DNA from: Bradyrhizobium sp. WSM1417
GTDB taxonomy: Bacteria; Pseudomonadota; Alphaproteobacteria; Rhizobiales; Xanthobacteraceae
Assembly (NCBI RefSeq): GCF_000515415.1
Contig: NZ_KI911783.1
Span: 4,144,392 to 4,208,391, forward strand
Direction: 5' to 3'
Length of the DNA stretch: 64,000 nucleotides
This document shows positions 1 to 64,000 of the stretch, one piece after another. Each line of letters starts with the position of its first letter. Position 1 is the first letter of the stretch. A model generated the notes under the pieces. The model was not told the origin of the DNA. It made no database searches and saw nothing but the letters and a program-made list of their open reading frames with translations. The translations under genes were made by a program, and so were the position numbers.

Positions 1-1
1 G

Positions 2-586
2 GAGCGCATGGCGAACTACTGGATGCATAATGGCTTCCTGCAGGTCGAGAGTGAGAAGATGTCGAAATCGCTCGGCAACTTCGTTACGATTCACGAGCTG
101 CTCGCGGACTGGCCGGGCGAAGTGCTGCGCCTGAATATGCTGAAGACGCATTACCGCTCGCCGATCGACTGGACGATGAAATCGCTGGAGGAGAGCGCCA
201 GGACGCTCGACGACTGGTATCGGGTCGCGGCTGACGTCGCGCCCGGCAAGCCGGCCCCGTCAGTGATCGAGCCGCTGCTCGACGACCTCAACACGCCGCT
301 GGCCATCGCGGCGCTGCATGGCCTGCGCGGTGGCGACGTTGGTGCCCTCGCGGGTTCGTTGCGGCTGCTCGGCTTTCTCTCCGAGAGCGCGGCGCAGTGG
401 GAAGGACGCAAGCAGCAGGCGAGCGGCGTCGATGCCAAAGAAGTCGAGCGCCTGATCTCGGAGCGGACGGCGGCGCGTGCGCGCAAGGACTTTGCGGAGT
501 CCGATCGTATCCGCGATCTGCTTGCCGCGATGGGCGTTGCGATCAAGGATTCCAAGGAAGGCACGACGTGGGAGGTCGCACGATGA
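2..586 (+). CDS. cysS: Cysteinyl-tRNA synthetase, C-terminal part (5' end outside window)
   Basis: This is the last 194 codons of a class Ia aminoacyl-tRNA synthetase that charges tRNA-Cys in the cytoplasm. The KMSKS signature loop (KMSKSLGNF) is visible about 20 residues in. It is followed by the helical anticodon-binding region and a C-terminal stretch with R/K-rich helices (ARARKDFAESDRIRD), typical of CysRS. The reading frame is open at the left window edge, so the HIGH motif and zinc ligands are not visible. The stop codon overlaps the start of the next small gene by ATGA, suggesting translational coupling. Confidence 0.95.
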   Translation, partial: ERMANYWMHNGFLQVESEKMSKSLGNFVTIHELLADWPGEVLRLNMLKTHYRSPIDWTMKSLEESARTLDDWYRVAADVAPGKPAPSVIEPLLDDLNTPLAIAALHGLRGGDVGALAGSLRLLGFLSESAAQWEGRKQQASGVDAKEVERLISERTAARARKDFAESDRIRDLLAAMGVAIKDSKEGTTWEVAR

Positions 587-696
587 AGCGGCCCGACACG
601 CCTTTTCCGCGGCACTGGTTCTATTACATCGCGCTGAAAATCCTGCTGCTCGGCGCTGCCGTGGCGCTGGCACTGAAACTCTATGGGATGTGGTGA
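583..696 (+). CDS. Small single-pass membrane protein (37 aa)
   Basis: The ATG overlaps the cysS stop codon (ATGA). The product is 37 residues: a basic, proline-containing N-terminus (MKRPDTPFPRHWFYY), then one hydrophobic segment of about 18 residues (IALKILLLGAAVALALKL) and a short tail ending in GMW. This fits a small inner-membrane protein with a positive-inside N-terminus. No function is recognised. The tight coupling to cysS and short distance to the GNAT gene argue that it is really translated; the evidence is context and composition only. Confidence 0.6.
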   Translation: MKRPDTPFPRHWFYYIALKILLLGAAVALALKLYGMW

Positions 697-701
697 AGAC
701 G

Positions 702-1211
702 ATGGCACAAGCACTCCCAAAACCTGGCTTGCGGCCCTTCCTGCCGGAGGACGTGCCGGTTCTCGCCGCGATCTTCACCGCCAGCATCGAAGAGCTGACC
801 GGCGACGACTATAGCGAAGCGCAGCAGCAGGCCTGGATGGCGGCGGCGGAGGACGAAGAGTTCGGCAAGGGGCTCGCCTCCGACCTGACGCTGATCGCAA
901 CGCTGGAGGGATCACCGGTGGGCTTTGCCTCGCTGCGCGGCAAGGATCATATCCGCATGCTCTATGTGCATCCGGCCGTAGCAGGGCAGGGCTTGGCGAC
1001 GATGCTCGTCGATGCGCTGGAAAAGCTTGCGGGCGGCCGCGGCGCCGACAAGCTGACGGTCGACGCCAGCGACAACGCACAGGGCTTTTTCGCGAAGCGC
1101 GGCTATGTCGCCATGCAGCGCAACAGCATCACGGTCAACGACGAATGGCTGGCCAACACCACCATGCAGAAGACGCTCGGCAGCAGCCCCGCGTCGGGAG
1201 CGCTGCAATGA
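702..1211 (+). CDS. GNAT-family N-acetyltransferase (169 aa)
   Basis: The product has the GCN5-related acetyltransferase fold. The acetyl-CoA binding motif A is seen as MLYVHPAVAGQGLATML (about residues 84-100; V-x-P-x-x-x-G-Q-G-L-A), followed by a C-terminal strand-helix FFAKRGYV that is common in this family. The acetyl acceptor cannot be predicted. ATG at 702 is preferred over an in-frame GTG four codons upstream because the domain begins normally there. Its stop overlaps the cimA start (ATGA), so it is probably co-transcribed with cimA. Confidence 0.85.
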   Translation: MAQALPKPGLRPFLPEDVPVLAAIFTASIEELTGDDYSEAQQQAWMAAAEDEEFGKGLASDLTLIATLEGSPVGFASLRGKDHIRMLYVHPAVAGQGLATMLVDALEKLAGGRGADKLTVDASDNAQGFFAKRGYVAMQRNSITVNDEWLANTTMQKTLGSSPASGALQ

Positions 1212-2806
1212 GCAAGGAGCGCCTCTATCTGTTCGACACCACGCTGCGCGACGGCGCGCAGACCAATGGGGTCGATTTCACGCTGACCGACAAGCAAATC
1301 ATCGCCCAGATGCTCGATGAACTCGGCATCGACTATGTCGAGGGCGGCTATCCCGGCGCCAATCCGACCGACACCGAGTTCTTCGGCACCAAGCCGAAGT
1401 TTTCGCATGCGCGCTTCACCGCCTTCGGCATGACACGGCGGGCGGGGCGCTCGGTCTCCAACGATCCCGGTGTGGCCGGGCTGCTGGAGGCCAGGGCCGA
1501 CGCGATCTGCTTCGTGGCGAAGGCGTCGGCCTACCAAGTGCGCGTCGCGCTGGAGACGACGAAGGAGGAGAACCTCGCCTCGATCCGCGACAGCGTCGGG
1601 GCGGCCAAGGCCGCCGGCCGCGAGGTGATGCTCGACTGCGAGCATTTCTTCGACGGTTACAAGGAGGATTCCAGTTTCGCGCTCGCCTGCGCGAAAGCCG
1701 CCTATGAAGCCGGCGCGCGCTGGGTGGTGCTGTGCGACACCAACGGCGGCACCATGCCGAACGAGGTGGAGGCCATCGTTACTGAAGTGACGAAGCACAT
1801 CCCCGGCGATCATCTCGGCATCCACGCCCATAACGACACCGAGCAGGCGGTGGCGAATTCGCTCGCCGCGGTGCGCGCCGGCGCGCGCCAGATCCAGGGC
1901 ACGCTGAACGGCCTCGGCGAGCGCTGCGGCAACGCCAATCTCTGCTCGCTGATCCCGACCTTGAAGCTGAAGGCCGCGTTTGCCGACGCCTTCGAGATCG
2001 GCGTCACGGCGGAAAAGCTCGCGACCCTGGTCAAGGTGTCGCGCACGCTCGACGACATGCTCAATCGCGTGCCGAACCGGCATGCAGCCTATGTCGGCGA
2101 GAGCGCCTTCGTCACCAAGACCGGCATCCATGCCTCCGCCGTGCTGAAGGATCCGCAGACCTACGAGCATGTCTTGCCGGAGCTGGTCGGCAATCATCGC
2201 AAGGTGCTGGTATCCGACCAGGCCGGCCGCTCCAACGTCATCGCCGAGCTCGATCGCGCCGGCATCGCCTATGAGAAGAGCGATCCGAAGCTGTCGCGGC
2301 TGGTCGAGGAGTTGAAGGAGCGCGAGGCGCAGGGCTACGCCTATGAATCCGCCAACGCCTCGTTCGAGCTGCTGGCGCGGCGCACGCTCGGCAAGGTGCC
2401 GCACTATTTCGAGGTCGAGCAGTTCGACGTCAATGTCGAGCAGCGCTACAATTCGCATGGCGAGCGCGTCACCGTGGCGCTGGCGGTGGTCAAGGTCGAC
2501 GTCGCCGGCGAGCATCTGATCTCGGCGGCCGAAGGCAACGGTCCCGTCAACGCGCTCGACGTCGCGCTGCGCAAGGATCTCGGCAAGTACCAGAAATATA
2601 TCGAAGGCCTGACGCTGATCGACTATCGCGTGCGTATCCTCAACGGCGGCACCGGCGCGGTCACGCGCGTCCTGATCGAGAGCGAGGACGAGAACGGCGA
2701 CAGCTGGACCACGGTCGGCGTGTCCCCCAACATCATCGACGCCTCGTTCCAGGCGCTGATGGATTCGGTGATCTACAAGCTGGTGAAGTCCGGCGCGCCG
2801 GCGTAG
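1208..2806 (+). CDS. cimA: (R)-citramalate synthase (532 aa)
   Basis: CimA condenses pyruvate and acetyl-CoA to (R)-citramalate, the first step of the threonine-independent route to 2-oxobutanoate and isoleucine. The N-terminal DRE-TIM barrel motif is present as LFDTTLRDGAQ (residues 6-16), with the metal-binding HAHND motif (about residue 208) and the GLGERCGNANL segment near residue 240. The C-terminal third carries the LeuA-type allosteric domain. The length of 532 residues suits CimA rather than 2-isopropylmalate synthase. Start ATG overlaps the acetyltransferase stop. Distinguishing it from homocitrate synthase rests on overall sequence character. Confidence 0.9.
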   Translation: MSKERLYLFDTTLRDGAQTNGVDFTLTDKQIIAQMLDELGIDYVEGGYPGANPTDTEFFGTKPKFSHARFTAFGMTRRAGRSVSNDPGVAGLLEARADAICFVAKASAYQVRVALETTKEENLASIRDSVGAAKAAGREVMLDCEHFFDGYKEDSSFALACAKAAYEAGARWVVLCDTNGGTMPNEVEAIVTEVTKHIPGDHLGIHAHNDTEQAVANSLAAVRAGARQIQGTLNGLGERCGNANLCSLIPTLKLKAAFADAFEIGVTAEKLATLVKVSRTLDDMLNRVPNRHAAYVGESAFVTKTGIHASAVLKDPQTYEHVLPELVGNHRKVLVSDQAGRSNVIAELDRAGIAYEKSDPKLSRLVEELKEREAQGYAYESANASFELLARRTLGKVPHYFEVEQFDVNVEQRYNSHGERVTVALAVVKVDVAGEHLISAAEGNGPVNALDVALRKDLGKYQKYIEGLTLIDYRVRILNGGTGAVTRVLIESEDENGDSWTTVGVSPNIIDASFQALMDSVIYKLVKSGAPA

Positions 2807-2822
2807 GCGTTGCCACAGATAC

Positions 2823-2908
2823 CGTCATTGCGAGGAGCGAAGCGACGAAGCAATCCAGACTGTCTCCGCAGACACACTCTGGATTGCTTCGCTTCGCTCG
2901 CAATGACG
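2823..2908. repeat. Palindromic intergenic repeat element (about 86 bp)
   Basis: The left arm beginning CGTCATTGCGAGGAGCGAAG and the right arm ending GCTTCGCTCGCAATGACG are inverted copies about 35 bp long, each with a CAATCCAG/CTGGATTG inner section, separated by a short spacer that itself contains GTCT...AGAC. Elements of this type are dispersed in intergenic regions of Bradyrhizobium and relatives. Here it fills the gap between cimA and the glyoxalase gene and would form a long RNA hairpin if transcribed. Confidence 0.85.
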
Positions 2909-2930
2909 AGGAGAGAGGGGAGCGCGACCC

Positions 2931-3308
2931 ATGATCGACCACATCTCTGTCGGCGTCAGCGATCTGCAACGCTCGGCGACATTTTACGAAGCGGCGCTCG
3001 GGGCCCTCGGACTCGCGCGCGTCGTCACGCGACCGCGGACGATCGGCTTCGGCAAGGCCTATCCCGAATTCTGGATCAATCTGCGCGAGGGCATGCCGCG
3101 CGTGCCGCCGGAGAGCGGCGGGCATATCTGCCTGCGAGCTAAAACGACCGCCGAGGTCGATGCATTTCACTCCGCAGCGCTGTCCGCGGGCGGCGCGTCC
3201 GACGGCGCGCCGGGTATCCGCCCGCACGATCGCGTGCGCTATTACGCGGCCTTTGTCGTCGATCCCGATGGTAACCGGATCGAGGCGGTGACGTTTCCTG
3301 CGGACTAA
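2931..3308 (+). CDS. VOC/glyoxalase-family protein (125 aa)
   Basis: This is a single vicinal-oxygen-chelate domain protein. It starts with MIDHISVGVSDLQRSATFYEAALGALG, the usual first beta-alpha unit with a metal-ligand-type His at residue 4, and ends with FVVDPDGNRIEAVTF, which carries the second-half Glu. Substrate is unknown; members of this size include small glyoxalase/bleomycin-resistance-like and isomerase proteins. The 3' end overlaps the convergent LOG gene by four bases. Confidence 0.85.
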   Translation: MIDHISVGVSDLQRSATFYEAALGALGLARVVTRPRTIGFGKAYPEFWINLREGMPRVPPESGGHICLRAKTTAEVDAFHSAALSAGGASDGAPGIRPHDRVRYYAAFVVDPDGNRIEAVTFPAD

Positions 3309-3910
3309 AGCTTGCGCGCCATTTCCGGTGCGAGCTGCTTTTCCGCGTCTTCGATCTGCGCCGCAGCCGATTTTAGCTTCGGCAAAATCTCTTCGATCCG
3401 ATCGGCCTTGAGGATGTCGACCGAAAGCCCGGCGCGGATGAATTCCGTCTGGCGCATGTGCGACAGCAGCGAGAACAGCGGCTCCCAGAAATTATCGATG
3501 TTGGCCAGCAGCACCGGCTTGGCGTGACGTCCGAGCTGCTTCCAGGTCAATTGCTCGACCAGCTCTTCCAGCGTGCCGACGCCGCCCGGCAGCGCCACGA
3601 AGGCGTCGGAGCGTTCGAACATCAAGCGCTTGCGCTCGTGCATGTCGGGGGTGACGATCATCTCCTGCACGCGGGTCAGCGCGTTTTCGCGCATCCGCAG
3701 GAAATCGGGGATGATGCCGGTGACGGTGCCGCCGTGATCGAGTACGGAGGTCGCGACCGAGCCCATCAGGCCGAGCGAGCCACCGCCGTAGACGAGGCGG
3801 ATGTTGTTCTCGGCGAGCGCCTTGCCGAACGCCTTGGCGCCTTCGGTGAAACGGGGATTGGTTCCTGGGCCGGAGCCGCAATAGACACAGACGGTTTTGA
3901 TCGTGCTCAT
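3305..3910 (-). CDS. LOG-family nucleotide phosphoribohydrolase (TIGR00730 type)
   Basis: Proteins of this family cleave nucleoside 5'-monophosphates, and in plants and some bacteria activate cytokinin ribotides. The Rossmann-like N-terminus (VCVYCGSGPGTNP), GGGSLGLMG loop and the catalytic PGGVGTLEELVEQLTW motif (PGGxGTxxE) are all present. The length (about 201 residues) is normal. A second ATG lies three codons upstream, at 3919. Whether it acts on cytokinins or other nucleotides cannot be told from sequence. It is transcribed alone, convergent with the glyoxalase gene. Confidence 0.9.
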   Translation of the reverse strand: MSTIKTVCVYCGSGPGTNPRFTEGAKAFGKALAENNIRLVYGGGSLGLMGSVATSVLDHGGTVTGIIPDFLRMRENALTRVQEMIVTPDMHERKRLMFERSDAFVALPGGVGTLEELVEQLTWKQLGRHAKPVLLANIDNFWEPLFSLLSHMRQTEFIRAGLSVDILKADRIEEILPKLKSAAAQIEDAEKQLAPEMARKL

Positions 3911-4079
3911 TGGTGCCATGATGCATTGCAGCGAAGAGGCGTCAAGCCCAATCGGTGATTCGGGACTTCCGGAAATCTACCGGTAAACGACGGCGAACAA
4001 TCGAAGATTCGCCATCTGGCGGGGTGCATGGGCAGCGGTAAGGCTCTATATGACAAACGAAAATCCTTAATGGCAACAC

Positions 4080-4101
4080 AGCCCGCATCCGACGGGCTTT
4101 T
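4080..4101 (+). terminator. Hairpin plus T-run in the 5' leader of the Atm1-type exporter gene
   Basis: AGCCCG (4080-4085) pairs perfectly with CGGGCT (4093-4098) across a 7-nt loop and is followed by four T residues. The stem ends only 15 bp before the ATG at 4113. No plus-strand gene is visible upstream, so it is either an attenuator for the exporter mRNA or the end of a short unrecognised transcript. The stem is only 6 bp. Confidence 0.4.
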
Positions 4102-4112
4102 CAGGCTTCTTG

Positions 4113-6068
4113 ATGGACCAAGCTCAATCGCCCGCCGGCCCCAACGTTCCTGATCCCGCCGGGGGGCCGCTGGAGCGGGCCACGCTGATGGGCACGTTGG
4201 CGCATCTGTGGCCCTATATCTGGCCGGGCGACCGCTTCGACCTGAAGATGCGCGTGGTCTGGTCGATGGTGCTGCTGCTCGCCGCCAAGCTGATCACGCT
4301 GACGGTTCCTTTCAGCTTCAAATGGGCGACCGACGCGCTGACCGGCGCCAACACCGCGCCGGTTCAGGCCGACAATTGGCACCTCTGGGTGATCGCCTCG
4401 CCGCTGCTGCTGACCGCCAGCTACGGCGTGATGCGCATTGTGATGGCGGTGCTGACGCAATGGCGCGACGGCATTTTCGCGCGCGTCGCCATGCACGCGG
4501 TGCGCAAGCTTGCCACCATCACCTTCATCCACATGCACGAGCTGTCGCTGCGCTTCCACCTGGAGCGCAAGACCGGCGGCCTGACGCGCGTGCTCGAGCG
4601 CGGCCGCGAGGGCATCGAGGTCATCGTGCGCATGGTGATCCTGCAGTTGATCCCGACCATCGTCGAGGTCTCGCTGCTGATGGCCGTGCTGCTGTGGCAG
4701 TTCGATTGGCGCTACGTGCTCGCGACCCTCGTCACTGTCGCGGTCTACATGTACTACACCTACATCGCGACCGAGTGGCGGATCGGCATCCGCCGCAAGA
4801 TGAACGATGCCGACACCGAGGCGAACACCAAGGCGATCGACTCGCTGCTCAACTACGAGACCGTCAAATATTTCAGCGCCGAGACCCGTGAGTCGCAGCG
4901 CTACGACCGATCGGTCGCGCGTTACGAGGAGTCGAGCGTCCAGGCTTATACTTCGCTTGCCGTGCTCAATACCGGGCAAGCCGTGATCTTCACGCTGGGG
5001 CTGACCGCGACCATGCTGATGTGTGCGATCGGCGTGCGCAACGGCACCAACACGGTCGGAGATTTCGTGCTGGTCAACGCCATGATGATCCAGCTCTACC
5101 AGCCCTTGAACTTCATGGGCATGGTCTATCGCGAGATCAAACAGGCGATCATCGACATTGAGAAGATGTTCAACGTGCTGGGGCGCGAGGCCGAGATCAA
5201 GGATACCCCTGGCGCGAAGCCGCTGGTGGTCTCAGCGGGCAATGTGCGTTTCGAGGACGTGCGCTTTGCCTATGAGCCGTCCCGTCCGATCCTCAAGGGC
5301 ATCAGCTTCGAGGTGCCGGCTGGCAAGACGGTCGCGATCGTCGGCCCGTCAGGTGCGGGCAAGTCGACCATCTCACGGCTTTTGTTTCGCCTCTACGACA
5401 TCTCCGGCGGCAAGATCCTGATCGACGGCCAGGACATTCGCGAAGTCACGCAGGCGAGCTTGCGGGCTTCCATCGGCATGGTGCCGCAGGACACCGTGCT
5501 GTTCAACGACACCATCCGCTACAACATCCGCTACGGCCGCTGGGACGCCAGCGATGCCGAGGTCGAGCAGGCGGCGCAGCTGGCGCAGATCGATCATTTC
5601 ATCCGCATGGCGCCGAAAGGTTACGAGACCCAGGTCGGCGAGCGCGGCCTGAAACTGTCCGGTGGTGAAAAACAACGGGTCGCGATCGCGCGCACCGTGT
5701 TGAAGGCGCCGCCGATCCTGGTGCTGGACGAGGCGACCTCCGCGCTTGACACCCACACCGAGCACGAAATCCAGGGTGCACTCGAGCGCGTGGCGAAGAA
5801 TCGCACTTCACTGGTGATCGCCCATCGGCTCTCGACCATCGTCGGCGCCGACGAGATCATCGTGCTGGACCAGGGCCGCATCGCCGAGCGCGGCACCCAC
5901 GCGAAACTGCTCGCGGAGGGGGGGCTTTATGCCAGCATGTGGAACAGGCAGCGCGAGGCCGAGGCGGCGCGCGAGAAACTGGCCAGGATGGCCGATTCCG
6001 GCGAGGCGCCCAACCGGGAGCCACCGCCGGTCGCCGATCTCCTGACCACGCCTGCGGCGGCGGAGTGA
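4113..6068 (+). CDS. Atm1/HMT-type ABC exporter, half transporter (651 aa)
   Basis: This fused permease-ATPase resembles mitochondrial Atm1/ABCB7 and bacterial Atm1 exporters, which move glutathione-linked or sulfur-containing compounds and support metal homeostasis. About 330 residues of six-helix membrane domain precede the ATPase. The ATPase shows Walker A (GPSGAGKST), the ABC signature (LSGGEKQR), Walker B (ILVLDEATSALD) and the H-loop (IAHRLST). Membrane-domain segments such as FKWATDAL and LNYETVKYF are characteristic of the Atm1 group. ATG at 4113 is used; an in-frame TTG lies one codon earlier. It probably works as a homodimer. Confidence 0.9.
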   Translation: MDQAQSPAGPNVPDPAGGPLERATLMGTLAHLWPYIWPGDRFDLKMRVVWSMVLLLAAKLITLTVPFSFKWATDALTGANTAPVQADNWHLWVIASPLLLTASYGVMRIVMAVLTQWRDGIFARVAMHAVRKLATITFIHMHELSLRFHLERKTGGLTRVLERGREGIEVIVRMVILQLIPTIVEVSLLMAVLLWQFDWRYVLATLVTVAVYMYYTYIATEWRIGIRRKMNDADTEANTKAIDSLLNYETVKYFSAETRESQRYDRSVARYEESSVQAYTSLAVLNTGQAVIFTLGLTATMLMCAIGVRNGTNTVGDFVLVNAMMIQLYQPLNFMGMVYREIKQAIIDIEKMFNVLGREAEIKDTPGAKPLVVSAGNVRFEDVRFAYEPSRPILKGISFEVPAGKTVAIVGPSGAGKSTISRLLFRLYDISGGKILIDGQDIREVTQASLRASIGMVPQDTVLFNDTIRYNIRYGRWDASDAEVEQAAQLAQIDHFIRMAPKGYETQVGERGLKLSGGEKQRVAIARTVLKAPPILVLDEATSALDTHTEHEIQGALERVAKNRTSLVIAHRLSTIVGADEIIVLDQGRIAERGTHAKLLAEGGLYASMWNRQREAEAAREKLARMADSGEAPNREPPPVADLLTTPAAAE

Positions 6069-6151
6069 CCTTGTCTCCGGTCCCAACTCTGGCCTAAACA
6101 ACACCACCGCGCGGGACGACCTGCGCCATCAACCCTGAGCGGCAGATAGCG

Positions 6152-6850
6152 ATGTCCATTCTCGATTCGATCCAGCGTCAGATCCCGCCGATCCGCAAGG
6201 AGGGTTATCCCTTCATCGGTGGCTTCGCGCTGGCTAGCCTCGTCCTGTTCTGGCTGTGGTCGCCGTTGGGGTGGATCGGCACCATCCTGACCGTGTGGTG
6301 CGCGCTGTTCTTCCGCGACCCCGTGCGTGTGACCCCGGTGCGCGAGGGGCTCGTGGTGTCGCCCGCCGACGGCCGCGTCTCGATGATCACCATGGCGCTG
6401 CCGCCGGCCGAGCTCGGGCTGGGCGACCGGCCGCTGCCGCGCATCTCGGTGTTCATGAGCGTGTTCAACTGCCACGTGAACCGCAGCCCGATCGCGGGCC
6501 GGGTGGACCGTATCGCCTACCGCCCCGGCCTGTTCATCAATGCGGAGCTGGACAAGGCGAGCGAGGACAATGAGCGCAACTCGCTGGCGATCACGACGCC
6601 GACGGCGCGGATCGGGGTGGTCCAGATCGCAGGGCTCGTCGCCAAGCGCATCGTCTGCTTCGTCAAAGAGGGGCAGGCGATCGGCGCCGGTGAGCGCTTC
6701 GGCCTGATCCGCTTCGGCTCGCGGCTCGACGTCTATCTGCCGCTGGGCACTAGGGCGCTGGTCTCGGAAGGCCAGACCGCGATCGCCGGCGAGACGATTC
6801 TGGCCGATCTCGCCGGAGACGACCCGAGCCGCGCCTACCGCTCCAATTAA
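6152..6850 (+). CDS. psd: Phosphatidylserine decarboxylase proenzyme (232 aa)
   Basis: Psd decarboxylates phosphatidylserine to phosphatidylethanolamine at the inner membrane and matures by self-cleavage to form a pyruvoyl group. The cleavage site is visible as [11 protein letters not shown], with Gly189-Ser190 as the predicted scissile bond. Residues 21-62 hold two hydrophobic segments, and [12 protein letters not shown] is the conserved catalytic His region. The short length is that of the soluble-domain-like Psd of alphaproteobacteria. It lies directly upstream of pssA, so consecutive steps are clustered. Confidence 0.93.
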
Positions 6851-6937
6851 CCCAATAAGTCGGCCTGGGGGGGCTTCCGCCGCAATGGCGGAGGGGAACG
6901 CGGCTTGCTATATCTCGCCCCAAGGTGAGGACGAGCC

Positions 6938-7816
6938 ATGACGCCCTACGACTCTAGAGATCCTGATGTGCGCCGGCGGCGGTTCCGCCCAATCCCGGTG
7001 CGCATGCTGGTGCCCAACGTCATCACGCTCCTGGCGATCTGCGCCGGCCTGACCTCGATCCGGCTCTCGATCGAGGGGCGGATGTCGCTCGCGGTCTACG
7101 CCATCGTGTTCGCGGCGGCGCTCGACGGCATCGACGGCCGCATCGCGCGCATGATCAAGGGCCAGTCCAAGTTCGGTGCCGAGCTCGACAGCCTCGCCGA
7201 CTTCGTCAATTTCGGCGTGGCGCCCGGCCTGATGCTGTATTTCTGGCAGCTGCACGAGCTAGGCAATGCCGGCTGGATTGCCGCCATGGTGTTCGCGATC
7301 TCCGGTGGCCTCCGCCTGGCGCGTTTCAATGCCACCATGGACGATCCCAACAAGCCGGCCTTTGCCGCGAACTTCTTCACCGGCGTGCCGGCGCCGGCCG
7401 GCGCGATCACGGTGCTGCTGCCGATCTATGTCGCCTTCCTCGATCTCGGCCGGCTGCCTGCGGCGGTGACGGCTGCGTACACGCTGCTGATCGCCTTCCT
7501 GATGGTGTCGCGCCTGCCGGTGTTCTCCGGCAAGACCAAGCGCATGCGCGTGCCGCCCGAACTGGTGCTGCCTGCGTTCGTCGCGGTGGTCGTGTTCATC
7601 GCGATCCTGATCGCCTATCCTTGGCACGTGCTGTCCATCGGAACGGTGCTGTATCTCCTCGCTTTGCCGCTCGGCTACAAATCCTATCGCGACCAGGCGC
7701 GCGCGTTGGAAACCACCGCGCCCGCGGGAGGCGAAGTCTCGTCGCCACCGTCGGCACCGACGCTGGACCTGTCGGAGCCGCCGCGCGACGACGACCGGCC
7801 CGACCGCTTGCACTGA
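6938..7816 (+). CDS. pssA: CDP-diacylglycerol-serine O-phosphatidyltransferase (292 aa)
   Basis: PssA makes phosphatidylserine from CDP-diacylglycerol and serine, feeding Psd. The CDP-alcohol phosphatidyltransferase motif D-G-x2-A-R-x8-G-x3-D-x3-D is intact (DGIDGRIARMIKGQSKFGAELDSLAD region, residues 65-92). Several hydrophobic segments span the remainder, and a proline- and acid-rich tail follows residue 265. It is separated from psd by 87 bp and is probably in the same operon. The stop codon lies inside a 15-bp tandem repeat that continues downstream. Confidence 0.93.
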   Translation: MTPYDSRDPDVRRRRFRPIPVRMLVPNVITLLAICAGLTSIRLSIEGRMSLAVYAIVFAAALDGIDGRIARMIKGQSKFGAELDSLADFVNFGVAPGLMLYFWQLHELGNAGWIAAMVFAISGGLRLARFNATMDDPNKPAFAANFFTGVPAPAGAITVLLPIYVAFLDLGRLPAAVTAAYTLLIAFLMVSRLPVFSGKTKRMRVPPELVLPAFVAVVVFIAILIAYPWHVLSIGTVLYLLALPLGYKSYRDQARALETTAPAGGEVSSPPSAPTLDLSEPPRDDDRPDRLH

Positions 7817-7870
7817 GCAGGAAGACATTGAGCAGCAAGGCACCGAGCACCAAGGCACTGAGCACCAAGC
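7811..7870. repeat. Four tandem 15-bp units spanning the pssA stop codon
   Basis: Units CACTGAGCAGGAAGA, CATTGAGCAGCAAGG, CACCGAGCACCAAGG and CACTGAGCACCAAGC follow each other without gaps. The first begins with the last His codon and stop of pssA. The units are in the pssA frame, and three of the four contain TGA at the same place. This looks like slippage expansion at a gene end. Confidence 0.85.
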
Positions 7871-7983
7871 CTTGAATATCTGCCATGAGCCGCCCTGAGT
7901 TGGGTTGAGACCCGATCTCGGCTATATCGCCTGGTGCCGGCGGCACCGCGCCAACAGCGGCCGCCAATCTGGGAGAGAACGCC

Positions 7984-8703
7984 GTGACCGATACCGCGAC
8001 CGGGCCGCTGCCCGCTTCCGTCCTCGAAGCGCTGGGCCGCTATGACACGCCGACGATCTGCAATGCCATGGAGATCGTGGCGCCCGAGCGCCGGCTGATT
8101 GGCTACACCACCAAGCCACTGGTCTGCCCATTTCCCGATCTGCCCCCGATCGTCGGCTACGCCCGCACGGTCGCGATCCGCTCGGTGCTGAAAAATTCGC
8201 TACCGCCGGAAGAGCAGTCCAAGCGCCGCATCGACTATTACGAATATGTCGGGACCGGCCATGGTCCGCGCATCTCGGTGATCCAGGACATCGACGGTCC
8301 CGACGTCGGCTACGGCGCGTTCTGGGGCGAGGTGCAGAGCAACGTGCACAAGGCGCTCGGCTGTCTCGGTGTCGTCACCGACGGTTCGATCCGCGACATC
8401 CCGCAATGGGCGCCGGGCTTCCAGGCGCTGGCCGGGTCGATCGGCCCGTCGCATGCCTGGGTGCATGCCGAGAGCTTTGGCGGCGAGGTGCGCGTTGCCG
8501 GCATGACCGTCAAGTCGGACGATCTGATCCACGCCGATCTGCACGGCGCCATCGTGATCCCGCGCGATATCGCCGCAAAGCTGCCCGAGGCCGCCGAACT
8601 CTGCGGCCGCCGCGAGACGCCGATCCTCGAGATCGCCCGCAGCCCCGACTTCTCGCTGGAGAAGTTGAAGGCTGCGCTGAAGCGTTCGGCGGAGATTCAC
8701 TAA
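7984..8703 (+). CDS. RraA-family protein (239 aa)
   Basis: The protein has the RraA/aldolase fold shared by the RNase E inhibitor RraA and by oxaloacetate-decarboxylating aldolases. Visible features are the N-terminal YDTPTICNAMEIV segment, the central GCLGVVTDGSIRDI motif (catalytic Arg and Asp of the aldolase members) and GAIVIPRDIA near residue 190. It is longer than E. coli RraA (161 aa), so it more likely belongs to the enzyme-like branch. Translation starts at GTG 7984. It is a different branch from the LigK-like protein at 55197. Substrate unknown. Confidence 0.8.
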   Translation: MTDTATGPLPASVLEALGRYDTPTICNAMEIVAPERRLIGYTTKPLVCPFPDLPPIVGYARTVAIRSVLKNSLPPEEQSKRRIDYYEYVGTGHGPRISVIQDIDGPDVGYGAFWGEVQSNVHKALGCLGVVTDGSIRDIPQWAPGFQALAGSIGPSHAWVHAESFGGEVRVAGMTVKSDDLIHADLHGAIVIPRDIAAKLPEAAELCGRRETPILEIARSPDFSLEKLKAALKRSAEIH

Positions 8704-8721
8704 CGGCGGGACCGGAACGAT

Positions 8722-9033
8722 CTACGGTTGCGACGCCGCTCGCAGGCTGCCCTGTTCCGTCAGGAACAAGGCGGCCTGATCCGGCTCGCCGAGCATCGCG
8801 GCAGCGCATCCGATCAAGGTGAAGCCGCCGGCAAGATCCCACAGGGTGATATCGTTCGCATTGTCCGGACGTTGGATCAGGCGCGCTGCGATCACGGTCG
8901 AGGCCGCCTCGATAAAGAGCAGCACGCTGAACGCCGGCAGGACGAGCCCGGGTTCGAGCACGTGGAGCGCCAGCACTGCGGGAAGCGCGGTGAAAAGACT
9001 GAACAGCGTCACCATTGCGATGCCTTCCGCCAT
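8722..9033 (-). CDS. Small membrane protein of unknown function (103 aa)
   Basis: Three hydrophobic stretches are visible: residues about 5-30 (MVTLFSLFTALPAVLALHVL), 32-50 (LPAFSVLLFIEAASTVIA) and 66-82 (LAGGFTLIGCAAAML). The product therefore looks like a small integral membrane protein. No family is recognised. It is convergent with the RraA-family gene, and its 5' side faces the motA upstream region. Codon use is like neighbouring genes, which supports it being real. Confidence 0.6.
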   Translation of the reverse strand: MAEGIAMVTLFSLFTALPAVLALHVLEPGLVLPAFSVLLFIEAASTVIAARLIQRPDNANDITLWDLAGGFTLIGCAAAMLGEPDQAALFLTEQGSLRAASQP

Positions 9034-9351
9034 GAGGAGCCGGCCCGCTCCAGAATACCAACTGATCGGTCGCCCCCGATGTGGCGCAGGGCCGCAGCCG
9101 AAGGGATCGCGCGCGCACGGCCTTGCGTGATGGGTTGCTCGCGAAGCCGTATGGTTAGCAAAATGTTGAAATCCCTGTCGGCACTCGGCAAAAGCCGGCG
9201 CCTTTCAGCGCGCTGCGGCCGCCGGGTGCGTCGGCTCAACTTAACCTTTACGCGTCTTTAATCGCGGCTCACTAGGGTTTCCGATGCGGTTCGGGGTTGG
9301 GCCGCGCCATCGGCCAGGACGGCCGTTGTTGCGTTCGCGTTGGAGTCTCCC
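9034..9351. other. Intergenic region between a small membrane-protein gene and motA
   Basis: These 318 bp separate divergent genes and must hold both promoters. I see no convincing coding sequence, RNA gene or strong palindrome in it. The stretch nearest motA (about 9238-9262) is AT-richer than its surroundings. Confidence 0.5.
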
Positions 9352-10125
9352 ATGGATATCATGACGAGCATCGGGCTCGTGGCGGGCGTTGTCGTCATCG
9401 CGACGATGATGCTGCTGGGCGGCGATCTCCACATGTTCATTTCCGAGCATGCGATGATCATCATCTTCGGCGGCTCGACGGCTGCGACCATGATCCGCTT
9501 TCCGCTCTCGACACTGATCCACGGCCTGCCGCTCGGCGCCAAGTTTGCCTTCACGATGAGCCGTCTGTCGGCGCATGATCTGGTCGACGAGCTCGCTCGT
9601 ATTGCCGAGATCGCCCGCAAGCAGGGTCCGGTGGGGCTGGAAAAAGTCGAGACCGACGAGCCGTTCCTCGCCAAGGGCATCCGCTACGTCGCCGACGGCT
9701 ACGACCTCGATTTCATTCGCGACAATCTCGAGCGCGATCGCGACAATTTCCTGATGCATCTGGACGAAGGCAGCAAGATCTACCGCGCCATCGGCGACTG
9801 CGCCCCGGCCTTCGGCATGGTCGGCACGCTGATCGGCATGGTGCAGATGTTCGCCAACATGACCGACCCGTCAAAGCTCGGCCCGTTCATGGCGACCGCG
9901 CTGCTCGCGACGCTCTACGGCGCGCTGGTCGCCAACCTGTTCTGTATCCCGATCGCCGACAAGCTGCATGGCAAGCTCCTGGACGAAGAGACCAACCGCA
10001 CGCTGATCATCGACGGCATCCTGATGATCCGCGACTCCAAGAGCCCGACGCTGGTTCGCGAAATGCTGCTGGCCTATCTACCCGAGAAGCACCGCCACGC
10101 TGAAGGCGAGCCGGTTCCGGCCTGA
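9352..10125 (+). CDS. motA: Flagellar motor stator protein MotA (257 aa)
   Basis: MotA forms the proton-channel stator ring with MotB at the flagellar motor. The sequence has four hydrophobic segments (about residues 4-22, 30-48, 145-166 and 178-200). The conserved third and fourth helices read APAFGMVGTLIGMVQMF and ATALLATLYGALVANLF, as in MotA/PomA proteins. The cytoplasmic loop between helices 2 and 3 carries charged residues expected to contact FliG. ATG 9352 is preferred; a TTG four codons earlier is possible. motB follows 23 bp downstream. No other flagellar gene is in the window. Confidence 0.92.
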   Translation: MDIMTSIGLVAGVVVIATMMLLGGDLHMFISEHAMIIIFGGSTAATMIRFPLSTLIHGLPLGAKFAFTMSRLSAHDLVDELARIAEIARKQGPVGLEKVETDEPFLAKGIRYVADGYDLDFIRDNLERDRDNFLMHLDEGSKIYRAIGDCAPAFGMVGTLIGMVQMFANMTDPSKLGPFMATALLATLYGALVANLFCIPIADKLHGKLLDEETNRTLIIDGILMIRDSKSPTLVREMLLAYLPEKHRHAEGEPVPA

Positions 10126-10148
10126 GGCCGCGCGCCGGGATTTGAGAC

Positions 10149-10979
10149 ATGGCCAAGAAGAAGCGAGGCGATTCACACGGAGGCGGTCACGGCTGGTTCG
10201 TGACCTTCGCGGACTTGATGGGCCTGATGATGAGCTTCTTCGTGATGCTCGTCGCGTTTTCGACCCAGGATGCCAACAAGCTGAAGGTCGTCGCAGGCTC
10301 CATGCGCGACGCCTTTGGTGTCCAGACCGAAGCGCGCTATTCCGGCATCGTCGAGTCCGACGGTCTGCCGACCCGTCCACGGCTGAAGAACGTCGATCAC
10401 ATTCAGCCTGAGGACTCCTCCAACACGCCTACGCCGGACCAGGAGGATCGTGACCGCACGTCGGGCGCGAAGATCAAGGTCGACCGCAATTTTGCGCTGG
10501 CGGCGGCCTCGCTGCGCCAGGCGTTGCAGGACATGCCGGAACTGACCGAGATGTCCAAGCACATCATGTTCGAGGAGACCAAGCAGGGCCTCAACCTCGA
10601 GATCGTGGACCAGGACGGCCGCTCGATGTTCGCCGACGGCTCCAAAGTGCCCTATGACCGCACCCGGCGCCTGATCGAGAAGCTCGCTGTCCCGCTCAAG
10701 GCGACGCCGCTGCGCGTTTCCATCGCCGGCCACACCGCGGCTGGATTCGTGCCGACCCGCAGCGACTACGGCGCCTTCGACCTGTCGGCCGACCGCGCCA
10801 ACGCCGTGCGTCAGATCCTCGAACGCGAGGGCCTGCCGGGCGCCCATGTCTTTGCCGTCTCCGGCAAGGCGGACACCCAGCCGCTGTTTCCGGACGATCC
10901 CTCGCTCGCGGCCAACCGGCGGGTGACCATCACCCTGATGCGCGAAGATCCGCCGCTGCCGCCGAATCTGAAGCCGTAG
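10149..10979 (+). CDS. motB: Flagellar motor stator protein MotB, OmpA-like (276 aa)
   Basis: MotB anchors the stator to peptidoglycan and provides the channel aspartate. The N-terminal helix WFVTFADLMGLMMSFFVML contains the expected Asp (residue 22) at the start of the membrane segment. A plug/linker of about 120 residues follows, then an OmpA-like peptidoglycan-binding domain (about residues 150-270). That domain includes FDLSADRANAVRQIL and the C-terminal NRRVTITLM, whose paired Arg residues are typical. Basic residues at the start (MAKKKR) match inside orientation. It is co-transcribed with motA. Confidence 0.92.
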   Translation: MAKKKRGDSHGGGHGWFVTFADLMGLMMSFFVMLVAFSTQDANKLKVVAGSMRDAFGVQTEARYSGIVESDGLPTRPRLKNVDHIQPEDSSNTPTPDQEDRDRTSGAKIKVDRNFALAAASLRQALQDMPELTEMSKHIMFEETKQGLNLEIVDQDGRSMFADGSKVPYDRTRRLIEKLAVPLKATPLRVSIAGHTAAGFVPTRSDYGAFDLSADRANAVRQILEREGLPGAHVFAVSGKADTQPLFPDDPSLAANRRVTITLMREDPPLPPNLKP

Positions 10980-11252
10980 GACACACTCGAGCGAAGCGGA
11001 CCCTGTTTCGTGCGAAGAAAGTGCGACAAAACAAGGATATAGAGCCAACTCCGCTTCAATCGGGGATGGAAAGGCTCAGGGCTCTTGTGCCACCATCTTA
11101 CCTGAGGCATGTCGTCGCGTGGGCAACGACCGTTGCTGCGCCGTCACAGCATCTGCCCCGGCGCCTGCTATGGTGATGTGCCGATTGACAGGGGCGCCGG
11201 AACCGTCAAAAGGCGCCGGATCAATTCTCGGGCAAAAGCGTTCCAGTTTCAT

Positions 11253-13151
11253 ATGACGGCGAGCATCACATCGACCGAAGCTCCGGACGGACCGGTCAGC
11301 TCGGGTTTCTGGGGCCTGACGCTCGGGAGCATCGGCGTCGTTTTCGGCGACATCGGCACGTCGCCGCTCTACGCATTCCACGAGGCAGTCAGGGGCGCGG
11401 CCCACGGTCAGCCGGTCTCGCGGGTCATGGTGCTCGGCGTGCTCTCGCTGATCCTCTGGGCGCTGCTGATCGTCGTCACCGCCAAATACGTTCTGCTGCT
11501 GCTGCGCGCCGACAACAACGGGGAGGGCGGCACGCTTTCCCTCATGGCGCTCGGTCAGCGCGCGCTCGGGCGGCGGAGCTGGTTCCTGACGGCGCTTGGC
11601 GTGGTCGGCGCCTCCATGTTCATCGGCGATTCCATGATCACGCCGGCGATCTCGGTGCTGTCGGCGGTCGAGGGTCTGAAGCTCGCAACACCCGCCTTCG
11701 AGCACTATGTCGTTCCCCTGACCGTTCTCATCCTGGCGCTGCTGTTCGCGGTCCAGAGCAAGGGGACCGCGCTGGTCGCCTCGGCTTTCGGGCCGGTGAT
11801 GGTCGTCTGGTTCACCGTCCTTGCCGTGTTGGGCGCCGTTCACATCGCCGACGATCCGTCGGTGCTGGCAGCGATCAATCCCTATTACGCGCTGCAATTC
11901 CTGCTGTCGCACGGCACGATCGGCCTGGTGACGCTGGGCGCGGTGTTCCTCGCGGTAACCGGCGGTGAGGCGCTCTACGCAGATCTCGGCCATTTCGGCC
12001 GCAAGCCGATCCAGTCAGCCTGGATGTTCTTCGTGCTGCCTGCGCTCCTGATCAACTATTTCGGGCAAGGCGCACTGGTGCTGTCCGATCCCAGCGCGAT
12101 CGAACACTCCTTCTATCGCATGGTGCCCGAGCATTTCGTGCTGCCGCTGGTCGGACTTGCGACCGCGGCGACCGTGATCGCGAGCCAGGCGGTGATCACC
12201 GGGGCCTATTCGCTGGTCTATCAGGCTGTGCAGCTCGGCCTCCTGCCGCGCTTCGAGGTGCGCTTTACCTCGGAAACTCATGCCGGCCAGATTTATCTGC
12301 CGCGTGTAAACCGGCTGCTCCTGATCGGTGTGATGCTGTTGGTGCTGTTATTCCACACCCCCAGCAACCTGGCTTCGGCCTACGGCATTGCGGTCTCCAC
12401 CACCATGGTCGCCGACGGCATCATGGGCTTCATCGTGATCTGGAAATTGTGGAACTGGCGCGCCGCGACGGCCGCAGCCGTGATCCTGCCCTTCGTCGTG
12501 GTCGACATCAGCTTCTTCAGCGCGAATCTTCTGAAGCTGCTCGAAGGCGCCTGGGTGCCGCTGCTGTTCGGCGTGATCATGGCCGGGACAATCTGGACTT
12601 GGCGGCGAGGGTCCGGGATCCTGATCCAGAAAACGCGCCGCATCGAGGTGCCGCTGGACGATCTGATCCGGAGCCTGGAGAAGCGGCCGCCGCACATCGT
12701 CAAGGGCACCGCGGTGTTCCTGACCAGTGATCCCTCCTTCGTGCCGACCGCGCTGCTGCACAATCTCAAGCACAACAAAGTGCTGCACGAGCACAACGTG
12801 GTCCTGACCATCGAGACCGCGCATACGCCGCGGGTCGATCTGTCGGAGCGTTTCCGGATGGAGAAGATCAGCGACAAGTTCTTCAAGGTCCGCCTGCGCT
12901 TCGGCTACATGGAGCAGCCCAACGTGCCCAAGGCGCTCGCGATCGCGCGCAAGCAGGGCTGGCAGTTCGACATCATGTCGACCTCGTTCTTCGTGTCGCG
13001 GCGCTCGCTGAAGGCGTCGGCGCAGTCGGGCATGCCGCTTTGGCAGGACCATTTGTTCATAGCGCTGAGCCGGTCCGCCAACGACGCCACCGACTATTTC
13101 CAGATTCCCACCGGGCGGGTGGTTGAAGTCGGAACTCAGGTCACCATCTAA
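11253..13151 (+). CDS. kup: KUP-family potassium uptake transporter, copy 1 (632 aa)
   Basis: Kup proteins are proton-coupled potassium importers of the inner membrane. The protein opens with the family signature [18 protein letters not shown]. About twelve hydrophobic segments run to residue 450, and the C-terminal cytoplasmic domain of about 170 residues ends [19 protein letters not shown]. It lies 141 bp before a second, very similar kup gene in the same orientation. ATG 11253 starts just before the first conserved segment; open reading frame upstream of it looks non-coding. Low-pH or low-K+ specialisation of each copy is possible but not visible in sequence. Confidence 0.93.
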
Positions 13152-13292
13152 GCAGCGACTGGCGGAGCCATGCAAAATTGCATGCCAAAGCCCCGAAATC
13201 GGGCTAGGCTATGCCAGTAGCGCAGGCCTATAAGCCGCGCGCCCTTCTGCCGTTGTGCAGTGAAGCATTTTTAGAGGCCATCAGGCTCTCCC

Positions 13293-15221
13293 ATGACAAG
13301 TGATGTAGCGATTTCCGCCCCGGAAACGGCGGCGGCCAATGGGCATGGCGATGCCCACACCACCGCCGGCTTCGGTGCGCTGACACTCGGCAGCATCGGC
13401 GTCGTCTACGGCGATATCGGCACCAGCCCGCTCTACGCGTTCCGCGAGGCGGTCATGGCGGCTTCTGGCGCGGAGGGGCTGCCGACGCCGGCGGCCGTGC
13501 TCGGCGTGCTCTCCCTGATCCTGTGGGCGCTCATCATCGTGGTGACGCTCAAATACGTCGTGATCCTGCTCCGTGCCGACAACAATGGCGAGGGCGGCAC
13601 GCTGGCGCTGATGGCGCTGGCCCAGCGCGCAGTCGGCACCCGTGGAACAACCATCGTCCTGCTCGGCATCATTTCCGGCGCCCTATTCTACGGTGACGCC
13701 GTGATCACGCCGGCGCTCTCGGTGCTGTCGGCGATTGAAGGCATGAAGGACGTCACCCTGCACTTCGAGCCCTACATCGTACCGCTGACCGTGATCATCC
13801 TGGTCGGTCTGTTTGCCGTGCAGTCCCGTGGCACCGCTCGCGTCGCCGCCTTCTTCGGGCCGATCATGTGCGTCTGGTTCGCTGTGATCGCGATCGCGGC
13901 GATCCACCCGATCATCGAGCAGCCGCAGGTGCTGTTCGCGCTGAACCCGCTCTACGCCGTGTCCTTCATGATCCACCACGGCATCATCGGCTTCGTGACG
14001 CTCGGCGCGGTGTTCCTGGCGGTCACCGGTGCCGAGGCGCTCTATGCCGACCTCGGCCATTTCGGCAAGCGGCCGATCCAGACCGCCTGGCTGTTCATCG
14101 TGGTGCCGTCGCTGGCATTGAACTATCTGGGGCAGGGCGCCCTCGTGCTCGGCGATCCCGGCGCGATCGTCAGCCCGTTCTTCCAGCTCTTCCCGCAAGG
14201 TTTTTTCCGCGGCTGCATGGTCGTGCTGGCGACCGCCGCAACGGTCATCGCGAGCCAGGCGGTCATCACCGGTGCCTATTCGCTGACGCGTCAGGCGATC
14301 CAGCTCGGTCTGTTGCCGCGCTTTGAAATTCGCCATACGTCTGAAGCCCATTCGGGCCAGATCTTCATCCCGCGCATCAACCAGCTCCTGCTGGTCGCGG
14401 TGGTCCTGCTGGTGCTCTTGTTCCGCTCCTCCAGCGCGCTGGCCTCGGCCTACGGCATCTCCGTCACCGGGACCATGGTCGTCACGGCAATGATGGGCTT
14501 CGTGGTGATCTGGAAGGTCTGGCGGTGGTCGCCGTTCACGGCTGCCGCCCTGATCGCGCCGTTCCTGTTCCTCGACCTCACCTTCCTGGCCGCCAATCTG
14601 CTCAAGGTGTTCGAGGGCGGCTGGGTGCCACTGGCACTCGGCGCGCTCATGATCATCCTGATGTACACGTGGCGGCGCGGCAGCCGGCTGCTGTTCGAGA
14701 AGTCGCGCAAGCTCGAATTCCCGCTCGCCGACCTCGTCGCGATGTTGGAGAAGCGGCCGCCGCAGCGCGTGCCCGGCACGGCCGTGTTCCTGACCAGCGA
14801 TCCCCTCAGCGCGCCAACCGCGCTGATGCATAGTCTGAAGCACTACAAGGTGCTGCACGAGAAGAACGTCATCCTCACCATCGAGACCGCACAGACCCCG
14901 CGTATCGATCCGGCCGAGCGGGTGAAGCTGGAGCAGATCTCGCCGACCTTCTCCAAGGTGACGCTGAAGTTCGGCTTCATGGAATCGCCCAACGTGCCGA
15001 AGGCGCTGGCGATCGCCCGCAAGCTCGGCTGGCAGTTCGACATCATGTCGACCTCGTTCTTCCTGTCGCGGAGGGCGCTCAAACCAGCCGCCCATTCCGG
15101 CATGCCGCGCTGGCAGGACCGGCTGTTCATCTCGCTCAGCCGTTCCGCCAACGATGCCACCGACTATTTCCAGATCCCCTCTGGCCGGGTCGTCGAGGTC
15201 GGCACCCAGGTCACCATCTGA
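13293..15221 (+). CDS. kup: KUP-family potassium uptake transporter, copy 2 (642 aa)
   Basis: This is a tandem paralogue of the preceding kup. The signature is [22 protein letters not shown], and the last 20 residues are almost identical to copy 1 ([19 protein letters not shown]). The N-terminus has a longer polar, Ala/Thr/His-rich extension. Conserved [19 protein letters not shown] and [12 protein letters not shown] segments match copy 1 closely, so duplication within the lineage is likely. The 141-bp gap contains two small hairpins (around 13170 and 13190), so the two copies may have separate promoters. Confidence 0.93.
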
Positions 15222-15392
15222 AGTGAGGATATGATCCTCCTTTTGCAGGTCGCGCTTCAAGTCGCTGCGATTTAGCTTTAACTTGCGCAAGGCAGCTCAA
15301 GCCTTTGTAGCGCTTGATTTTCGTCGGCCGAGAGGCGAGGTTGCCGCCCGCCGGGATCGCCCCGGCAGCGGCCCGCGACGTTGGAGGATGAT

Positions 15393-15719
15393 GTGGCAAA
15401 TCAAGTACAGGATCTGACCCCGGACGAGGTCTCCAAGGGTGTCGCGGAAGGGCGCTATCTCCTCGTCGACGTGCGCGAGCCGAACGAGGTCGAGGCCGAG
15501 GCCTATCCCTACGGCGTGGTCGTGCCGCTCTCGACCTTCGATCCCAAAGCGATCCCCGATCCCGCCGGCAAGGAGGTCGTGTTCGCCTGCCGCTCGGGCA
15601 AGCGTTCGGTGACGGCCTCGCTGGCGGCGCAGGCCGCGGGCCTGCCTTACGACAAGCATCTGGCCGGCGGCATGCTGGGCTGGAAGGCGGCGGGTCTTCC
15701 CAGCAAGGTCGGCGGCTGA
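15393..15719 (+). CDS. Single-domain rhodanese-like sulfurtransferase (108 aa)
   Basis: A cytoplasmic rhodanese domain. LLVDVREPNEVEAEA is the conserved CH2A region, and the active-site loop reads CRSGKRS with the persulfide-forming cysteine at residue 66. The GGMLGWKAAGLP end is typical. GTG at 15393 is chosen because a clear ribosome binding site (GGAGGA) sits 5-10 bp upstream. The physiological sulfur acceptor is unknown. It ends 8 bp before the aminotransferase gene and is probably co-transcribed with it. Confidence 0.85.
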   Translation: MANQVQDLTPDEVSKGVAEGRYLLVDVREPNEVEAEAYPYGVVVPLSTFDPKAIPDPAGKEVVFACRSGKRSVTASLAAQAAGLPYDKHLAGGMLGWKAAGLPSKVGG

Positions 15720-15727
15720 CCCCGCCG

Positions 15728-16906
15728 ATGTCCAAGAGCTCGTCCCTCAACAAGGTCTTCGCGGACCTTCCCGTCACCATCTTCGAGGCGATGTCGCAGG
15801 CCGCGCGCGACAATGCCGCCATCAATCTCGGCCAGGGCTTTCCCGATGATCCCGGGCCCGAGGACATCCGCCGCGCCGCGGCCGAGGCCTCACTGAACGG
15901 CTACAACCAGTACCCGTCGATGATGGGTCTGCCGGAACTGCGCCAGGCGATCGCGACCCATTACGGCCACTGGCACGGCCTCGAGCTCGATCCGATGAGC
16001 GAGGTGATGGTGACCTCCGGCGGCACCGAGGCCCTGACCTCGGCCATCCTCGCCGTCGTCCAGCCGGGTGACGAGGTGGTGTGCTTCCAGCCGGTGTACG
16101 ATTCCTACCTGCCGATCATCCGCCAGGCCGGCGGCATTCCGCGCCTGGTCCGGCTCGAGCCGCCGCATTGGCGGCTGAATCAGGACATGCTGAAAAGCGT
16201 CTTCAATTCAAAGACCAAGGCGGTGCTCTTCAACAATCCCCTGAATCCGTCCGCGGTGGTGTTTCCGCGCGAGGACCTCGAGCTTTTGGCGCGCTACTGC
16301 CAGGAGTTCGACGTCATCGCGATCTGCGACGAGGTCTGGGAGCACGTCACCTTCGACGAGCACAAGCACATTCCGCTGATCACCATCCCCGGCATGCGCG
16401 ACCGCACCATCAAGGTCGGCTCGGCCGGCAAGATATTCTCGTTGACGGGCTGGAAGATCGGCTTCGTCTGCGCCGCGCCGCCGCTGCTGCGCGTTGCCGC
16501 CAAGGTGCACCAGTTCCTGACCTTCACCACCGCGCCGAACCTCCAGGCGGCCGTCGCCTACGGGCTCGGTAAGCCGGACGAGTATTTCCTGTCGATGCGC
16601 AAGGACCTGGCGCGGAGCAGGGACCGCCTCGCCAAGGGACTGGAGAGCCTCGGCTTCCCGGTGCTGAAGTCGCAGGGTACCTACTTCCTGACCGTCGACC
16701 TGTCCCCGCTCGGGCTGAACGAGAGCGACACCGAGTTCTGCTGGCGGATTGTGAAGGACTACAAGGTCGCGGCAATCCCGGTGTCGGCCTTCTACGAGCA
16801 GGACCCTGTGACCTCGGTGGTGCGCTTCTGTTTTGCCAAGAAGGACGAGACGCTCGACACCGCGCTGGAGCGGCTGTCCGACGCGGTGCGCGGGCGCAAG
16901 AGGTAG
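15728..16906 (+). CDS. PLP-dependent class I/II aminotransferase (392 aa)
   Basis: A fold-type I aminotransferase of the YbdL/kynurenine-aminotransferase-like group that transfers amino groups from methionine, aromatic or related amino acids to 2-oxoacids. Visible are INLGQGFPDDPGP near the N-terminus, the cofactor phosphate loop VTSGGTEALTSA, NNPLNPSA, the CDEVWEHVTF aspartate region and the PLP-lysine motif SAGKIFSLTGWKIGF. Length is normal. Exact substrate is not determinable. It starts 8 bp after the rhodanese stop and ends 3 bp before the binding-protein gene. Confidence 0.88.
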   Translation: MSKSSSLNKVFADLPVTIFEAMSQAARDNAAINLGQGFPDDPGPEDIRRAAAEASLNGYNQYPSMMGLPELRQAIATHYGHWHGLELDPMSEVMVTSGGTEALTSAILAVVQPGDEVVCFQPVYDSYLPIIRQAGGIPRLVRLEPPHWRLNQDMLKSVFNSKTKAVLFNNPLNPSAVVFPREDLELLARYCQEFDVIAICDEVWEHVTFDEHKHIPLITIPGMRDRTIKVGSAGKIFSLTGWKIGFVCAAPPLLRVAAKVHQFLTFTTAPNLQAAVAYGLGKPDEYFLSMRKDLARSRDRLAKGLESLGFPVLKSQGTYFLTVDLSPLGLNESDTEFCWRIVKDYKVAAIPVSAFYEQDPVTSVVRFCFAKKDETLDTALERLSDAVRGRKR

Positions 16907-16909
16907 GGG

Positions 16910-18016
16910 ATGACGAACGTCGGCCGCTTTGGTTTTGGCCTCGCGATCGCCGCCGCGCTGACGTTGCTCTCCGCCCCCGCAGGGGCCGAGGAGCGGGTCG
17001 TCAATTTCTACAACTGGTCAAACTACGTGGCGCCCGACGTCCTCGAGGCCTTCACCAAGGAGACCGGCATCAAGGTGGTCTACGACACCTTTGACGCCAA
17101 CGAGACGCTGGAGACGCGCCTGATGGCCGGCAAGTCCGGCTATGACGTCGTGGTGCCCACCGCCTATTTCCTCCAGCGCCAGATCAAGGCCAACATCTTC
17201 CAGAAGCTCGACAAGTCGAAGCTGCCGAACCTGGCCAATGCCTGGTCAGTGGTGACCGAACGTCTCGCGATCTACGACCCCGGCAATGTCTACGCCGCCA
17301 ATTACATGTGGGGCACGACGGGCATCGGCTACAACGTCGCCAAGCTGAAGCAGATTCTCGGAGCGGATGCGAAGATCGATAGCTGGGACATTGTGTTCAA
17401 GCCGGAGAACCTTGCCAAGTTCAAGGATTGCGGCGTCCACATGCTGGATTCCGCCGACGACATCTTTCCGGCGGCGTTGAACTATCTCGGGCTCGATCCG
17501 AACTCGACCAAGCAGGCCGACCTCGAGAAGGCCGCCGACGTCGTCGCCAAGGTGCGGCCCTCCGTGCGCAAGTTTCATTCGTCCGAATATCTAAGCGCGC
17601 TCGCGACCGGCGAGATCTGCTTCGTGGTCGGCTGGTCCGGCGACATCATGCAGGCCCGCGCCCGCGCTGCCGAAGTCAAGAGTGGCATCGAGATCGGCTA
17701 CGCCATCCCGAAGGAGGGCGCGCAGATGTTCTTCGACAATCTCGCGATCCCGGCGGATGCGAGGAACGTCAAGGAAGCCTACGAGCTGATCAACTATCTC
17801 TACCGTCCGGACGTGGCCGCCAAGAATACGGATTTTCTGTCCTACGCCAACGGCAACCTCGCCAGCCAGAAGCTGGTCGATCCGAAAATTTTGAACGACA
17901 AGAACATCTATCCGGACGAGGCCACGCTCGCAAAGCTGTTCGTCATCACGGCGCGCGAGCCGGCGACGCAGCGGGTCATCAACCGGCTGTGGACGAAGGT
18001 GAAGACGGGACGGTAA
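16910..18016 (+). CDS. Spermidine/putrescine-type periplasmic binding protein (368 aa)
   Basis: A PotD/PotF-like extracellular solute-binding protein. It has a Sec signal peptide (about residues 1-26, cleavage after PAGAEE or nearby), then VVNFYNWSNYVAPDVLEAF, the classic polyamine-binding-protein opening. Further family segments are MWGTTGIGYNVAKL and WSGDIMQARARA. The ligand is probably a polyamine such as putrescine. No permease or ATPase is nearby, so it must serve a transporter encoded elsewhere. It starts 3 bp after the aminotransferase stop, suggesting a link between polyamine or amino-acid uptake and transamination. Confidence 0.88.
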   Translation: MTNVGRFGFGLAIAAALTLLSAPAGAEERVVNFYNWSNYVAPDVLEAFTKETGIKVVYDTFDANETLETRLMAGKSGYDVVVPTAYFLQRQIKANIFQKLDKSKLPNLANAWSVVTERLAIYDPGNVYAANYMWGTTGIGYNVAKLKQILGADAKIDSWDIVFKPENLAKFKDCGVHMLDSADDIFPAALNYLGLDPNSTKQADLEKAADVVAKVRPSVRKFHSSEYLSALATGEICFVVGWSGDIMQARARAAEVKSGIEIGYAIPKEGAQMFFDNLAIPADARNVKEAYELINYLYRPDVAAKNTDFLSYANGNLASQKLVDPKILNDKNIYPDEATLAKLFVITAREPATQRVINRLWTKVKTGR

Positions 18017-18026
18017 GGCCTGTCCG

Positions 18027-18959
18027 CTACCGCCACCTGCGGTGCAGCCACAGCCACTGCTCGGGATGCTCGCGGACCCAGCCTTCCACCACGCTGGTGA
18101 TCGCCTGCGTGGTGCCCTGGACGTCGATCTTGCCGTCGGCGTCGCGCACCGGCTGGACCTCTTCGGTGATCTCGGCGGTGAAGCGGCCGCCGGGCAGGCG
18201 GATGACGCGCACGCCGTGGATGGGGCATTCGACCTGGCGCAATAGGCGCGCCAGCATCGGATTGGCGCGGGTCTTGCGGCCGAAGAAGGTGACCTCGACG
18301 CCGCCGGTCAGATACTGGTCGATCAGCATCGCGACGTGCTTGCCGTCCTTGAGTGCCTGCGCGAGCCGCAGCGGCGCGTCGCGCCCCGCGGGGATCAGCG
18401 TGCCCATGTTGACCTGGCGCATCTCCTGGATGATGCGGTCGGCGGAGGCGATATTCGGGCGACGGTAGAGGATCGCCGCATCGAGCCCGTGTGCGACGGC
18501 GGCGAGCGCCGGCAATTCCCAATTGGCCAGATGCGCCGCGAAGATCAGCGCCGGCTTGCCGTCGTCGCGGATGCGGTCGAACAGCTCGATGCTGCGGCTG
18601 GGCAGGTCGATCCGACTGGTTTCCGGATGATCGCGGTCGTAATCCCACACGTGATCCATATGGGCGAATTCGGCGCCGACGCGACCGAGATTGTCCCAGA
18701 CGCCCATCAGGATGGATTCGATTTCCTCGGGCGACTTGTCCGGAAAGGCGGCGGTGAGGTTGGCGCGGCCGATGCGGTGCTCGCGAAGGCGGGGCCCGAT
18801 CAGCCGGGTGACGCGTGCGAAAAAGTCCGAGGTCTTGGCCGGATCGAAATAACGCGTGGTGCGCAACATGCCGACAGTGGCGGCGCCGATCAGGCCTCCA
18901 CCGATCGACTTGGCCGTCTCCCGCGCGCGGGCCTTCGTCCTCGAAGGAAGCAGCGCCAT
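18027..18959 (-). CDS. lpxXL: Lipid A very-long-chain acyltransferase, HtrB/LpxL family (310 aa)
   Basis: A membrane-bound lipid A late acyltransferase. The catalytic H-x4-E motif is HLANWE (His143, Glu148), and an N-terminal hydrophobic stretch (SIGGGLIGAATVGML) anchors it. In rhizobia the enzyme next to acpXL transfers a 27-hydroxyoctacosanoate-type chain from AcpXL to lipid A, and its position as last gene of this cluster supports that role. It is separated by only 8 bp from fabF1. The generic name lauroyl acyltransferase would also be given by similarity alone. Confidence 0.9.
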   Translation of the reverse strand: MALLPSRTKARARETAKSIGGGLIGAATVGMLRTTRYFDPAKTSDFFARVTRLIGPRLREHRIGRANLTAAFPDKSPEEIESILMGVWDNLGRVGAEFAHMDHVWDYDRDHPETSRIDLPSRSIELFDRIRDDGKPALIFAAHLANWELPALAAVAHGLDAAILYRRPNIASADRIIQEMRQVNMGTLIPAGRDAPLRLAQALKDGKHVAMLIDQYLTGGVEVTFFGRKTRANPMLARLLRQVECPIHGVRVIRLPGGRFTAEITEEVQPVRDADGKIDVQGTTQAITSVVEGWVREHPEQWLWLHRRWR

Positions 18960-18967
18960 GCGTCCGG

Positions 18968-20245
18968 TCAGGCCGGTTCGCGGGTCAGGATCAGCGAGGC
19001 GTTCTGGCCGCCGAAGCCGAACGAGTTCGACATCACCGCGGTGACGCGGGCATCACGTGCCTTGTTGCCGACGACGTCGAACAGGATCGTGGGATCCGGA
19101 TTGTCATAGTTGATCGTCGGCGGGATGCGCTGATGCTCCAGCGTCAGCAGCGAGAAGATCGCCTCGACCGCGCCGGCGGCCGAGATGGTGTGGCCGACCA
19201 TCGACTTGTTGGAGGTGACCGGAATCTTCGAGACGAGATCGCCGAACACGGCCGATGTCGTATTGTATTCCATCTTGTCGTTCTCGGGCGTCGCGGTGCC
19301 GTGCGCGTTGATGTGGTCGATCTGGTCCGGCGTCATGCCGGCATCGGCCAGCGTCTTGTTCATGCAGCCGATGATCGGCTTGCCGTCGGGGGACGAGCGG
19401 GTGCGATGGAAGGAATCGGTGAGCTCACCGCAGCCGGCGATCACGCCGAGAATTTTTGCGCCGCGCGCGGTGGCGGCTTCATAGCTTTCGAGCACCAGCG
19501 CACCTGCGCCTTCGGCCATGACAAAACCGTCGCGGTTTTTGGAGAAGGGACGGGAGGCCGCCTGCGGCGGGTCGTTCTGGGTCGACAGCGCCGAGAGCAG
19601 CGAGAAGCGCACCAGCGCCTCCGGATTCACTGTGCCGTCGGTCGCCACGCACAGCGCGGCATCGGTTTCGCCGCGGCGGATCGCCTCGACGCCGAGCTGG
19701 ATCGAAGTCGCGCCCGAAGCGCAGGCCGTGGACAAGGAGATCGGCGAGCCCTTGGTGCCGAAGGTCTCGGCGAGGTAGGCCGCGACCGAACCGAACATGA
19801 ATCTGTGGTGATAGGCGCTGTACTTGCCGCCGCCGGAGATGCGCAGCAGATCGTCGTAGTTGAAGTCGAGCTTACCGACGGCGCGGCCGAGCTCGCGGCG
19901 CTGCGGCCATTCGACTTCGACAGGTGCGACCGCGAGGAAGAGAGGACCCGGGAAATCCGCCTTGGTCCCGATGCCGGCCTGGTCCAGCGCCTCCTGCGTC
20001 ACCAGTTCGGCCATCCGCTCGGACAGGCCGGTGGAGGAGAACGGATCGACGCTGACGAAATCCACCGTGCCGGCCATCGTCGTTTTCAGGCCGTCGACCG
20101 GAAAGCGGGTGATGGTGCGGATGCCGGATTCGCCGGCGACGAGCTTCGCCCAATTGTCGGTCTTGCCGTTGCCGAGCGAGGTCATGATGCCCATGCCGGT
20201 GACGACGACGACGGGACGCCCGAGTTTGTCGCGTGGTGCAGTCAT
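18968..20245 (-). CDS. fabF1XL: Beta-ketoacyl-ACP synthase of very-long-chain fatty acid synthesis (425 aa)
   Basis: A complete condensing enzyme. The nucleophile lies in STACASGATS (Cys175), and both catalytic His motifs are present (NAHGTATPEND and NKSMVGHTISAAGA). It would extend acyl-AcpXL to the C26-C30 hydroxy fatty acid of rhizobial lipid A. ATG 20245 begins the conserved part (MTAPRDKLGRPVVVVTGMG); codons upstream belong to a palindromic repeat. Its neighbour fabF2 lacks the catalytic Cys, so this protein is presumably the active partner of a pair. Confidence 0.92.
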   Translation of the reverse strand: MTAPRDKLGRPVVVVTGMGIMTSLGNGKTDNWAKLVAGESGIRTITRFPVDGLKTTMAGTVDFVSVDPFSSTGLSERMAELVTQEALDQAGIGTKADFPGPLFLAVAPVEVEWPQRRELGRAVGKLDFNYDDLLRISGGGKYSAYHHRFMFGSVAAYLAETFGTKGSPISLSTACASGATSIQLGVEAIRRGETDAALCVATDGTVNPEALVRFSLLSALSTQNDPPQAASRPFSKNRDGFVMAEGAGALVLESYEAATARGAKILGVIAGCGELTDSFHRTRSSPDGKPIIGCMNKTLADAGMTPDQIDHINAHGTATPENDKMEYNTTSAVFGDLVSKIPVTSNKSMVGHTISAAGAVEAIFSLLTLEHQRIPPTINYDNPDPTILFDVVGNKARDARVTAVMSNSFGFGGQNASLILTREPA

Positions 20246-20265
20246 GTCGATCCCCGCTTGAGCTG

Positions 20266-20312
20266 GAGCATGATCCGAAAAAGCGTGACGCGATTTTCCG
20301 AGAAGATCATGC
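20266..20312. repeat. Palindromic element (RPE-like, 47 bp)
   Basis: GAGCATGATCCGAAAA at the left and TTTTCCGAGAAGATCATGCC at the right form an imperfect inverted repeat around AGCGTGACGCGA. This form (GCATGATCCGAAAA...TTTTCCG.AAAGATCATGC) is a common dispersed palindrome of Bradyrhizobium-type genomes. It sits between fabF2 and fabF1 and would lie inside the operon mRNA as a hairpin. Confidence 0.8.
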
Positions 20313-20344
20313 CCAAACAATAACCTGCCAAAGCGCAGCGCGCT

Positions 20345-21550
20345 TTAGCTTACTGCCTCGACCAGCGCCATGCCTTCGCCGCGCCAGTGTCCGGCCCCCA
20401 CCACCACAATCTGGGTGGGCGCTCCCTGCATTTCAATCTCGGTGCCCGTGGAATCGTTCGGCGGAAACAGCGCGCCGCGCGAGATCGACAGCGCGGCGAG
20501 TGCGATGCCGAGCGGGAATTGCGTCTCCATGGTGTGGCCGAACATCGTGCCGGTCGAGCGCACCGGGAACTCGGCGTGGCCCTTCAGGAAGCCGCGCTCT
20601 TCCGATGTCGCCGGCTCAGCGCCGGTCGCACCGGATATGATCGCGCCCTTGCCGTCGCGCTTGGGCAACTTTGCCCAAAGCTTCTCCAGCGTCGCGGCCA
20701 TATCGCCGGGGGTCTTGCGCCGGGCAAGGTCGGCAACGACGCTCGACAGCTTCGCGAATGGCTTTGCGCCGCGTGCTTCCGCATGCGCCTTCGACTCCAG
20801 CACCAGAAACGCGCCAGCCGAGCCGAGGGCGAAGCCGGCGTGGTCCCTGCGCGCCCACACGGGAGCGAACTTGTCCTTGAGGTTGAAGTCGCCGAATTCG
20901 TAGAGGACCATCAGGTCCTTGCGCTCGCCGTTGTGCGAGCCGCCGATCAACGCGATGTCGCTCTCGCCGGAGGCGATGCGCGACAATGCAATGCGCGCGG
21001 CATCGGCGCCGGCAACCTCTTCACCCATGAAGGTGCGCGAGGTGCCGCCAATGCCGTGCACGATGGCGATGTTGCCGGCGAGCAGGTTGGAGAGCTGGGC
21101 CAGGAACAGCGTCGGCCTGAGATCACTCATCAGCCGCTCGTTGAGGAAGCCGGGCGCGTTGGCACCCTTAGCCTCGGCCGTGAGCACGCCGGTGTCGACG
21201 TTGAGATCGCGCTCGCCGCCGCCGGCGGCGACCACCATGTCGATCTTCGACAGGATGTCCTTGTTGCCCTTGATCCCGGCGGAATCGAGCGCAAGCCCGG
21301 CCGCATAGGTGCCGATGCGCTGCCAGGCTTCCATCTGGCGCTGGTCGCCCTTCTTCGGGATCTGGCTGTCGAAGGTAACAGGCATCAAGGGGTGCACGAT
21401 GTAGGGCGCAAAGCCCTTCTCGTCGACATTGATGCGCTTCTCCTGAAGCGCGGCCCAGTTGGCGTCCAAGCCCTCGCCGAGTGAGGTGGCGAGGCCAATG
21501 CCGGTGATCCAGACTTCCGTCTGGGCGGGCTTCGAAGCAGTCTCGGTCAT
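20345..21550 (-). CDS. fabF2XL: Beta-ketoacyl synthase-like protein without catalytic cysteine (401 aa)
   Basis: The protein has the thiolase-like KAS-II fold (VWITGIGLATSLGEGLDANW at the start; TMFGHTMETQFPLGIALAALS near the end, holding the second His). There is no cysteine anywhere in its 401 residues. The segment matching the nucleophile elbow reads GIGGTSRTFMGEEVAGADA, and the first catalytic His motif (NAHGTATP in fabF1) is replaced by SGATGAEPATSEE. It therefore cannot be a normal condensing enzyme and resembles chain-length factors of type II polyketide systems. It corresponds in position to fabF2XL of rhizobia. The start overlaps the fabZ stop. Confidence 0.88.
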   Translation of the reverse strand: MTETASKPAQTEVWITGIGLATSLGEGLDANWAALQEKRINVDEKGFAPYIVHPLMPVTFDSQIPKKGDQRQMEAWQRIGTYAAGLALDSAGIKGNKDILSKIDMVVAAGGGERDLNVDTGVLTAEAKGANAPGFLNERLMSDLRPTLFLAQLSNLLAGNIAIVHGIGGTSRTFMGEEVAGADAARIALSRIASGESDIALIGGSHNGERKDLMVLYEFGDFNLKDKFAPVWARRDHAGFALGSAGAFLVLESKAHAEARGAKPFAKLSSVVADLARRKTPGDMAATLEKLWAKLPKRDGKGAIISGATGAEPATSEERGFLKGHAEFPVRSTGTMFGHTMETQFPLGIALAALSISRGALFPPNDSTGTEIEMQGAPTQIVVVGAGHWRGEGMALVEAVS

Positions 21551-22017
21551 GACGATACGGCCTGTTGCGGAAAGCCGACGCGCTCGGCGACCTTCGCCAT
21601 GTATCCGCGCATGTCCGCGTTGGGGAAGGGGATCAGGGTGAAGGTGAGCGCCGAATTCGCGCGCAGCTTGCCGCCGACCTTAATCTTGGCCTCGGTCATG
21701 GCATAGCCCGAGCCCTCGTGGACGAGGCTCGCTTCGATGCTCATGAGATCCCCAGGGTACACCGAGCCGCGGACCTTGGCCTCCTTCACGGCGGCCAGGA
21801 TCGGCATGCGCTCGAATTTGAGCACGCCAAGCTGAAGCCAGCCTGAGGCCTGCGCCATCGATTCGATCAGGAGCACGCCTGGCATCAGGGGATAGCCCGG
21901 GAAGTGCCCCTCGAAGATGGTGCTCTCCATCGGGACCTGAGCCTCGACGACAATCGTCTTCGCGTCGACGTTGAGGTCGACGACGCGATCTATCATGTGG
22001 AAGTATTCGAGTTGCAT
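21547..22017 (-). CDS. fabZXL: 3-hydroxyacyl-ACP dehydratase, FabZ-type (156 aa)
   Basis: A hot-dog-fold dehydratase of the very-long-chain fatty acid pathway. FEGHFPGYPLMPGVLLIESMAQASGW contains the FabZ catalytic His (GHFP) and Glu (IESMAQ). ATG 22017 (MQLEYFHMIDRV) is chosen because it gives the standard N-terminus; the in-frame extension runs into acpXL. Its stop overlaps the fabF2 start by ATGA, and it begins 10 bp after acpXL. Compared with housekeeping FabZ it has a longer C-terminus (GYMAKVAERVGFPQQ). Confidence 0.9.
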   Translation of the reverse strand: MQLEYFHMIDRVVDLNVDAKTIVVEAQVPMESTIFEGHFPGYPLMPGVLLIESMAQASGWLQLGVLKFERMPILAAVKEAKVRGSVYPGDLMSIEASLVHEGSGYAMTEAKIKVGGKLRANSALTFTLIPFPNADMRGYMAKVAERVGFPQQAVSS

Positions 22018-22027
22018 GACCGCGCGC

Positions 22028-22315
22028 TTAGGCGCTCGCGCCCTTGGCCGCAACCAGTTCGTCGATGCGGGCGCACAGGTTTTTCAGCACGAAATACTGC
22101 TCGGTGGTGGCTTTGCCGTCGTTGACCTCCTGGGTCCACTTTTCCAGCGGCAGCTTGATACCGAACTGCTTGTCGATCGCGAACGCGATGTCCAGGAAAT
22201 CGAGGCTGTCGATGCCGAGGTCATCGATGGCATGGCTATCCGGCGTGATCGTGTCGCGCGGGATGTCGCAGGTTTCAGCGATGATCGTAGCGACCTGATC
22301 GAATGTGGAGGACAT
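22028..22315 (-). CDS. acpXL: Acyl carrier protein AcpXL (95 aa)
   Basis: A specialised acyl carrier protein that carries the very-long-chain hydroxy fatty acid destined for lipid A. The phosphopantetheine site is [18 protein letters not shown] with Ser37. Residues 55-80 ([21 protein letters not shown]) are typical of AcpXL and absent from housekeeping AcpP, and the 95-residue length fits. It is the first gene of the minus-strand cluster acpXL-fabZ-fabF2-fabF1-lpxXL; the cluster promoter should lie in 22316-22524. Confidence 0.93.
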
Positions 22316-22524
22316 CACTAAGCCTTTGATATATTGCAGATGTTTGTCAGATTTTCCAGAGTGGAACGGTGGGTGGGCATCGCGCCCCGATGACGCCCTC
22401 AACCCCCCTCTGGCCGGGTCGAAAGCCCGTATATCGGAGCGCCGCCCTGAGTTCAATGGAGCCGGCGGGTGTGGGGGCAGGGCTGGGGACGCCCGGCTGA
22501 GCCGCTTCGGCCGAAGGACCGTCG

Positions 22525-22866
22525 CTAGATGTGCGGCGTCGTGATCTTGACGCAGTCGCGGCGGCCCATCAGCACGCAATCCTGGGTCCGGCGCAGGTCG
22601 GCGATGCTCACCGCGAGCCAGATCCCGATCGCGGTCAGTGCGATGGTGAAGGCCAGCGCCGCAATGTTGGCGAGCATGCGATGGCGGAAATCGTCCGGTT
22701 CAGTGCGGGGCTGCTCGTAGCGCGACAGGTCGAGTGGCTCGGGCGCGACGCGCAATTGCTGCACGCTACCGTTGCCGCGGTAGCCCGTTGGGGAAGGCGA
22801 GGTGCGCGGCCTGAACTGGAGCACCCGGTGCTCGTCATCCGAGCTTATGGGCCGCTGGGTTGTCAT
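22525..22866 (-). CDS. Single-pass membrane protein of unknown function (113 aa)
   Basis: A polar N-terminal half (Arg/Pro/Gln-rich, residues 1-60) precedes one hydrophobic segment ([26 protein letters not shown], about 62-87). A short tail with two cysteines follows ([13 protein letters not shown]), which could form a disulfide outside the membrane. No family is recognised. ATG 22866 (MTTQRPISS) is used. It is upstream of acpXL on the same strand, with a gap of about 210 bp. Confidence 0.6.
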
Positions 22867-23136
22867 GGTGCAGGGATCACTCCGAAGCAGCAATTTTTAG
22901 ATAGCATACGTGGTGAACACGTTGCAGAAAATCTTCTCAACGCGCACGTGCATTGCGCGTTCGCACTATCTTGCAGGGTTGCGAACGAAGGACCGTGGAA
23001 CCGTGGCCCTTCCGGGCCTGCAGAGGGTGCAATGCAGTAATCTCGGCCCAGCCGAATGCATTGCCGGCGCAATGCCCATGGCATAGTCCAGGGAACCTGA
23101 TCACGCAGCTGCAACCATGTGAAGGGCTCTCCAACC

Positions 23137-23760
23137 ATGACCAATACGCGCGAACCGAGAGTGCATCCGGTGTCGATCCTGTCGCTGCGGCCGACACAGA
23201 TGACGGTCGGGATGCGCGAGGTCAAGGAGAAGCGCAAGCGCTGGCGCGAGCACGACAAGAAAAAGCAGGCCGATTTGCTCGGCAAGCATATGATCCCCGT
23301 CGTGCATGGCCCTGACGAGCGCTATTACGTGATCGACCATCATCACCTCGGTCGCGCGCTGCATGACGAGGGCGTCAAGGAGGTGCTGGTCACCATCGTC
23401 GGCGACCTCAGGATGGTCGAGCGCGAAGCGTTCTGGGGCGTGATGGACAACAAGCGCTGGGTTTACCCCTACGACGTCAAGGGCGAACGGCGACCGTTCC
23501 GCGATTTGCCGAAATCCGTCGTCGATCTCAAGGACGATCCCTTCCGGAGCCTTGCCGGCGAGCTGCGCCGCATGGGCGGCTTCGCCAAGGACACCACGCC
23601 GTTCTCCGAATTCCTGTGGGCCGATTATCTGCGCCGAAAGCTGTCGCGCAAGGCTGTGGATGCCAATTTCGACAAGGCGCTCGAGAAGGCGATGTCCTCA
23701 GCCAAGAGCAGGGACGCGATCTATCTGCCTGGCTGGTGCGGTCCGGCTGACGATGATTAG
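23137..23760 (+). CDS. ParB-like nuclease-domain protein (207 aa)
   Basis: The sequence matches the ParBc_2 group (PF08857 as I recall it) rather than chromosome-partitioning ParB. It has LRPTQMTVGMREVKEKRKRW near the N-terminus, then HGPDERYYVIDHHHLGRAL, where the His-rich HHHLGRA replaces the GxRR-type ParB motif, and VLVTIVGDL. No helix-turn-helix domain follows. The biological role is unknown. It is transcribed alone. ATG 23137 is chosen; a GTG six codons upstream is an alternative. Confidence 0.8.
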   Translation: MTNTREPRVHPVSILSLRPTQMTVGMREVKEKRKRWREHDKKKQADLLGKHMIPVVHGPDERYYVIDHHHLGRALHDEGVKEVLVTIVGDLRMVEREAFWGVMDNKRWVYPYDVKGERRPFRDLPKSVVDLKDDPFRSLAGELRRMGGFAKDTTPFSEFLWADYLRRKLSRKAVDANFDKALEKAMSSAKSRDAIYLPGWCGPADDD

Positions 23761-23909
23761 GCGCAAAGCTCACGTCAGTACGGCATGCGGCTCCGCAAAC
23801 CGGATCTGATCACAGCCTCTTGAGCGAAACCATCTTCTGTCCGCGCGAAGCAGTGCTGAAACAAAGCCGTGCCATGTGTTGAAGTGTCGAGCTCACACAG
23901 GAGGCCGAA

Positions 23910-24053
23910 ATGCGCCGTTTGGTTTTCGCCGTTGCCCTGCTCGTGGTCGCTTCAGCCGGGATATCGGCATCGTTTGCCGCAGTTCACCATGCCAAGACGT
24001 TGACGTTTTCAGAGCGCTTTGCCCCGGCGCTCGAGTTGATGGCGAAGCGCTAG
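23910..24053 (+). CDS. Small secreted or membrane-anchored protein (47 aa)
   Basis: ATG at 23910 is preceded by a strong ribosome binding site (AGGAGG at 23899-23904). The product begins with a signal-like sequence (MRRLVFAVALLVVASAGISASFA, possible cleavage after SFA) and leaves a 24-residue basic tail (AVHHAKTLTFSERFAPALELMAKR). No homologue is recognised. Evidence for expression is the good ribosome binding site plus signal-peptide composition; the stop is followed directly by the structured region 24056-24239. Confidence 0.5.
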   Translation: MRRLVFAVALLVVASAGISASFAAVHHAKTLTFSERFAPALELMAKR

Positions 24054-24055
24054 TC

Positions 24056-24239
24056 CAGCGGCATGGTGCTGCGCAGCCGCTGGGAATGCAGTTGCGATAA
24101 ACCTGCTGCCCAACGGCGTCGCGCGCTTGACGTATCGCAAACAGGTTTTGATGCCGGCCGCTAAGGTCCGCCGGCATGACCGCTGAACCAGCCTTGCGCA
24201 TCCGCGTCACCAGGTGGCTCCAGATCATGCCATCTGGAG
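24056..24239 (+). ncRNA. Candidate structured RNA leader with pseudoknot and masked ribosome binding site
   Basis: Perfect complementary pairs in order: CAGCGGC 24056-24062 with 24076-24082; TTGCGATA 24092-24099 with TATCGCAA 24133-24140; AAACCTG 24099-24105 with CAGGTTT 24142-24148, which crosses the previous helix and would make an H-type pseudoknot; ATGCCGGC 24151-24158 with 24170-24177; CTCCAGAT 24218-24225 with ATCTGGAG 24232-24239. The last hairpin contains GGAG, the only ribosome binding site of the gene at 24242. The structure is read by eye; no family is recognised. Confidence 0.4.
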
Positions 24240-24241
24240 AC

Positions 24242-24415
24242 ATGATGATGAGCCTGATTCTTCGCATTGTGTTTGTGTTCGCCGGAGCTGTCACCGCTCT
24301 GTTCGTCGCGCGTGACGCCCTGAACTTCACGATCATCCAAACTTTCGTCGCCGTCCTGCTGATGACCGCCGTGGTGGCTCTCGGGACCCTTTGGAGCCTG
24401 CGGCGCAGGGCATGA
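24242..24415 (+). CDS. Small two-helix membrane protein (57 aa)
   Basis: The product has two hydrophobic segments, LILRIVFVFAGAVTALFVA and FVAVLLMTAVVALGTLW, joined by RDALNFTIIQT, with a basic end (SLRRRA). ATG 24242 is the first of three in-frame start-like codons; an upstream start at 24176 is less likely because it lacks a ribosome binding site. The GGAG at 24236-24239 is paired in a perfect 8-bp hairpin, so translation may be controlled by RNA structure. Function unknown. Confidence 0.55.
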   Translation: MMMSLILRIVFVFAGAVTALFVARDALNFTIIQTFVAVLLMTAVVALGTLWSLRRRA

Positions 24416-24429
24416 GCGAGGCCGTCAGT

Positions 24430-25371
24430 TCAACCAGCAGCGTCGCGATCGATTTTGCGCAGCCGCACAAAGGCGGCCCAGGCCTGCGGATAATCCTTGT
24501 CCGTGGGATCAATCGTAAGTAGCGCGCGGCATGCTTCCTTGATCTCCTCAGGCGAAGGACGCTTGGCCGGAACCCCGGATGATTTGGCGTCTTCCCAGCG
24601 AGCCTCGACATCTCTTGCAAAAGCCAGGGCCTCCGCGCTGGTCCGCTTCTGCGCCGATTTCGCCAGCGGATCGTCCGAGCGGAAATTCGGCCATGCGGCC
24701 GGCGGCTGGTCGACACGCCACGTCAGTTCATCTGCTTGTCGTACCTCCACGCCCGAACTCGAATGTTGCGCTGCTGGCGCCCATCCTGCCCCTGCTGAGG
24801 CTGCCGAACCCGACGAGCCGGCCGATCTCCGCGGGACCGCCGAACCTGGCGCCACCGCCGCTGTCTGTCCGGCGAGCTGGCCAAGCTGCTGTTCCATCGT
24901 TCCGCCGCTGGACTTGGGGATGATTTTTTCGACGGTCTTGATCATCGACAGCGCGCCTGGCGATATCAGCGTGTTCTGGTCGGCAATTTTGTCGTCGGCC
25001 GCGCTTGGGCAGGGCCTGTAAGGAGAGCGCTGCGACGTCATCCGGCCGTCGTCGTCGATACGGGCAAAATCGATCGCGATGGTGTAAACGAACGCGGCCT
25101 CGACATACTGCCTCTCCTTGTCCATCGCTTTTACGGAGCCGCATACGTATCTTGCCTGGTCTACATCAATCGTTCGCAGGCCGTTGAAGTGAGCTGAATT
25201 CGGCGCAATGAGGACGCGCAACACGGCAGCCCGCGCCTTGCCATGCTCCGATTCAAACATGCTCCATATCTCGTCCGCGTCGACGATCTCGGGCTGATAG
25301 TTCCACGCGTATCCGGCCGCGAAGAACGCCGTGCCAATACAGGTCGCGACAACAAATGCCCGCACGTTCAT
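24430..25371 (-). CDS. Signal-anchored protein of unknown function (313 aa)
   Basis: An N-terminal hydrophobic segment (VRAFVVATCIGTAFFAAGYAW) looks like a signal anchor. It is followed by a folded-looking region of about 130 residues with Cys in RYVCGSVKAM and a Ser/Gly/Ala-rich linker (residues about 165-205). The C-terminal part is Trp/Pro-rich with helices (SPEEIKEACRALLTIDP). No family is recognised. ATG 25371 has a good ribosome binding site (GAGGGG, 7 bp upstream). It is likely periplasmic and tethered. Confidence 0.65.
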   Translation of the reverse strand: MNVRAFVVATCIGTAFFAAGYAWNYQPEIVDADEIWSMFESEHGKARAAVLRVLIAPNSAHFNGLRTIDVDQARYVCGSVKAMDKERQYVEAAFVYTIAIDFARIDDDGRMTSQRSPYRPCPSAADDKIADQNTLISPGALSMIKTVEKIIPKSSGGTMEQQLGQLAGQTAAVAPGSAVPRRSAGSSGSAASAGAGWAPAAQHSSSGVEVRQADELTWRVDQPPAAWPNFRSDDPLAKSAQKRTSAEALAFARDVEARWEDAKSSGVPAKRPSPEEIKEACRALLTIDPTDKDYPQAWAAFVRLRKIDRDAAG

Positions 25372-25499
25372 GAGAAGCCCCTCGACAGGCACGACTCATC
25401 AGCGTCTCCGGTGACGGAAACTGCGCAAGTTGTGCCAAAGCGTTTGTGCTAGTTGAGGGTGAGATTCTTAATAAAACGTATGCGATTGCAAAAACGTAT

Positions 25500-25522
25500 A
25501 GTTCCCGTCAGACGGGAACTTT
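25500..25522 (-). terminator. Perfect hairpin between two minus-strand genes
   Basis: AGTTCCCGT pairs with ACGGGAACT around a CAG loop. Read on the minus strand, it follows the peroxidase-related gene by about 50 bp and is followed by ATACGTTTTTGC, so it could end that transcript. On the plus strand three T residues follow (25520-25522). Confidence 0.5.
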
Positions 25523-25570
25523 CCACTGCGTTCGTCGGCTACGCGTTCCTTCCGCGTTCGCGGCAGTCGG

Positions 25571-26155
25571 TCATTTCTTCGGCACCCGTCCCATCAGATA
25601 GAATTCGTCATTCGGCCGCATGCCGGTGAAATTCGCCAGCCGGTTCGACAGCGCGAAGAAGGCGGCGATTGCGGCGATGTCCCAGATGTCGTCGTCGCTG
25701 AAGCCGTGCGGCGCGAGCGCGGTGAAATCATCCTCGGAAATCCGCTGCGCATCGGCCGAGACCTTCATCGCGAAATCGAGCATCGCCTTTTGCCGCGGCG
25801 TGATGTCGGCCTTGCGGTAGTTCGTGGCGATCTGGTCGGCGATCAGCGGGTTCTTGGCGCGGATACGCAGGATCGCGCCATGCGCAATCACGCAATACTG
25901 GCACTGATTGGCTGCCGATGTCGCGACCACGATCATCTCGCGCTCGGCCTTGGTGAGGCCGCCCTCCTTCTCCATCAGCGCGTCGTGATAGGCGAAGAAA
26001 GCGCGGAACTCGTCCGGGCGGTAGGCGAGGGTCAAGAACACGTTCGGCACGAAGCCGCTCTTCTCCTGCACGGCGAGGAGACGCGTGCGGATGTCGTCAG
26101 GGAGCGCATCGAGGGCGGGAGCGGCGAAGCGTTGCGCGGGCTTTGTCATGGGCAT
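25571..26155 (-). CDS. AhpD-like peroxidase-related enzyme, carboxymuconolactone decarboxylase family
   Basis: The protein belongs to the CMD/AhpD superfamily. The catalytic motif is NQCQYCVIAHGAILR, with the redox pair Cys-x-x-Cys and the downstream His of AhpD. The N-terminal FAAPALDALPDDIRTRLL and the C-terminal ANFTGMRPNDEFYLMGR are typical of the uncharacterized peroxidase-related subgroup, which is about 190 residues long. Start choice between 26155 and 26149 is uncertain. It probably reduces peroxides with a thiol partner. It lies downstream of the HerA-like gene on the same strand. Confidence 0.82.
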   Translation of the reverse strand: MPMTKPAQRFAAPALDALPDDIRTRLLAVQEKSGFVPNVFLTLAYRPDEFRAFFAYHDALMEKEGGLTKAEREMIVVATSAANQCQYCVIAHGAILRIRAKNPLIADQIATNYRKADITPRQKAMLDFAMKVSADAQRISEDDFTALAPHGFSDDDIWDIAAIAAFFALSNRLANFTGMRPNDEFYLMGRVPKK

Positions 26156-26252
26156 GGATTCCGGCTTGGGGCCGGCAACCATAGTCGATGCCGGCGCCAT
26201 GCTCAACGTGACGCCAGGCTCGCAATGCCGGAGCTGGAAAACGAGCCTTGCT

Positions 26253-28037
26253 CTACCGCAGCGGCTTCTTCAGCAGCGAGAAGCGGTCCGGATCCAGCCC
26301 CATCGACGGTTGCAGCAGCGGGGCTTCGACATTGGAGAGCGTCTTCGCGGGCGGCGCCGAGAATACCGGATCGTTCGGCACGTCGCGCTGCGAGGTGGCA
26401 CCGCGCCAGCGCTCGAGCACGGCGCCGACGAAATGCATGTCGTGACCGGAGGTGACGGACGGCACGCTGCTGATGGTGGCTTCGCCGCGCGGCAATTGAT
26501 GCGGCGGCACCTCCTTGAAGCGCAGCCGCGTCGGCAGTGCGACACCTTCGCCGAATGCCAGCACTTCGCGGGTGCCGAGCGAGGGCACGAACGAAAGCAG
26601 ATTCGCGGCCGCATCCGAAACCGCGGCGCGCAGCAGCGCCTGGTCGCGCTCGTTGGCTAGACGCATCGTGAACAGCGTGTTGCACTGGGAGATGATGGTT
26701 GCATCGAGCTCGGCCGGACGCTGGGTGATGAGGCCGAGATAGACGCCGTATTTGCGGCCTTCCTTGGCGATGCGCGACACCGCCTTGCGGGTCGGCCCGA
26801 AGCCGACATTGCGATCGGCGGAGGCGTAGCGGTGAGCCTCTTCGCAGACGAACAGCATCGGCGAAACGCCGTCGCTCCATAGGCCGAAGTCGAAGGCCAT
26901 GCGGCAGAGCACCGAGACGACGGAATCGATGACTTCGGCCGGGAAGCCGGCGAGCTGCATCACCGTCATCGGCTTGCCGTTGGCCGGCAGGCGGAACAGA
27001 TGGCTGATCACCTCGGCCATGGTGTCACCGCCGACATTGGCGTTGTCGAACATGAAGGCGTAGCGCGGGTCGTTGCGGACCGCCTCGATGCGGGAGATCA
27101 GCTTGTGATAGATGATGCGCGAGGAGCGGTTCTCGAGCTTGCCCATGCGCTCGTCGATCAACGACATCAGATCGACCAGGCGATAGGGCACCGGCGTATC
27201 GACGGTGTAGCCGATCTGCTTGGGATCGATGCGCTTCAGGCCAATGCGGTCGGCGTTCTGGTACTGGGTGTAGACGCCCTTGGCGAGCGGAATGACCTCG
27301 GCGAGGACGTCGAGCTCCTCGGGCACGCCGGCGCGGCCACCGAACAGCACGTCGACGATTTCCTCGAAATTGAACAGCCAGAACGGCAGTTTCAGATTGC
27401 GCGGGTTGAGCACCAGCGCGCGTTCGCCGAAGCAGCGGCCATATTCGTTGTGCACATCGAGTAGGAAGATGCGCAGGTTCGGGCGTGCCTTGAGGATCTC
27501 GTTGAGCAGCAGCGACACACCGGTCGATTTGCCAACGCCGGTGGATCCCAGCACCGCAAAGTGTTTGGAGAGCATTTCCTCGATGTCGACATAGGCGACG
27601 ACGGAGCTGTCCTGCTGAAGGAAGCCGACATTGATCTGGTCGGAACCGGTGGGCGCGTAGATCGTGCGCAGCTCCTGGCTCGTGATCAGGTCGACGGAAT
27701 CGCCGATGGTCGGATAGTTGGTGACGCCGCGCTGGAATTTGGCCTTGCCGGTGGCGTTGAGAATTTCGCCGAGAAGGTCGACCGAGGCGATGGCGATCAA
27801 ATTGTCGTTGCTCGAGAGGTTCTCGCAGGACACCTCGGTGATCATGGCGACGATGACCGAGCTGGCGCAGCGGATACTGACGAAGCGGCCGACGGTTGCC
27901 CGCACTTCCGAGACCGGCATCCGGCTTTCAGCCAGCAGCCCGACCCGGGCGAGCGATCCGCGAACCGAAATCACGCGTCCAAAGGATGTCACGATGAATG
28001 AACCTGGCAAGAGCAACGGGTTGCCCGGACTATGCAC
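26253..28037 (-). CDS. HerA-like ATPase/helicase (DUF87), up to 594 aa
   Basis: A FtsK/HerA-superfamily ATPase. The N-terminal beta-barrel-like HAS region (FGRVISVRGSLARVGLL) precedes Walker A (GSTGVGKSTGVSLL). Walker B is LFVCEEAHRYA, and the arginine-finger region is AKEGRKYGVYLGLITQRPAELD. Archaeal HerA translocates DNA during end resection with NurA, and bacterial relatives act in defence or repair. No nuclease partner (NurA, SIR2 or DUF4297) is adjacent here. The start is uncertain: GTG 28037 or GTG 27992, the latter just before the conserved domain. Confidence 0.82.
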   Translation of the reverse strand: MHSPGNPLLLPGSFIVTSFGRVISVRGSLARVGLLAESRMPVSEVRATVGRFVSIRCASSVIVAMITEVSCENLSSNDNLIAIASVDLLGEILNATGKAKFQRGVTNYPTIGDSVDLITSQELRTIYAPTGSDQINVGFLQQDSSVVAYVDIEEMLSKHFAVLGSTGVGKSTGVSLLLNEILKARPNLRIFLLDVHNEYGRCFGERALVLNPRNLKLPFWLFNFEEIVDVLFGGRAGVPEELDVLAEVIPLAKGVYTQYQNADRIGLKRIDPKQIGYTVDTPVPYRLVDLMSLIDERMGKLENRSSRIIYHKLISRIEAVRNDPRYAFMFDNANVGGDTMAEVISHLFRLPANGKPMTVMQLAGFPAEVIDSVVSVLCRMAFDFGLWSDGVSPMLFVCEEAHRYASADRNVGFGPTRKAVSRIAKEGRKYGVYLGLITQRPAELDATIISQCNTLFTMRLANERDQALLRAAVSDAAANLLSFVPSLGTREVLAFGEGVALPTRLRFKEVPPHQLPRGEATISSVPSVTSGHDMHFVGAVLERWRGATSQRDVPNDPVFSAPPAKTLSNVEAPLLQPSMGLDPDRFSLLKKPLR

Positions 28038-28125
28038 GGCCGTCGCTGGACAAACGGTTAAGCGGCAGGCGCCGGCGCTTCGTTAAATCTGCGACAATTC
28101 GGGTGCGAGGTTTGTTCCGAATGCA

Positions 28126-28187
28126 TACTCCCTGGCAGAAGCGGCCGGAAAATGCTGCTTTTTCCCGGCCGACGGGCCCTGGGAGTA
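28126..28187. repeat. Large two-part hairpin
   Basis: Outer arms TACTCCCTGG (28126-28135) and CCTGGGAGTA (28178-28187) pair with one mismatch region. Inside them CGGCCGGAAAA (28142-28152) pairs with TTTTTCCCGGCCG (28159-28171) with a one-base bulge. The element could be a bidirectional terminator, a cruciform or a dispersed palindrome. Confidence 0.6.
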
Positions 28188-28285
28188 CTTAAGGAAGATT
28201 TTACCATTCGGGCAGTCGGTCCGCGGTTCCGGACGGTTGGTCATCCTGGACGGCCCGTCATTCGCTCTCGGGGGCGATCTTTGGT

Positions 28286-28326
28286 TTGTTGACGGGACCT
28301 AATTATTTGTACATTGGTACAAATAA
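28286..28326 (+). promoter_or_regulatory. Promoter-operator of the extradiol dioxygenase gene
   Basis: A perfect inverted repeat with 10-bp arms, TTATTTGTAC-ATTG-GTACAAATAA, occupies 28303-28326. It lies 20 bp downstream of TTGTTGACG (28286-28294), which contains a good -35 element; TACATT at 28310 could serve as -10, so a bound protein would block the promoter. The same arrangement, with identical spacing, precedes the tetR gene at 52814. Confidence 0.75.
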
Positions 28327-28431
28327 AACCGGCGGCCTTGTGCCGCCCCGCCGGCGCGTGAGCGGGTTGCCGCTTGCGCCAGATCGCGGGATCCGGTCCA
28401 GCGGATCGCAAGCCACGTCTTGGAGGACACC

Positions 28432-29394
28432 ATGCAACCCGAACCGATCCTCGATCTCGCTCATCTTGGCCACATGGAGCTGTTGACACCGAAGCCGGAC
28501 GAGAGCCTGAAATTCTTCGTCGACGTCATGGGCATGACCGTCAGCGGACAAAAGGGCGAGTCGGTTTATTTGCGCGGCTGGGACGATTACGAGCGCTATT
28601 CGCTCAAACTGACGGCCTCGAAGACGTCAGGCATGGAGCACATGGCGCTGCGCGCGCGCAGCCAACAGGCGCTCGAGCGCCGCGTCGCGGCGCTTAAGGG
28701 GTCCGGCTTCGACATCGGCTGGATCGACGGCGACATGGGGCAGGGGCCGACCTTCCGCTGCCGTGATCCCGACGGCCACATCGTCGAGCTCTATTACGAG
28801 ACCGAATGGTATCAGGCGCCGCCGGAGTTGAAGCCGGCGTTGAAGAACCAGGCGCAGCGCTTTCCCGCGCGCGGCGTCAATGTCCGCCGCCTCGACCACC
28901 TCAATTGCCTCGCCGTCGACATCAAGGCCAACCGCGAGTTCTTCGAGAACTATCTCGGCTGCCGGCTCACCGAGCAGATCGTGCTCAACGACGGCCGCGA
29001 AGCGGCGATGTGGCTGACGGTGTCCAACAAGAGCTACGACTTTGCCTACTCGCTCGACCATTCCGGCACGCCCGGCCGCTTCCACCACGTCACTTACGCG
29101 CTCGACAGCCGCGAAGAGATCTTGCGCGCCGCCGACATCTTCCTGGAGAACGGCATCCACATCGAGACCGGCCCGCACAAGCACGCGATCCAGCAGACCT
29201 TCTTCCTCTACGTCTACGAGCCCGGCGGAAATCGCGTCGAAGTCGCCAATGCCGGCGCGCGCCTCATCCTTGCGCCCGACTGGAAGCCGATCGTGTGGAC
29301 GGAAGAGGAACGCAAGAAGGGGCAGGCCTGGGGCCTGAAGACGATCGAGTCGTTTCACACGCACGGCACGCCGCCGGTGGAGCACAAGAGGTAG
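28432..29394 (+). CDS. Two-domain VOC extradiol dioxygenase, catechol 2,3-dioxygenase type (320 aa)
   Basis: Type I extradiol dioxygenases open catechol-like rings next to the diol using Fe(II). Two VOC modules are visible (residues about 5-125 and 145-275). The expected iron ligands are in the second: His in RRLDHLNCLAV, His in GRFHHVTYAL and Glu in GNRVEVANAG. ATG 28432 has a ribosome binding site (GGAGG) 7 bp upstream. The substrate is not determinable; the shared operator with the tetR-ligI operon suggests a carboxylated catechol. It is transcribed alone and convergent with nicB. Confidence 0.85.
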   Translation: MQPEPILDLAHLGHMELLTPKPDESLKFFVDVMGMTVSGQKGESVYLRGWDDYERYSLKLTASKTSGMEHMALRARSQQALERRVAALKGSGFDIGWIDGDMGQGPTFRCRDPDGHIVELYYETEWYQAPPELKPALKNQAQRFPARGVNVRRLDHLNCLAVDIKANREFFENYLGCRLTEQIVLNDGREAAMWLTVSNKSYDFAYSLDHSGTPGRFHHVTYALDSREEILRAADIFLENGIHIETGPHKHAIQQTFFLYVYEPGGNRVEVANAGARLILAPDWKPIVWTEEERKKGQAWGLKTIESFHTHGTPPVEHKR

Positions 29395-29397
29395 CGC

Positions 29398-32300
29398 TTA
29401 GTTCGCGGCGGCTCTCACACGCGCAATCGTCTCCTTCACGTCGATCCATGCGGGCCTGTCCGGGGCGAACTGCTTGCGCAGGAACGTGACGAGTTCCTCG
29501 ATCTGTGCATCGCTCATGCTTTTCTTGAAGGCCGGCATGTAGCCGAGATCGCTCGACACCGGCTCGGCGATGCCGTGCAGGACGATTTGCACGAGATTGT
29601 CCGATGTCGCGCTGTGCAGATTGCTGTTGAGTGCCAGCGAGGGCCGGCTGCCGAACAGCGGCAGGCCGCCGACCTCGTGGCAGACGGCGCAGGCGCCCTG
29701 ATAGAGCCGCGCGCCGGTGGAGGACGCCATCGTGACTTGCGTTGAAGCTTCGAGCTTCAGGGCGACCGTATCCTGTGCTTTCCCGTTGGTCGCGCTGTCA
29801 TTGAACGAGTTGAGATAGACGGCCATGGCGCGGATGTCCTGGTCGGGCAGGGCATTGAGGTCCCTGACAACAGGCGCCATCGGACCTGCGGCGACGCCAT
29901 GGTATCGCGAGTGGCCGGTGCGCAAATAGACGAAAAGCTCGTCCTCGCTCCATGGGACCGGCGCGTGCGAGAGTGAGGTCAGCGGCGGCGCCTCCCAGCC
30001 CTCGGCAAAGCCGCCGGCGAGATAGGCGCCACGCTGCTCGGCGCCGAGTGCGTTGCGCGGCGAATGGCAGGCGCTGCAATGGCCGAGGCCTTCGACCAGA
30101 TAAGCGCCGCGATTCCAGACTTCGGATTTGGCGGGATCGGGCTTGAACTCGCGTGCCTGGTGGAACAGCGCATTCCATCCGGCAAGTAGCGGGCGGAAAT
30201 TGAACGGGAAGGCGAGCGTATTCGCAGGCTGCGTCGCGCGCACCGACGGCTGCGCCATCAGGTAGGCGTAAAGCGCCTGCATGTCGGCATCGCCAGTCTT
30301 CGAAAAGTGCGTGTAGGGAAAGGCGGGATAGAGCTGCCGTCCGTCGCGATGAAGCCCGTCGCGCATCGCGCGCTCGAACGCGGGATAGGACCAGGCGCCG
30401 ATTCCGGTTTCGACATCTGGCGTGATGTTGGTCGCGTAGATCGTGCCGAACGGCGTCTCCAGGGCGCGGCCACCGGCGTTGAGCGCTCCGCCGGTCATGG
30501 TGTGGCACTCCGCGCAATTGCCGAGTGCGGCCAGTTGTTGCCCGCGCGCGATGGTCGCTGCGGAATAGACTGATGGATCGGGTCGGGTGATCGGCGCGAT
30601 GGCGCGGCCAGGCAAAAGCGCCGTACCGATGCCGATCGCCGCGGTGCAGACGGCCGCGATCGTCGCGAAGATGCCGGCGCGTTTGGCGAAGGGATTTTCC
30701 CAGATGCGGGATGGCTGTGGCGTAGCGGGAGCCGGCAACGCCTGCGGCGTGGCCGGCGCGCCGCGGTGCAGCCCCTTGAGGATACGCTCGGGCGTGAACG
30801 GCGGCTCGCGAAAGCGCACGCCGGTGGCGTCGAAAATCGCGTTCGCAATCGCAGCCGCGCTCGGGAACGAGGCGGATTCGCCGACGCCGAGCGGCGGCTG
30901 GTCCGGCCGAGGCAGCAACAACACGTCGATCTTGGGCACGTCAGGGAACGGGATGATCGGATAGGCGCCCCATTCCCGCGCCGCGACTGCACCGCGGTCG
31001 AACGAGACCTCCTCCATCAGCGCGCGGCTGGTGGACTGGATGACATTGCCATGGATCTGGTGGCGCACCCCGTCCGGGTTGATCATCAATCCGGAATCCT
31101 GCCCGGCGACCACGCGCGTCACGCTGACCTCGCCGGTCGCCTTGTTCACGGCAACGTCGGTGACCCAGGCCGACCACGCCGCGCCATAGCCGGGGAATTT
31201 GCTGTGGACGTAGAGCGCATAGGCAAAGCCGCGCCCATGCACGATCTCGCCGTCTTTCTCTTGTCGCACCGGCCGCGGCGTCCAGCCCGCACGCTCGGCG
31301 ACCGCATGGACGAGATCGACGGCGCGCTGATCCCTCAGGTAACGCAGGCGATATTCGATCGGGTCGACGCCGGCCTCGGTCGCGGCCTCGTCGATATAGG
31401 ATTCATGCGCAAAGGTGTTCGGCAGGGCCGAGACGCCGCGAAACCAGGACGCGCGCACGATCGGCGCCATGTCGTGGGCGACGACGCGCATGTGGTCGTA
31501 ATCGTAAGGCGGGATCGCAGTGCGGTCGCCCATCTGGAGGACGTCCGGCTTCGGCGATATCCGCCCCGTCAGCAACAGCGCCAAAGTCGGGGCGGCATTC
31601 GACGGATAGCGCGTGGCGAGATCGTAGGCGGCGACGTCGCCCTTCGCGTCCAGGCCGCCATTGACGTCGATGAGCTGCGCGGCGCCTTTGGGCTCCCAGG
31701 CGTGCTCCTGCTCGCGCGTCAGCTGCACGCGCACGGGCCGGCCGACAGCGCGCGAGAGCAACAGCGCGTCCGCGGTGACATCGTCGGCGCAGTTGCGACC
31801 GTAACAGCCGGCGGCCTCCAACCTGATCACCTCGATCTCGCTCTCGGGACGCTCGATCAGCAGCGCCAGGTCTGCGCGCAACACGTGCGGATTTTGCGTG
31901 CCCGACCAGACGCGGATGTTGCCGTCCTGGAAGTCGGCGACCGCGCAGGACGGGCCGATCGAGGCATGCATCTGATATGGCCAGACGTAAGTGCGCCGCA
32001 TCGGCTTTGCCGCGCCGGCAATGGCAGCATCGACGTCGCCCTTGTCGATCAGCGTGCGCGGCGTCGATGGATTGGCGCGCAGCGCGTTCTCGACGTCGGC
32101 GAGATCGGTCAGTTCAGGCGTCGGTCGCCAGCTCACCGCAAGCTGCTCCGCCGCGCGGATCGCGTTCTCCTCGCGCTCCGCGACGATTCCGACGAAATCG
32201 CCGATGCGCACGACGGCTATGATGCCGGGAATGCCGCGCACCGAGGATTCATCGACCGAAATCAGGCTGGTGCCGACGAACGGGCCGGCGTCGACGCCGG

Positions 32301-32928
32301 CATAGGGCGGTCGCACCACGCGGCCGTGCAGCATGCCGGGCATACGGATGTCGTGCACGAAGGTCAGCTCACCCGTGGCCTTGGCCGGCAGGTCGACGCG
32401 GGGCATCGATTGGCCGACAATGGCGTAATCGCTGACCGGCTTGACGGCGATGTCGTCGGCAAGCTCGAGACGAATGGTCTCTCCGCCGATCAACTCGCCA
32501 TAGCTGACGCTGCGATTGTCGTGCCCGCGCACGAGGCCGTCTTCGATTCTGAGATCGGCTGCCGGCAGCTCCAGGCGCTCGGCCGCACGTGCGATCAGGA
32601 AGTGTCGCGCCTGCGCGGCGGCCTTGCGCAGGGGATTGGCGGTGATCTGGATGGTCTCGCTCGCGATCGTAGCGCCCTGGTTCGGCACCGTTGCGGTGTC
32701 GCCGAGCACCACGACCACGCGGGCAAAGGAGACGTCGAGCTCTTCAGCAACGATCTGGCCAAGCGCCGTGCGGATGCCGGTGCCGAGATCGACATGACCA
32801 TTGTAGGCGGTGACTGAACCGTCCGCGGTGATGCGGACGAAGGTCTCGGATGTGCACTCGTGCACGGTGCGGACGACGACGAGCGAGCCGGATTGCAGCT
32901 CAGCTCCGTTCGGATGCGGGGAGGCCAT
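29398..32928 (-). CDS. nicB: Nicotinate dehydrogenase, molybdopterin and cytochrome c subunit (1176 aa)
   Basis: The large subunit of nicotinate hydroxylase. An aldehyde-oxidase-type molybdopterin domain covers about residues 1-740, and the C-terminal 420 residues carry a membrane anchor (about residues 755-775) and three class I cytochrome c domains. Their CxxCH motifs are CAECH (about 806), CSACH (about 949) and CAVCH (about 1079). This architecture matches Pseudomonas putida NicB. It hydroxylates nicotinate at C6 with water and passes electrons through NicA and the hemes to the respiratory chain. ATG 32928 overlaps the nicA stop (TGATG). Isoquinoline 1-oxidoreductase relatives share the Mo domain, so substrate relies on context. 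Confidence 0.88.
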   Translation of the reverse strand: MASPHPNGAELQSGSLVVVRTVHECTSETFVRITADGSVTAYNGHVDLGTGIRTALGQIVAEELDVSFARVVVVLGDTATVPNQGATIASETIQITANPLRKAAAQARHFLIARAAERLELPAADLRIEDGLVRGHDNRSVSYGELIGGETIRLELADDIAVKPVSDYAIVGQSMPRVDLPAKATGELTFVHDIRMPGMLHGRVVRPPYAGVDAGPFVGTSLISVDESSVRGIPGIIAVVRIGDFVGIVAEREENAIRAAEQLAVSWRPTPELTDLADVENALRANPSTPRTLIDKGDVDAAIAGAAKPMRRTYVWPYQMHASIGPSCAVADFQDGNIRVWSGTQNPHVLRADLALLIERPESEIEVIRLEAAGCYGRNCADDVTADALLLSRAVGRPVRVQLTREQEHAWEPKGAAQLIDVNGGLDAKGDVAAYDLATRYPSNAAPTLALLLTGRISPKPDVLQMGDRTAIPPYDYDHMRVVAHDMAPIVRASWFRGVSALPNTFAHESYIDEAATEAGVDPIEYRLRYLRDQRAVDLVHAVAERAGWTPRPVRQEKDGEIVHGRGFAYALYVHSKFPGYGAAWSAWVTDVAVNKATGEVSVTRVVAGQDSGLMINPDGVRHQIHGNVIQSTSRALMEEVSFDRGAVAAREWGAYPIIPFPDVPKIDVLLLPRPDQPPLGVGESASFPSAAAIANAIFDATGVRFREPPFTPERILKGLHRGAPATPQALPAPATPQPSRIWENPFAKRAGIFATIAAVCTAAIGIGTALLPGRAIAPITRPDPSVYSAATIARGQQLAALGNCAECHTMTGGALNAGGRALETPFGTIYATNITPDVETGIGAWSYPAFERAMRDGLHRDGRQLYPAFPYTHFSKTGDADMQALYAYLMAQPSVRATQPANTLAFPFNFRPLLAGWNALFHQAREFKPDPAKSEVWNRGAYLVEGLGHCSACHSPRNALGAEQRGAYLAGGFAEGWEAPPLTSLSHAPVPWSEDELFVYLRTGHSRYHGVAAGPMAPVVRDLNALPDQDIRAMAVYLNSFNDSATNGKAQDTVALKLEASTQVTMASSTGARLYQGACAVCHEVGGLPLFGSRPSLALNSNLHSATSDNLVQIVLHGIAEPVSSDLGYMPAFKKSMSDAQIEELVTFLRKQFAPDRPAWIDVKETIARVRAAAN

Positions 32929-33410
32929 CAATCACCGGCCTCGGCGAGCTGACCAGACGCACGCATCACGGCGCGAAGGATTTCGATATGCGTGCCGCAG
33001 CGACAGAGATTGTAGCGCAGCGCCGCCAGCGCCTCCTGTTCGGTGGGCCGCGGGTTGATCGCAAGCAGCGCCTTGGTGGTCATGATCATGCCGTTGAGGC
33101 AATAGCCGCATTGCGCGGCTTGTTCGTCGATGAAGGCCTGCTGCACCGCATCCGGCTTGGCGCGGGTGCCGAGCCCTTCAAGCGTCACGATGTCGCGGCC
33201 GGCGCAGCCACCGATCGGAATGACGCAGGAGCGCGCCGCCGCACCATCGATCAGGACAGTGCAGGTGCCGCATTCACCGAGGCCGCAACCGTATTTCGGA
33301 CCGTTGAGCGCGAGATCGTTGCGCAGCACGTAGAGCAGCGGCGTGTCTCGCGCCGCAGTGATCTCGTGGATCCTGCCGTTCACGGTGATGCGGATCGGTG
33401 TCTGCGTCAT
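32928..33410 (-). CDS. nicA: Nicotinate dehydrogenase, [2Fe-2S] subunit (160 aa)
   Basis: The small iron-sulfur subunit of a molybdenum hydroxylase. The plant-type cluster ligands are in GCGLGECGTC (Cys42, 47, 50) with Cys62; the second cluster uses CGYC (101, 104) and CRC (136, 138). The sequence is very similar to Pseudomonas NicA as I remember it, including LEGLG and VQQAFIDEQAAQCGYC. It is the first gene of the minus-strand nicAB operon, divergent from hnr. The 281-bp region between them carries two operator-like palindromes. Confidence 0.9.
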   Translation of the reverse strand: MTQTPIRITVNGRIHEITAARDTPLLYVLRNDLALNGPKYGCGLGECGTCTVLIDGAAARSCVIPIGGCAGRDIVTLEGLGTRAKPDAVQQAFIDEQAAQCGYCLNGMIMTTKALLAINPRPTEQEALAALRYNLCRCGTHIEILRAVMRASGQLAEAGD

Positions 33411-33495
33411 CCTCGTTCCCAAATCGACTCGTTGAGCGCCGCGGCCAAAGCTTCGCGAATTCCAAGCCCGCTCAAAATCTACGTTGCGACGATAC

Positions 33496-33511
33496 CGTTT
33501 GTACACAAACG
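33496..33511. promoter_or_regulatory. Operator-like palindrome upstream of nicAB
   Basis: CGTTTGTACACAAACG has 7-bp perfect arms around a 2-bp centre. Read on the other strand, CGTTTGTGTACAAACG, it matches the palindromes at 33649, 44394 and 44408. It lies 85 bp before the nicA start, where a promoter would be expected. Confidence 0.7.
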
Positions 33512-33648
33512 TGCAAGCCGTGCATGCCGCAGTGCAGCGCGAATGCCTTCTTTGTGGACAGAGCGGATAGGCAAATGAGGTTTTATGCGGCAGGCGTATG
33601 TTTTGCGCCGCACCGCCGCTTGACAGTCATCGGGAGGGCGCGCAACAT

Positions 33649-33664
33649 CGTTCGTGTACAAATG
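33649..33664. promoter_or_regulatory. Operator-like palindrome upstream of hnr
   Basis: CGTTCGTGTACAAATG, inside a wider imperfect palindrome ATCGTTCG...AATGAT, lies 27 bp before the hnr ATG. It shares the GTGTACAAA core with the sites upstream of nicA and between ena and fpr, so all are probably bound by one regulator. Confidence 0.65.
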
Positions 33665-33691
33665 ATAACTGCACTGTCGGCTGGCTTTGAC

Positions 33692-35149
33692 ATGGTGACT
33701 GAACCTACGACCGCCGCCATCGACAAGATCCGCTGCGATGCGTGTCCGGTGATGTGCTACATCAAGCCGGGCGCGGCGGGCGCCTGCGACCGCTACGCCA
33801 ATCACGAGGGCAAGCTCGTCCGCGTCGATCCGCATGTGATCCTGGAGCGCACCGTGTCGCATGGCGGCAAGCTCGTTCCGTTCAGCCGCACCGAAGATTG
33901 GGACGGCAAGATCGTCCACGAGCCTTCAACCTTTGTGACGGCGATCGGCGCGGGCACGACCTATCCCGACTACAAGCCGGCGCCGTTCATCGTCTCCGCT
34001 GAGGTCGACGGCGTCGACATGGTGACTGTCGTCACCGAGGGCATCTTCTCCTATTGCGGCATCAAGGTGAAGATCGACACCGACCGTTATCTGGGGCCGG
34101 AGACGGCGACCGTCCGTGCGCAAGGCGAGGCGGTCGGTCACGTCACCACCAGCGAATACGGTTCGCAGATGCTATCGCTCGGCGGCGTGCATCATCTGAC
34201 CGGCGGCTCCAAGAAGGAAGGCCGCGTCACCTGCGACGCGCTGATGGACCTCGCAAATTGCAAGGCGGTCGAACTCACCATCGACGGCGGCGCGAGCGTG
34301 GTGGTGCAGGCCGGCCAGCCGCCGATCGTCAACGGCATAAAAGAAGAGCGCATGCGCGTCGGCTGCGGCTCGGCGACGATCGGCATGTTCGCCAAGCAAT
34401 GGCACGGCAAGGTCGACGAGGTTGTCGTGGTCGACGACCACATCACCGGCGTGCTCTCGGAGCACCAGGCCGGCAAGCTGCTCGATATCGCCGACACCGG
34501 CATCAAGATGAAGGGGCGCCGCTCGACGCCCGGCCGCTATTTCCAGGTCGCCGATCCCGGCACGGGTTGGGGCGGCACCAATATCTCCGATCCGCTCGCA
34601 ATCCTGGGACCGTTCGACGCCAAGGAAGCCAGGGCCGGCCTCTCCATGCTGATGGTCTCCACGACCGGCGAACATTCGTCCTATTACGTGCTCAATGAGG
34701 CCCTGAAGCCGGTCGAGACCGAGATGCCTGATGATCTGAAGTTCTCGGTCGAGCGTATTCAGGAGAATTGCGAGCCGGCGCTGTGTACGGTGCTGTTCAT
34801 GGCGGGCGCCGGTGGTTCCTTGCGGGCGGGCGTGACCGACAATCCGGTGCGGCTGACGCGCTCGGTCAAGGATGCGCTGACGCGCGTCACCAGTGGCGGC
34901 GCGCCGGTCTATGTCTGGCCAGGCGGCGGCATCACCTACATGGTGGACGTGACGCAGATGCCGGCGGGGGCATTCGGTTACGTGCCGACGCCAGCGCTGG
35001 TCGCGCCGATAGAATTCACGATGAAGCTGTCGGACTATGCGGCGCTCGGTGGGCACATGGATTATGTCAAGCCGCTCTCCGAGGTCCAGCGCGGCGACGA
35101 TGTCCGCCAATTGCCCTGGCAGAACCCGATTCCGGGACCTCGGGCATGA
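33692..35149 (+). CDS. hnr: 6-hydroxynicotinate reductase (485 aa)
   Basis: This enzyme reduces 6-hydroxynicotinate to 6-oxo-1,4,5,6-tetrahydronicotinate with reduced ferredoxin, as in Eubacterium barkeri. The N-terminus carries an iron-sulfur motif, CDACPVMC...ACDRY (Cys15, 18, 22, 32), and further conserved Gly-rich segments (GGVHHLTGGSKKEG, DPGTGWGGTNISDP) follow. ATG 33692 gives the standard beginning just before the Cys cluster. It heads a plus-strand operon that includes a UPF0280 gene, a DUF1185 gene, an ABC importer and a MarR gene. Identification rests on my recall of the family plus the neighbouring nicAB, ena and fpr. Confidence 0.83.
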   Translation: MVTEPTTAAIDKIRCDACPVMCYIKPGAAGACDRYANHEGKLVRVDPHVILERTVSHGGKLVPFSRTEDWDGKIVHEPSTFVTAIGAGTTYPDYKPAPFIVSAEVDGVDMVTVVTEGIFSYCGIKVKIDTDRYLGPETATVRAQGEAVGHVTTSEYGSQMLSLGGVHHLTGGSKKEGRVTCDALMDLANCKAVELTIDGGASVVVQAGQPPIVNGIKEERMRVGCGSATIGMFAKQWHGKVDEVVVVDDHITGVLSEHQAGKLLDIADTGIKMKGRRSTPGRYFQVADPGTGWGGTNISDPLAILGPFDAKEARAGLSMLMVSTTGEHSSYYVLNEALKPVETEMPDDLKFSVERIQENCEPALCTVLFMAGAGGSLRAGVTDNPVRLTRSVKDALTRVTSGGAPVYVWPGGGITYMVDVTQMPAGAFGYVPTPALVAPIEFTMKLSDYAALGGHMDYVKPLSEVQRGDDVRQLPWQNPIPGPRA

Positions 35150-36042
35150 CAAGGCTCCCGCAAATCGCGTTGCTGTCTGATGGCCGGCGGCTGCATTTGC
35201 AGGATGGACCGATTGATTTGGTCGTCGAAGCGACGGGGGCGGCCGACGCAGTGCGTGCGGCCTATGAGGCTGCCACCCGGCGCTTCACGGGGTTACTCGA
35301 CGAACTCTGCGCGGAACTGCCGGAGCTGCGGACTGCCGTCGAGGGCCGGACCTCGTTGAGAGGCGTTGTGGCGCGTCGCATGCACGCCGCCGTGGCGCCC
35401 TATGCCGCTGATGGCTTCATCACGCCGATGGCCGCTGTGGCCGGCAGCGTGGCGGAGGAGGTGTTGGGCGCGATGCTGGGCGCGGCATCGCTCGATCGGA
35501 CCTATGTCAACAATGGCGGCGACATCGCCCTGCATCTCGGCGACGGCCAGCATTTTTCGGTCGGCCTGATGGACCGGCCCGATGGCGACGGGGTGATGCG
35601 GACAATCAGGGTGGACGCCGATGATCCCGTGCGCGGCATCGCGACCAGTGGGCGGCACGGCCGCAGCTTTTCGCTCGGCATTGCCGATGCGGTGACCGTG
35701 TTGGCCGGAACGGCGTCGCAAGCCGATGCCGCCGCGACGATCGTTGCGAATGCCGTCGATCTGCCGGGGCACCCCGCCATCATCCGAAAGCCAGCGAGCG
35801 AGCTTCAGCCCGACAGCGATCTCGGCGCGCGGCTCGTGACCCGCAACATTGGTGGATTGTCGCAGAACGAGATCTCGACCGCGCTCGAATCTGGCGCGGA
35901 ATGTGCACGGCAATTATTCGATCGCGGATTGATCGAGGGTGCCGTGTTGCAGCTTTGTGGTGATATGCTTGTCATCGGGACCAAGGATATTGAACGGCAA
36001 CGATCGCGCCCGCTTGTACAAGAGAACGCGGTTCATGCCTGA
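35146..36042 (+). CDS. UPF0280-family protein (298 aa)
   Basis: The sequence fits the UPF0280 family, related to ApbE-type flavin transferases. Visible features are LPQIALLSDGRRLHLQDGPID at the start, the NNGGDIALHL motif and SGRHGRSFSLGIADAVTVLA in the middle. No signal peptide is present, so a cytoplasmic role is expected. It overlaps the hnr stop (ATGA), which suggests it works with the reductase, for example in flavin attachment or a later ring-derived intermediate. That role is inference; no reaction is known to me. Confidence 0.8.
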   Translation: MTRLPQIALLSDGRRLHLQDGPIDLVVEATGAADAVRAAYEAATRRFTGLLDELCAELPELRTAVEGRTSLRGVVARRMHAAVAPYAADGFITPMAAVAGSVAEEVLGAMLGAASLDRTYVNNGGDIALHLGDGQHFSVGLMDRPDGDGVMRTIRVDADDPVRGIATSGRHGRSFSLGIADAVTVLAGTASQADAAATIVANAVDLPGHPAIIRKPASELQPDSDLGARLVTRNIGGLSQNEISTALESGAECARQLFDRGLIEGAVLQLCGDMLVIGTKDIERQRSRPLVQENAVHA

Positions 36043-36069
36043 ACAGGGAAGCGGCTTGAGGAAACAATC

Positions 36070-36654
36070 ATGAGCGCGATCATCCGCAAGATCGTCACCG
36101 TTGTCGAAGAGACGCAGATGGAGATGGGCCGCCAGGTCTCGCCGCCGACGCGGCGTGCGGCGGCAATCGCCGTGATCGAGAATCCGTTTGCCGGAAAGTA
36201 TGTCGAGGATCTCTCGCCGCTGATCGCGATTGGCGAGGAGCTCGGCGAGCTGCTCTCGAAGCGCGCGGTGGCGGCGCTGGGCATCGAAGGATCGAAGGCT
36301 CAGAGCTATGGCAAGGCCGCGGCGGTCGGCGAGAACGGCGAGCTGGAGCATGCCGCTGCCATCCTTCACCCGAAAATGGGCGCGCCAGTGCGCAAAGTGC
36401 TGAGCAAGGGCGCTGCGTTGATCCCGTCGTCGAAGAAGCGCAGTGGACCCGGCACGACGCTGGACATTCCGCTGGGCCACAAGGATGCAGCCTTCGTGCG
36501 CAGTCATTTCGACGGCATGGAAGTGCAGATCAACGACGCGCCGCGCGCCAACGAAATCATGGTCGCGGTCGCCGTGACCGACAGCGGCCGTCCTTTGCCG
36601 CGCGTCGGCGGGCTGACGGCTGCGGAGATCAAGGGCGAAGACGGACTGCGTTAA
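36070..36654 (+). CDS. DUF1185 amino acid synthesis-family protein (194 aa)
   Basis: A member of the small family called amino acid synthesis (DUF1185, PF06684 as I recall). VVEETQMEMGRQVSPPTRRAAAIAVIENPFAGKY is its usual N-terminal region and RANEIMVAVAVTDSGRPLPRVGGL the C-terminal one. Function is unknown. It follows the UPF0280 gene by 27 bp in the hnr operon and precedes the importer genes, so a part in catabolism of the imported substrate is likely. Confidence 0.8.
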   Translation: MSAIIRKIVTVVEETQMEMGRQVSPPTRRAAAIAVIENPFAGKYVEDLSPLIAIGEELGELLSKRAVAALGIEGSKAQSYGKAAAVGENGELEHAAAILHPKMGAPVRKVLSKGAALIPSSKKRSGPGTTLDIPLGHKDAAFVRSHFDGMEVQINDAPRANEIMVAVAVTDSGRPLPRVGGLTAAEIKGEDGLR

Positions 36655-36679
36655 TCTTTTCAGAAAAGTGGAGGTTGGG

Positions 36680-37882
36680 ATGCGAGCAAAGAATTATTTC
36701 GCCGGCGCGGCATTTGCGCTGTTGGCGAGCGGCATGGCTCATTCGGCCCTGGCGCAGGATATCAAGATCGGCGAAATCAACAGTTATTCGTTGCTGCCGG
36801 CGTTCACCGAGCCCTATCGCAAGGGCTGGCAGCTCGCGGTCGAAGAGATCAATGCGGCCGGCGGCATCAACGGCAAGAAGCTCATCGTCGTCTCCAAGGA
36901 CGACGGCGGCAAGCCGGCGGATGCGCAGACCGCGGCCAACGAACTGGTGTCGAGCGAGGGCGTGGCGATGCTGACGGGTACGTTCCTGTCGAACATCGGC
37001 CTTGCGGTCAGCGACTTCGCCAACCAGAAGAAGGTGTTCTTCCTGGCGGCCGAGCCGCTGACGGACGCCATCACCTGGTCCAAGGGCAACAAGTACACCT
37101 TCCGACTGCGTCCTTCGAACTACATGCAGGCGGCGATGCTGGTGGAAGCAGCCAGCAAGCTGCCGGCAAAGCGCTGGGCGACAATCGCGCCGAACTATGA
37201 ATACGGCCAGTCGGCGGTCGCCGTGTTCAAGAAGCTGATGTCGGAAAAGCGGCCCGACATCCAGTGGGTCGACGAGCAGTGGCCGCCGCAGGGCAAGATC
37301 GACGCCGGTCCGGTGGTGCAGGCGGTTGCCGCGGCCAATCCCGAAGCGATCCTCAACGTCACCTTCGGCGCGGATCTCGTCAAGCTCGTGCGTGAAGGCA
37401 ACACCCGCGGTCTGTTCAAGGGACGCGAGGTCGTCTCGTTCCTGACCGGCGAGCCCGAATATCTCGACCCGCTCAAGGAGGAGACGCCCGAGGGCTGGAT
37501 CGTCACCGGCTATCCCTGGTACTCGATCAAGACGCCCGAGCACGACGCGTTCCTGAAGGCCTATCAAGCCAAGTACAACGACTATCCGCGGCTCGGCTCG
37601 ATCGTCGGCTACCAGACCATCAAGTCCGCAGCGGCGATCCTGGCGAAGGCGAACTCCACCGATCCGGAGAAGCTGATTGCTGCCGCGGAGGGCCTGTCGA
37701 TGCCGTCGCCGTTCGGCGAGATCACCTTCCGCAAGATCGATCACCAGTCCACGCTGGGTGCCTATGTCGGCAAGACCGCGCTGAAGGATGGCAAGGGCGT
37801 GATGGTGGACTCGTCTTACAAGAAGGGCGCGGACTATCTGCCAAGTGACGCCGAAGTCGAGAAGCTGCGTCCGAAGGATTGA
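36680..37882 (+). CDS. Branched-chain-amino-acid-type ABC transporter binding protein (400 aa)
   Basis: A LivJ/LivK-like type I periplasmic binding protein. It has a signal peptide of about 25 residues ending ALAQ, followed by DIKIGEINSYS. Other features are the helix WQLAVEEINAAGGINGKKL and the hinge segments KKVFFLAAEP and NYEYGQSAVAVFKKL. ATG 36680 has a strong ribosome binding site (GGAGG). The operon context suggests the ligand is nicotinate or a related carboxylate rather than an amino acid. A palindromic repeat separates it from the permease gene. Confidence 0.88.
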   Translation: MRAKNYFAGAAFALLASGMAHSALAQDIKIGEINSYSLLPAFTEPYRKGWQLAVEEINAAGGINGKKLIVVSKDDGGKPADAQTAANELVSSEGVAMLTGTFLSNIGLAVSDFANQKKVFFLAAEPLTDAITWSKGNKYTFRLRPSNYMQAAMLVEAASKLPAKRWATIAPNYEYGQSAVAVFKKLMSEKRPDIQWVDEQWPPQGKIDAGPVVQAVAAANPEAILNVTFGADLVKLVREGNTRGLFKGREVVSFLTGEPEYLDPLKEETPEGWIVTGYPWYSIKTPEHDAFLKAYQAKYNDYPRLGSIVGYQTIKSAAAILAKANSTDPEKLIAAAEGLSMPSPFGEITFRKIDHQSTLGAYVGKTALKDGKGVMVDSSYKKGADYLPSDAEVEKLRPKD

Positions 37883-37898
37883 TGCAAGGAGACCGGGG

Positions 37899-37993
37899 CC
37901 TCGTGGTCGAGACGCGCGGCGCTGCCGCGCTCCTCACCATGAGGTCCCCGGACCTCATCCTGAGGAGGCGCGTAGCGCCGTCTCGAAGGATGA
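37899..37993. repeat. Palindromic intergenic repeat inside the ABC transporter operon
   Basis: Arms of about 44 bp, with inner ends ATGAGGTC and GACCTCAT, form an imperfect inverted repeat (GGTCGAGACG...CGTCTCGAAGG at the outer ends). It is a dispersed Bradyrhizobium-type palindrome located between the binding-protein and permease genes, where such hairpins often raise the relative amount of upstream mRNA. Confidence 0.75.
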
Positions 37994-38031
37994 AGCCCAA
38001 TACTGAGATTTATGCTTAACCCGGACCGCAG

Positions 38032-39921
38032 ATGGCCTTTTACGTCGTACAGTTTCTGACCGGTCTCGCCAGCGCAGCGTCGCTGTTCCTGGTGGCGTCG
38101 GGCCTGTCGATCATCTTTGGCGTGACGCGGATCGTGAATTTTGCGCACGGTGCCTTCTACATGATCGGTGCCTATATCGCCTTCACGCTGACGGAACGCC
38201 TATCGGGGACGTTCGGCTTCTGGGGCGGGATCGTCATCGCAGCGCTTGCCGTGGCAGTGATCGGCGTCATTGTCGAGATGGTGATGCTCCGGCGCATCTA
38301 TCACGCGCCCGAGCTGTTCCAGCTGCTTGCGACCTTCGGCCTGACCTTGATGGTCGAGGACCTCGTCGTCCTGATCTGGGGGCCAGACGATCTCGTCGGG
38401 CGCCGTGCGCCTGGCTTCAAGGGCGCGATCGACTTCTTCGGCCAGAACATTCCGAGCTATGATTTGTTCCTGATCGTGCTCAGCCCCGTCGTGCTCGGCA
38501 TTCTCTGGCTCTTGTTCCAGCGCACGCGCTGGGGCGTGCTAGTGCGCGCAGCGACGCAAGACCGCGACATGGTGGCGGCGCTCGGCGTCAATCAGAAATG
38601 GCTGTTCACGAGCGTGTTTGCGGTCGGTGTTTTCCTCGCCGCCCTCGGCGGTGCGCTCCAGATCCCACGCGACGCCGTGCACCATGCGATGGATCTGCGC
38701 ATCATCGTCGAGGTCTTCGTCGTCGTGGTGATCGGAGGCCTCGGCAGCATCATCGGCGCTTTCGTCGCGGCGGTGCTGGTCTCCGAGCTCAACGCCTTCG
38801 GCATCCTGATCTTTCCAAAAATCTCCATCATCCTGGTCTTCCTGGTGATGGCGGCGGTGCTGATCGTGCGGCCATGGGGTCTGTTCGGCAGGCCCGAGGC
38901 GCCGGCACGCAAGACACCGGGCCTCACCGTCAACCCCTGGCGACCGCTGACGTCGAATGAGCGGTTGGCTGCGCTTGCAACGCTCGTCATCGCGGCGACG
39001 CTGCCGCTGTTTGCCGGCAATTATGCATTGACCGTCGGCTCGGAGATCGCGATCTCCGTGATCTTCGCCGTCAGCCTGCACTTCCTGATGTCGGTCGGCG
39101 GGCTCGCCTCCTTCGGCCATGCCGCCTATTTCGGGCTGGGCGCTTACGGAGTCGCTTTCCTCGCCAAGATGGCGGGACTGCCGATGATCGTCTGCCTGTT
39201 GCTCGGGCCGCTGCTCGGCTGCATGGGCGCTGCCGTGTTCGGCTTCTTCGCAGTGCAGCTCTCCGGTGTGTATTTCGCGATGTTGACGCTCGCCTTCGCG
39301 CAGATCGTCTGGTCGATCGCGTTCCAGTGGGTGAGCGTCACCGGCGGCGACAACGGCATCCTGGGCGTCTGGCCCGCGAGCTGGGCGGCGAGCCCATCGC
39401 ATTTCTATTGGCTGTCGCTCGGCGTTGCGGCGCTCGTGACGATCGCGTTGCGGGCCATGGTGTTCTCGCCGTTCGGTTATGCGCTGAGGGCGACGCGCGA
39501 CTCGCTGCTGCGCAGCGAAGCGGTCGGCATCAACGCCAAGCGCATCCAGTGGACGGCCTTCGTGATCGCGGGCACGACCGCCGGCATCGGCGGCGCGCTG
39601 TTCGCCTACCTCAAGGGCAGCGTCTTCCCGGACAATCTCGGCATCTCGCTCTCGGTCGATGCGCTGGTCATGGTCCTGCTCGGCGGCGTCGAGACGGTGT
39701 CGGGCGCGGTGATCGGCGCCATCGTCTACAAGGCCTTGAACATCTGGCTGGTCAGCCAGACCGACCTGTCGAAACTCGTGCTCGGCGGCTTCATCGTTCT
39801 CATCGTCGTCGTCTTCCCCAAGGGCATCGTCGGCATGCTGGAGATGCTGGCGCAGCGTCGCAGGAAGGCATCGCCGCCGGGGTCCCCCTTGCTTGCCAAG
39901 CCGATTGAGTCCGCCGAATGA
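38032..39921 (+). CDS. Fused LivH-LivM-type ABC permease (629 aa)
   Basis: Both membrane subunits of a branched-chain-amino-acid-type importer are in one chain. Residues 1-290 resemble LivH (FGVTRIVNFAHGAFYMIGAY; GGLGSIIGAFVAAVLV), and residues 310-605 resemble LivM (VGGLASFGHAAYFGLGAYG; ALRATRDSLLRSEAVGIN; LLGGVETVSGAVIGA). A short charged linker (RPEAPARKTPG) joins them. The four core parts of the importer are therefore encoded by four consecutive genes. Its stop overlaps the livG-type start. Confidence 0.9.
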   Translation: MAFYVVQFLTGLASAASLFLVASGLSIIFGVTRIVNFAHGAFYMIGAYIAFTLTERLSGTFGFWGGIVIAALAVAVIGVIVEMVMLRRIYHAPELFQLLATFGLTLMVEDLVVLIWGPDDLVGRRAPGFKGAIDFFGQNIPSYDLFLIVLSPVVLGILWLLFQRTRWGVLVRAATQDRDMVAALGVNQKWLFTSVFAVGVFLAALGGALQIPRDAVHHAMDLRIIVEVFVVVVIGGLGSIIGAFVAAVLVSELNAFGILIFPKISIILVFLVMAAVLIVRPWGLFGRPEAPARKTPGLTVNPWRPLTSNERLAALATLVIAATLPLFAGNYALTVGSEIAISVIFAVSLHFLMSVGGLASFGHAAYFGLGAYGVAFLAKMAGLPMIVCLLLGPLLGCMGAAVFGFFAVQLSGVYFAMLTLAFAQIVWSIAFQWVSVTGGDNGILGVWPASWAASPSHFYWLSLGVAALVTIALRAMVFSPFGYALRATRDSLLRSEAVGINAKRIQWTAFVIAGTTAGIGGALFAYLKGSVFPDNLGISLSVDALVMVLLGGVETVSGAVIGAIVYKALNIWLVSQTDLSKLVLGGFIVLIVVVFPKGIVGMLEMLAQRRRKASPPGSPLLAKPIESAE

Positions 39922-40709
39922 GCGTCGCCCCCCCACTTCTCGCGGTCGAAGGACTGACCAAATCCTATGGCGGCGTTCACGCCGTGCGCGGCGTCTCGTT
40001 CTCGCTGCGATCAGGCGAGATCCTGGCGTTGATCGGACCGAACGGTGCGGGCAAGAGCACCTGTTTCGACATGCTCAACGGCCAGAACAGGCCTGATAGC
40101 GGCCACGTCCGCCTGCTCGGCGAGGACACAACCGGCAGGAAGCCGCGCGAGATCTGGCGGATGGGCGTGGGCCGCACCTTCCAGATCACCGCGACTTTTG
40201 CGACCATGACGGTGCGCGAGAACGTGCAGGTCGCGCTGATCTCGCACGGCAAGCAATTGTACAATGTTTGGGGCTCGGCGCCGAACTTCGACCGTGCCGA
40301 GGCCGGGCGACTGCTCGAGCTGGTCGGCATGGGTGGCTATGCGGATCGCCCCTGTGGCGAGCTTGCCTATGGCGATCTCAAGCGGCTCGAGCTCGCCGTC
40401 GCGCTCGCCAACCAGCCAAAGCTGCTGCTGATGGACGAGCCGACCGCCGGCATGGCGCCGCGCGAGCGCGTCGATTTGATGCGGCTGACCGCGCAGATCG
40501 CTCGGGAAAAATCGATCGGCGTTCTCTTCACCGAGCACGACATGGACGTGGTGTTCGAGCACGCCGATCGCATCATCGTGCTCAACCGCGGCACGTTGAT
40601 CGCCGAGGGCTCGCCCGCCGAGGTCCGCGGCAATCCGCAGGTACAGGCGGTCTACCTCGGCGAGGGCCTGCTTTACGATGCCGGCCATCGCGAGGGAGCA
40701 TCGGCATGA
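39918..40709 (+). CDS. ABC transporter ATPase, LivG-type (263 aa)
   Basis: A LivG-like nucleotide-binding subunit. It has Walker A GPNGAGKST, the LivG-typical GVGRTFQITATFATMTVREN, a signature region CGELAYGDLKRLELAVAL (a divergent LSGGQ in which LAYGD replaces it, as usual for this subfamily), Walker B LLLMDEPTAGM and the H-loop FTEHDMDVV. It overlaps the permease stop by ATGA and the livF-type start by four bases. Confidence 0.92.
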   Translation: MSVAPPLLAVEGLTKSYGGVHAVRGVSFSLRSGEILALIGPNGAGKSTCFDMLNGQNRPDSGHVRLLGEDTTGRKPREIWRMGVGRTFQITATFATMTVRENVQVALISHGKQLYNVWGSAPNFDRAEAGRLLELVGMGGYADRPCGELAYGDLKRLELAVALANQPKLLLMDEPTAGMAPRERVDLMRLTAQIAREKSIGVLFTEHDMDVVFEHADRIIVLNRGTLIAEGSPAEVRGNPQVQAVYLGEGLLYDAGHREGASA

Positions 40710-41410
40710 AGCTCACGGTCGAGGGGCTCAATAGTCATTACGGCCCGGCCCATATCCTGTTCGACATCGGATTCGAAGTCGGCGAGGGGGAAGTCGTGGC
40801 GTTGCTCGGTCGCAACGGCGCCGGCAAGTCGACGACGTTCCGCTCGATCGTCGGGCTCGTCGCGCAGCGCTCGGGGCGGATCATGTTCGAAGGCAAGGAC
40901 GTCTCGGCACGTCCCACACATGAGATCGTGCGGGATGGGCTTGGTTACGTGCCAGAGGAGCGGCGTATCTTCACCGATCTGACGGTGGAAGAGAATCTCG
41001 AGGTCGGCCGCCAGCCGAAGCGCCCGAACGCGCCGCACTGGACCCGTGACAAGCTGTTTTCGCTGTTCCCTAACCTCGGCGAGATGAAAAATCGTCCGGG
41101 CGGGCGCATGAGCGGCGGCGAGCAGCAGATGCTCACCATCGCACGCACGCTGATGGGCAATCCGTCGCTGGTGCTGCTGGACGAGCCCTCGGAGGGCCTG
41201 TCGCCGAAGATCGTGGAGCAGATGGTCGATGCCATCCTGACCATGAAGAAGGAGGGCGTCAGCATCGTCGTCTCCGAGCAGAATCTGCACTTTGCGCGGC
41301 TGATCTCCGATCGCGCCTATATCATCGAGCGCGGCCGCATCTGTTTCGGCGGCACCATGGCCGAGCTCGACGCGCGTCCGGATATCCGCGACGCACATCT
41401 GTCGTTGTGA
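40706..41410 (+). CDS. ABC transporter ATPase, LivF-type (234 aa)
   Basis: The second ATPase of the importer, with Walker A GRNGAGKST, the LivF-type GYVPEERRIFTDLTVEENL, signature MSGGEQQMLTIAR, Walker B LVLLDEPSEGL and SEQNLHFA. Length and overlap with the preceding gene are normal. The end overlaps a possible GTG start of the MarR gene, so regulator and transporter are transcribed together. Confidence 0.92.
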   Translation: MKLTVEGLNSHYGPAHILFDIGFEVGEGEVVALLGRNGAGKSTTFRSIVGLVAQRSGRIMFEGKDVSARPTHEIVRDGLGYVPEERRIFTDLTVEENLEVGRQPKRPNAPHWTRDKLFSLFPNLGEMKNRPGGRMSGGEQQMLTIARTLMGNPSLVLLDEPSEGLSPKIVEQMVDAILTMKKEGVSIVVSEQNLHFARLISDRAYIIERGRICFGGTMAELDARPDIRDAHLSL

Positions 41411-41430
41411 AGGCAAAGGGTATCGAGCGG

Positions 41431-41886
41431 ATGGCGAGAAGCGTCGCAGCGAAGAAAAGCGTCAAACCGGCAAAGCCGCCTTACGTGCTCGATGAGCAGG
41501 TTGGCTTCATCCTTCGCCAGGTCTGGCAGCGCCACAGCGCGATCTTCTCTCGCGAGATCGGCACCAATATCACGCCGACGCAATGGGCAGCGCTATCGAA
41601 GCTCGCCGAGGCCGGGCCATGCTCGCAGAACCAGCTCGGGCGCCTCACGGCGATGGATGTGGCGACCATCAAGGGCGTGATCGATCGTTTGACGGCGCGC
41701 GGCCTGACCGAGACCAGCCAGGATCCGGAGGACGGACGGCGGCTTCTGGTCAGCCTGACGCGCGCGGGGCAGCAACTGGCGGAAAAGGTCGCGCCGAATG
41801 CGCTCGCGATCACGCGGGAGACGCTGGCGCCGCTCGAGGCAAGGGAGCGCGAGATGCTGATGGCGCTATTGAACAAGCTGCGGTGA
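41431..41886 (+). CDS. MarR-family transcriptional regulator (151 aa)
   Basis: A winged helix-turn-helix repressor-type protein. The DNA-binding part is NQLGRLTAMDVATIKGVIDRLTARGLTE, with wing DPEDGRRLLVSLT. Helices at both ends (VGFILRQVWQRHSAIFSREI; LMALLNKLR) form the dimer interface. It is the last gene of the hnr-importer operon and the best candidate for the protein that binds the CGTTTGTGTACAAACG-like palindromes; the effector could be nicotinate or 6-hydroxynicotinate. A GTG at 41407, overlapping the upstream stop, is an alternative start. Confidence 0.88.
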   Translation: MARSVAAKKSVKPAKPPYVLDEQVGFILRQVWQRHSAIFSREIGTNITPTQWAALSKLAEAGPCSQNQLGRLTAMDVATIKGVIDRLTARGLTETSQDPEDGRRLLVSLTRAGQQLAEKVAPNALAITRETLAPLEAREREMLMALLNKLR

Positions 41887-41895
41887 GGCGCGACT

Positions 41896-41922
41896 AACCT
41901 CGATGAAGGTCTTGTCGAGGTT
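41896..41922 (+). terminator. Inverted repeat after the MarR gene
   Basis: AACCTCGA (41896-41903) and TCGAGGTT (41915-41922) form a perfect 8-bp stem with an 11-nt loop, followed by CTTGAT rather than a clean T-run. It lies 10 bp after the marR stop, so it may end the operon, or lie in the leader of the next gene. Confidence 0.4.
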
Positions 41923-41928
41923 CTTGAT

Positions 41929-42318
41929 ATGAGAGCGGCCATGCGGTTTGCGCTGGCTCTGAGTATGAGTGCGATGCTGGCGGGCCGGTGTGCTCCCGCC
42001 CTGGCGGCGGAAGCCTATGAGGGGTTCTGGGCGTCAACCAAGAAGGATTGCCGCGACCAGGACAGCGCCAACCGCATGAGCATCGAGGGCGGCAACCGCC
42101 TCTATTGGTACGAGACCAGGTGCCGCGCCAGCGAGATCACGGCCGACGGGCACCTGAGCTGGAAAATGAAGCTCGCCTGCGAAGGCGAGGGCGAGAAGTA
42201 TCGTTCCAGTCCCCGGGTTTCCATTGCCGCGGATGGCAAGCTGGTGATGGACAACAGCCCGGTCGGGCAGGGCAAGCGCCAGACCTATGTGCGTTGTGAG
42301 ATCGCAAAACCGCGGTGA
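41929..42318 (+). CDS. Secreted protein of unknown function (129 aa)
   Basis: A clear signal peptide (MRFALALSMSAMLAGRCAPALA, cleaved before AEAYEGFW) precedes a small domain with four cysteines (KKDCRDQ, TRCRAS, KLACEGE, VRCEIA) that could form two disulfides in the periplasm. The first ATG (41929) and a second at 41941 are both possible starts. No family is recognised. It is convergent with the next gene. Confidence 0.65.
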   Translation: MRAAMRFALALSMSAMLAGRCAPALAAEAYEGFWASTKKDCRDQDSANRMSIEGGNRLYWYETRCRASEITADGHLSWKMKLACEGEGEKYRSSPRVSIAADGKLVMDNSPVGQGKRQTYVRCEIAKPR

Positions 42319-42323
42319 CGCCC

Positions 42324-43013
42324 TTACATCTTCCCTGGCCATTTGGCGCGATAGCGGATTTCGCTGCCGTCGGCGAGCCGTCGCCACGTTCCGAACTCCG
42401 GCGTATGCGGAGCCCAGGCCGTCAGTCCGATCGGGTACACTCGGCTGGGCTGTCCCTGGATGTTGACGGCGAGCTGGCGGTGCGAGGTTCGGAACGCCAG
42501 TTCGACTTCGCCTGCGATAACGGGCTGATCGCCGTCACGATGGAAGCCGGCCGGGTTCAATTCGCCCGGCATACTGTTGAGGTCGGTCTGCAATTCGATA
42601 GTGATGTCTTGCGCTGATTTCGGCACCGTTGCGCCGGCCGGAAGGCGAACCTCGAACACGAGCAGGGGAGTGGCGCCGTTCCGGTTGAGCCAGGGTGTGG
42701 CCGTCATGTACGCGACGCCCATGTAAGTGGCCGCAGCGGCAACGCAGAGCAGGGCGACGACGCCGAGCGACTTCAGGCTGTTGCGCGCGAGACTGCTATT
42801 GCTTGCATCCGCGCCGGAACGCGTCACCAGCCAGCTGGCAAGCACCACGCCAGCGATCGCGCCGACGGGTGAGTAGACGAACAGTGCCAACAGGCCAGAC
42901 GTGATCGGATCCGCCCGGTTGCCCAGATCGAGCACTGAAAACAGCACAAAGGTCGCGACATAACCTCCGACCGCACCGGTAACGCCGGCAGCAATCCGCG
43001 ACGAATTCTTCAT
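42324..43013 (-). CDS. Membrane protein of unknown function (229 aa)
   Basis: Three hydrophobic segments (about residues 10-30, 42-62 and 85-105) are followed by a soluble C-terminal domain of about 120 residues. That domain is beta-rich and ends with HTPEFGTWRRLADGSEIRYRAKWPG. The soluble part probably faces the periplasm. No homologous family is recognised. ATG 43013 (MKNSSRI) is used. It lies between the secreted-protein gene and ena. Confidence 0.6.
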   Translation of the reverse strand: MKNSSRIAAGVTGAVGGYVATFVLFSVLDLGNRADPITSGLLALFVYSPVGAIAGVVLASWLVTRSGADASNSSLARNSLKSLGVVALLCVAAAATYMGVAYMTATPWLNRNGATPLLVFEVRLPAGATVPKSAQDITIELQTDLNSMPGELNPAGFHRDGDQPVIAGEVELAFRTSHRQLAVNIQGQPSRVYPIGLTAWAPHTPEFGTWRRLADGSEIRYRAKWPGKM

Positions 43014-43121
43014 GTCTGCCTCGACGCCCCGCAATGAACTGCCTGTGTTAGACGCAGCAGGCTGGCGACTTGTTCAATGCTTTCAGGTGACCGCGCAGAG
43101 CGGCGAGCCGCTCCGGCTGCG

Positions 43122-44318
43122 TCACTTCGCCACCACCTCGGGCACCCTGCCGGCCGGTGGGGTGTTGCGGCTACGCTGGGTGCGCACGATCCCGTCGATG
43201 ATAGTCATGCCGATGCCGGGCAGGTCGCCGAGCTGCACGCTGTCCAAAATATTCTTGCCGGCCGAGTGCTGCGCCTTGTCCATGACGACGAAGTCGGCGG
43301 AACGGCCAACTTCGATCAGGCCGCAATCCAATTCGCGCATCCGCGCCGTGTTGCCGGTGGCCAGGCAAAACGCGACCTCTGCCGGCAGGTCGCCAAGCGA
43401 GGACAGCATCGAGACCATCCTGAGAATGCCGAGCGGCTGCACGCCGGAGCCGGCCGGCGCATCGGTGCCGAGGATGACGCGGTGCAGATCGCCCATCTCG
43501 CGCGCGATGCGCAACGTGAACAGCGCCGAGCGCTCATTGCCATTGTGCACGAGCTCGAGGCCGCGCTTGCAGCCCTCGCAGATGCAGCGGATCTGATCGT
43601 CTGGAAGCGCGGTGTGGCCGCCGTTGATGTGGCCAACCACGTCGGTGTCGGCCTCCAGCACCACGTCCTTGTCGATCAATCCGGAGCCGGGGATCGAGGG
43701 TCCGCCGGTGTGGATCGTGCTCTGGATGCCGTATTTGCGGGCCCAGCCAACCATTTTTCGCGCGGTCGGGCCGTCCTTGACGCCGCCCAGGCCCACTTCG
43801 CCGAGCAGCTTGACGCCGGCTGCGGCCAGCTCCTTGAAGTCCTCCTCGACCATCTCGCATTCGATCACAGGCGCGCCGGCGTGAACCTTCACGCCGCCGG
43901 GCCGCAGATTCCAGAATGCGCGCTGGGTGAAGATGGCCATCGCCTTCAACCCGACGACGTCGCGCGGGCGGCCGGGCATGTGCACCTCGCCGGCGGAAAT
44001 CATCGTGGTGACGCCGCCATGCAAATTGCTGTCGATCCAGCCGATCTGGTTCTGGCGCGGCGTCCAGTCGCCCGCAACAGGGTGGACATGGCTGTCGATC
44101 AAGCCGGGTGCCACCGCGGTGCCGTTGGCCTCGACGATGGTGGTCGCGCCTTCGGTGTTGAGGTCCTTGAAGCGGCCGATCGCGGTGATCTTGCCGTTCT
44201 CGGCGACGATGGTGTCGCCGTCCAGGATCGGCTTTTCCAGCGCGCCGGACAGGATCAGGCCGATATTGCGGATCACGAGCTTCGAGGGTCCGGTGGCCTG
44301 GGGTGCGTCATGCGCCAT
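43122..44318 (-). CDS. ena: Enamidase (398 aa)
   Basis: An amidohydrolase-superfamily enzyme that hydrolyses 6-oxo-1,4,5,6-tetrahydronicotinate to 2-formylglutarate and ammonia, first described in Eubacterium barkeri. Metal-ligand motifs are DSHVHPVAGD (H-x-H), STIHTGG, GHINGGHTALP and the final Asp in LGTDAPAGSG. The opening VIRNIGLILSGALEKPIL and the RNTPPAGR end strongly resemble the clostridial enamidase from memory. ATG 44318 (MAHDAPQ) is used. It is divergent from fpr, with paired palindromes between, and would follow Hnr in the pathway. Confidence 0.85.
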   Translation of the reverse strand: MAHDAPQATGPSKLVIRNIGLILSGALEKPILDGDTIVAENGKITAIGRFKDLNTEGATTIVEANGTAVAPGLIDSHVHPVAGDWTPRQNQIGWIDSNLHGGVTTMISAGEVHMPGRPRDVVGLKAMAIFTQRAFWNLRPGGVKVHAGAPVIECEMVEEDFKELAAAGVKLLGEVGLGGVKDGPTARKMVGWARKYGIQSTIHTGGPSIPGSGLIDKDVVLEADTDVVGHINGGHTALPDDQIRCICEGCKRGLELVHNGNERSALFTLRIAREMGDLHRVILGTDAPAGSGVQPLGILRMVSMLSSLGDLPAEVAFCLATGNTARMRELDCGLIEVGRSADFVVMDKAQHSAGKNILDSVQLGDLPGIGMTIIDGIVRTQRSRNTPPAGRVPEVVAK

Positions 44319-44393
44319 GGAATGGGTCCTTGTCCTTAACTGCAACGCTTCCGATCTTGGGCAGCCTTGACCGCGGGATCAAGCCAGATTATT

Positions 44394-44423
44394 CATTAGT
44401 ATACAAATGATCGTGTACAAACG
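44394..44423. promoter_or_regulatory. Two overlapping operator-like palindromes between ena and fpr
   Basis: CATTAGTATACAAATG (44394-44409) is a near-perfect palindrome. TGATCGTGTACAAACG (44408-44423) overlaps it by two bases. Both share the GTRTACAAAYG core with the sites at 33496 and 33649. They lie 76 bp from the ena start and 52 bp from the fpr start, positioned to control both directions. Confidence 0.7.
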
Positions 44424-44474
44424 ACGCATAGCTGCCGCCTTGAAAACCGCCACGACGTGCCACGGAAGGGTGAG

Positions 44475-45248
44475 ATGAGCAATTTCAATCAGGAAGCCGT
44501 TTTGAGCGTCCACCACTGGACCGACACGCTGTTCTCCTTCAAGACCACCCGCAGCCCGACCTTCCGCTTCCGCAACGGCGAGTTCACCATGATCGGGCTC
44601 AAGGTCGGCGAGAAGCCGCTGCTGCGGGCCTATAGCGTCGCCAGCGCCAATTACGAGGACACGCTGGAGTTCTTCTCGATCAAGGTGCCGGACGGCCCGC
44701 TCACCTCACGGCTCCAGCATCTGAAGGAAGGCGACGAGATCATCGTCAGCCGCAAGGCCACCGGCACGCTGGTCATCGACAATCTGGAGGACGGCCGCAA
44801 CCTCTACCTCATCGGCACCGGTACGGGCCTTGCGCCGTTCCTGAGCGTGATCAAGGACCCCGAAACCTACGAGCGGTTCGAGAAGGTCGTGCTGCTGCAC
44901 GGTTGCCGGCACGTCAAGGAGCTCGCCTATGGCGAGATGATCACCGAGACGCTGCCCACGGACGAGCTGATCGGCGAGTACATCCGCAACCAGTTGATCT
45001 ACTATCCGACCGTGACGCGCGATCCCTTCCGCAATCGCGGCCGCATCACCGACCTCATCACCTCGGGCAAGCTGTTTTCCGATATCGGCCTGCCGGCGCT
45101 GGAAGCCGCCCACGACCGCGTCATGATCTGCGGCAGCCCGGCGCTGGTGGCGGACACCCGCGTGCTCCTCGGCGAGCGGGGGCTTGTCGAGGGTAATCAC
45201 GGCGAGCCGGCCCAATTCGTGGTCGAAAAGGCCTTCGCCGAGCGCTAG
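44475..45248 (+). CDS. fpr: Ferredoxin-NADP+ reductase (257 aa)
   Basis: An FAD-dependent reductase of the bacterial Fpr type. The FAD-binding motif is RAYSVASA (R-x-Y-S), the NADP-binding segment GTGTGLAPFLSVI, and the C-terminus ends VEKAFAER. ATG 44475 has a ribosome binding site (GGAAGGG). It moves electrons between NADPH and ferredoxin. Divergent pairing with ena and shared operator-like sites suggest that it supplies reduced ferredoxin to Hnr, although it may also be the general Fpr of the cell. Confidence 0.9.
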   Translation: MSNFNQEAVLSVHHWTDTLFSFKTTRSPTFRFRNGEFTMIGLKVGEKPLLRAYSVASANYEDTLEFFSIKVPDGPLTSRLQHLKEGDEIIVSRKATGTLVIDNLEDGRNLYLIGTGTGLAPFLSVIKDPETYERFEKVVLLHGCRHVKELAYGEMITETLPTDELIGEYIRNQLIYYPTVTRDPFRNRGRITDLITSGKLFSDIGLPALEAAHDRVMICGSPALVADTRVLLGERGLVEGNHGEPAQFVVEKAFAER

Positions 45249-45354
45249 GCCCGGAACTCCCACGCAATAAGACCGTATTTTCGCCGCCCGGCGCCCGTTG
45301 CGGCGCCGATTCGGCACGCGATACACTGTGGGAACGAATCAGCGGAGTTCCCAC

Positions 45355-45681
45355 ATGGTTGCGGACAGCGACAGCAACATCGCCTGGCACCGGGTTCAGT
45401 TGAAGAAGAACCGCGCCGAGTTGAAGGCGCTCGAGACCGCGCGCTTCACGATGGGCGAGATCGCATCTTCGAAACGGAACGGCCAGACCCAGAAGGCGGT
45501 CGGGGAACTCAAGCGCAAGATCGTGCAATCCGAGCGCGTGATCGCCGATCACGACAAGCGCACGCGCCGTCCGCTCACCACCGACCTGCGAAGCCTCAGC
45601 AACGGCAGCTGGAGCAATTGGGACGCTTACACCAACCAGCAGCAGCGCAAGATCGGCCCGCGTTCGCCCGGGCGGGGGTAG
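45355..45681 (+). CDS. Hypothetical basic coiled-coil protein (108 aa)
   Basis: A hydrophilic, Lys/Arg-rich protein with long predicted helices (WHRVQLKKNRAELKALETARF and KAVGELKRKIVQSERVIADHDKR) that may form a coiled coil. The polar tail is rich in Ser, Asn, Gln and Gly. No family is recognised. ATG 45355 is the probable start, without a clear ribosome binding site. It is flanked by fpr and the P450 pseudogene. Confidence 0.6.
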   Translation: MVADSDSNIAWHRVQLKKNRAELKALETARFTMGEIASSKRNGQTQKAVGELKRKIVQSERVIADHDKRTRRPLTTDLRSLSNGSWSNWDAYTNQQQRKIGPRSPGRG

Positions 45682-45771
45682 GCACTCAGCTCATCGCGCC
45701 GCTTCCGGGCCCTTGCGGACCGTCGCGTGCGCACCATCTGGTTGAGGCGCCACCAGCCACTCGGTGATCCC

Positions 45772-47027
45772 ATGACACCGCGCCTCGATTTCGCCAGCGA
45801 GGCCTTCTTTCGCGATCCGCCCAAGGCGATCGCAATGTTGCGCATGTCCGGTCCTGTGGTCGCGATCCGATTTCCTCTCGTCGGCGATGTCTGGATCACC
45901 ACGACCCACGAGGCCACGGCACAGGTCCTGAAGGACGGCACCAATTTCACGCTGCGCAAGGAGGATGGCGACGTCGCAGGTTTGCGCTGGTGGATGCCGA
46001 ACTACGTCAGAACCATCGCCAACAACATGCTGACGATGGACGAGCCGGACCACACAAGGCTGCGCAGCATCGTGGACGAGGCCTTCCGCCGCCGCGCGAT
46101 CGTCGCGATGGAGCCGCGGATCCGCGCCATCGCGGACGGTCTCGCCGACGAGCTGTTCCTGGCAGGAAGCCCGGCCGATCTCGTCCAGCGCTATGCCCGC
46201 ATCCTGCCGCTCGCGGTGATCTCCGAGCTGCTTGGGTTGCCGTTGGCCGATCGCCCTCGCTTCATCGCCTGGGCCAATACGATGTCCTCGCTCACGAACG
46301 TCGCCAGCTTCTTCCGCCTGCTGTTCGCGTTCCGCAAGATGCGAGCCTACCTCGAACGGCGGTTGCAGATTGCGCGCGTGCGGGGCGGCGACGGCTTGAT
46401 CGCGGAGCTGGTCCAGGTCGAGCGCGAGGGCGGCCAGATCACGCCGGACGAAATGGTGTCGATGGTGTTCCTGCTGCTCGCGGCGGGCTCCGAGACCACC
46501 ACGCATCTCATCAGCGGTTCCGTCTACGAGCTCCTCAGAAATCCTGGCGTCCGCGACTGGCTGGCACAGGACTGGAGCCGCGTCGGGCTTGCGGTGGAGG
46601 AATTCCTGCGCTTCGTGTCGCCGGTGCAGTTCTCCAAGCCGCGCTATGTGAGGCGGGATATCGAGCTCGCGGGCGTGCGTCTCAAGAAGGGCGATCGCGT
46701 CATGGTGATGCTCGCCGCGGCGAACATGGACCCGGCGGCGCATGATCGTCCCGACAGCCTCGATCTCGCGCGCAAGCCGAACCGTCACATTTCCTTCGGA
46801 ACGGGAATCCATTTCTGCCTCGGTCATCAACTTGCCCGGATCGAGGCAGCGTGTGCCTTGCAAGCGCTGTTGTGCGATGGCCGAAACTTGGTTTTGCTGT
46901 GGACGTGTCTCAGATCCACTGGCGCAAGCGACCGGGCATGCGTGCGATCGCGAACCTCCCCGTTGTGCCCGACGGCCACGGAGCAGCTGGATCAATGATG
47001 GTTCGTTCCCAGCCAGCGGCCTGCTGA
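45772..47027 (+). pseudogene. Cytochrome P450 with a 3'-end frameshift
   Basis: The frame from ATG 45772 encodes all core P450 motifs: I-helix LLLAAGSETTTH, ExxR in EEFLRF and the heme loop FGTGIHFCLGHQ. Soon after the heme loop the frame turns into Cys-rich sequence unlike P450s and stops at 46998. In the next frame the expected C-terminus appears: WPKLGFAVDVSQIHWRKRPG, then MRAIANLPVVPDG, stopping at 47027. One base is missing near 46870-46873 (GCGCTGTTGTGCGATGG; restoring one base gives Ala-Leu-x-Val-Arg-Trp). Either the gene is recently inactivated or there is a sequencing error. Substrate unknown. Confidence 0.85.
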
Positions 47028-47160
47028 GACTTACACGCTTGCGGAATTTCTCTGGACTCGTCGGTAGGAACGGCATGCCGTTGCTCTAGTTGTTTTTGCG
47101 ACATCGAAAGCCGGATGAGTTCCTCCGGTCGATGTCGTGTCAACAACAGGAGACAGCATC

Positions 47161-47343
47161 ATGACCGGCAAGATGCCACCTGTTCCCGCCGAGAACCAAA
47201 GCCCGAAGGGAACCGGCGACAGCAAGCAAGTGTCCTCGACTGCCCCGCACGGCCAGCAGCGTGCGCAAAATCCAGACCAGCTAGGGCAGCAGGGCAACAT
47301 CAAGCAGAACACCACCAACCAAGGCTATCAGCAAGATCGCTGA
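47161..47343 (+). CDS. Small hydrophilic disordered protein 1 (60 aa)
   Basis: The sequence is almost free of hydrophobic residues after MTGKMPPVPAENQ and is rich in Gln, Asn, Gly, Ser and Lys (QGNIKQNTTNQGYQQDR at the end). It is the first of five small genes in a row with the same character. AGGAGA lies about 10 bp before the ATG. No enzymatic domain. A hydrophilin-like stress protein is plausible, but this is inference. Confidence 0.6.
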   Translation: MTGKMPPVPAENQSPKGTGDSKQVSSTAPHGQQRAQNPDQLGQQGNIKQNTTNQGYQQDR

Positions 47344-47352
47344 GGAGGCGGC

Positions 47353-47553
47353 ATGTCGACATCCACCAAGACACCGAACAGCATCCGTCAGGGCGGACCT
47401 GGCGCATCGCATGAGAATGCGAAGGCACCGCTCGAAGTGAAGAAGCCACCGGCGGACGACCCGCAGCGCAACCACAGCCGCGTCTCTGGCGGGGGTGGCG
47501 AGCACGATTCACACCACAGACATGACGAGGCCGGAAAAGGCGGAGGCAGGTGA
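47353..47553 (+). CDS. Small hydrophilic disordered protein 2 (66 aa)
   Basis: The product is rich in Pro, Lys, Gly, His and Asp (RVSGGGGEHDSHHRHDEAGKGGGR at the end). The His/Asp/Gly cluster could bind metal ions. The gene starts 9 bp after the preceding stop with a GAGGAGG ribosome binding site. No family is recognised. Confidence 0.6.
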   Translation: MSTSTKTPNSIRQGGPGASHENAKAPLEVKKPPADDPQRNHSRVSGGGGEHDSHHRHDEAGKGGGR

Positions 47554-47556
47554 GAC

Positions 47557-47784
47557 ATGACCAACAAGCAACCCAAACTCTACGCACCGACCGAAAAGGA
47601 TTTGCACGAAAATCCCATGATTGGCGGATCGAAAGGCGCAACGATGGCCGGTATCTCGCCTGACGACCTCGAGGACGCCCTGGGCGAGAACACGATCGAA
47701 GGCGATGTCGAGAACGACGTGAACGCCGCTGGCGGCATCGACAAGGACGTCGCGCGCAGCGGCGCGCGCCGACGAGACCGATAG
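47557..47784 (+). CDS. Small hydrophilic protein 3 (75 aa)
   Basis: An acidic protein with YAPTEKDLHENPMIGGSKGAT, then DDLEDALGENTIEGDVENDVN and a basic end (ARRRDR). No signal or membrane segment. It starts 3 bp after the preceding stop, so the genes are translationally close. The DLEDALGENTIEGD stretch may form a helix; function unknown. Confidence 0.6.
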   Translation: MTNKQPKLYAPTEKDLHENPMIGGSKGATMAGISPDDLEDALGENTIEGDVENDVNAAGGIDKDVARSGARRRDR

Positions 47785-47799
47785 CTCCGGAGGACGAGC

Positions 47800-48063
47800 A
47801 TGCAAGGCAAGAAGACCCACGAGCAACAGGTTCGCATCCTCGAGCGCAAGCCCGATGTTCCAGGCGCGCGAGAGCTTGACCAGGCGATCGGCCACAATCC
47901 GGAGGACACGGCCGTCCATCGCGCGCGACCTGAGGCGCGGCAGAGTGAATTTCCGGTGAGCCGGGGCGGCCTCAACCAGGAAAGCGACCACAACAAGCAC
48001 AACGATTCCGGCCAAAGCGGACACAAGCCCCCGAAACCGACGCCGGCACAGCAGAAGCACTGA
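47800..48063 (+). CDS. Small hydrophilic disordered protein 4 (87 aa)
   Basis: This protein is rich in Gln, His, Lys, Glu and Asn (HEQQVRILERKPDVPGARELDQAIGHN; SDHNKHNDSGQSGHKPPKPTP). It begins MQGKKTHEQQVR and has a GGAGGA ribosome binding site. No known domain. It shares composition with the other members of the run, suggesting a common role such as desiccation or osmotic protection. Confidence 0.6.
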   Translation: MQGKKTHEQQVRILERKPDVPGARELDQAIGHNPEDTAVHRARPEARQSEFPVSRGGLNQESDHNKHNDSGQSGHKPPKPTPAQQKH

Positions 48064-48097
48064 GCTTCACAGGCGATCAAAGCAAGAGGAGAAAAAG

Positions 48098-48340
48098 ATG
48101 CCAGGTGGTCATGGCAGCAAGACGCATTTCAGATCGGGCATGCACGGCAAGGGCGACGGCACCGGTGCCATGACGGACGTGCCCAAGGACAAGATCGGCG
48201 ACAACATGGTCCTGTCCAACCGCGACAAGAAGCAGCATTCGGACATTCGCGGCATGGACGGCAAGTCGATCCAGACCGACCAATATCAGGACCACTCGGC
48301 CAACCGGCTCGACGAGGAGCCGGGCACCGACGAGACCTGA
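48098..48340 (+). CDS. Small hydrophilic disordered protein 5 (80 aa)
   Basis: The protein is rich in Gly, His, Lys and Asp (MPGGHGSKTHFRSGMHGKGDGTGAM), with SNRDKKQHSDIRGMDGKSIQTDQYQDHSANRLDEEPGTDET towards the end. It is the last gene of the run, preceded by AGAGGAG and followed by a strong terminator at 48366. No known domain. Confidence 0.6.
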   Translation: MPGGHGSKTHFRSGMHGKGDGTGAMTDVPKDKIGDNMVLSNRDKKQHSDIRGMDGKSIQTDQYQDHSANRLDEEPGTDET

Positions 48341-48365
48341 GAGAGGCGTTCCTCCCGACCAACTC

Positions 48366-48396
48366 GCGGATCGGTGTTCAGCCGGTCCGCTTTTTT
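48366..48396 (+). terminator. Intrinsic terminator of the small-protein operon
   Basis: GCGGATCGG (48366-48374) pairs with CCGGTCCGC (48382-48390; one G-U pair) around the loop TGTTCAG and is followed by six T residues. It overlaps the last codons of the convergent DUF763 gene. Confidence 0.85.
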
Positions 48397-49628
48397 GTCG
48401 ATGCCAGGTCGCGTTCCCAGCCGAACACTGAGCGGCCGTCGAGATCGGGTGAGGCGGCACGCTCTCCGGCGATATAGGATTCAACCGATGGCCCGCGCGC
48501 GGTGCGCTCCAGCCGCCGCGCCTGGTCGTCGAGGCGCTTGACGGCTTGCATCTCTTCCTCGCGTCCGAGCTTTGCGTTCTGGATGGCCCCTTTCAGCACG
48601 CGAATGGTTTCGTCATAGACCTTGATTGGAACAGGGTAGGGATGCCGGTCCTTGCCGCCGTGGGCGAGCGAGAAGCGGGCGGGATCGTTGAAGCGGTAGG
48701 GCGCGCCGTGCACGACTTCGGCGACCATCGCCAGGGAACGCACGGTGCGCGCGCCGACGCCGGGCGTCAGCAGCAGCTCCGGAAAGTCGACCGGGCCGCG
48801 CTCGGCCGCGGCCGCGAGTGTGCCGTGCAGGCGGCGCGCGAACACATCCTTCGGCCGAACGTCGTGATGCGCGGGCATGATCAGGTGCGGCAGCATTCTC
48901 TGCGCGGGCTCTGGCGCAGTCCCGGTCAGCCGCTCGAATTCGGAAAGGATGCGATCCGGGCCGAGATCGCTCAGCAGTTCGAGCTGCGCGCTCCGCGAGA
49001 GATCGGCGCGATGGTCGGTGAGATTGACGATCTCGCCTTGCAGCGGTCCGTCGATCGCGCTGTGCGGCGCGTCGACAAAACTCTTCAGGGCCTCGGAATG
49101 CCAGTGATAACGGCGGGCCTGTCGCTTGTCGCCGTTCATGCCCTGCTGCACCACGGTCCATTTGGCGTCGGCAGTGACGAAGAAGCCGTGCAGGTAAAGG
49201 TCAAAGCCGTCCTGGACCGCGGCGCTGTCAACCTTCGCAACGAGGCGACTCGCACGCGTGAGCTTTGCGCCGTCGAAGCCGACGCGGTCGCCGAGCTGCA
49301 TCAGTTCGTCCGGGGTCTTGCGCGAGTGCTGGCCACGCCCGCCGCAGACGTAAATTCCGAGCTCATCTTGCAGCGGGCCCAAACCCCGCTTCAGCGCGCC
49401 AATCACCGACGTCGTGATGCCCGAGGAGTGCCAGTCCATCCCCATCACAGCCCCGAATGACTGGAACCAGAATGGATGCGAGAGCCGCTGAAGGAATGCA
49501 TCCCGTCCGTAGTGATGCACGATCGCCTGCGTGACGATCGCGCCGAGCGACGACATGCGGGTCGCCAGCCAGGGTGGAACCCGGCCGGTGTGAAGGGGAA
49601 GGTCGGCGCTGCCGGTCCGTCGAGTCAT
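48378..49628 (-). CDS. DUF763-family protein (416 aa)
   Basis: A member of the DUF763 family found in archaea and bacteria. It starts with TGSADLPLHTGRVPPWLATRMSSLGAIV, then HPFWFQSFGAVMGMDWHSSGITTSVIGALKRGL and the GGRGQHSRKTPDELM segment. A later LLTPGVGARTVRSLAMVAEVVHGAPY region looks like a helix-hairpin-helix-type DNA-contacting element (GVGARTVRSLA), so a nucleic-acid role is possible but unproven. ATG 49628 is chosen because conserved sequence begins there. Confidence 0.8.
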   Translation of the reverse strand: MTRRTGSADLPLHTGRVPPWLATRMSSLGAIVTQAIVHHYGRDAFLQRLSHPFWFQSFGAVMGMDWHSSGITTSVIGALKRGLGPLQDELGIYVCGGRGQHSRKTPDELMQLGDRVGFDGAKLTRASRLVAKVDSAAVQDGFDLYLHGFFVTADAKWTVVQQGMNGDKRQARRYHWHSEALKSFVDAPHSAIDGPLQGEIVNLTDHRADLSRSAQLELLSDLGPDRILSEFERLTGTAPEPAQRMLPHLIMPAHHDVRPKDVFARRLHGTLAAAAERGPVDFPELLLTPGVGARTVRSLAMVAEVVHGAPYRFNDPARFSLAHGGKDRHPYPVPIKVYDETIRVLKGAIQNAKLGREEEMQAVKRLDDQARRLERTARGPSVESYIAGERAASPDLDGRSVFGWERDLASTKKRTG

Positions 49629-49755
49629 GATGACCAGAAATAGCGCAGTTCGGCGATGATTGCACCAGAGGGGATGCTGCATTGCACTGAGCGGGGGAGC
49701 GAACCACGCTGCGACGCGTTGAACGGCAAGCGCGAATGCAAATGCGGGGACTTTA

Positions 49756-50904
49756 ATGAATCGGCAGACCCTTTTGGCCGACATCGACAGGATGTTCGGG
49801 TGGATACCATCGTGGTTCGTCGGCCTCTGTCTCGTCGCTGGCGCGATCCTGATTGCCCTGTCGATCTATCGCCTCTCGGTTTGGCTGTTCAACCGCGCCT
49901 TCCGAACCCGTCTCCCGCTCGTGAGCGTGTTCATCGAGCGCACGGCTGGCCCCGCTCAGCTGGCCCTCAGCCTTGCCGCCGTAGCATTGGTGCTGCCGCT
50001 CGCGCCGCTGGACGACGCTTTCCGCACGCCGCTGACGCGCCTGTTCGTCGTCGCCTTCATCGCGCTGATCGGCTGGATCTCGATCCGGATCGTGGATATG
50101 AGCGCGGCACGGTATCTCCTGAACTTTCGCGACGTCACCGAGAATTTCGTCGCGCGCAAGCACGTCACCCAGGTCCGCGTCTTCAAGCGTGTCACCGATA
50201 TCATCATCGTCATCATCACGGTGTCGACCGCGCTGATGACATTCGACTCGGTCAGGCAATACGGCGTTAGCCTGTTTGCCTCCGCCGGTGCCGCGGGTAT
50301 CATCGTTGGTCTTGCCGCCCGACCGCTGCTGAGCAACCTGATCGCGGGCATGCAGATCGCGATCACCCAGCCGATCCGCATCGAGGATGCCGTCATCATC
50401 GAGAACGAGTGGGGCTGGGTGGAGGACATCGCCTCAACCTATGTCGTGATCCGGCTGTGGGACTGGCGCCGCATGGTGGTACCGCTGTCCTATTTCATCG
50501 AAAAGCCATTCCAGAACTGGACCCGCGACACCGCGTCCCTGATCGGCGTGATTGCGTTCCATGTCGATTATCGTGCCGACGTGCCGCGGATCCGGCGCTG
50601 GCTGGAAGAAGCAGTGAAGGAGTCCAAGCTCTGGGACGGCGAGGTGGTCAATCTCCAGGTAATCGACGCGGATGCTCGCACCATCGAACTTCGCGCCCTC
50701 GTCAGCGCCAGGAACGCGCCGCAGTCCTGGGACCTTCGCTGCGAGATGAGAGAGAAGCTCATCGCCTTCATCCGCGACGAGATGCCGGAAGCGCTGCCGC
50801 GCGAGCGCGCGATCCTGATCCCGTCGGGAGGAGGCGACGATGACGCCGATTTCGTGCGGCGTCCCGCGCCGCCGGAGAAGATGCGGGCGAGCGCACGCAA
50901 TTGA
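49756..50904 (+). CDS. MscS-family mechanosensitive ion channel (382 aa)
   Basis: Four hydrophobic segments (about residues 18-40, 60-82, 90-110 and 135-190) lead into the pore helix and beta domain. The pore-lining TM3 is GVSLFASAGAAGIIVGLAARPLLSNLIAGMQIA, with the small-residue pattern of MscS, followed by QPIRIEDAVIIENEWGWVEDI. The channel releases solutes on hypo-osmotic shock. The C-terminal 110 residues form the cytoplasmic vestibule. It converges on the binding-protein gene at 50906. Confidence 0.9.
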   Translation: MNRQTLLADIDRMFGWIPSWFVGLCLVAGAILIALSIYRLSVWLFNRAFRTRLPLVSVFIERTAGPAQLALSLAAVALVLPLAPLDDAFRTPLTRLFVVAFIALIGWISIRIVDMSAARYLLNFRDVTENFVARKHVTQVRVFKRVTDIIIVIITVSTALMTFDSVRQYGVSLFASAGAAGIIVGLAARPLLSNLIAGMQIAITQPIRIEDAVIIENEWGWVEDIASTYVVIRLWDWRRMVVPLSYFIEKPFQNWTRDTASLIGVIAFHVDYRADVPRIRRWLEEAVKESKLWDGEVVNLQVIDADARTIELRALVSARNAPQSWDLRCEMREKLIAFIRDEMPEALPRERAILIPSGGGDDDADFVRRPAPPEKMRASARN

Positions 50905-50905
50905 C

Positions 50906-51706
50906 CTACTTGTGCGTCGCCTTCGTAGCGCCGCGCAAGCCTGCCTGCTGCTGGATCGAGTCCAGCGCGCCGGACGACTGCTCTTCAGTGACGAATCGGT
51001 TGAGCAGTGGCAGGGCCGCCTTGCGTCCTTTGGGGATAGCGATGGCCATATGCTCCAGGCCCCAATTGCCGTCGAGGATCCGCGCGCCCGGCATCTGATC
51101 GGACATCTCAAACAGTGTGGGCTTGTTGGTCGCGTAGAGATCGATCTCGCCGCGGCCGAACATGGCGACGGCAACCTTGACGCTTTCGGCGGGAACGATG
51201 GTCGCGTTCTTGAACTTGGCCGGCAGCGTACGCTCGGAGGTCGAGCCTTTGGTGACGCCGATCTTGACGCCTGGTTTGTCGATATCCTCGACCTTACCGA
51301 TCGACGAGTTCGCCGGCACGAAATAGCCGAGCTCGATCGCCAGCACGGGCTGGCTGAAGCTGACCTCGGTAGCGCGAGCCGGCGTGGCATTGGTCACGGT
51401 GAAATCGACCTGGCCGTCATGGATCGCGGCGACGATGTCGGCGACGCGTTGGAACTTGACGTAATCGACGTTTACGCCGAGCCGTTTTGCAAGCTCGCCG
51501 CCGAGATCGTAAGCGAGTCCGTGCGGCTTGCCGGTTGCATCCGTCACCATCGAGGTCGGGCTGCCCGGATAGACACCGACGCGTAACATGCCACTCGGCG
51601 CCAGCAGCTTTGCTTCGCCGTCGGCATGCGCTGGCGCCCCAAAGAAGCTGATGACTACCGCCGCGAGCAGGGCGGCGCGCGAAAGCCGCGCGGAGGAGGT
51701 CCTCAT
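50906..51706 (-). CDS. Polar-amino-acid-type periplasmic binding protein (266 aa)
   Basis: A family 3 solute-binding protein. The signal peptide (residues 1-28, cleaved after PAHA) is followed by LLAPSGMLRVGVYPGSPTSM, then GLAYDLGGELAKRLGVNVDYVKF and the DFTVTNATPARATEVSFSQPV segment typical of polar-amino-acid or aromatic-acid binders. There is no permease or ATPase nearby. It lies 10 bp after tctC on the same strand and is probably co-transcribed with it. Confidence 0.85.
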   Translation of the reverse strand: MRTSSARLSRAALLAAVVISFFGAPAHADGEAKLLAPSGMLRVGVYPGSPTSMVTDATGKPHGLAYDLGGELAKRLGVNVDYVKFQRVADIVAAIHDGQVDFTVTNATPARATEVSFSQPVLAIELGYFVPANSSIGKVEDIDKPGVKIGVTKGSTSERTLPAKFKNATIVPAESVKVAVAMFGRGEIDLYATNKPTLFEMSDQMPGARILDGNWGLEHMAIAIPKGRKAALPLLNRFVTEEQSSGALDSIQQQAGLRGATKATHK

Positions 51707-51716
51707 GTGAAGAGCC

Positions 51717-52697
51717 TCACTGCGCTCGGATGTCGGCAGCCTTCAGCACCGGCTCCCATTTGGTCGCCTCGGCATGCATGTAGGCGTCGAAATCCTTGGA
51801 CGAAGAGCCCACTGGAGTTGCGCCGATCTTGCCGAGCGTCGACAGCACGTTCGGGTCCTGCAGCGCCGCCTTTAGATCAGTTTCGAGCTTCGCCACGATC
51901 TCTGGCGGCATTTTCGCCGGGCCGAGAACGCCCCACCAGACCGAGACGTCGTAGCCCGGCACGCCCGACTCGGCGACGGTCGGAACATTGGGCAGGGTCT
52001 TGGAGCGTTCGGCCGAGGTCACCGCGAGCGCGCGCACCGGGCCGCCTTCGATCTGGCCGATGGCTTCGGCAAGCGGATTGATGCTGAGCGGGATGTCGCC
52101 GGCGATCACGGCAGTCAGCGCGGGGGCGCCGCCTTTGTAGGGGATCGCGACGATCTTGGTGCCCGACATGTATTTCAACAGCTCACCGGCGAGATGCGCC
52201 GAGGTGCCGTTACCGGACATGCCGTAGGAGAGCTTGTCAGGGTCCTTCTTCGCCGCAGCGAGGAGATCGCCGAGCGTCTTGTAGGGGCTGTCCTTGGCGA
52301 CGACGATCGCGAGCGGTGAGGAGGCGACCTCGGTGATCGCGGTAAAATCCCTAAACGTATCGTAGGGTACGCTCGGATAAATGAACTGATTGAGGGGATG
52401 ACCGCTCGCGACCAGGATCAGCGTGTAGCCGTCGGGGGCGGCTTGTGTCAGTGCCTGCGAGGCGACGATGCCGCCGGCGCCGGGGCGGTTGTCGATCACC
52501 GGCTGCTGGCCCCAGGTCTTCGCCAATGCCTGTCCGAGCGTGCGCGCGAGCACGTCGACCGCGCCGCCGGCCGCGTAGGGCACCAGGATGTGGACCGGCT
52601 TGCTCGGATAGCTGTCGGCGGCCTGCGCGGCGCCGCCCGCCAGCAGCAGGCCGGCACCCAGAATCAAGCTGCCGATCTTCTTGTTCAAACCCAGCAT
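51717..52697 (-). CDS. Tripartite tricarboxylate transporter binding protein, Bug/TctC family (326 aa)
   Basis: A Bug-family periplasmic binding protein. A signal peptide ends AAQA, then SYPSKPVHILVPYAAGGAVDVLARTLGQAL and GAGGIVASQALTQAAPDGYTL, both hallmarks of the family. ATG 52697 has an AAGGAG ribosome binding site. TctA and TctB membrane partners are not encoded here, which is common for Bug proteins. It is divergent from tetR, suggesting that the ligand is an aromatic or tricarboxylic acid relevant to the operon on the other strand. Confidence 0.9.
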   Translation of the reverse strand: MLGLNKKIGSLILGAGLLLAGGAAQAADSYPSKPVHILVPYAAGGAVDVLARTLGQALAKTWGQQPVIDNRPGAGGIVASQALTQAAPDGYTLILVASGHPLNQFIYPSVPYDTFRDFTAITEVASSPLAIVVAKDSPYKTLGDLLAAAKKDPDKLSYGMSGNGTSAHLAGELLKYMSGTKIVAIPYKGGAPALTAVIAGDIPLSINPLAEAIGQIEGGPVRALAVTSAERSKTLPNVPTVAESGVPGYDVSVWWGVLGPAKMPPEIVAKLETDLKAALQDPNVLSTLGKIGATPVGSSSKDFDAYMHAEATKWEPVLKAADIRAQ

Positions 52698-52771
52698 TTT
52701 CCAGCACTCCTTGCGGGCGTCTGCGCGCGAACCGTCGCTCTTTCCAGCCGTCCGGACGCTGCCCATGGTTC

Positions 52772-52810
52772 TTGTTGACGAGACCTTATCTTTTGTACGA
52801 TAGTACAAAT
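52772..52810 (+). promoter_or_regulatory. Promoter-operator of tetR
   Basis: TTGTTGACG (52772-52780) is followed at the same 20-bp distance as at 28286 by TTTGTAC-GATA-GTACAAA (52792-52809), a perfect 7-bp inverted repeat. The shared elements are TTGTTGACG, GACCT, TTTGTAC and GTACAAAT. The repeat ends 4 bp before the tetR ATG, so binding should repress tetR itself and the message may be leaderless. Confidence 0.78.
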
Positions 52811-52813
52811 CGC

Positions 52814-53521
52814 ATGATACGCAACCCCGCCAGCAAGGAAACGGCCCGCAAGCCGAACATGCGCGAGGCTATCCTCGCCGCGGCCGAGGAGCTGTTCGCC
52901 ACCAACGGCTTCAACGCCGTGTCGGTGCGCGATATTGCACAGGCTGCGGGCGCCAATCCCGGTAGCGTCACCTATCATTTCAAGACCAAGGACGGCCTGC
53001 TGCTGGAGATCTACCGGCGTCATTGCGGCCCGATGAATTTGCGCCGTTCCGAGCTGCTCGCGGCCGCCAAACGCGTGCGCGATCTCCAGGACCGGCTCGA
53101 AGCGGTGGTGCGGGCCTATGTCGTGCCGGCCTTCACCTCGGGCAGTGATCTTGCCGGCGGCGGGGCGCGGTTCACGCGGCTGCGCGCGGTGATGTCCGCG
53201 GAGGGCAATGAGGTCGCGCGAAAGATCATCGCACAGACTTTTGACGACACTAGCCACGCCTTCATCGATGCTGTTCACGAAAGCCTGCCGCACGTTCCGC
53301 GCACCGATATCGTCTGGCGCAGCCACTTCCTGCTTGGCGCACTCTATTATTCGCTGGTGACGCCGGATCGCGTCTCGCGCCTGTCGCGCGGCGAGGCCGA
53401 CGGCAGCGATGCCGCCAGCGCCATCGAGCAATTGGTGCAAGCCACCGTGGCCGCGTTCCAGGCGCCGGCGCTGGATCAGGCGCCAGCACGGCGACGACCG
53501 GTCGTCGGCAGCAAGACTTGA
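52814..53521 (+). CDS. TetR-family transcriptional regulator (235 aa)
   Basis: The N-terminal helix-turn-helix is clear: MREAILAAAEELFATNGFNAVSVRDIAQAAGANPGSVTYHFKTKDGLLLEIY (residues 17-67). The C-terminal ligand/dimer domain is followed by a Pro/Ala/Gln-rich tail. It is the first gene of the aromatic operon: ligI follows 30 bp downstream. The palindrome in its own promoter suggests autoregulation. Its effector is probably an aromatic acid or cleavage product. Confidence 0.9.
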   Translation: MIRNPASKETARKPNMREAILAAAEELFATNGFNAVSVRDIAQAAGANPGSVTYHFKTKDGLLLEIYRRHCGPMNLRRSELLAAAKRVRDLQDRLEAVVRAYVVPAFTSGSDLAGGGARFTRLRAVMSAEGNEVARKIIAQTFDDTSHAFIDAVHESLPHVPRTDIVWRSHFLLGALYYSLVTPDRVSRLSRGEADGSDAASAIEQLVQATVAAFQAPALDQAPARRRPVVGSKT

Positions 53522-53550
53522 AGACGCGGTCCCGTTCGGCGGTTTATCTG

Positions 53551-54435
53551 ATGGCAATGATGTACACGCCGACCATTCCGCCGCCTAACCCGAACACGCG
53601 CACGCCGAAGTTCAAGCTGCCGAAGCTGGCATGCGATGCGCATTGCCACATCTTCGGGCCCGGCGCGAAATACCCTTACGCGCCGGACCGTTCTTACACG
53701 CCGCCGGATGCGCCGCTCGAGGATTTCCGCGCGCTACATGCCAAGCTCGGCGTCGGACGTGCCGTCATCGTCAATGCCAGTGTGCATGGCACCGACAATA
53801 CAGTGGCGCTCGACGCCATCGCGCAGAGCAACGGCGCCTACCGTGCGGTTGCCAATATCGACGACACCATCACCGAGCGCGGGCTTCGCGTGCTGCACGA
53901 GGGCGGCTTCCGCGGCTGCCGCTTCAATTTCGTCCGCCATCTTGGCGGCGTTCCCGACAAGCGTGCGTTCGACCGCATCGTCGCGATGGTCGCGCCGCTC
54001 GGCTGGCACATCGACCTGCATTTCGACGCGATCGACCTGCCTGAATATGCGGACATGCTGACAAGGCTGCCGCTGAGCTACACGATCGACCATATGGGAC
54101 GTGTGAAGGCGTCCGAAGGACTCGATCAGCTTCCGTTCAAGATCCTGATCGAGCTGATGCAGCGCGACGAGAAGTGCTGGGTCAAGATCTGCGGCTCAGA
54201 GCGGGTGTCCTCTAGCGGTCCTCCGTTCATCGACGCCGTGCCGTTCGCGCGAAAGATCGTCGAGACCGCGCCCGACCGGGTCATCTGGGGCACCGATTGG
54301 CCGCATCCCAACGTCAAGGCGATGCCGAACGACGGCGATCTCGTCGACCTGATCCCGCTGTTCGCGCCGGAGCCGGAGTATCAGCAGAAGATCCTCGTCG
54401 ATAATCCGGCGCGCCTGTTCGAGTTCGAGGAATGA
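53551..54435 (+). CDS. ligI: 2-pyrone-4,6-dicarboxylate lactonase, LigI-like (294 aa)
   Basis: An amidohydrolase-superfamily enzyme that opens 2-pyrone-4,6-dicarboxylate to 4-oxalomesaconate in the protocatechuate 4,5-cleavage pathway. Family features are ACDAHCHIFGPGAKYPYAPDR (H-x-H), the Arg/Asp motif region RFNFVRHLGG, IDHMGRVKASEG and the terminal GTDWPHPNVK with the catalytic Asp. Length is close to LigI (about 293). Several ATG codons (53551, 53557, 53560) are candidate starts. The neighbouring galB- and ligK-like genes support this role. Confidence 0.87.
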   Translation: MAMMYTPTIPPPNPNTRTPKFKLPKLACDAHCHIFGPGAKYPYAPDRSYTPPDAPLEDFRALHAKLGVGRAVIVNASVHGTDNTVALDAIAQSNGAYRAVANIDDTITERGLRVLHEGGFRGCRFNFVRHLGGVPDKRAFDRIVAMVAPLGWHIDLHFDAIDLPEYADMLTRLPLSYTIDHMGRVKASEGLDQLPFKILIELMQRDEKCWVKICGSERVSSSGPPFIDAVPFARKIVETAPDRVIWGTDWPHPNVKAMPNDGDLVDLIPLFAPEPEYQQKILVDNPARLFEFEE

Positions 54436-54486
54436 CGGTGTCCGTGATCGATAAATTGCTCATCAAGGAAAGAGGGGAATAAGCCC

Positions 54487-55200
54487 ATGAAAACAGGTCT
54501 CGTGATCACGGCCCATCCGGGCGATTTCGTCTGGCGCGCCGGCGGCGCCATCGCGCTGCATGCGAAGAAGGGCTATCGCATGAAGATCGTCTGCATGTCG
54601 TTCGGTGAGCGCGGCGAGAGCCAGTTCGCCTGGAAGGAGAAGGGCGCGACGCTGGAATCGGTCAAGGCCGGCCGCAAGGACGAGGCGGAGCGGGCGGCCA
54701 AGCTGCTCGGCGCCGAGATCGAGTTCTTCGACTGCGGCGACTACCCGCTGAAGCTGACCGAGGCGCATTTCGACCGGATGGTCGACATCTACCGCGAGCT
54801 CAATCCGAGCTTTGTGCTGACGCACGCGCTGGAGGATCCCTATAATTTCGACCATCCGAACGCGGCGCATTTCGCACAGGAAACCCGCGTGGTCGCGCAG
54901 GCCATGGGCCACAAGCCCGGCGCGCAGTACAAATATTCGGCGCCGCCGGTGTTCCTGTTCGAGCCGCACCAGCCGGAGCAATGCAATTACAAGCCGGACC
55001 TGCTCCTCAAGATCGACGAGGTCTGGAAGGAGAAGTACGAGGCGTTCCAGATCCTTGCCGCGCAGAAGCATCTATGGGGCTATTACGAGCGCGTCGCGCT
55101 CAATCGCGGCATCCAGGGCAGCCGCAACACCGGTGTGCCGATGACGTATGGCGAGGCCTATCAGCGCTTGTTTCCGACGGTAGCGGAGGAGCTGGCATGA
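54487..55200 (+). CDS. galB: GalB-like 4-oxalomesaconate hydratase, PIG-L family (237 aa)
   Basis: An LmbE/PIG-L-fold metalloprotein. The metal motif [15 protein letters not shown] (HPxD type, with Gly in place of the first Asp of HPDD) and [11 protein letters not shown] are visible. In Pseudomonas putida GalB, of this fold, hydrates 4-oxalomesaconate to 4-carboxy-4-hydroxy-2-oxoadipate. Here it sits between ligI- and ligK-like genes, exactly where that step is needed, and its stop overlaps the next start. Mycothiol-type deacetylases share the fold but are unlikely in this context. Confidence 0.82.
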
Positions 55201-55880
55201 AGCCCGTCGTCGTTCGCAACATCAAGCGTGCCGATCCCGCCGGGATGGCGGAGTACGGCGTCTCGACCGTGCACGAGGCTTATGGCCGCATCGGCCTGAT
55301 GAAGCCTTATCTGCGGCCGGTCTGGCCGGGTGCGGCGATCGCCGGCCCCGCCGTCACCGTGCTGGCGCAGCCGGGCGACAACTGGATGATCCATGTCGCG
55401 GTCGAGCAGTGCAAGAAGGGCGACATTCTCGTCGTCGGTTGCACCACCGACAACACCGACGGCATGTTCGGCGAGCTGCTCGCAACCTCACTGCAGGCGC
55501 GCGGCGTGCAGGGGCTGATTATCGATGCCGGCTGCCGCGACGTCAGGGCGCTGCACGAGATGAACTTTCCGGTGTGGTCGCGCGCGGTCTCAGCCAAGGG
55601 GACGGTGAAGGCGACGCTCGGCTCGGTCAATGTCCCCGTGGTCTGCGCCGGCGTCAACGTCGATCCCGGCGACATCATCGTGGCCGATGACGACGGCGTC
55701 GTGGTGGTGACGAAGCGCTACGCGGCCGAGGTCGCCGAGAAGGCAAAGAAGCGCAACGCGGACGAAGGCGGCAAGCGCAAGCGGCTGGCTTCGGGCGAGC
55801 TGGGCCTCGACATGTACAGCATGCGCGAGGCCTTGGCGAAGGCCGGGCTCGTCTATGTCGACAATCCCGAGGACGTCTGA
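55197..55880 (+). CDS. ligK: 4-carboxy-4-hydroxy-2-oxoadipate aldolase (227 aa)
   Basis: An RraA-fold class II aldolase that splits 4-carboxy-4-hydroxy-2-oxoadipate into pyruvate and oxaloacetate. The catalytic loop [14 protein letters not shown] (Arg and Asp in G-C-R-D) and the metal/substrate loop [22 protein letters not shown] are present. Length is that of LigK/ProA proteins (about 227). ATG 55197 overlaps the galB stop. With ligI and galB it completes the lower branch of the 4,5-cleavage route. Confidence 0.88.
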
Positions 55881-55904
55881 AGAGAAGAGAAGCGGAGCGG
55901 GCCG

Positions 55905-56774
55905 ATGGATCGTCTCAGGCTGAAGGCCGTGCTCGGCAGTCACCCCCATGTCCAGGCGGTGAAGAGCGGCGAGCTCCGCTCCGACCTGTTCGATCTCGAT
56001 TTCATCGAGTACACGCCGACCAACACCGCGTTCAAGCCGATGGTGCGCGAGCAGGCCTTCGACGTCTGCGAGATGGCGATCGTCACCTATCTCATGGCGA
56101 AGGCGCATGGCAAGCCGCTGGTGCTGCTGCCTGCCACCATGCTCGGCCGCTTTCAGCATTCCTATGCGCTCTATAATCCGGAACGGGGGACGCTCGGGCC
56201 GTCCGATCTCGAAGGCAAGCGCGTCGGCATCCGCTCGTTCACGACCACCACCGGAGCCTGGATCAGGGGCATCCTCGCCAACGACTACGGCGTCAATCTC
56301 GACAACATCCGCTGGGTCACCTTCGAGGACCCGCATGTCGCCGAATATGTCGACACCACCGAGCGCGCGCCGAAGGACAAGAAGATCCTCCAGATGCTGC
56401 TCGACGGCGAGCTCGACGCCGTCCTTGGCGAGACCTCGACCGATCCCAAGCTGAAGACGCTATTCCCCGATCCGGCCGCGGAAGCCGCCAATTGGTACGC
56501 CCGTCGCGGCGTCGTGCCCGTCAACCATCTCGTAGTGGTGACCGAGCGGCTCGCAAGATCGCATCGCGACGTGGTCGCGGGCGTCTATGATCTGCTGAAG
56601 CGGAACAAGACGCTGATGGGGCCTGCGGCGGCGCCCGATCTCGTTCCGTTCGGGATCGAGGCGAACAGGAAGCCGCTGGAGCTGATCGTCGACTACGCCT
56701 TCCAGCAGGCGCTGATCCCGCGCCGCTATGCTGTCGAGGAGCTGTTCGACGAGACAACGCGAGGACTGAACTGA
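55905..56774 (+). CDS. 4,5-dihydroxyphthalate decarboxylase-like protein (289 aa)
   Basis: The sequence resembles Pht5-type 4,5-dihydroxyphthalate decarboxylases and the related SsuA-like binding proteins. Features are EYTPTNTAFKPMVREQAFDVCEMA, LEGKRVGIRSFTTTTGAWIRGIL and the WVTFEDPHVAEYV segment. There is no signal peptide, which favours an intracellular enzyme. It would decarboxylate 4,5-dihydroxyphthalate to protocatechuate, feeding this operon, but substrate is unproven. Its stop overlaps the following start (TGATG). Confidence 0.68.
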   Translation: MDRLRLKAVLGSHPHVQAVKSGELRSDLFDLDFIEYTPTNTAFKPMVREQAFDVCEMAIVTYLMAKAHGKPLVLLPATMLGRFQHSYALYNPERGTLGPSDLEGKRVGIRSFTTTTGAWIRGILANDYGVNLDNIRWVTFEDPHVAEYVDTTERAPKDKKILQMLLDGELDAVLGETSTDPKLKTLFPDPAAEAANWYARRGVVPVNHLVVVTERLARSHRDVVAGVYDLLKRNKTLMGPAAAPDLVPFGIEANRKPLELIVDYAFQQALIPRRYAVEELFDETTRGLN

Positions 56775-57697
56775 TGGCGGGCGATCCCAAGCGATGGCAG
56801 GTCGGACTGATCGGTTACGGCGAAGTCGGCAGGATCCTGGCCGAGGATTTGCGCCAGCAGAACATCAAGGTCTCAGCCTATGACATCAAGCTCGGAGGCG
56901 AGCAGGGCGGTTCACTGCAGGAGCATGCTAAAAAATTCGGTGTCGGGCTCGCAGCCTCGCATACTGAGCTGACCGCCAAATCCGATTTCATCATCTCCGC
57001 GGTCACCGCGAGCCAGGCCGTGCCGGTGGCAAAGGCCTGCGCGGCCGCGATCAATCAGGGCACCTGGTTCCTGGATTTCAATTCGGCGTCTCCCGGCGCC
57101 AAGCAGCGCGCCGCCGCGCTGGTCGACGGCGCCGCTGGACGCTATGTCGAGGGCGCGGTCATGACGTCGGTGCCGCCTTATCGCATCAAGGTGCCGCTGC
57201 TGCTCGGCGGTCCCGGCGCCAGGGAGCTGGAGCCGCTCTTGAACGCGATGGGGTTTGCGGCCAGGGTTGCGAGCGACAAGCTCGGTGTTTCATCGGCGGT
57301 GAAGATGTGTCGCAGCATCATGATCAAGGGCCTGGAGGCCATGGTCATCGAAAGCTTTACCACCGCGCGCGCCTATGGCGTCGAGGATGCGGTACTGGCT
57401 TCGCTGGCGGAAACCTTTCCCACGATCGATTGGGAGAAGCAGGGTGCTTATTTCTTCCAGCGCGTGATCGAGCATGGCCGCCGCCGCGCCGAGGAAGTAC
57501 GCGAGGTCGCCGAGACCGTGCGTGAAGCGGGGCTGACGCCGTGGTCCGCGCAGGCGACCGCCGAGCGGCAGGCCTGGGTGGCGGACCTCGCCGATGAGGG
57601 CCTGTTCGGAACGAAAGGCACCGAGGAGTTCGCCCGCAGCGCTGATTGGCGTACCGAGGCGGATCGAATCCTGGCGAAGATCAATCGCGAGAAATAA
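56774..57697 (+). CDS. NAD(P)-dependent dehydrogenase, 6-phosphogluconate-dehydrogenase-like with DUF1932 (307 aa)
   Basis: A Rossmann N-terminus (QVGLIGYGEVGRILAEDL; GxGxxG) is followed by helices. The C-terminal DUF1932 domain (residues about 185-260; KMCRSIMIKGLEAMVIESF) takes the place of the usual beta-hydroxyacid dehydrogenase C-domain. Catalytic Lys is likely in the SAVKMCRS region. It is the last gene of the tetR-ligI-galB-ligK operon, so oxidation of a hydroxyacid intermediate is expected, for example an alternative to the LigC step; the substrate is unknown. Confidence 0.8.
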   Translation: MAGDPKRWQVGLIGYGEVGRILAEDLRQQNIKVSAYDIKLGGEQGGSLQEHAKKFGVGLAASHTELTAKSDFIISAVTASQAVPVAKACAAAINQGTWFLDFNSASPGAKQRAAALVDGAAGRYVEGAVMTSVPPYRIKVPLLLGGPGARELEPLLNAMGFAARVASDKLGVSSAVKMCRSIMIKGLEAMVIESFTTARAYGVEDAVLASLAETFPTIDWEKQGAYFFQRVIEHGRRRAEEVREVAETVREAGLTPWSAQATAERQAWVADLADEGLFGTKGTEEFARSADWRTEADRILAKINREK

Positions 57698-57709
57698 AGC
57701 GGCTCCTGC

Positions 57710-58021
57710 TCAGGACTTTGCCATGCGACAGCCAGTGAACTCGTCGCGGATGCGTTCGATCAACGCCATCAGGTCTTCGGCCTTGCGGTCCAGTCGATCG
57801 TTCGCGGCTTCGGTCCGGAATTCTGCGCGGATCGATCGAATACACTTGTCGGCGGTATCGAGCGTCAGGAGCATGCGCGTCAGGTCATCCTGGGTCTGGA
57901 CGCCCGCCAGATCGAGGTCCGACAGGACGTGCCCGATGCCGTCGAGCCGCTTCACGGCGGTGTCGCTGGGCGTTCTCGCTCGATCGGATTGATGGTCGAT
58001 GCCGCTGAATGCGCCGAACAT
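57710..58021 (-). CDS. Hypothetical helical protein (103 aa)
   Basis: A small, charged, mostly helical protein (KAEDLMALIERIRDEFTGC; HVLSDLDLAGVQTQDDLTRMLLTLDTADKCIRSIRAEF) with no signal or membrane segment. No family is recognised. ATG 58021 (MFGAFSGIDH) is used. A perfect inverted repeat lies about 110 bp upstream. Confidence 0.55.
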   Translation of the reverse strand: MFGAFSGIDHQSDRARTPSDTAVKRLDGIGHVLSDLDLAGVQTQDDLTRMLLTLDTADKCIRSIRAEFRTEAANDRLDRKAEDLMALIERIRDEFTGCRMAKS

Positions 58022-58126
58022 GTCGATGCTTCCTCGTTGAATGCAGACATCAGTGCAGGTCCTACTATGACCGGCACCGCGGGACTTGCAATGCGCGCAG
58101 CTATCGAGAATCAGCAAGAATCTACT

Positions 58127-58145
58127 ATCCGGTATTCTACCGGAT
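58127..58145. promoter_or_regulatory. Perfect inverted repeat, possible operator
   Basis: ATCCGGTA-TTC-TACCGGAT is a perfect 8-bp inverted repeat with a 3-bp centre. It lies upstream of the small minus-strand gene ending at 58021 and downstream of the 58235 gene. It is either an operator or a short hairpin. Confidence 0.45.
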
Positions 58146-58234
58146 TCGGATTTGCGGAACGATGAGCGGTAACATCGAACGGAAGCTGCTCGGAAATCAG
58201 CCGTCCTTCAATGCAGATATGCATCGAGAGCGGA

Positions 58235-59476
58235 TCAGCAGCCGGGGCTGAACAGAGTGGGCCGTTGACGCGCAAAAGTCCGCCGGCCGCTCTTGAAGCC
58301 CATCACGATATCCGGCAGCTCGGCGATGGCGAAGCGGCTGTCTTGCGTGTCGAGCACGATGAGATCGGCGGGGTTTCCAACCTCGATGCCGTAATCCCTG
58401 AGGTTCATCAGCCGCGCCGGCAGCTCGGTCACGAGATCAAGGCAGGTATCGAAGTCGTTGACCTGGGCATGCGCGACGTTGGCGTAGAAATTCGCCATTC
58501 GTAGCAGTGAGGCGTCGCCGAATGGCGTGAAGGGATTGAGCACGTTGTTGGTCGCGATCGAGCACACCACGCCGTCGCCGGCGAGCTTGTGGCAGAGCGT
58601 CAGTCCGCGTGGCGTGTTGTGGGTCGCCTCGCGCCCCATCAGATAGAGATCGGTTGCCGGCAGCACGGTGACGGCAACGCCGGCCTTCACCAGCTGCGCG
58701 GTGGCGGCCCTCAGCCGCTCCGGTGGCAGTGCGGAGAGTTTCGTGGCATGGCCGATTGCCACGCGCCCCCCGTAGTTGCGCCGCTCGGTGTGCCGGCAGA
58801 CCTCGTCGAGGTGCCACCAGGAGGGATCGAGATCGAAATCGAGATGGAGATCGACGTCCACGTCGAACACCTCGGCGAGGTCGAAGATGCGTGCGAGATG
58901 GGCGTTCGGGTCCGTGTCCGTATAGGGACAGCCGCCGATCACCTCGCCGCCGTCACGCAGCGCCTGGATCAGAAGCTCCTCGCTGCCGGGATCGTTGGTG
59001 AGGCCTTCCTGCGGAAAGACACAGAGCGACAGGTCGATCGCCCATGCATAGTCACGCTTCAGCGCCTTCACCGCCTCGAAGCCGCGCAAGCCGATGCGCG
59101 GATCGATCTCGACATGGGTGCGCATGCGCGTCGTGCCGTGCACGATGGCACGTTCGAGCACCCGGGCGCCGCGCGCGTAGACGTCCTCGACCGAGAAATC
59201 CTTCTTCATCCCGGAGACGGCGCGGATCGCTTCGGAGACGCTGCCGTGATCATGCCCGCAGCGGCCGAGCAGGCAGGCCTTGTCGAGATGGATGTGGCTG
59301 TCGACGAAGCCGGGCAGGGCGAGACGCCCGCCGACATCGACCTCGACGGCCTCGCAGGCGAGCGTCGGTTCGATGGCGGTGATCCGGCCGCGCGTGACGC
59401 CGATGTCCATCGGGTCGGCGGCACCACGCAGCAAGGCGTTGCGAAAGATGATGTCAAAGGCGGATCGGGCGGTCAT
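58235..59476 (-). CDS. Cytosine-deaminase-like amidohydrolase (413 aa)
   Basis: An amidohydrolase of the cytosine-deaminase/isoguanine-deaminase branch. Metal ligands are in LPGFVDSHIHLDKACL (H-x-H), DLHLDFDLD, GHATKLSAL and the last Asp in VCSIATNNVLNPF or nearby. The pattern is close to CodA (VEPHIHLD in E. coli). Substrate could be cytosine, a triazine or an N-acyl compound. It is transcribed alone between the aromatic operon and the SnoaL-like gene. Confidence 0.82.
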   Translation of the reverse strand: MTARSAFDIIFRNALLRGAADPMDIGVTRGRITAIEPTLACEAVEVDVGGRLALPGFVDSHIHLDKACLLGRCGHDHGSVSEAIRAVSGMKKDFSVEDVYARGARVLERAIVHGTTRMRTHVEIDPRIGLRGFEAVKALKRDYAWAIDLSLCVFPQEGLTNDPGSEELLIQALRDGGEVIGGCPYTDTDPNAHLARIFDLAEVFDVDVDLHLDFDLDPSWWHLDEVCRHTERRNYGGRVAIGHATKLSALPPERLRAATAQLVKAGVAVTVLPATDLYLMGREATHNTPRGLTLCHKLAGDGVVCSIATNNVLNPFTPFGDASLLRMANFYANVAHAQVNDFDTCLDLVTELPARLMNLRDYGIEVGNPADLIVLDTQDSRFAIAELPDIVMGFKSGRRTFARQRPTLFSPGC

Positions 59477-59619
59477 GGCTCTTGCGGAAGGAATTTAGTG
59501 CATTCGGCCGCGTTTGGCGGCTCCAGATTGTCGGCAGTGTAGCGACGGAAATGTTCAAAATATATGCACGTATTCCCCGAGAGTGGCGTTAGTATTCCGC
59601 AAGCCCGGGAGAATGAGCC

Positions 59620-60039
59620 ATGTCCGCTGCCGCAAAAGCCGAAGCCGGTCCGTCGTTCGACGCCGAGATCGTTGAAGCCTATCTCACGGCGTCGATGATC
59701 CCCGATCCGGACGCCGCGGCGGCCTATATGGCGCCGGGCACGGTGATCACCTTTACCGGCGGGCGCGAGTTCGATCATCCGCGGGGCCCGACCGGGTTCA
59801 ACGCCAAGCGCTACCGCTGGGTCAAGAAGAAGATGGATCGGTTCGACGTCTGCCCCGGCGACGACGAGACCGTGGTCTATAGCGTCGGCACGCTTTACGG
59901 CGAATGGATGGATGGGACCGCGTTCGAGGGCAACCGCTACGTCGACCGCTTCGTGGTGCGGAATGGCCGGATCACCAAGATGGACGTCTGGAACGACAGC
60001 GCCGAGCGGATCCTGGTCCAGCGCGGCATCGACGCGTAA
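59620..60039 (+). CDS. NTF2/SnoaL-like protein (139 aa)
   Basis: A cone-fold NTF2-like protein with IVEAYLTASMIPDPDAAAAYMAPGTVITFTGG at the start, a central DDETVVYSVGTLYGEWMDGT and the C-terminal VVRNGRITKMDVWNDSAE, as in ketosteroid-isomerase-like enzymes. It may be an isomerase, hydratase or dehydratase. It faces away from the deaminase-like gene and precedes a binding protein. Confidence 0.75.
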   Translation: MSAAAKAEAGPSFDAEIVEAYLTASMIPDPDAAAAYMAPGTVITFTGGREFDHPRGPTGFNAKRYRWVKKKMDRFDVCPGDDETVVYSVGTLYGEWMDGTAFEGNRYVDRFVVRNGRITKMDVWNDSAERILVQRGIDA

Positions 60040-60217
60040 CAGCCATCCTGGCGCTTGAGGCGCCTCGACTCCAGGCGGACAAAGGGCCGGTCACCATATC
60101 GCAAGCCGCCATAGCTGATAGATGCAAGCTCGTGTGGCGGCTGCCGCGCGCCTGCGCTATCAACGGTGCGATTGCTGCGCCCGGCATGGAGGCGCGAGCC
60201 TCCTTGAGGAGTTCCCG

Positions 60218-61126
60218 ATGCGTTTACCCACTGTTGTCCTGGCCCTCACATGCCTTGCAACTGCCGCCTCCGCCGAAGACCTGTCGGGTACGCTTCAAAA
60301 GGTCAAAGAGACCAAGAAGATCACGCTGGGCTATCAAGAGGCCTCGGTCCCATTCAGCTATCTCGACGGCAACCAGAAGCCGGTCGGCTTTGCCATTGAT
60401 ATCTGCCTCAGGATCGTGGATGCCGTGAAGAAGCAGCTCGGTATGCCCGACGTCGCGGTGGACACGCTCGCCGTGACGTCGTCGAACCGGATTCCGCTGA
60501 TGGTCAACGGGACGCTCGACCTGCATTGCTCAGCGACCACCAACAATGCCGATCGCCAGAAGCAGGTCGCCTTCACCAACACGCACTTCCTCAGCGCAAC
60601 GCGATTTGCGGCCAAGAAAGCCGCAAAGATCAACACCATCGACGATCTCAAGGGCAAGGCGGTGACGGCGGTGGCCGGCTCGGTCAACCTGACGCAGCTC
60701 GCCAAGGTCAACACGGAGCGCAATCTCGGCATCAATGTGATGCCGGCCAAGGACCAGGCCGAAGCCTTCCTGCTGCTGGAAACCGATCGCGCCCAGGCCT
60801 ACGCGCTCGACGACGTGCAGCTCGCGGTCGCGATCGCGCGCTCGAAAGAACCTCAGCTCTTCATGATCAGCGAGGAGACGTTCTCGAAGCCGGAGCCTTA
60901 CGGGATCATGCTGCGGCGGGAGGACGCGCCGTTCAAGGCGCTCGCCGATCGCGCGACTGCAGAGCTATACGCGAGCCAGGAGATTGAGGTCCTCTACAAG
61001 AAGTGGCTGGAATCGCCGACGCCGCCGAACGGCCTCAACTACAACGTCCCGATGTCGGGCGCCTTGCGCAACGCCTTCAAGAAGCCGAGCTCCAGCTTCG
61101 ATCCGGATGTGTACGTCGTGAACTGA
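60218..61126 (+). CDS. Glutamate/aspartate-type ABC binding protein (302 aa)
   Basis: A GltI-like periplasmic binding protein with a signal peptide (MRLPTVVLALTCLATAASA), then KVKETKKITLGYQEASVPFSYL and the family segment HCSATTNNADRQKQVAFTNTHF. It ends NVPMSGALRNAFKKPSS, as usual for this group. ATG 60218 has a GAGGAG ribosome binding site. No permease genes follow, so it is an orphan binding protein. Confidence 0.87.
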   Translation: MRLPTVVLALTCLATAASAEDLSGTLQKVKETKKITLGYQEASVPFSYLDGNQKPVGFAIDICLRIVDAVKKQLGMPDVAVDTLAVTSSNRIPLMVNGTLDLHCSATTNNADRQKQVAFTNTHFLSATRFAAKKAAKINTIDDLKGKAVTAVAGSVNLTQLAKVNTERNLGINVMPAKDQAEAFLLLETDRAQAYALDDVQLAVAIARSKEPQLFMISEETFSKPEPYGIMLRREDAPFKALADRATAELYASQEIEVLYKKWLESPTPPNGLNYNVPMSGALRNAFKKPSSSFDPDVYVVN

Positions 61127-61339
61127 GCGAGGGCTGTCGCCGCCGGAGGCGGGTCGCGCGCAAGCGGTCCGCCGAGATGTCAGTAGGCCGTCGGGAACCC
61201 TCGCCGCGCCAGGGTCCGGCCGGGGCGGGCCAGCCTGCTGCATGATATCGGCCCCGAGGAACTTGCGGTCACCTTCGCGACTCTCCAGCGCATAGAACGG
61301 TGGGCAAGCCGCTAAGACCGACGCCGAAACGAAATAGCC

Positions 61340-63391
61340 ATGCGCGCAAATGAACCCTTCCTGGTCCGCCACGCGGACCTGATTTTCGCTTTGAAGACGT
61401 TCGCCGCTTCGATCCTGGCGCTCGTCATCGCGCTGGCAATGGATCTGCCGCGGCCTTATTGGGCGATGGCGACCGTATACATCACCTCGCAGCCGCTGGC
61501 GGGCGCGACCAGTTCGAAGGCGTTCTTCCGCGTGATGGGCACGCTGGTCGGCGCGATCACGACGGTGGCGCTGGTCCCAAACCTGATCGATGCACCCGAG
61601 CTGCTGTGCCTCGCGATCGCGCTCTGGGTCGGGCTCTGTCTTTATCTCTCGCTGCTCGATGGCACACCACGCAGCTACGTCTTCATGCTGGCCGGGTACA
61701 CGGTGGCGCTGATCGGCTTTCCTTCGGTGTCCGAGCCGGGCGCCATTTTCGAGACCGCGGTGGCGAGGCTCGAGGAAATCTCGCTCGGCATCATCTGCGC
61801 AAGCCTGGTTTCGACCATCGTCTTTCCTCGCAGCGTCGCGCCGGCTGTTGCCAATCGGATCGAGAATTGGGTGGCGGACGCGCAGCGCCTAAGTCAAGTC
61901 GTCCTGCTGCGCCACGGGACGAACGAAACCCGCCGCGGCAAGCGCATCAAGCTTGCGACCGACGTCGTCGAAATAGACACGCTCTCCACCCATCTTGCTT
62001 ATGATCGGTTGACCGACCCTAATGCCGTCGTCGGATTGGGTGAAATCCGGCTTCGCATGCTGATGCTTTTGCCGGTGATCGCTTCGCTCGAGGACCGGCT
62101 CGCCGCGCTGGGCGAGGAGGCGTTGCGGCGGCAACCCGAGCTGAGGCGGCTCCTGGAAGATCTCGCGGGATGGATCACCGGCGACGCCAACGCACGGCAG
62201 CCGGCCGAGCGAATTCGCGCCATGATTGCACGGCAGCAGGCGGTCCTAGACGACAGCGCGTCCTGGGAGCGGATCATCGTCACCAGCCTGTTGTCGCGGC
62301 TGCGCGAGCTGGTCGACCTCTCGCGCGATTGCCGCGCCCTGACGGAAGCGATCGCCGAGAACCGGAACGTCTCGACCCTCGACCTGGATTTCCAATCCGA
62401 AGCAGGTGCCGCGCCGGTGCGCCATAGGGATCGCGGCCTTGCCCTGTGGTCGGCTGCCGGCGCGTCGGCGGCCATCCTGATCTGCTGCGCGTTCTGGATC
62501 GGCACCGGCTGGCCGGACGGCGCGTCGGCGCCGATGATGGCGGCCGTCGCCTGTTCGTTCTTCGCCGCGCAGGACGAGCCCGCGCGCTTCATCCGCAGTT
62601 TTGGCCTGTGGTCCCTGGTCGCCATTGTCGTCGTGGCGATCTACCTTTTTGCGCTGGTGCCCGCGATCTCGCATCTCGAGGTTTTGGTCGCCGCGCTCGC
62701 GCCAACGTTCCTCTTCTATGGCTTCCTGATCGCACGGCCCGCAACGACCGGAACCGGCATGGCCCTCGCGGCCAACACGGCGACGCTGCTGGCGCTGCAA
62801 TCGACCTACAGCGCGGATTTCGCGTCCTACGCAAATTCCGCTGTCGCCTTCTTCGTCGGTGTCATCATTGCCGAGCTGGTGACGCGGATCGCGCGTGGGG
62901 TGGGGGCGGAGTGGATCGCCAACCGCCTCGTGCTGTCGAACTGGACGGCGCTCGCGGTCGCCGCCGAACGGCGCGGCAAGCGGGATCGCGCGGAGTTCGC
63001 GGGCCTGATGCTGCACCGGCTCGGCCTTCTGGTGCAGCGCATCGCGTTTCTCTCCGAGAGTGACCGCCGCGACGCCGAGAGCCTGGTCCAGCTTCGTATC
63101 GGAATCAACATCATCGATCTGCGGCGCGCCCGCTACGGGCTTGCGGTATCCACCATTGCCGTGATCGACGACATGCTCGATCAGCTCGCCATCGCCTGCC
63201 GCAGATATGCGGGTGATGGAATGCCGGCCGAACTTCTGACAAGCGTCGATCGGGCACTGGCCCGGGCGGTGAAGGATCCCAACGGAAAGGCGCGCGAGGA
63301 CGCCCTGGTCGGCCTCGTGGGCATAAGGCGCGGCCTGTTTCCGGACGCACCGGCCTATCGGCCGCGGGCAGGCGAGAGTGTTGCGGCATGA
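61340..63391 (+). CDS. aaeB: FUSC-family aromatic-acid exporter, AaeB-like (683 aa)
   Basis: A two-repeat FUSC (fusaric acid resistance) membrane protein. Hydrophobic segments lie at residues about 15-135, and again at 365-525, with a long cytoplasmic region between and a helical tail after. The first repeat begins LKTFAASILALVIALAMDLPRPYWAMATVYI. With the small DUF1656 and HlyD-type genes it forms an efflux set like E. coli aaeB-aaeX-aaeA, which expels hydroxylated aromatic acids. It ends 4 bp inside the next gene. Confidence 0.87.
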   Translation: MRANEPFLVRHADLIFALKTFAASILALVIALAMDLPRPYWAMATVYITSQPLAGATSSKAFFRVMGTLVGAITTVALVPNLIDAPELLCLAIALWVGLCLYLSLLDGTPRSYVFMLAGYTVALIGFPSVSEPGAIFETAVARLEEISLGIICASLVSTIVFPRSVAPAVANRIENWVADAQRLSQVVLLRHGTNETRRGKRIKLATDVVEIDTLSTHLAYDRLTDPNAVVGLGEIRLRMLMLLPVIASLEDRLAALGEEALRRQPELRRLLEDLAGWITGDANARQPAERIRAMIARQQAVLDDSASWERIIVTSLLSRLRELVDLSRDCRALTEAIAENRNVSTLDLDFQSEAGAAPVRHRDRGLALWSAAGASAAILICCAFWIGTGWPDGASAPMMAAVACSFFAAQDEPARFIRSFGLWSLVAIVVVAIYLFALVPAISHLEVLVAALAPTFLFYGFLIARPATTGTGMALAANTATLLALQSTYSADFASYANSAVAFFVGVIIAELVTRIARGVGAEWIANRLVLSNWTALAVAAERRGKRDRAEFAGLMLHRLGLLVQRIAFLSESDRRDAESLVQLRIGINIIDLRRARYGLAVSTIAVIDDMLDQLAIACRRYAGDGMPAELLTSVDRALARAVKDPNGKAREDALVGLVGIRRGLFPDAPAYRPRAGESVAA

Positions 63392-63594
63392 GATACGTGA
63401 TCGATATCTACGGTGTGCTCGTGCCAGCGCTGCTGTTGTGGATCATCATCGCCTACGCGCTGAGTGCTCTGCTGCGCCGCTTCATGCAGCGCTTTGATCT
63501 TTACCGGCTGGTCTGGCACCGCGCGCTGTTCGATTTCGCGATCTACGTCTGCATTCTCGGCGTTGTCGTCTATCTCTCGGAGTATCTTGCATGA
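63388..63594 (+). CDS. aaeX: DUF1656 small membrane protein, AaeX-like (68 aa)
   Basis: A small protein with two membrane segments (IYGVLVPALLLWIIIAYALSALL; LFDFAIYVCILGVVVYLSEYL), the form of DUF1656 proteins that always accompany FUSC and HlyD efflux genes. Overlaps with both neighbours (four bases each) show tight coupling. Confidence 0.88.
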   Translation: MRYVIDIYGVLVPALLLWIIIAYALSALLRRFMQRFDLYRLVWHRALFDFAIYVCILGVVVYLSEYLA

Positions 63595-64000
63595 AAGGGA
63601 ATGTTGCCTGGCTCGGGCGCCTCGCGTTGACGCTCCTTGCCGTTGTCGCCGCGCTCGCCGTCGGCCGCGAGCTCTGGGTCTATTACATGGAGCAGCCATG
63701 GACCCGCGACGGCCGGGTGCGCGCCGACGTGGTGCAGGTCGCGCCCGATGTGTCGGGCTTCGTGACCGAAGTGTTGGTCAAGGACAACCAGAAGGTCCAT
63801 CGCGGTGACGTCCTGTTCAAGATCGACCGCGAGCGTTTTGCGCTAGCGCTGCGGCAGGCCGATGCGTCGGTGGCCGGTCATCAGGCTACGCTCGATCAGG
63901 CCAATGCCGATTTGAAGCGCTATAGCGCGCTGACGACCGACGCCGTGTCGCAGCAGAAACAGGAGCAGGTGCTGGCCACCCAGCTCCAGGCCAAGGCGGC
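63591..64000 (+). CDS. aaeA: HlyD-family efflux periplasmic adaptor, AaeA-like (3' end outside window)
   Basis: The first 136 codons of a membrane-fusion protein are visible. A single N-terminal anchor (LGRLALTLLAVVAALAVGREL) precedes the first half of the lipoyl/barrel-sandwich domain (VRADVVQVAPDVSGFVTEVLVKDNQKVHRGDVLFKID) and the start of the coiled-coil hairpin (ASVAGHQATLDQANADLKRY). It would link the FUSC pump to the periplasm or an outer-membrane channel. Its ATG overlaps the aaeX stop. Confidence 0.9.
   Translation, partial: MKGNVAWLGRLALTLLAVVAALAVGRELWVYYMEQPWTRDGRVRADVVQVAPDVSGFVTEVLVKDNQKVHRGDVLFKIDRERFALALRQADASVAGHQATLDQANADLKRYSALTTDAVSQQKQEQVLATQLQAKA

Follow-up and report, generated by a model that had tools for sequence, protein, structure and literature searches.

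A nicotinate cluster of Bradyrhizobium sp. WSM1417 with a 6-hydroxynicotinate reductase lacking the ferredoxin domain and a UPF0280 partner as its candidate flavin-loading factor

The pathway and the gene cluster for nicotinate breakdown are known, but it is less clear how an aerobe runs the low-potential, dearomatising reduction of a pyridine ring. This question is raised by a locus within a 64,000-nucleotide stretch of the Bradyrhizobium sp. WSM1417 genome (contig NZ_KI911783.1), referred to here as the window. Nicotinate clusters of this kind have been reported before from Bradyrhizobium relatives, and the locus offers two parts of an answer that can be tested, namely a 6-hydroxynicotinate reductase (Hnr) with no built-in ferredoxin and a partner whose fold is that of a flavin transferase. 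On balance, the reading favoured here is oxidation of nicotinate by NicAB, reduction of the ring by an Hnr without a ferredoxin domain and ring opening by an enamidase (Ena), with the adjoining UPF0280 protein likely flavinylating Hnr. New in this analysis are the absence of the ferredoxin domain from Hnr, the distribution of fpr among loci of this type and the tie of UPF0280 to Hnr.

A previous sequence-only reading of the window had named nicB, nicA, hnr, ena and fpr between positions 28432 and 45248, and all five were found at confirmed coordinates with open frames. The region from 29398 to 45248 held as the cluster, whereas the start at 28432 did not, the gene there being a catechol-2,3-dioxygenase-like neighbour (TIGR03211, 370.9 bits against a cut-off of 320.2). 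This gene was rejected as a pathway step. Of the Bradyrhizobium relatives, four have a stretch long enough to include it (that of L112 ends before it); the gene adjoins the cluster in L108 and L111 and is absent beside it in L109 and L110, and the cluster was therefore taken to begin at 29398.

The first step is represented by nicB (29398–32931, minus strand), encoding a molybdenum hydroxylase large subunit and predicted nicotinate 6-hydroxylase with the Pfam domains MoCoBD_1/2, Cytochrom_C and Cytochrome_CBB3, and by nicA (32928–33506, minus strand, with a true start likely nearer 33410), encoding a small subunit with the Fer2 and Fer2_2 domains. A 2Fe-2S small subunit paired with a molybdenum large subunit carrying C-terminal cytochrome c domains is what we take to be the pseudomonad architecture. 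Judging from these domains, NicA and NicB would hydroxylate C6 of nicotinate to 6-hydroxynicotinate, and the electrons would pass to the respiratory chain via the cytochrome c domains of NicB. Neither nicC nor nicX, the genes of the pseudomonad branch, was noticed among the genes of the cluster. The assignment of NicAB, Hnr and Ena was supported by domain architecture and homology. The proposed link to Azorhizobium also gained support, as NicA, NicB, Hnr, UPF0280, AA_synth, Fpr and Ena occur together in A. doebereinerae (L069), whose NicB is 64% identical to that of the window over the best segment.

Ring opening is assigned to ena (43122–44345, minus strand), an enamidase-like amidohydrolase gene. 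Comparison with the Eubacterium barkeri protein, which had been set as a check on the sequence-only reading, bore the assignment out, with 46% identity to the enamidase 2vun in a full-length match of 384 residues (E 1.6e-109) and with conservation of H66, H68, E163, H192, H219 and D275, presumably the metal ligands. From this identity, Ena is predicted to hydrolyse the ring amide to give 2-formylglutarate. The B12-dependent 2-methyleneglutarate mutase was not found in the genome with a single query (from L003), which gave a match to the B12-binding domain alone (29%, residues 464–565, E 2.8e-6), and the B12 branch of E. barkeri was rejected for this genome on that account. The steps after 2-formylglutarate are likely those of the glutarate route described for Azorhizobium.

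The cluster also holds genes that the text of the sequence-only reading had left unnamed, which are those for UPF0280, AA_synth, a Liv-type ABC transporter and a MarR-family regulator; the first two of these are the widely conserved partners. All are on the plus strand. AA_synth (PF06684/DUF1185, 36070–36654) scores 251.9 bits against a cut-off of 27 and has 2qtp as its closest solved structure. The transporter (36668–41410), which may serve in nicotinate uptake, comprises a substrate-binding protein (36668–37882; UrtA/branched-chain models, scores below their cut-offs) followed by a LivHM-like fused permease (38032–39921), a LivG-like ATPase (39918–40709) and a LivF-like ATPase (40709–41410), the last three being named by eye from the sequence. 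The regulator (PF01047) is encoded at 41407–41886.

The reductase gene hnr (33692–35149, plus strand) was identified by homology and by its core cysteines 15, 18, 22 and 32, which are invariant in all 59 Hnr examined; no Pfam or NCBIfam family matched the protein at E ≤ 1e-3. Among its Ser and Thr residues, T112, S120, S227, S278, T296, S376 and T443 are likewise invariant. Compared with the other loci of the set, which does not include the E. barkeri Hnr itself, it is 63–84% identical to 17 other Hnr, nearly all proteobacterial, and 39–46% identical to the Hnr of 41 other loci, mostly from anaerobic lineages by name. When the 59 Hnr were scanned with Fer4 models, an N-terminal ferredoxin domain was matched in 40 and was absent from the window Hnr and from 18 other loci. 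In the tree, the separation of the 40 ferredoxin-domain rows from the 36 others amounts to one change (support 94/89). By homology, the enzyme would reduce 6-hydroxynicotinate to 1,4,5,6-tetrahydro-6-oxonicotinate. In the 2006 work of Alhapel, the Hnr of E. barkeri is said to carry a covalent flavin.

Overlapping hnr by ATGA is the gene for the UPF0280/COG2122 protein (35146–36042, plus strand; NF003322, 421.6 bits against a cut-off of 290). UPF0280 is present in 46 of the 47 Hnr-bearing genomes of the order and in one of the 152 others, so that among these 199 genomes, which belong to one order and are not independent, 46 have both and two have a single one. At two loci, L060 and L071, UPF0280 was seen with no Hnr, and each of them lies at the end of a stretch or contig. 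A fusion of Hnr and UPF0280 (P0057) was discarded as evidence, being a lone metagenomic protein whose junction resembles a frameshift.

Both the substrate of Hnr and its electron supply admit of other explanations. An Ena match is missing, at the threshold used, in 16 of the 47 Hnr genomes, and a tblastn search of all 105 cluster loci for HyuA and HyuB placed caprolactamase-like genes for both in the stretch of five of the 11 Ena-less genomes that were fetched. The Hnr family may therefore have several substrates, and the Hnr of this cluster could reduce another 6-oxo-N-heterocycle. We consider this very unlikely here, given that NicAB and an Ena so close to the E. barkeri enzyme stand in the same window, that the window Hnr groups with Afipia near Azorhizobium and apart from the main Hyu clade (holding seven of the eight Hyu loci), and that nicotinate and 6-hydroxynicotinate both support growth of strain SG-6C, for which such a cluster has been published, according to the available text of that report (PMC3511419). 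An Hnr without the ferredoxin domain needs a separate ferredoxin or another donor, and the earlier description of the pathway as ferredoxin-linked has to be amended, as Hnr itself lacks this domain of the anaerobes' enzyme. A scan of the window cluster for a four-Cys pattern, a search that would miss 2Fe-2S types, turned up no frame resembling a ferredoxin. The suggestion that fpr (44457–45248, plus strand; family model score below its cut-off) supplies reduced ferredoxin draws its support from a conserved neighbourhood. The gene occurs in 13 of the 105 loci, none of them with a ferredoxin-domain Hnr; in 10 it is the immediate neighbour of hnr or ena, with an orientation that varies (just upstream of hnr in L097, divergently placed to it in L094, in the order fdxA-fpr-ena in L069), and in three of the 13 it lies ~8 kb from hnr. 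Electrons might thus run from NADPH through Fpr and a free ferredoxin to Hnr. Alternatively, Fpr beside ena may be a housekeeping or stress reductase, with Hnr fed by another donor. This is consistent with the three Fpr paralogues of the genome (the two others being 63% identical), with the lack of fpr from the fetched stretch of 25 of the 35 loci with a domain-less Hnr, and with a gene resembling that for 2-oxoacid:ferredoxin oxidoreductase, which is present in the cluster stretch of L089 (over the cut-off) and of L084, L096 and L100 (by tblastn). Set against the 10 loci in which fpr adjoins hnr or ena in varied arrangements, we regard this alternative as rather unlikely.

The role of UPF0280 is likewise open to two interpretations. 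In its model, the protein adopts the fold of the ApbE flavin transferases (T-fold), and the ApbE catalytic Ser, the Mg-binding Asp and Thr, at S168, D194 and T198 of UPF0280, and a glycine-rich NxGGD-like loop are kept in the model and alignment. Because of this ApbE-like fold, the retained active-site residues and the near-perfect co-occurrence, we infer that UPF0280 probably matures Hnr by covalent flavinylation. Two observations speak against this, as the segment bearing the ApbE catalytic His (His257 in V. cholerae, His273 in FmnB) is a gap in the UPF0280 alignments, and the target motif of ApbE flavinylation given in the available text of PMC12052999, D-x-x-[ST]-G-A-[ST], was found in none of the 59 Hnr. 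The main rival, in which UPF0280 delivers sulfur or persulfide, as suggested for COG2122 in methanogens, and helps to build the Fe-S clusters of Hnr without attaching flavin, takes up the missing His. According to the available text of PMC5764234, homocysteine synthesis depends on COG2122 relatives, for which persulfide or sulfide handling was proposed and whose homology seemingly stops short of the ApbE flavin-binding region; as far as the text of that paper and of PMC12068725 goes, COG2122 is needed for this synthesis in Desulfovibrio vulgaris together with DUF39/COG1900 and a NIL/ferredoxin protein, and a role in sulfur trafficking is ascribed to MA1715. We nevertheless hold the sulfur role to be unlikely, as UPF0280 shares both its fold and its invariant Ser, Asp and Thr positions with flavin transferases, it tracks Hnr across genomes that presumably must all make other Fe-S proteins, and seven of the 15 Hnr genomes tested have UPF0280 with no COG1900 match. 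If UPF0280 does flavinylate Hnr, the missing maturation factor of Hnr is named and COG2122 gains a concrete chemical hypothesis. More tentatively, UPF0280/COG2122 could be a second class of flavin transferase, cytosolic and dedicated to ferredoxin-dependent reductases, that would flavinylate Hnr at a motif other than that of ApbE and, in anaerobes and methanogens, the DUF39/COG1900 homocysteine enzyme, which would also explain the so far unexplained need for COG2122 there.

Compared with ApbE, Ftp and FmnB, UPF0280 shares the T-fold, the aligned Ser/Asp/Thr and the NxGGD-like loop but differs in lacking the catalytic-His segment, as does Hnr in lacking the target motif. In contrast to the COG2122 proteins of homocysteine synthesis (MA1715 and that of D. 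vulgaris, whose DVU1097 is the solved structure 2o34), UPF0280 is here tied to Hnr, also where the genome gave no COG1900 match. With the nicotinate fermentation cluster of E. barkeri, the locus shares Ena (46% identity) and the Hnr family, and it differs from that type in its Hnr, the ferredoxin domain being present in 40 others. The E. barkeri cluster reportedly uses the NdhFSLM dehydrogenase, again from Alhapel's work of 2006. The loci of Firmicutes and of a few other anaerobes compared here have Hgd-like, B12-binding, PrpF, lyase-like and aconitase-like families, none of which was found in L054–L081 when one representative of each was checked. Closest are the clusters mapped in A. caulinodans, B. 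japonicum USDA110 (blr3818–blr3830), Rhodopseudomonas palustris HaA2 and SG-6C, which the available text of PMC3511419 assigns to the tetrahydro-oxonicotinate route, citing Alhapel 2006 and Kitts 1989/1992. The sequence-only reading, in which such a locus could be the genetic basis of this route in rhizobia, is therefore right in outline but not new, having been in print since 2012. The cluster text of that paper makes no mention of a missing Hnr ferredoxin domain or of fpr as an electron source, and it includes two unknown, unnamed proteins which are probably UPF0280 and AA_synth.

The nicotinate cluster of WSM1417, whose genome is a single contig of 8.05 Mb, spans 29398–45248 and uses both strands. 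The predicted nicotinate hydroxylase genes nicB and nicA lie on the minus strand at its left end, and divergent from them are, in this order, hnr (6-hydroxynicotinate reductase), a UPF0280 gene (COG2122, ApbE-like T-fold), AA_synth (PF06684/DUF1185), a Liv-type ABC transporter and a MarR regulator. Beyond the regulator, in the right part, ena (enamidase) is on the minus strand and is followed at the right end by fpr (ferredoxin-NADP reductase) on the plus strand. The stop codon of hnr and the start codon of UPF0280 overlap in the ATGA at 35146–35149. This gene order is shared, as far as each stretch extends, by five Bradyrhizobium relatives (L108–L112 of the compared loci), the genus which also provided the closest named matches to the window Hnr. 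UPF0280 itself, in a set searched for it alone, is encoded by 35 of 36 genomes of the same genus, including that of WSM1417. A catechol-2,3-dioxygenase-like gene (28420–29394, above the TIGR03211 cut-off) adjoins nicB; it is next to the cluster in L108 and L111 and absent in L109 and L110. By eye, a cytochrome P450-like gene (45727–46998) was identified downstream of fpr, as also occurs in L108 and L112, and a fatty-acid/acyl-carrier gene group (18027–22893) that looks like the rhizobial cluster for very-long-chain lipid A.

The window Ena aligns end to end with the Eubacterium barkeri enamidase (2vun) at 46% identity. Scanning contigs with this Ena and 2vun as queries gave at least 416 confirmed loci, the best 80 of which were kept; these come from archaea, Firmicutes, sulfate reducers, actinobacteria, alphaproteobacteria and others, with Hnr present at 60 and AA_synth at 70. 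The window Hnr was aligned with 58 of those 60 (L002 and L009, being incomplete, were omitted), and an N-terminal Fer4-type domain was found in 40 of the 59 sequences and was missing from 19, the window Hnr included. In a tree of 76 rows trimmed to the core, all 40 ferredoxin-domain sequences fall on one side of a single branch, which is supported at 94/89 and recovered in 94% of bootstrap trees. A caveat is that L040, L024 and L021 form long branches, and L040 lacks the domain yet is placed on that side. The window Hnr groups with Afipia, with Azorhizobium, Aquabacter and Jiella close by. Hnr (residues about 107–121) and the COG1900 homocysteine enzyme (DUF39; 'VDVVTT'), both linked to COG2122, show a possible match in the short stretch VDVVT.

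Using tblastn (E ≤ 1e-30), fpr was detected at 13 of 105 loci, immediately adjoining ena or hnr in 10 and lying ~8 kb from hnr in three (L090, L099, L101). It accompanies domain-less Hnr at 10 of 35 loci versus none of 41 with ferredoxin-domain Hnr, the three further fpr loci being Bradyrhizobium relatives outside this count. In Azorhizobium doebereinerae (L069) an FdxA gene is upstream of fpr and ena, in L097 hnr is directly downstream of fpr, and a 2-oxoacid:ferredoxin oxidoreductase-like gene occurs at four loci (L084, partial; L089, L096, L100). These neighbours point to ferredoxin as a putative electron link of Hnr. Scanning the window cluster for a four-Cys pattern revealed no reading frame resembling a ferredoxin, and the WSM1417 genome encodes two more Fpr paralogues.

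AA_synth (36070–36654) is a widespread companion of Hnr and Ena, frequently a tandem pair in relatives, and is present in 43 of the 47 Hnr-bearing genomes among 199 compared from the order; relatives with solved structures are 2qtp and 3byq (PMC2954203). Ena had no match at E ≤ 1e-60 in 16 of these 47 genomes, and five of 11 stretches examined from those 16 carry both HyuA and HyuB (L082, L083, L086, L088, L090). The pair also occurs in L099, L100 and L101, whose genomes have Ena elsewhere, and was found in none of L002–L081 or L108–L112. All eight Hyu loci are from the same order as the window and have no Ena within the stretch, and seven belong to one nine-row Hnr clade (support 96/92), L082 being elsewhere. 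One representative each of HyuA and HyuB matched Pfam hydantoinase A and B and was caprolactamase-like, with scores below the NCBIfam cut-offs. An ATP-dependent lactam route is possible for these genes and, because HyuA/HyuB rather than Ena accompany part of the Hnr loci, the Hnr family may act on more than one ring.

For the steps after ring opening, Hgd-like, B12-binding, PrpF, lyase-like and aconitase-like families (one representative each checked) occur at loci of Firmicutes and of a few other anaerobes and at none of L054–L081; a search of the WSM1417 genome for a B12 mutase gave nothing past a B12-domain match. Eight Ena/Hnr loci, mostly of sulfate-reducer or syntroph relatives by name (L022, L031, L038, L041, L042, L044, L047, L048), additionally have an aldehyde dehydrogenase family, together with recurring families named by eye as transporter-like, and perhaps represent a glutarate-semialdehyde route.

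Two features of the locus are informative, namely an aerobic reductase without a ferredoxin domain and its tightly coupled ApbE-fold partner, UPF0280, whose function is open to direct test. The sequence-only reading, which had joined aerobic nicotinate hydroxylation to a reductive 6-hydroxynicotinate pathway, was correct in its central claim but not new, since PMC3511419, which cites Alhapel 2006 and Kitts 1992, already reports it together with the tetrahydro-oxonicotinate assignment. A cluster of this type is described there for A. caulinodans, B. japonicum USDA110, R. palustris HaA2 and SG-6C, a homolog at 42% identity is noted, and SG-6C is shown to degrade both nicotinate and 6-hydroxynicotinate. 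The window locus is a pathway locus of an already described kind.
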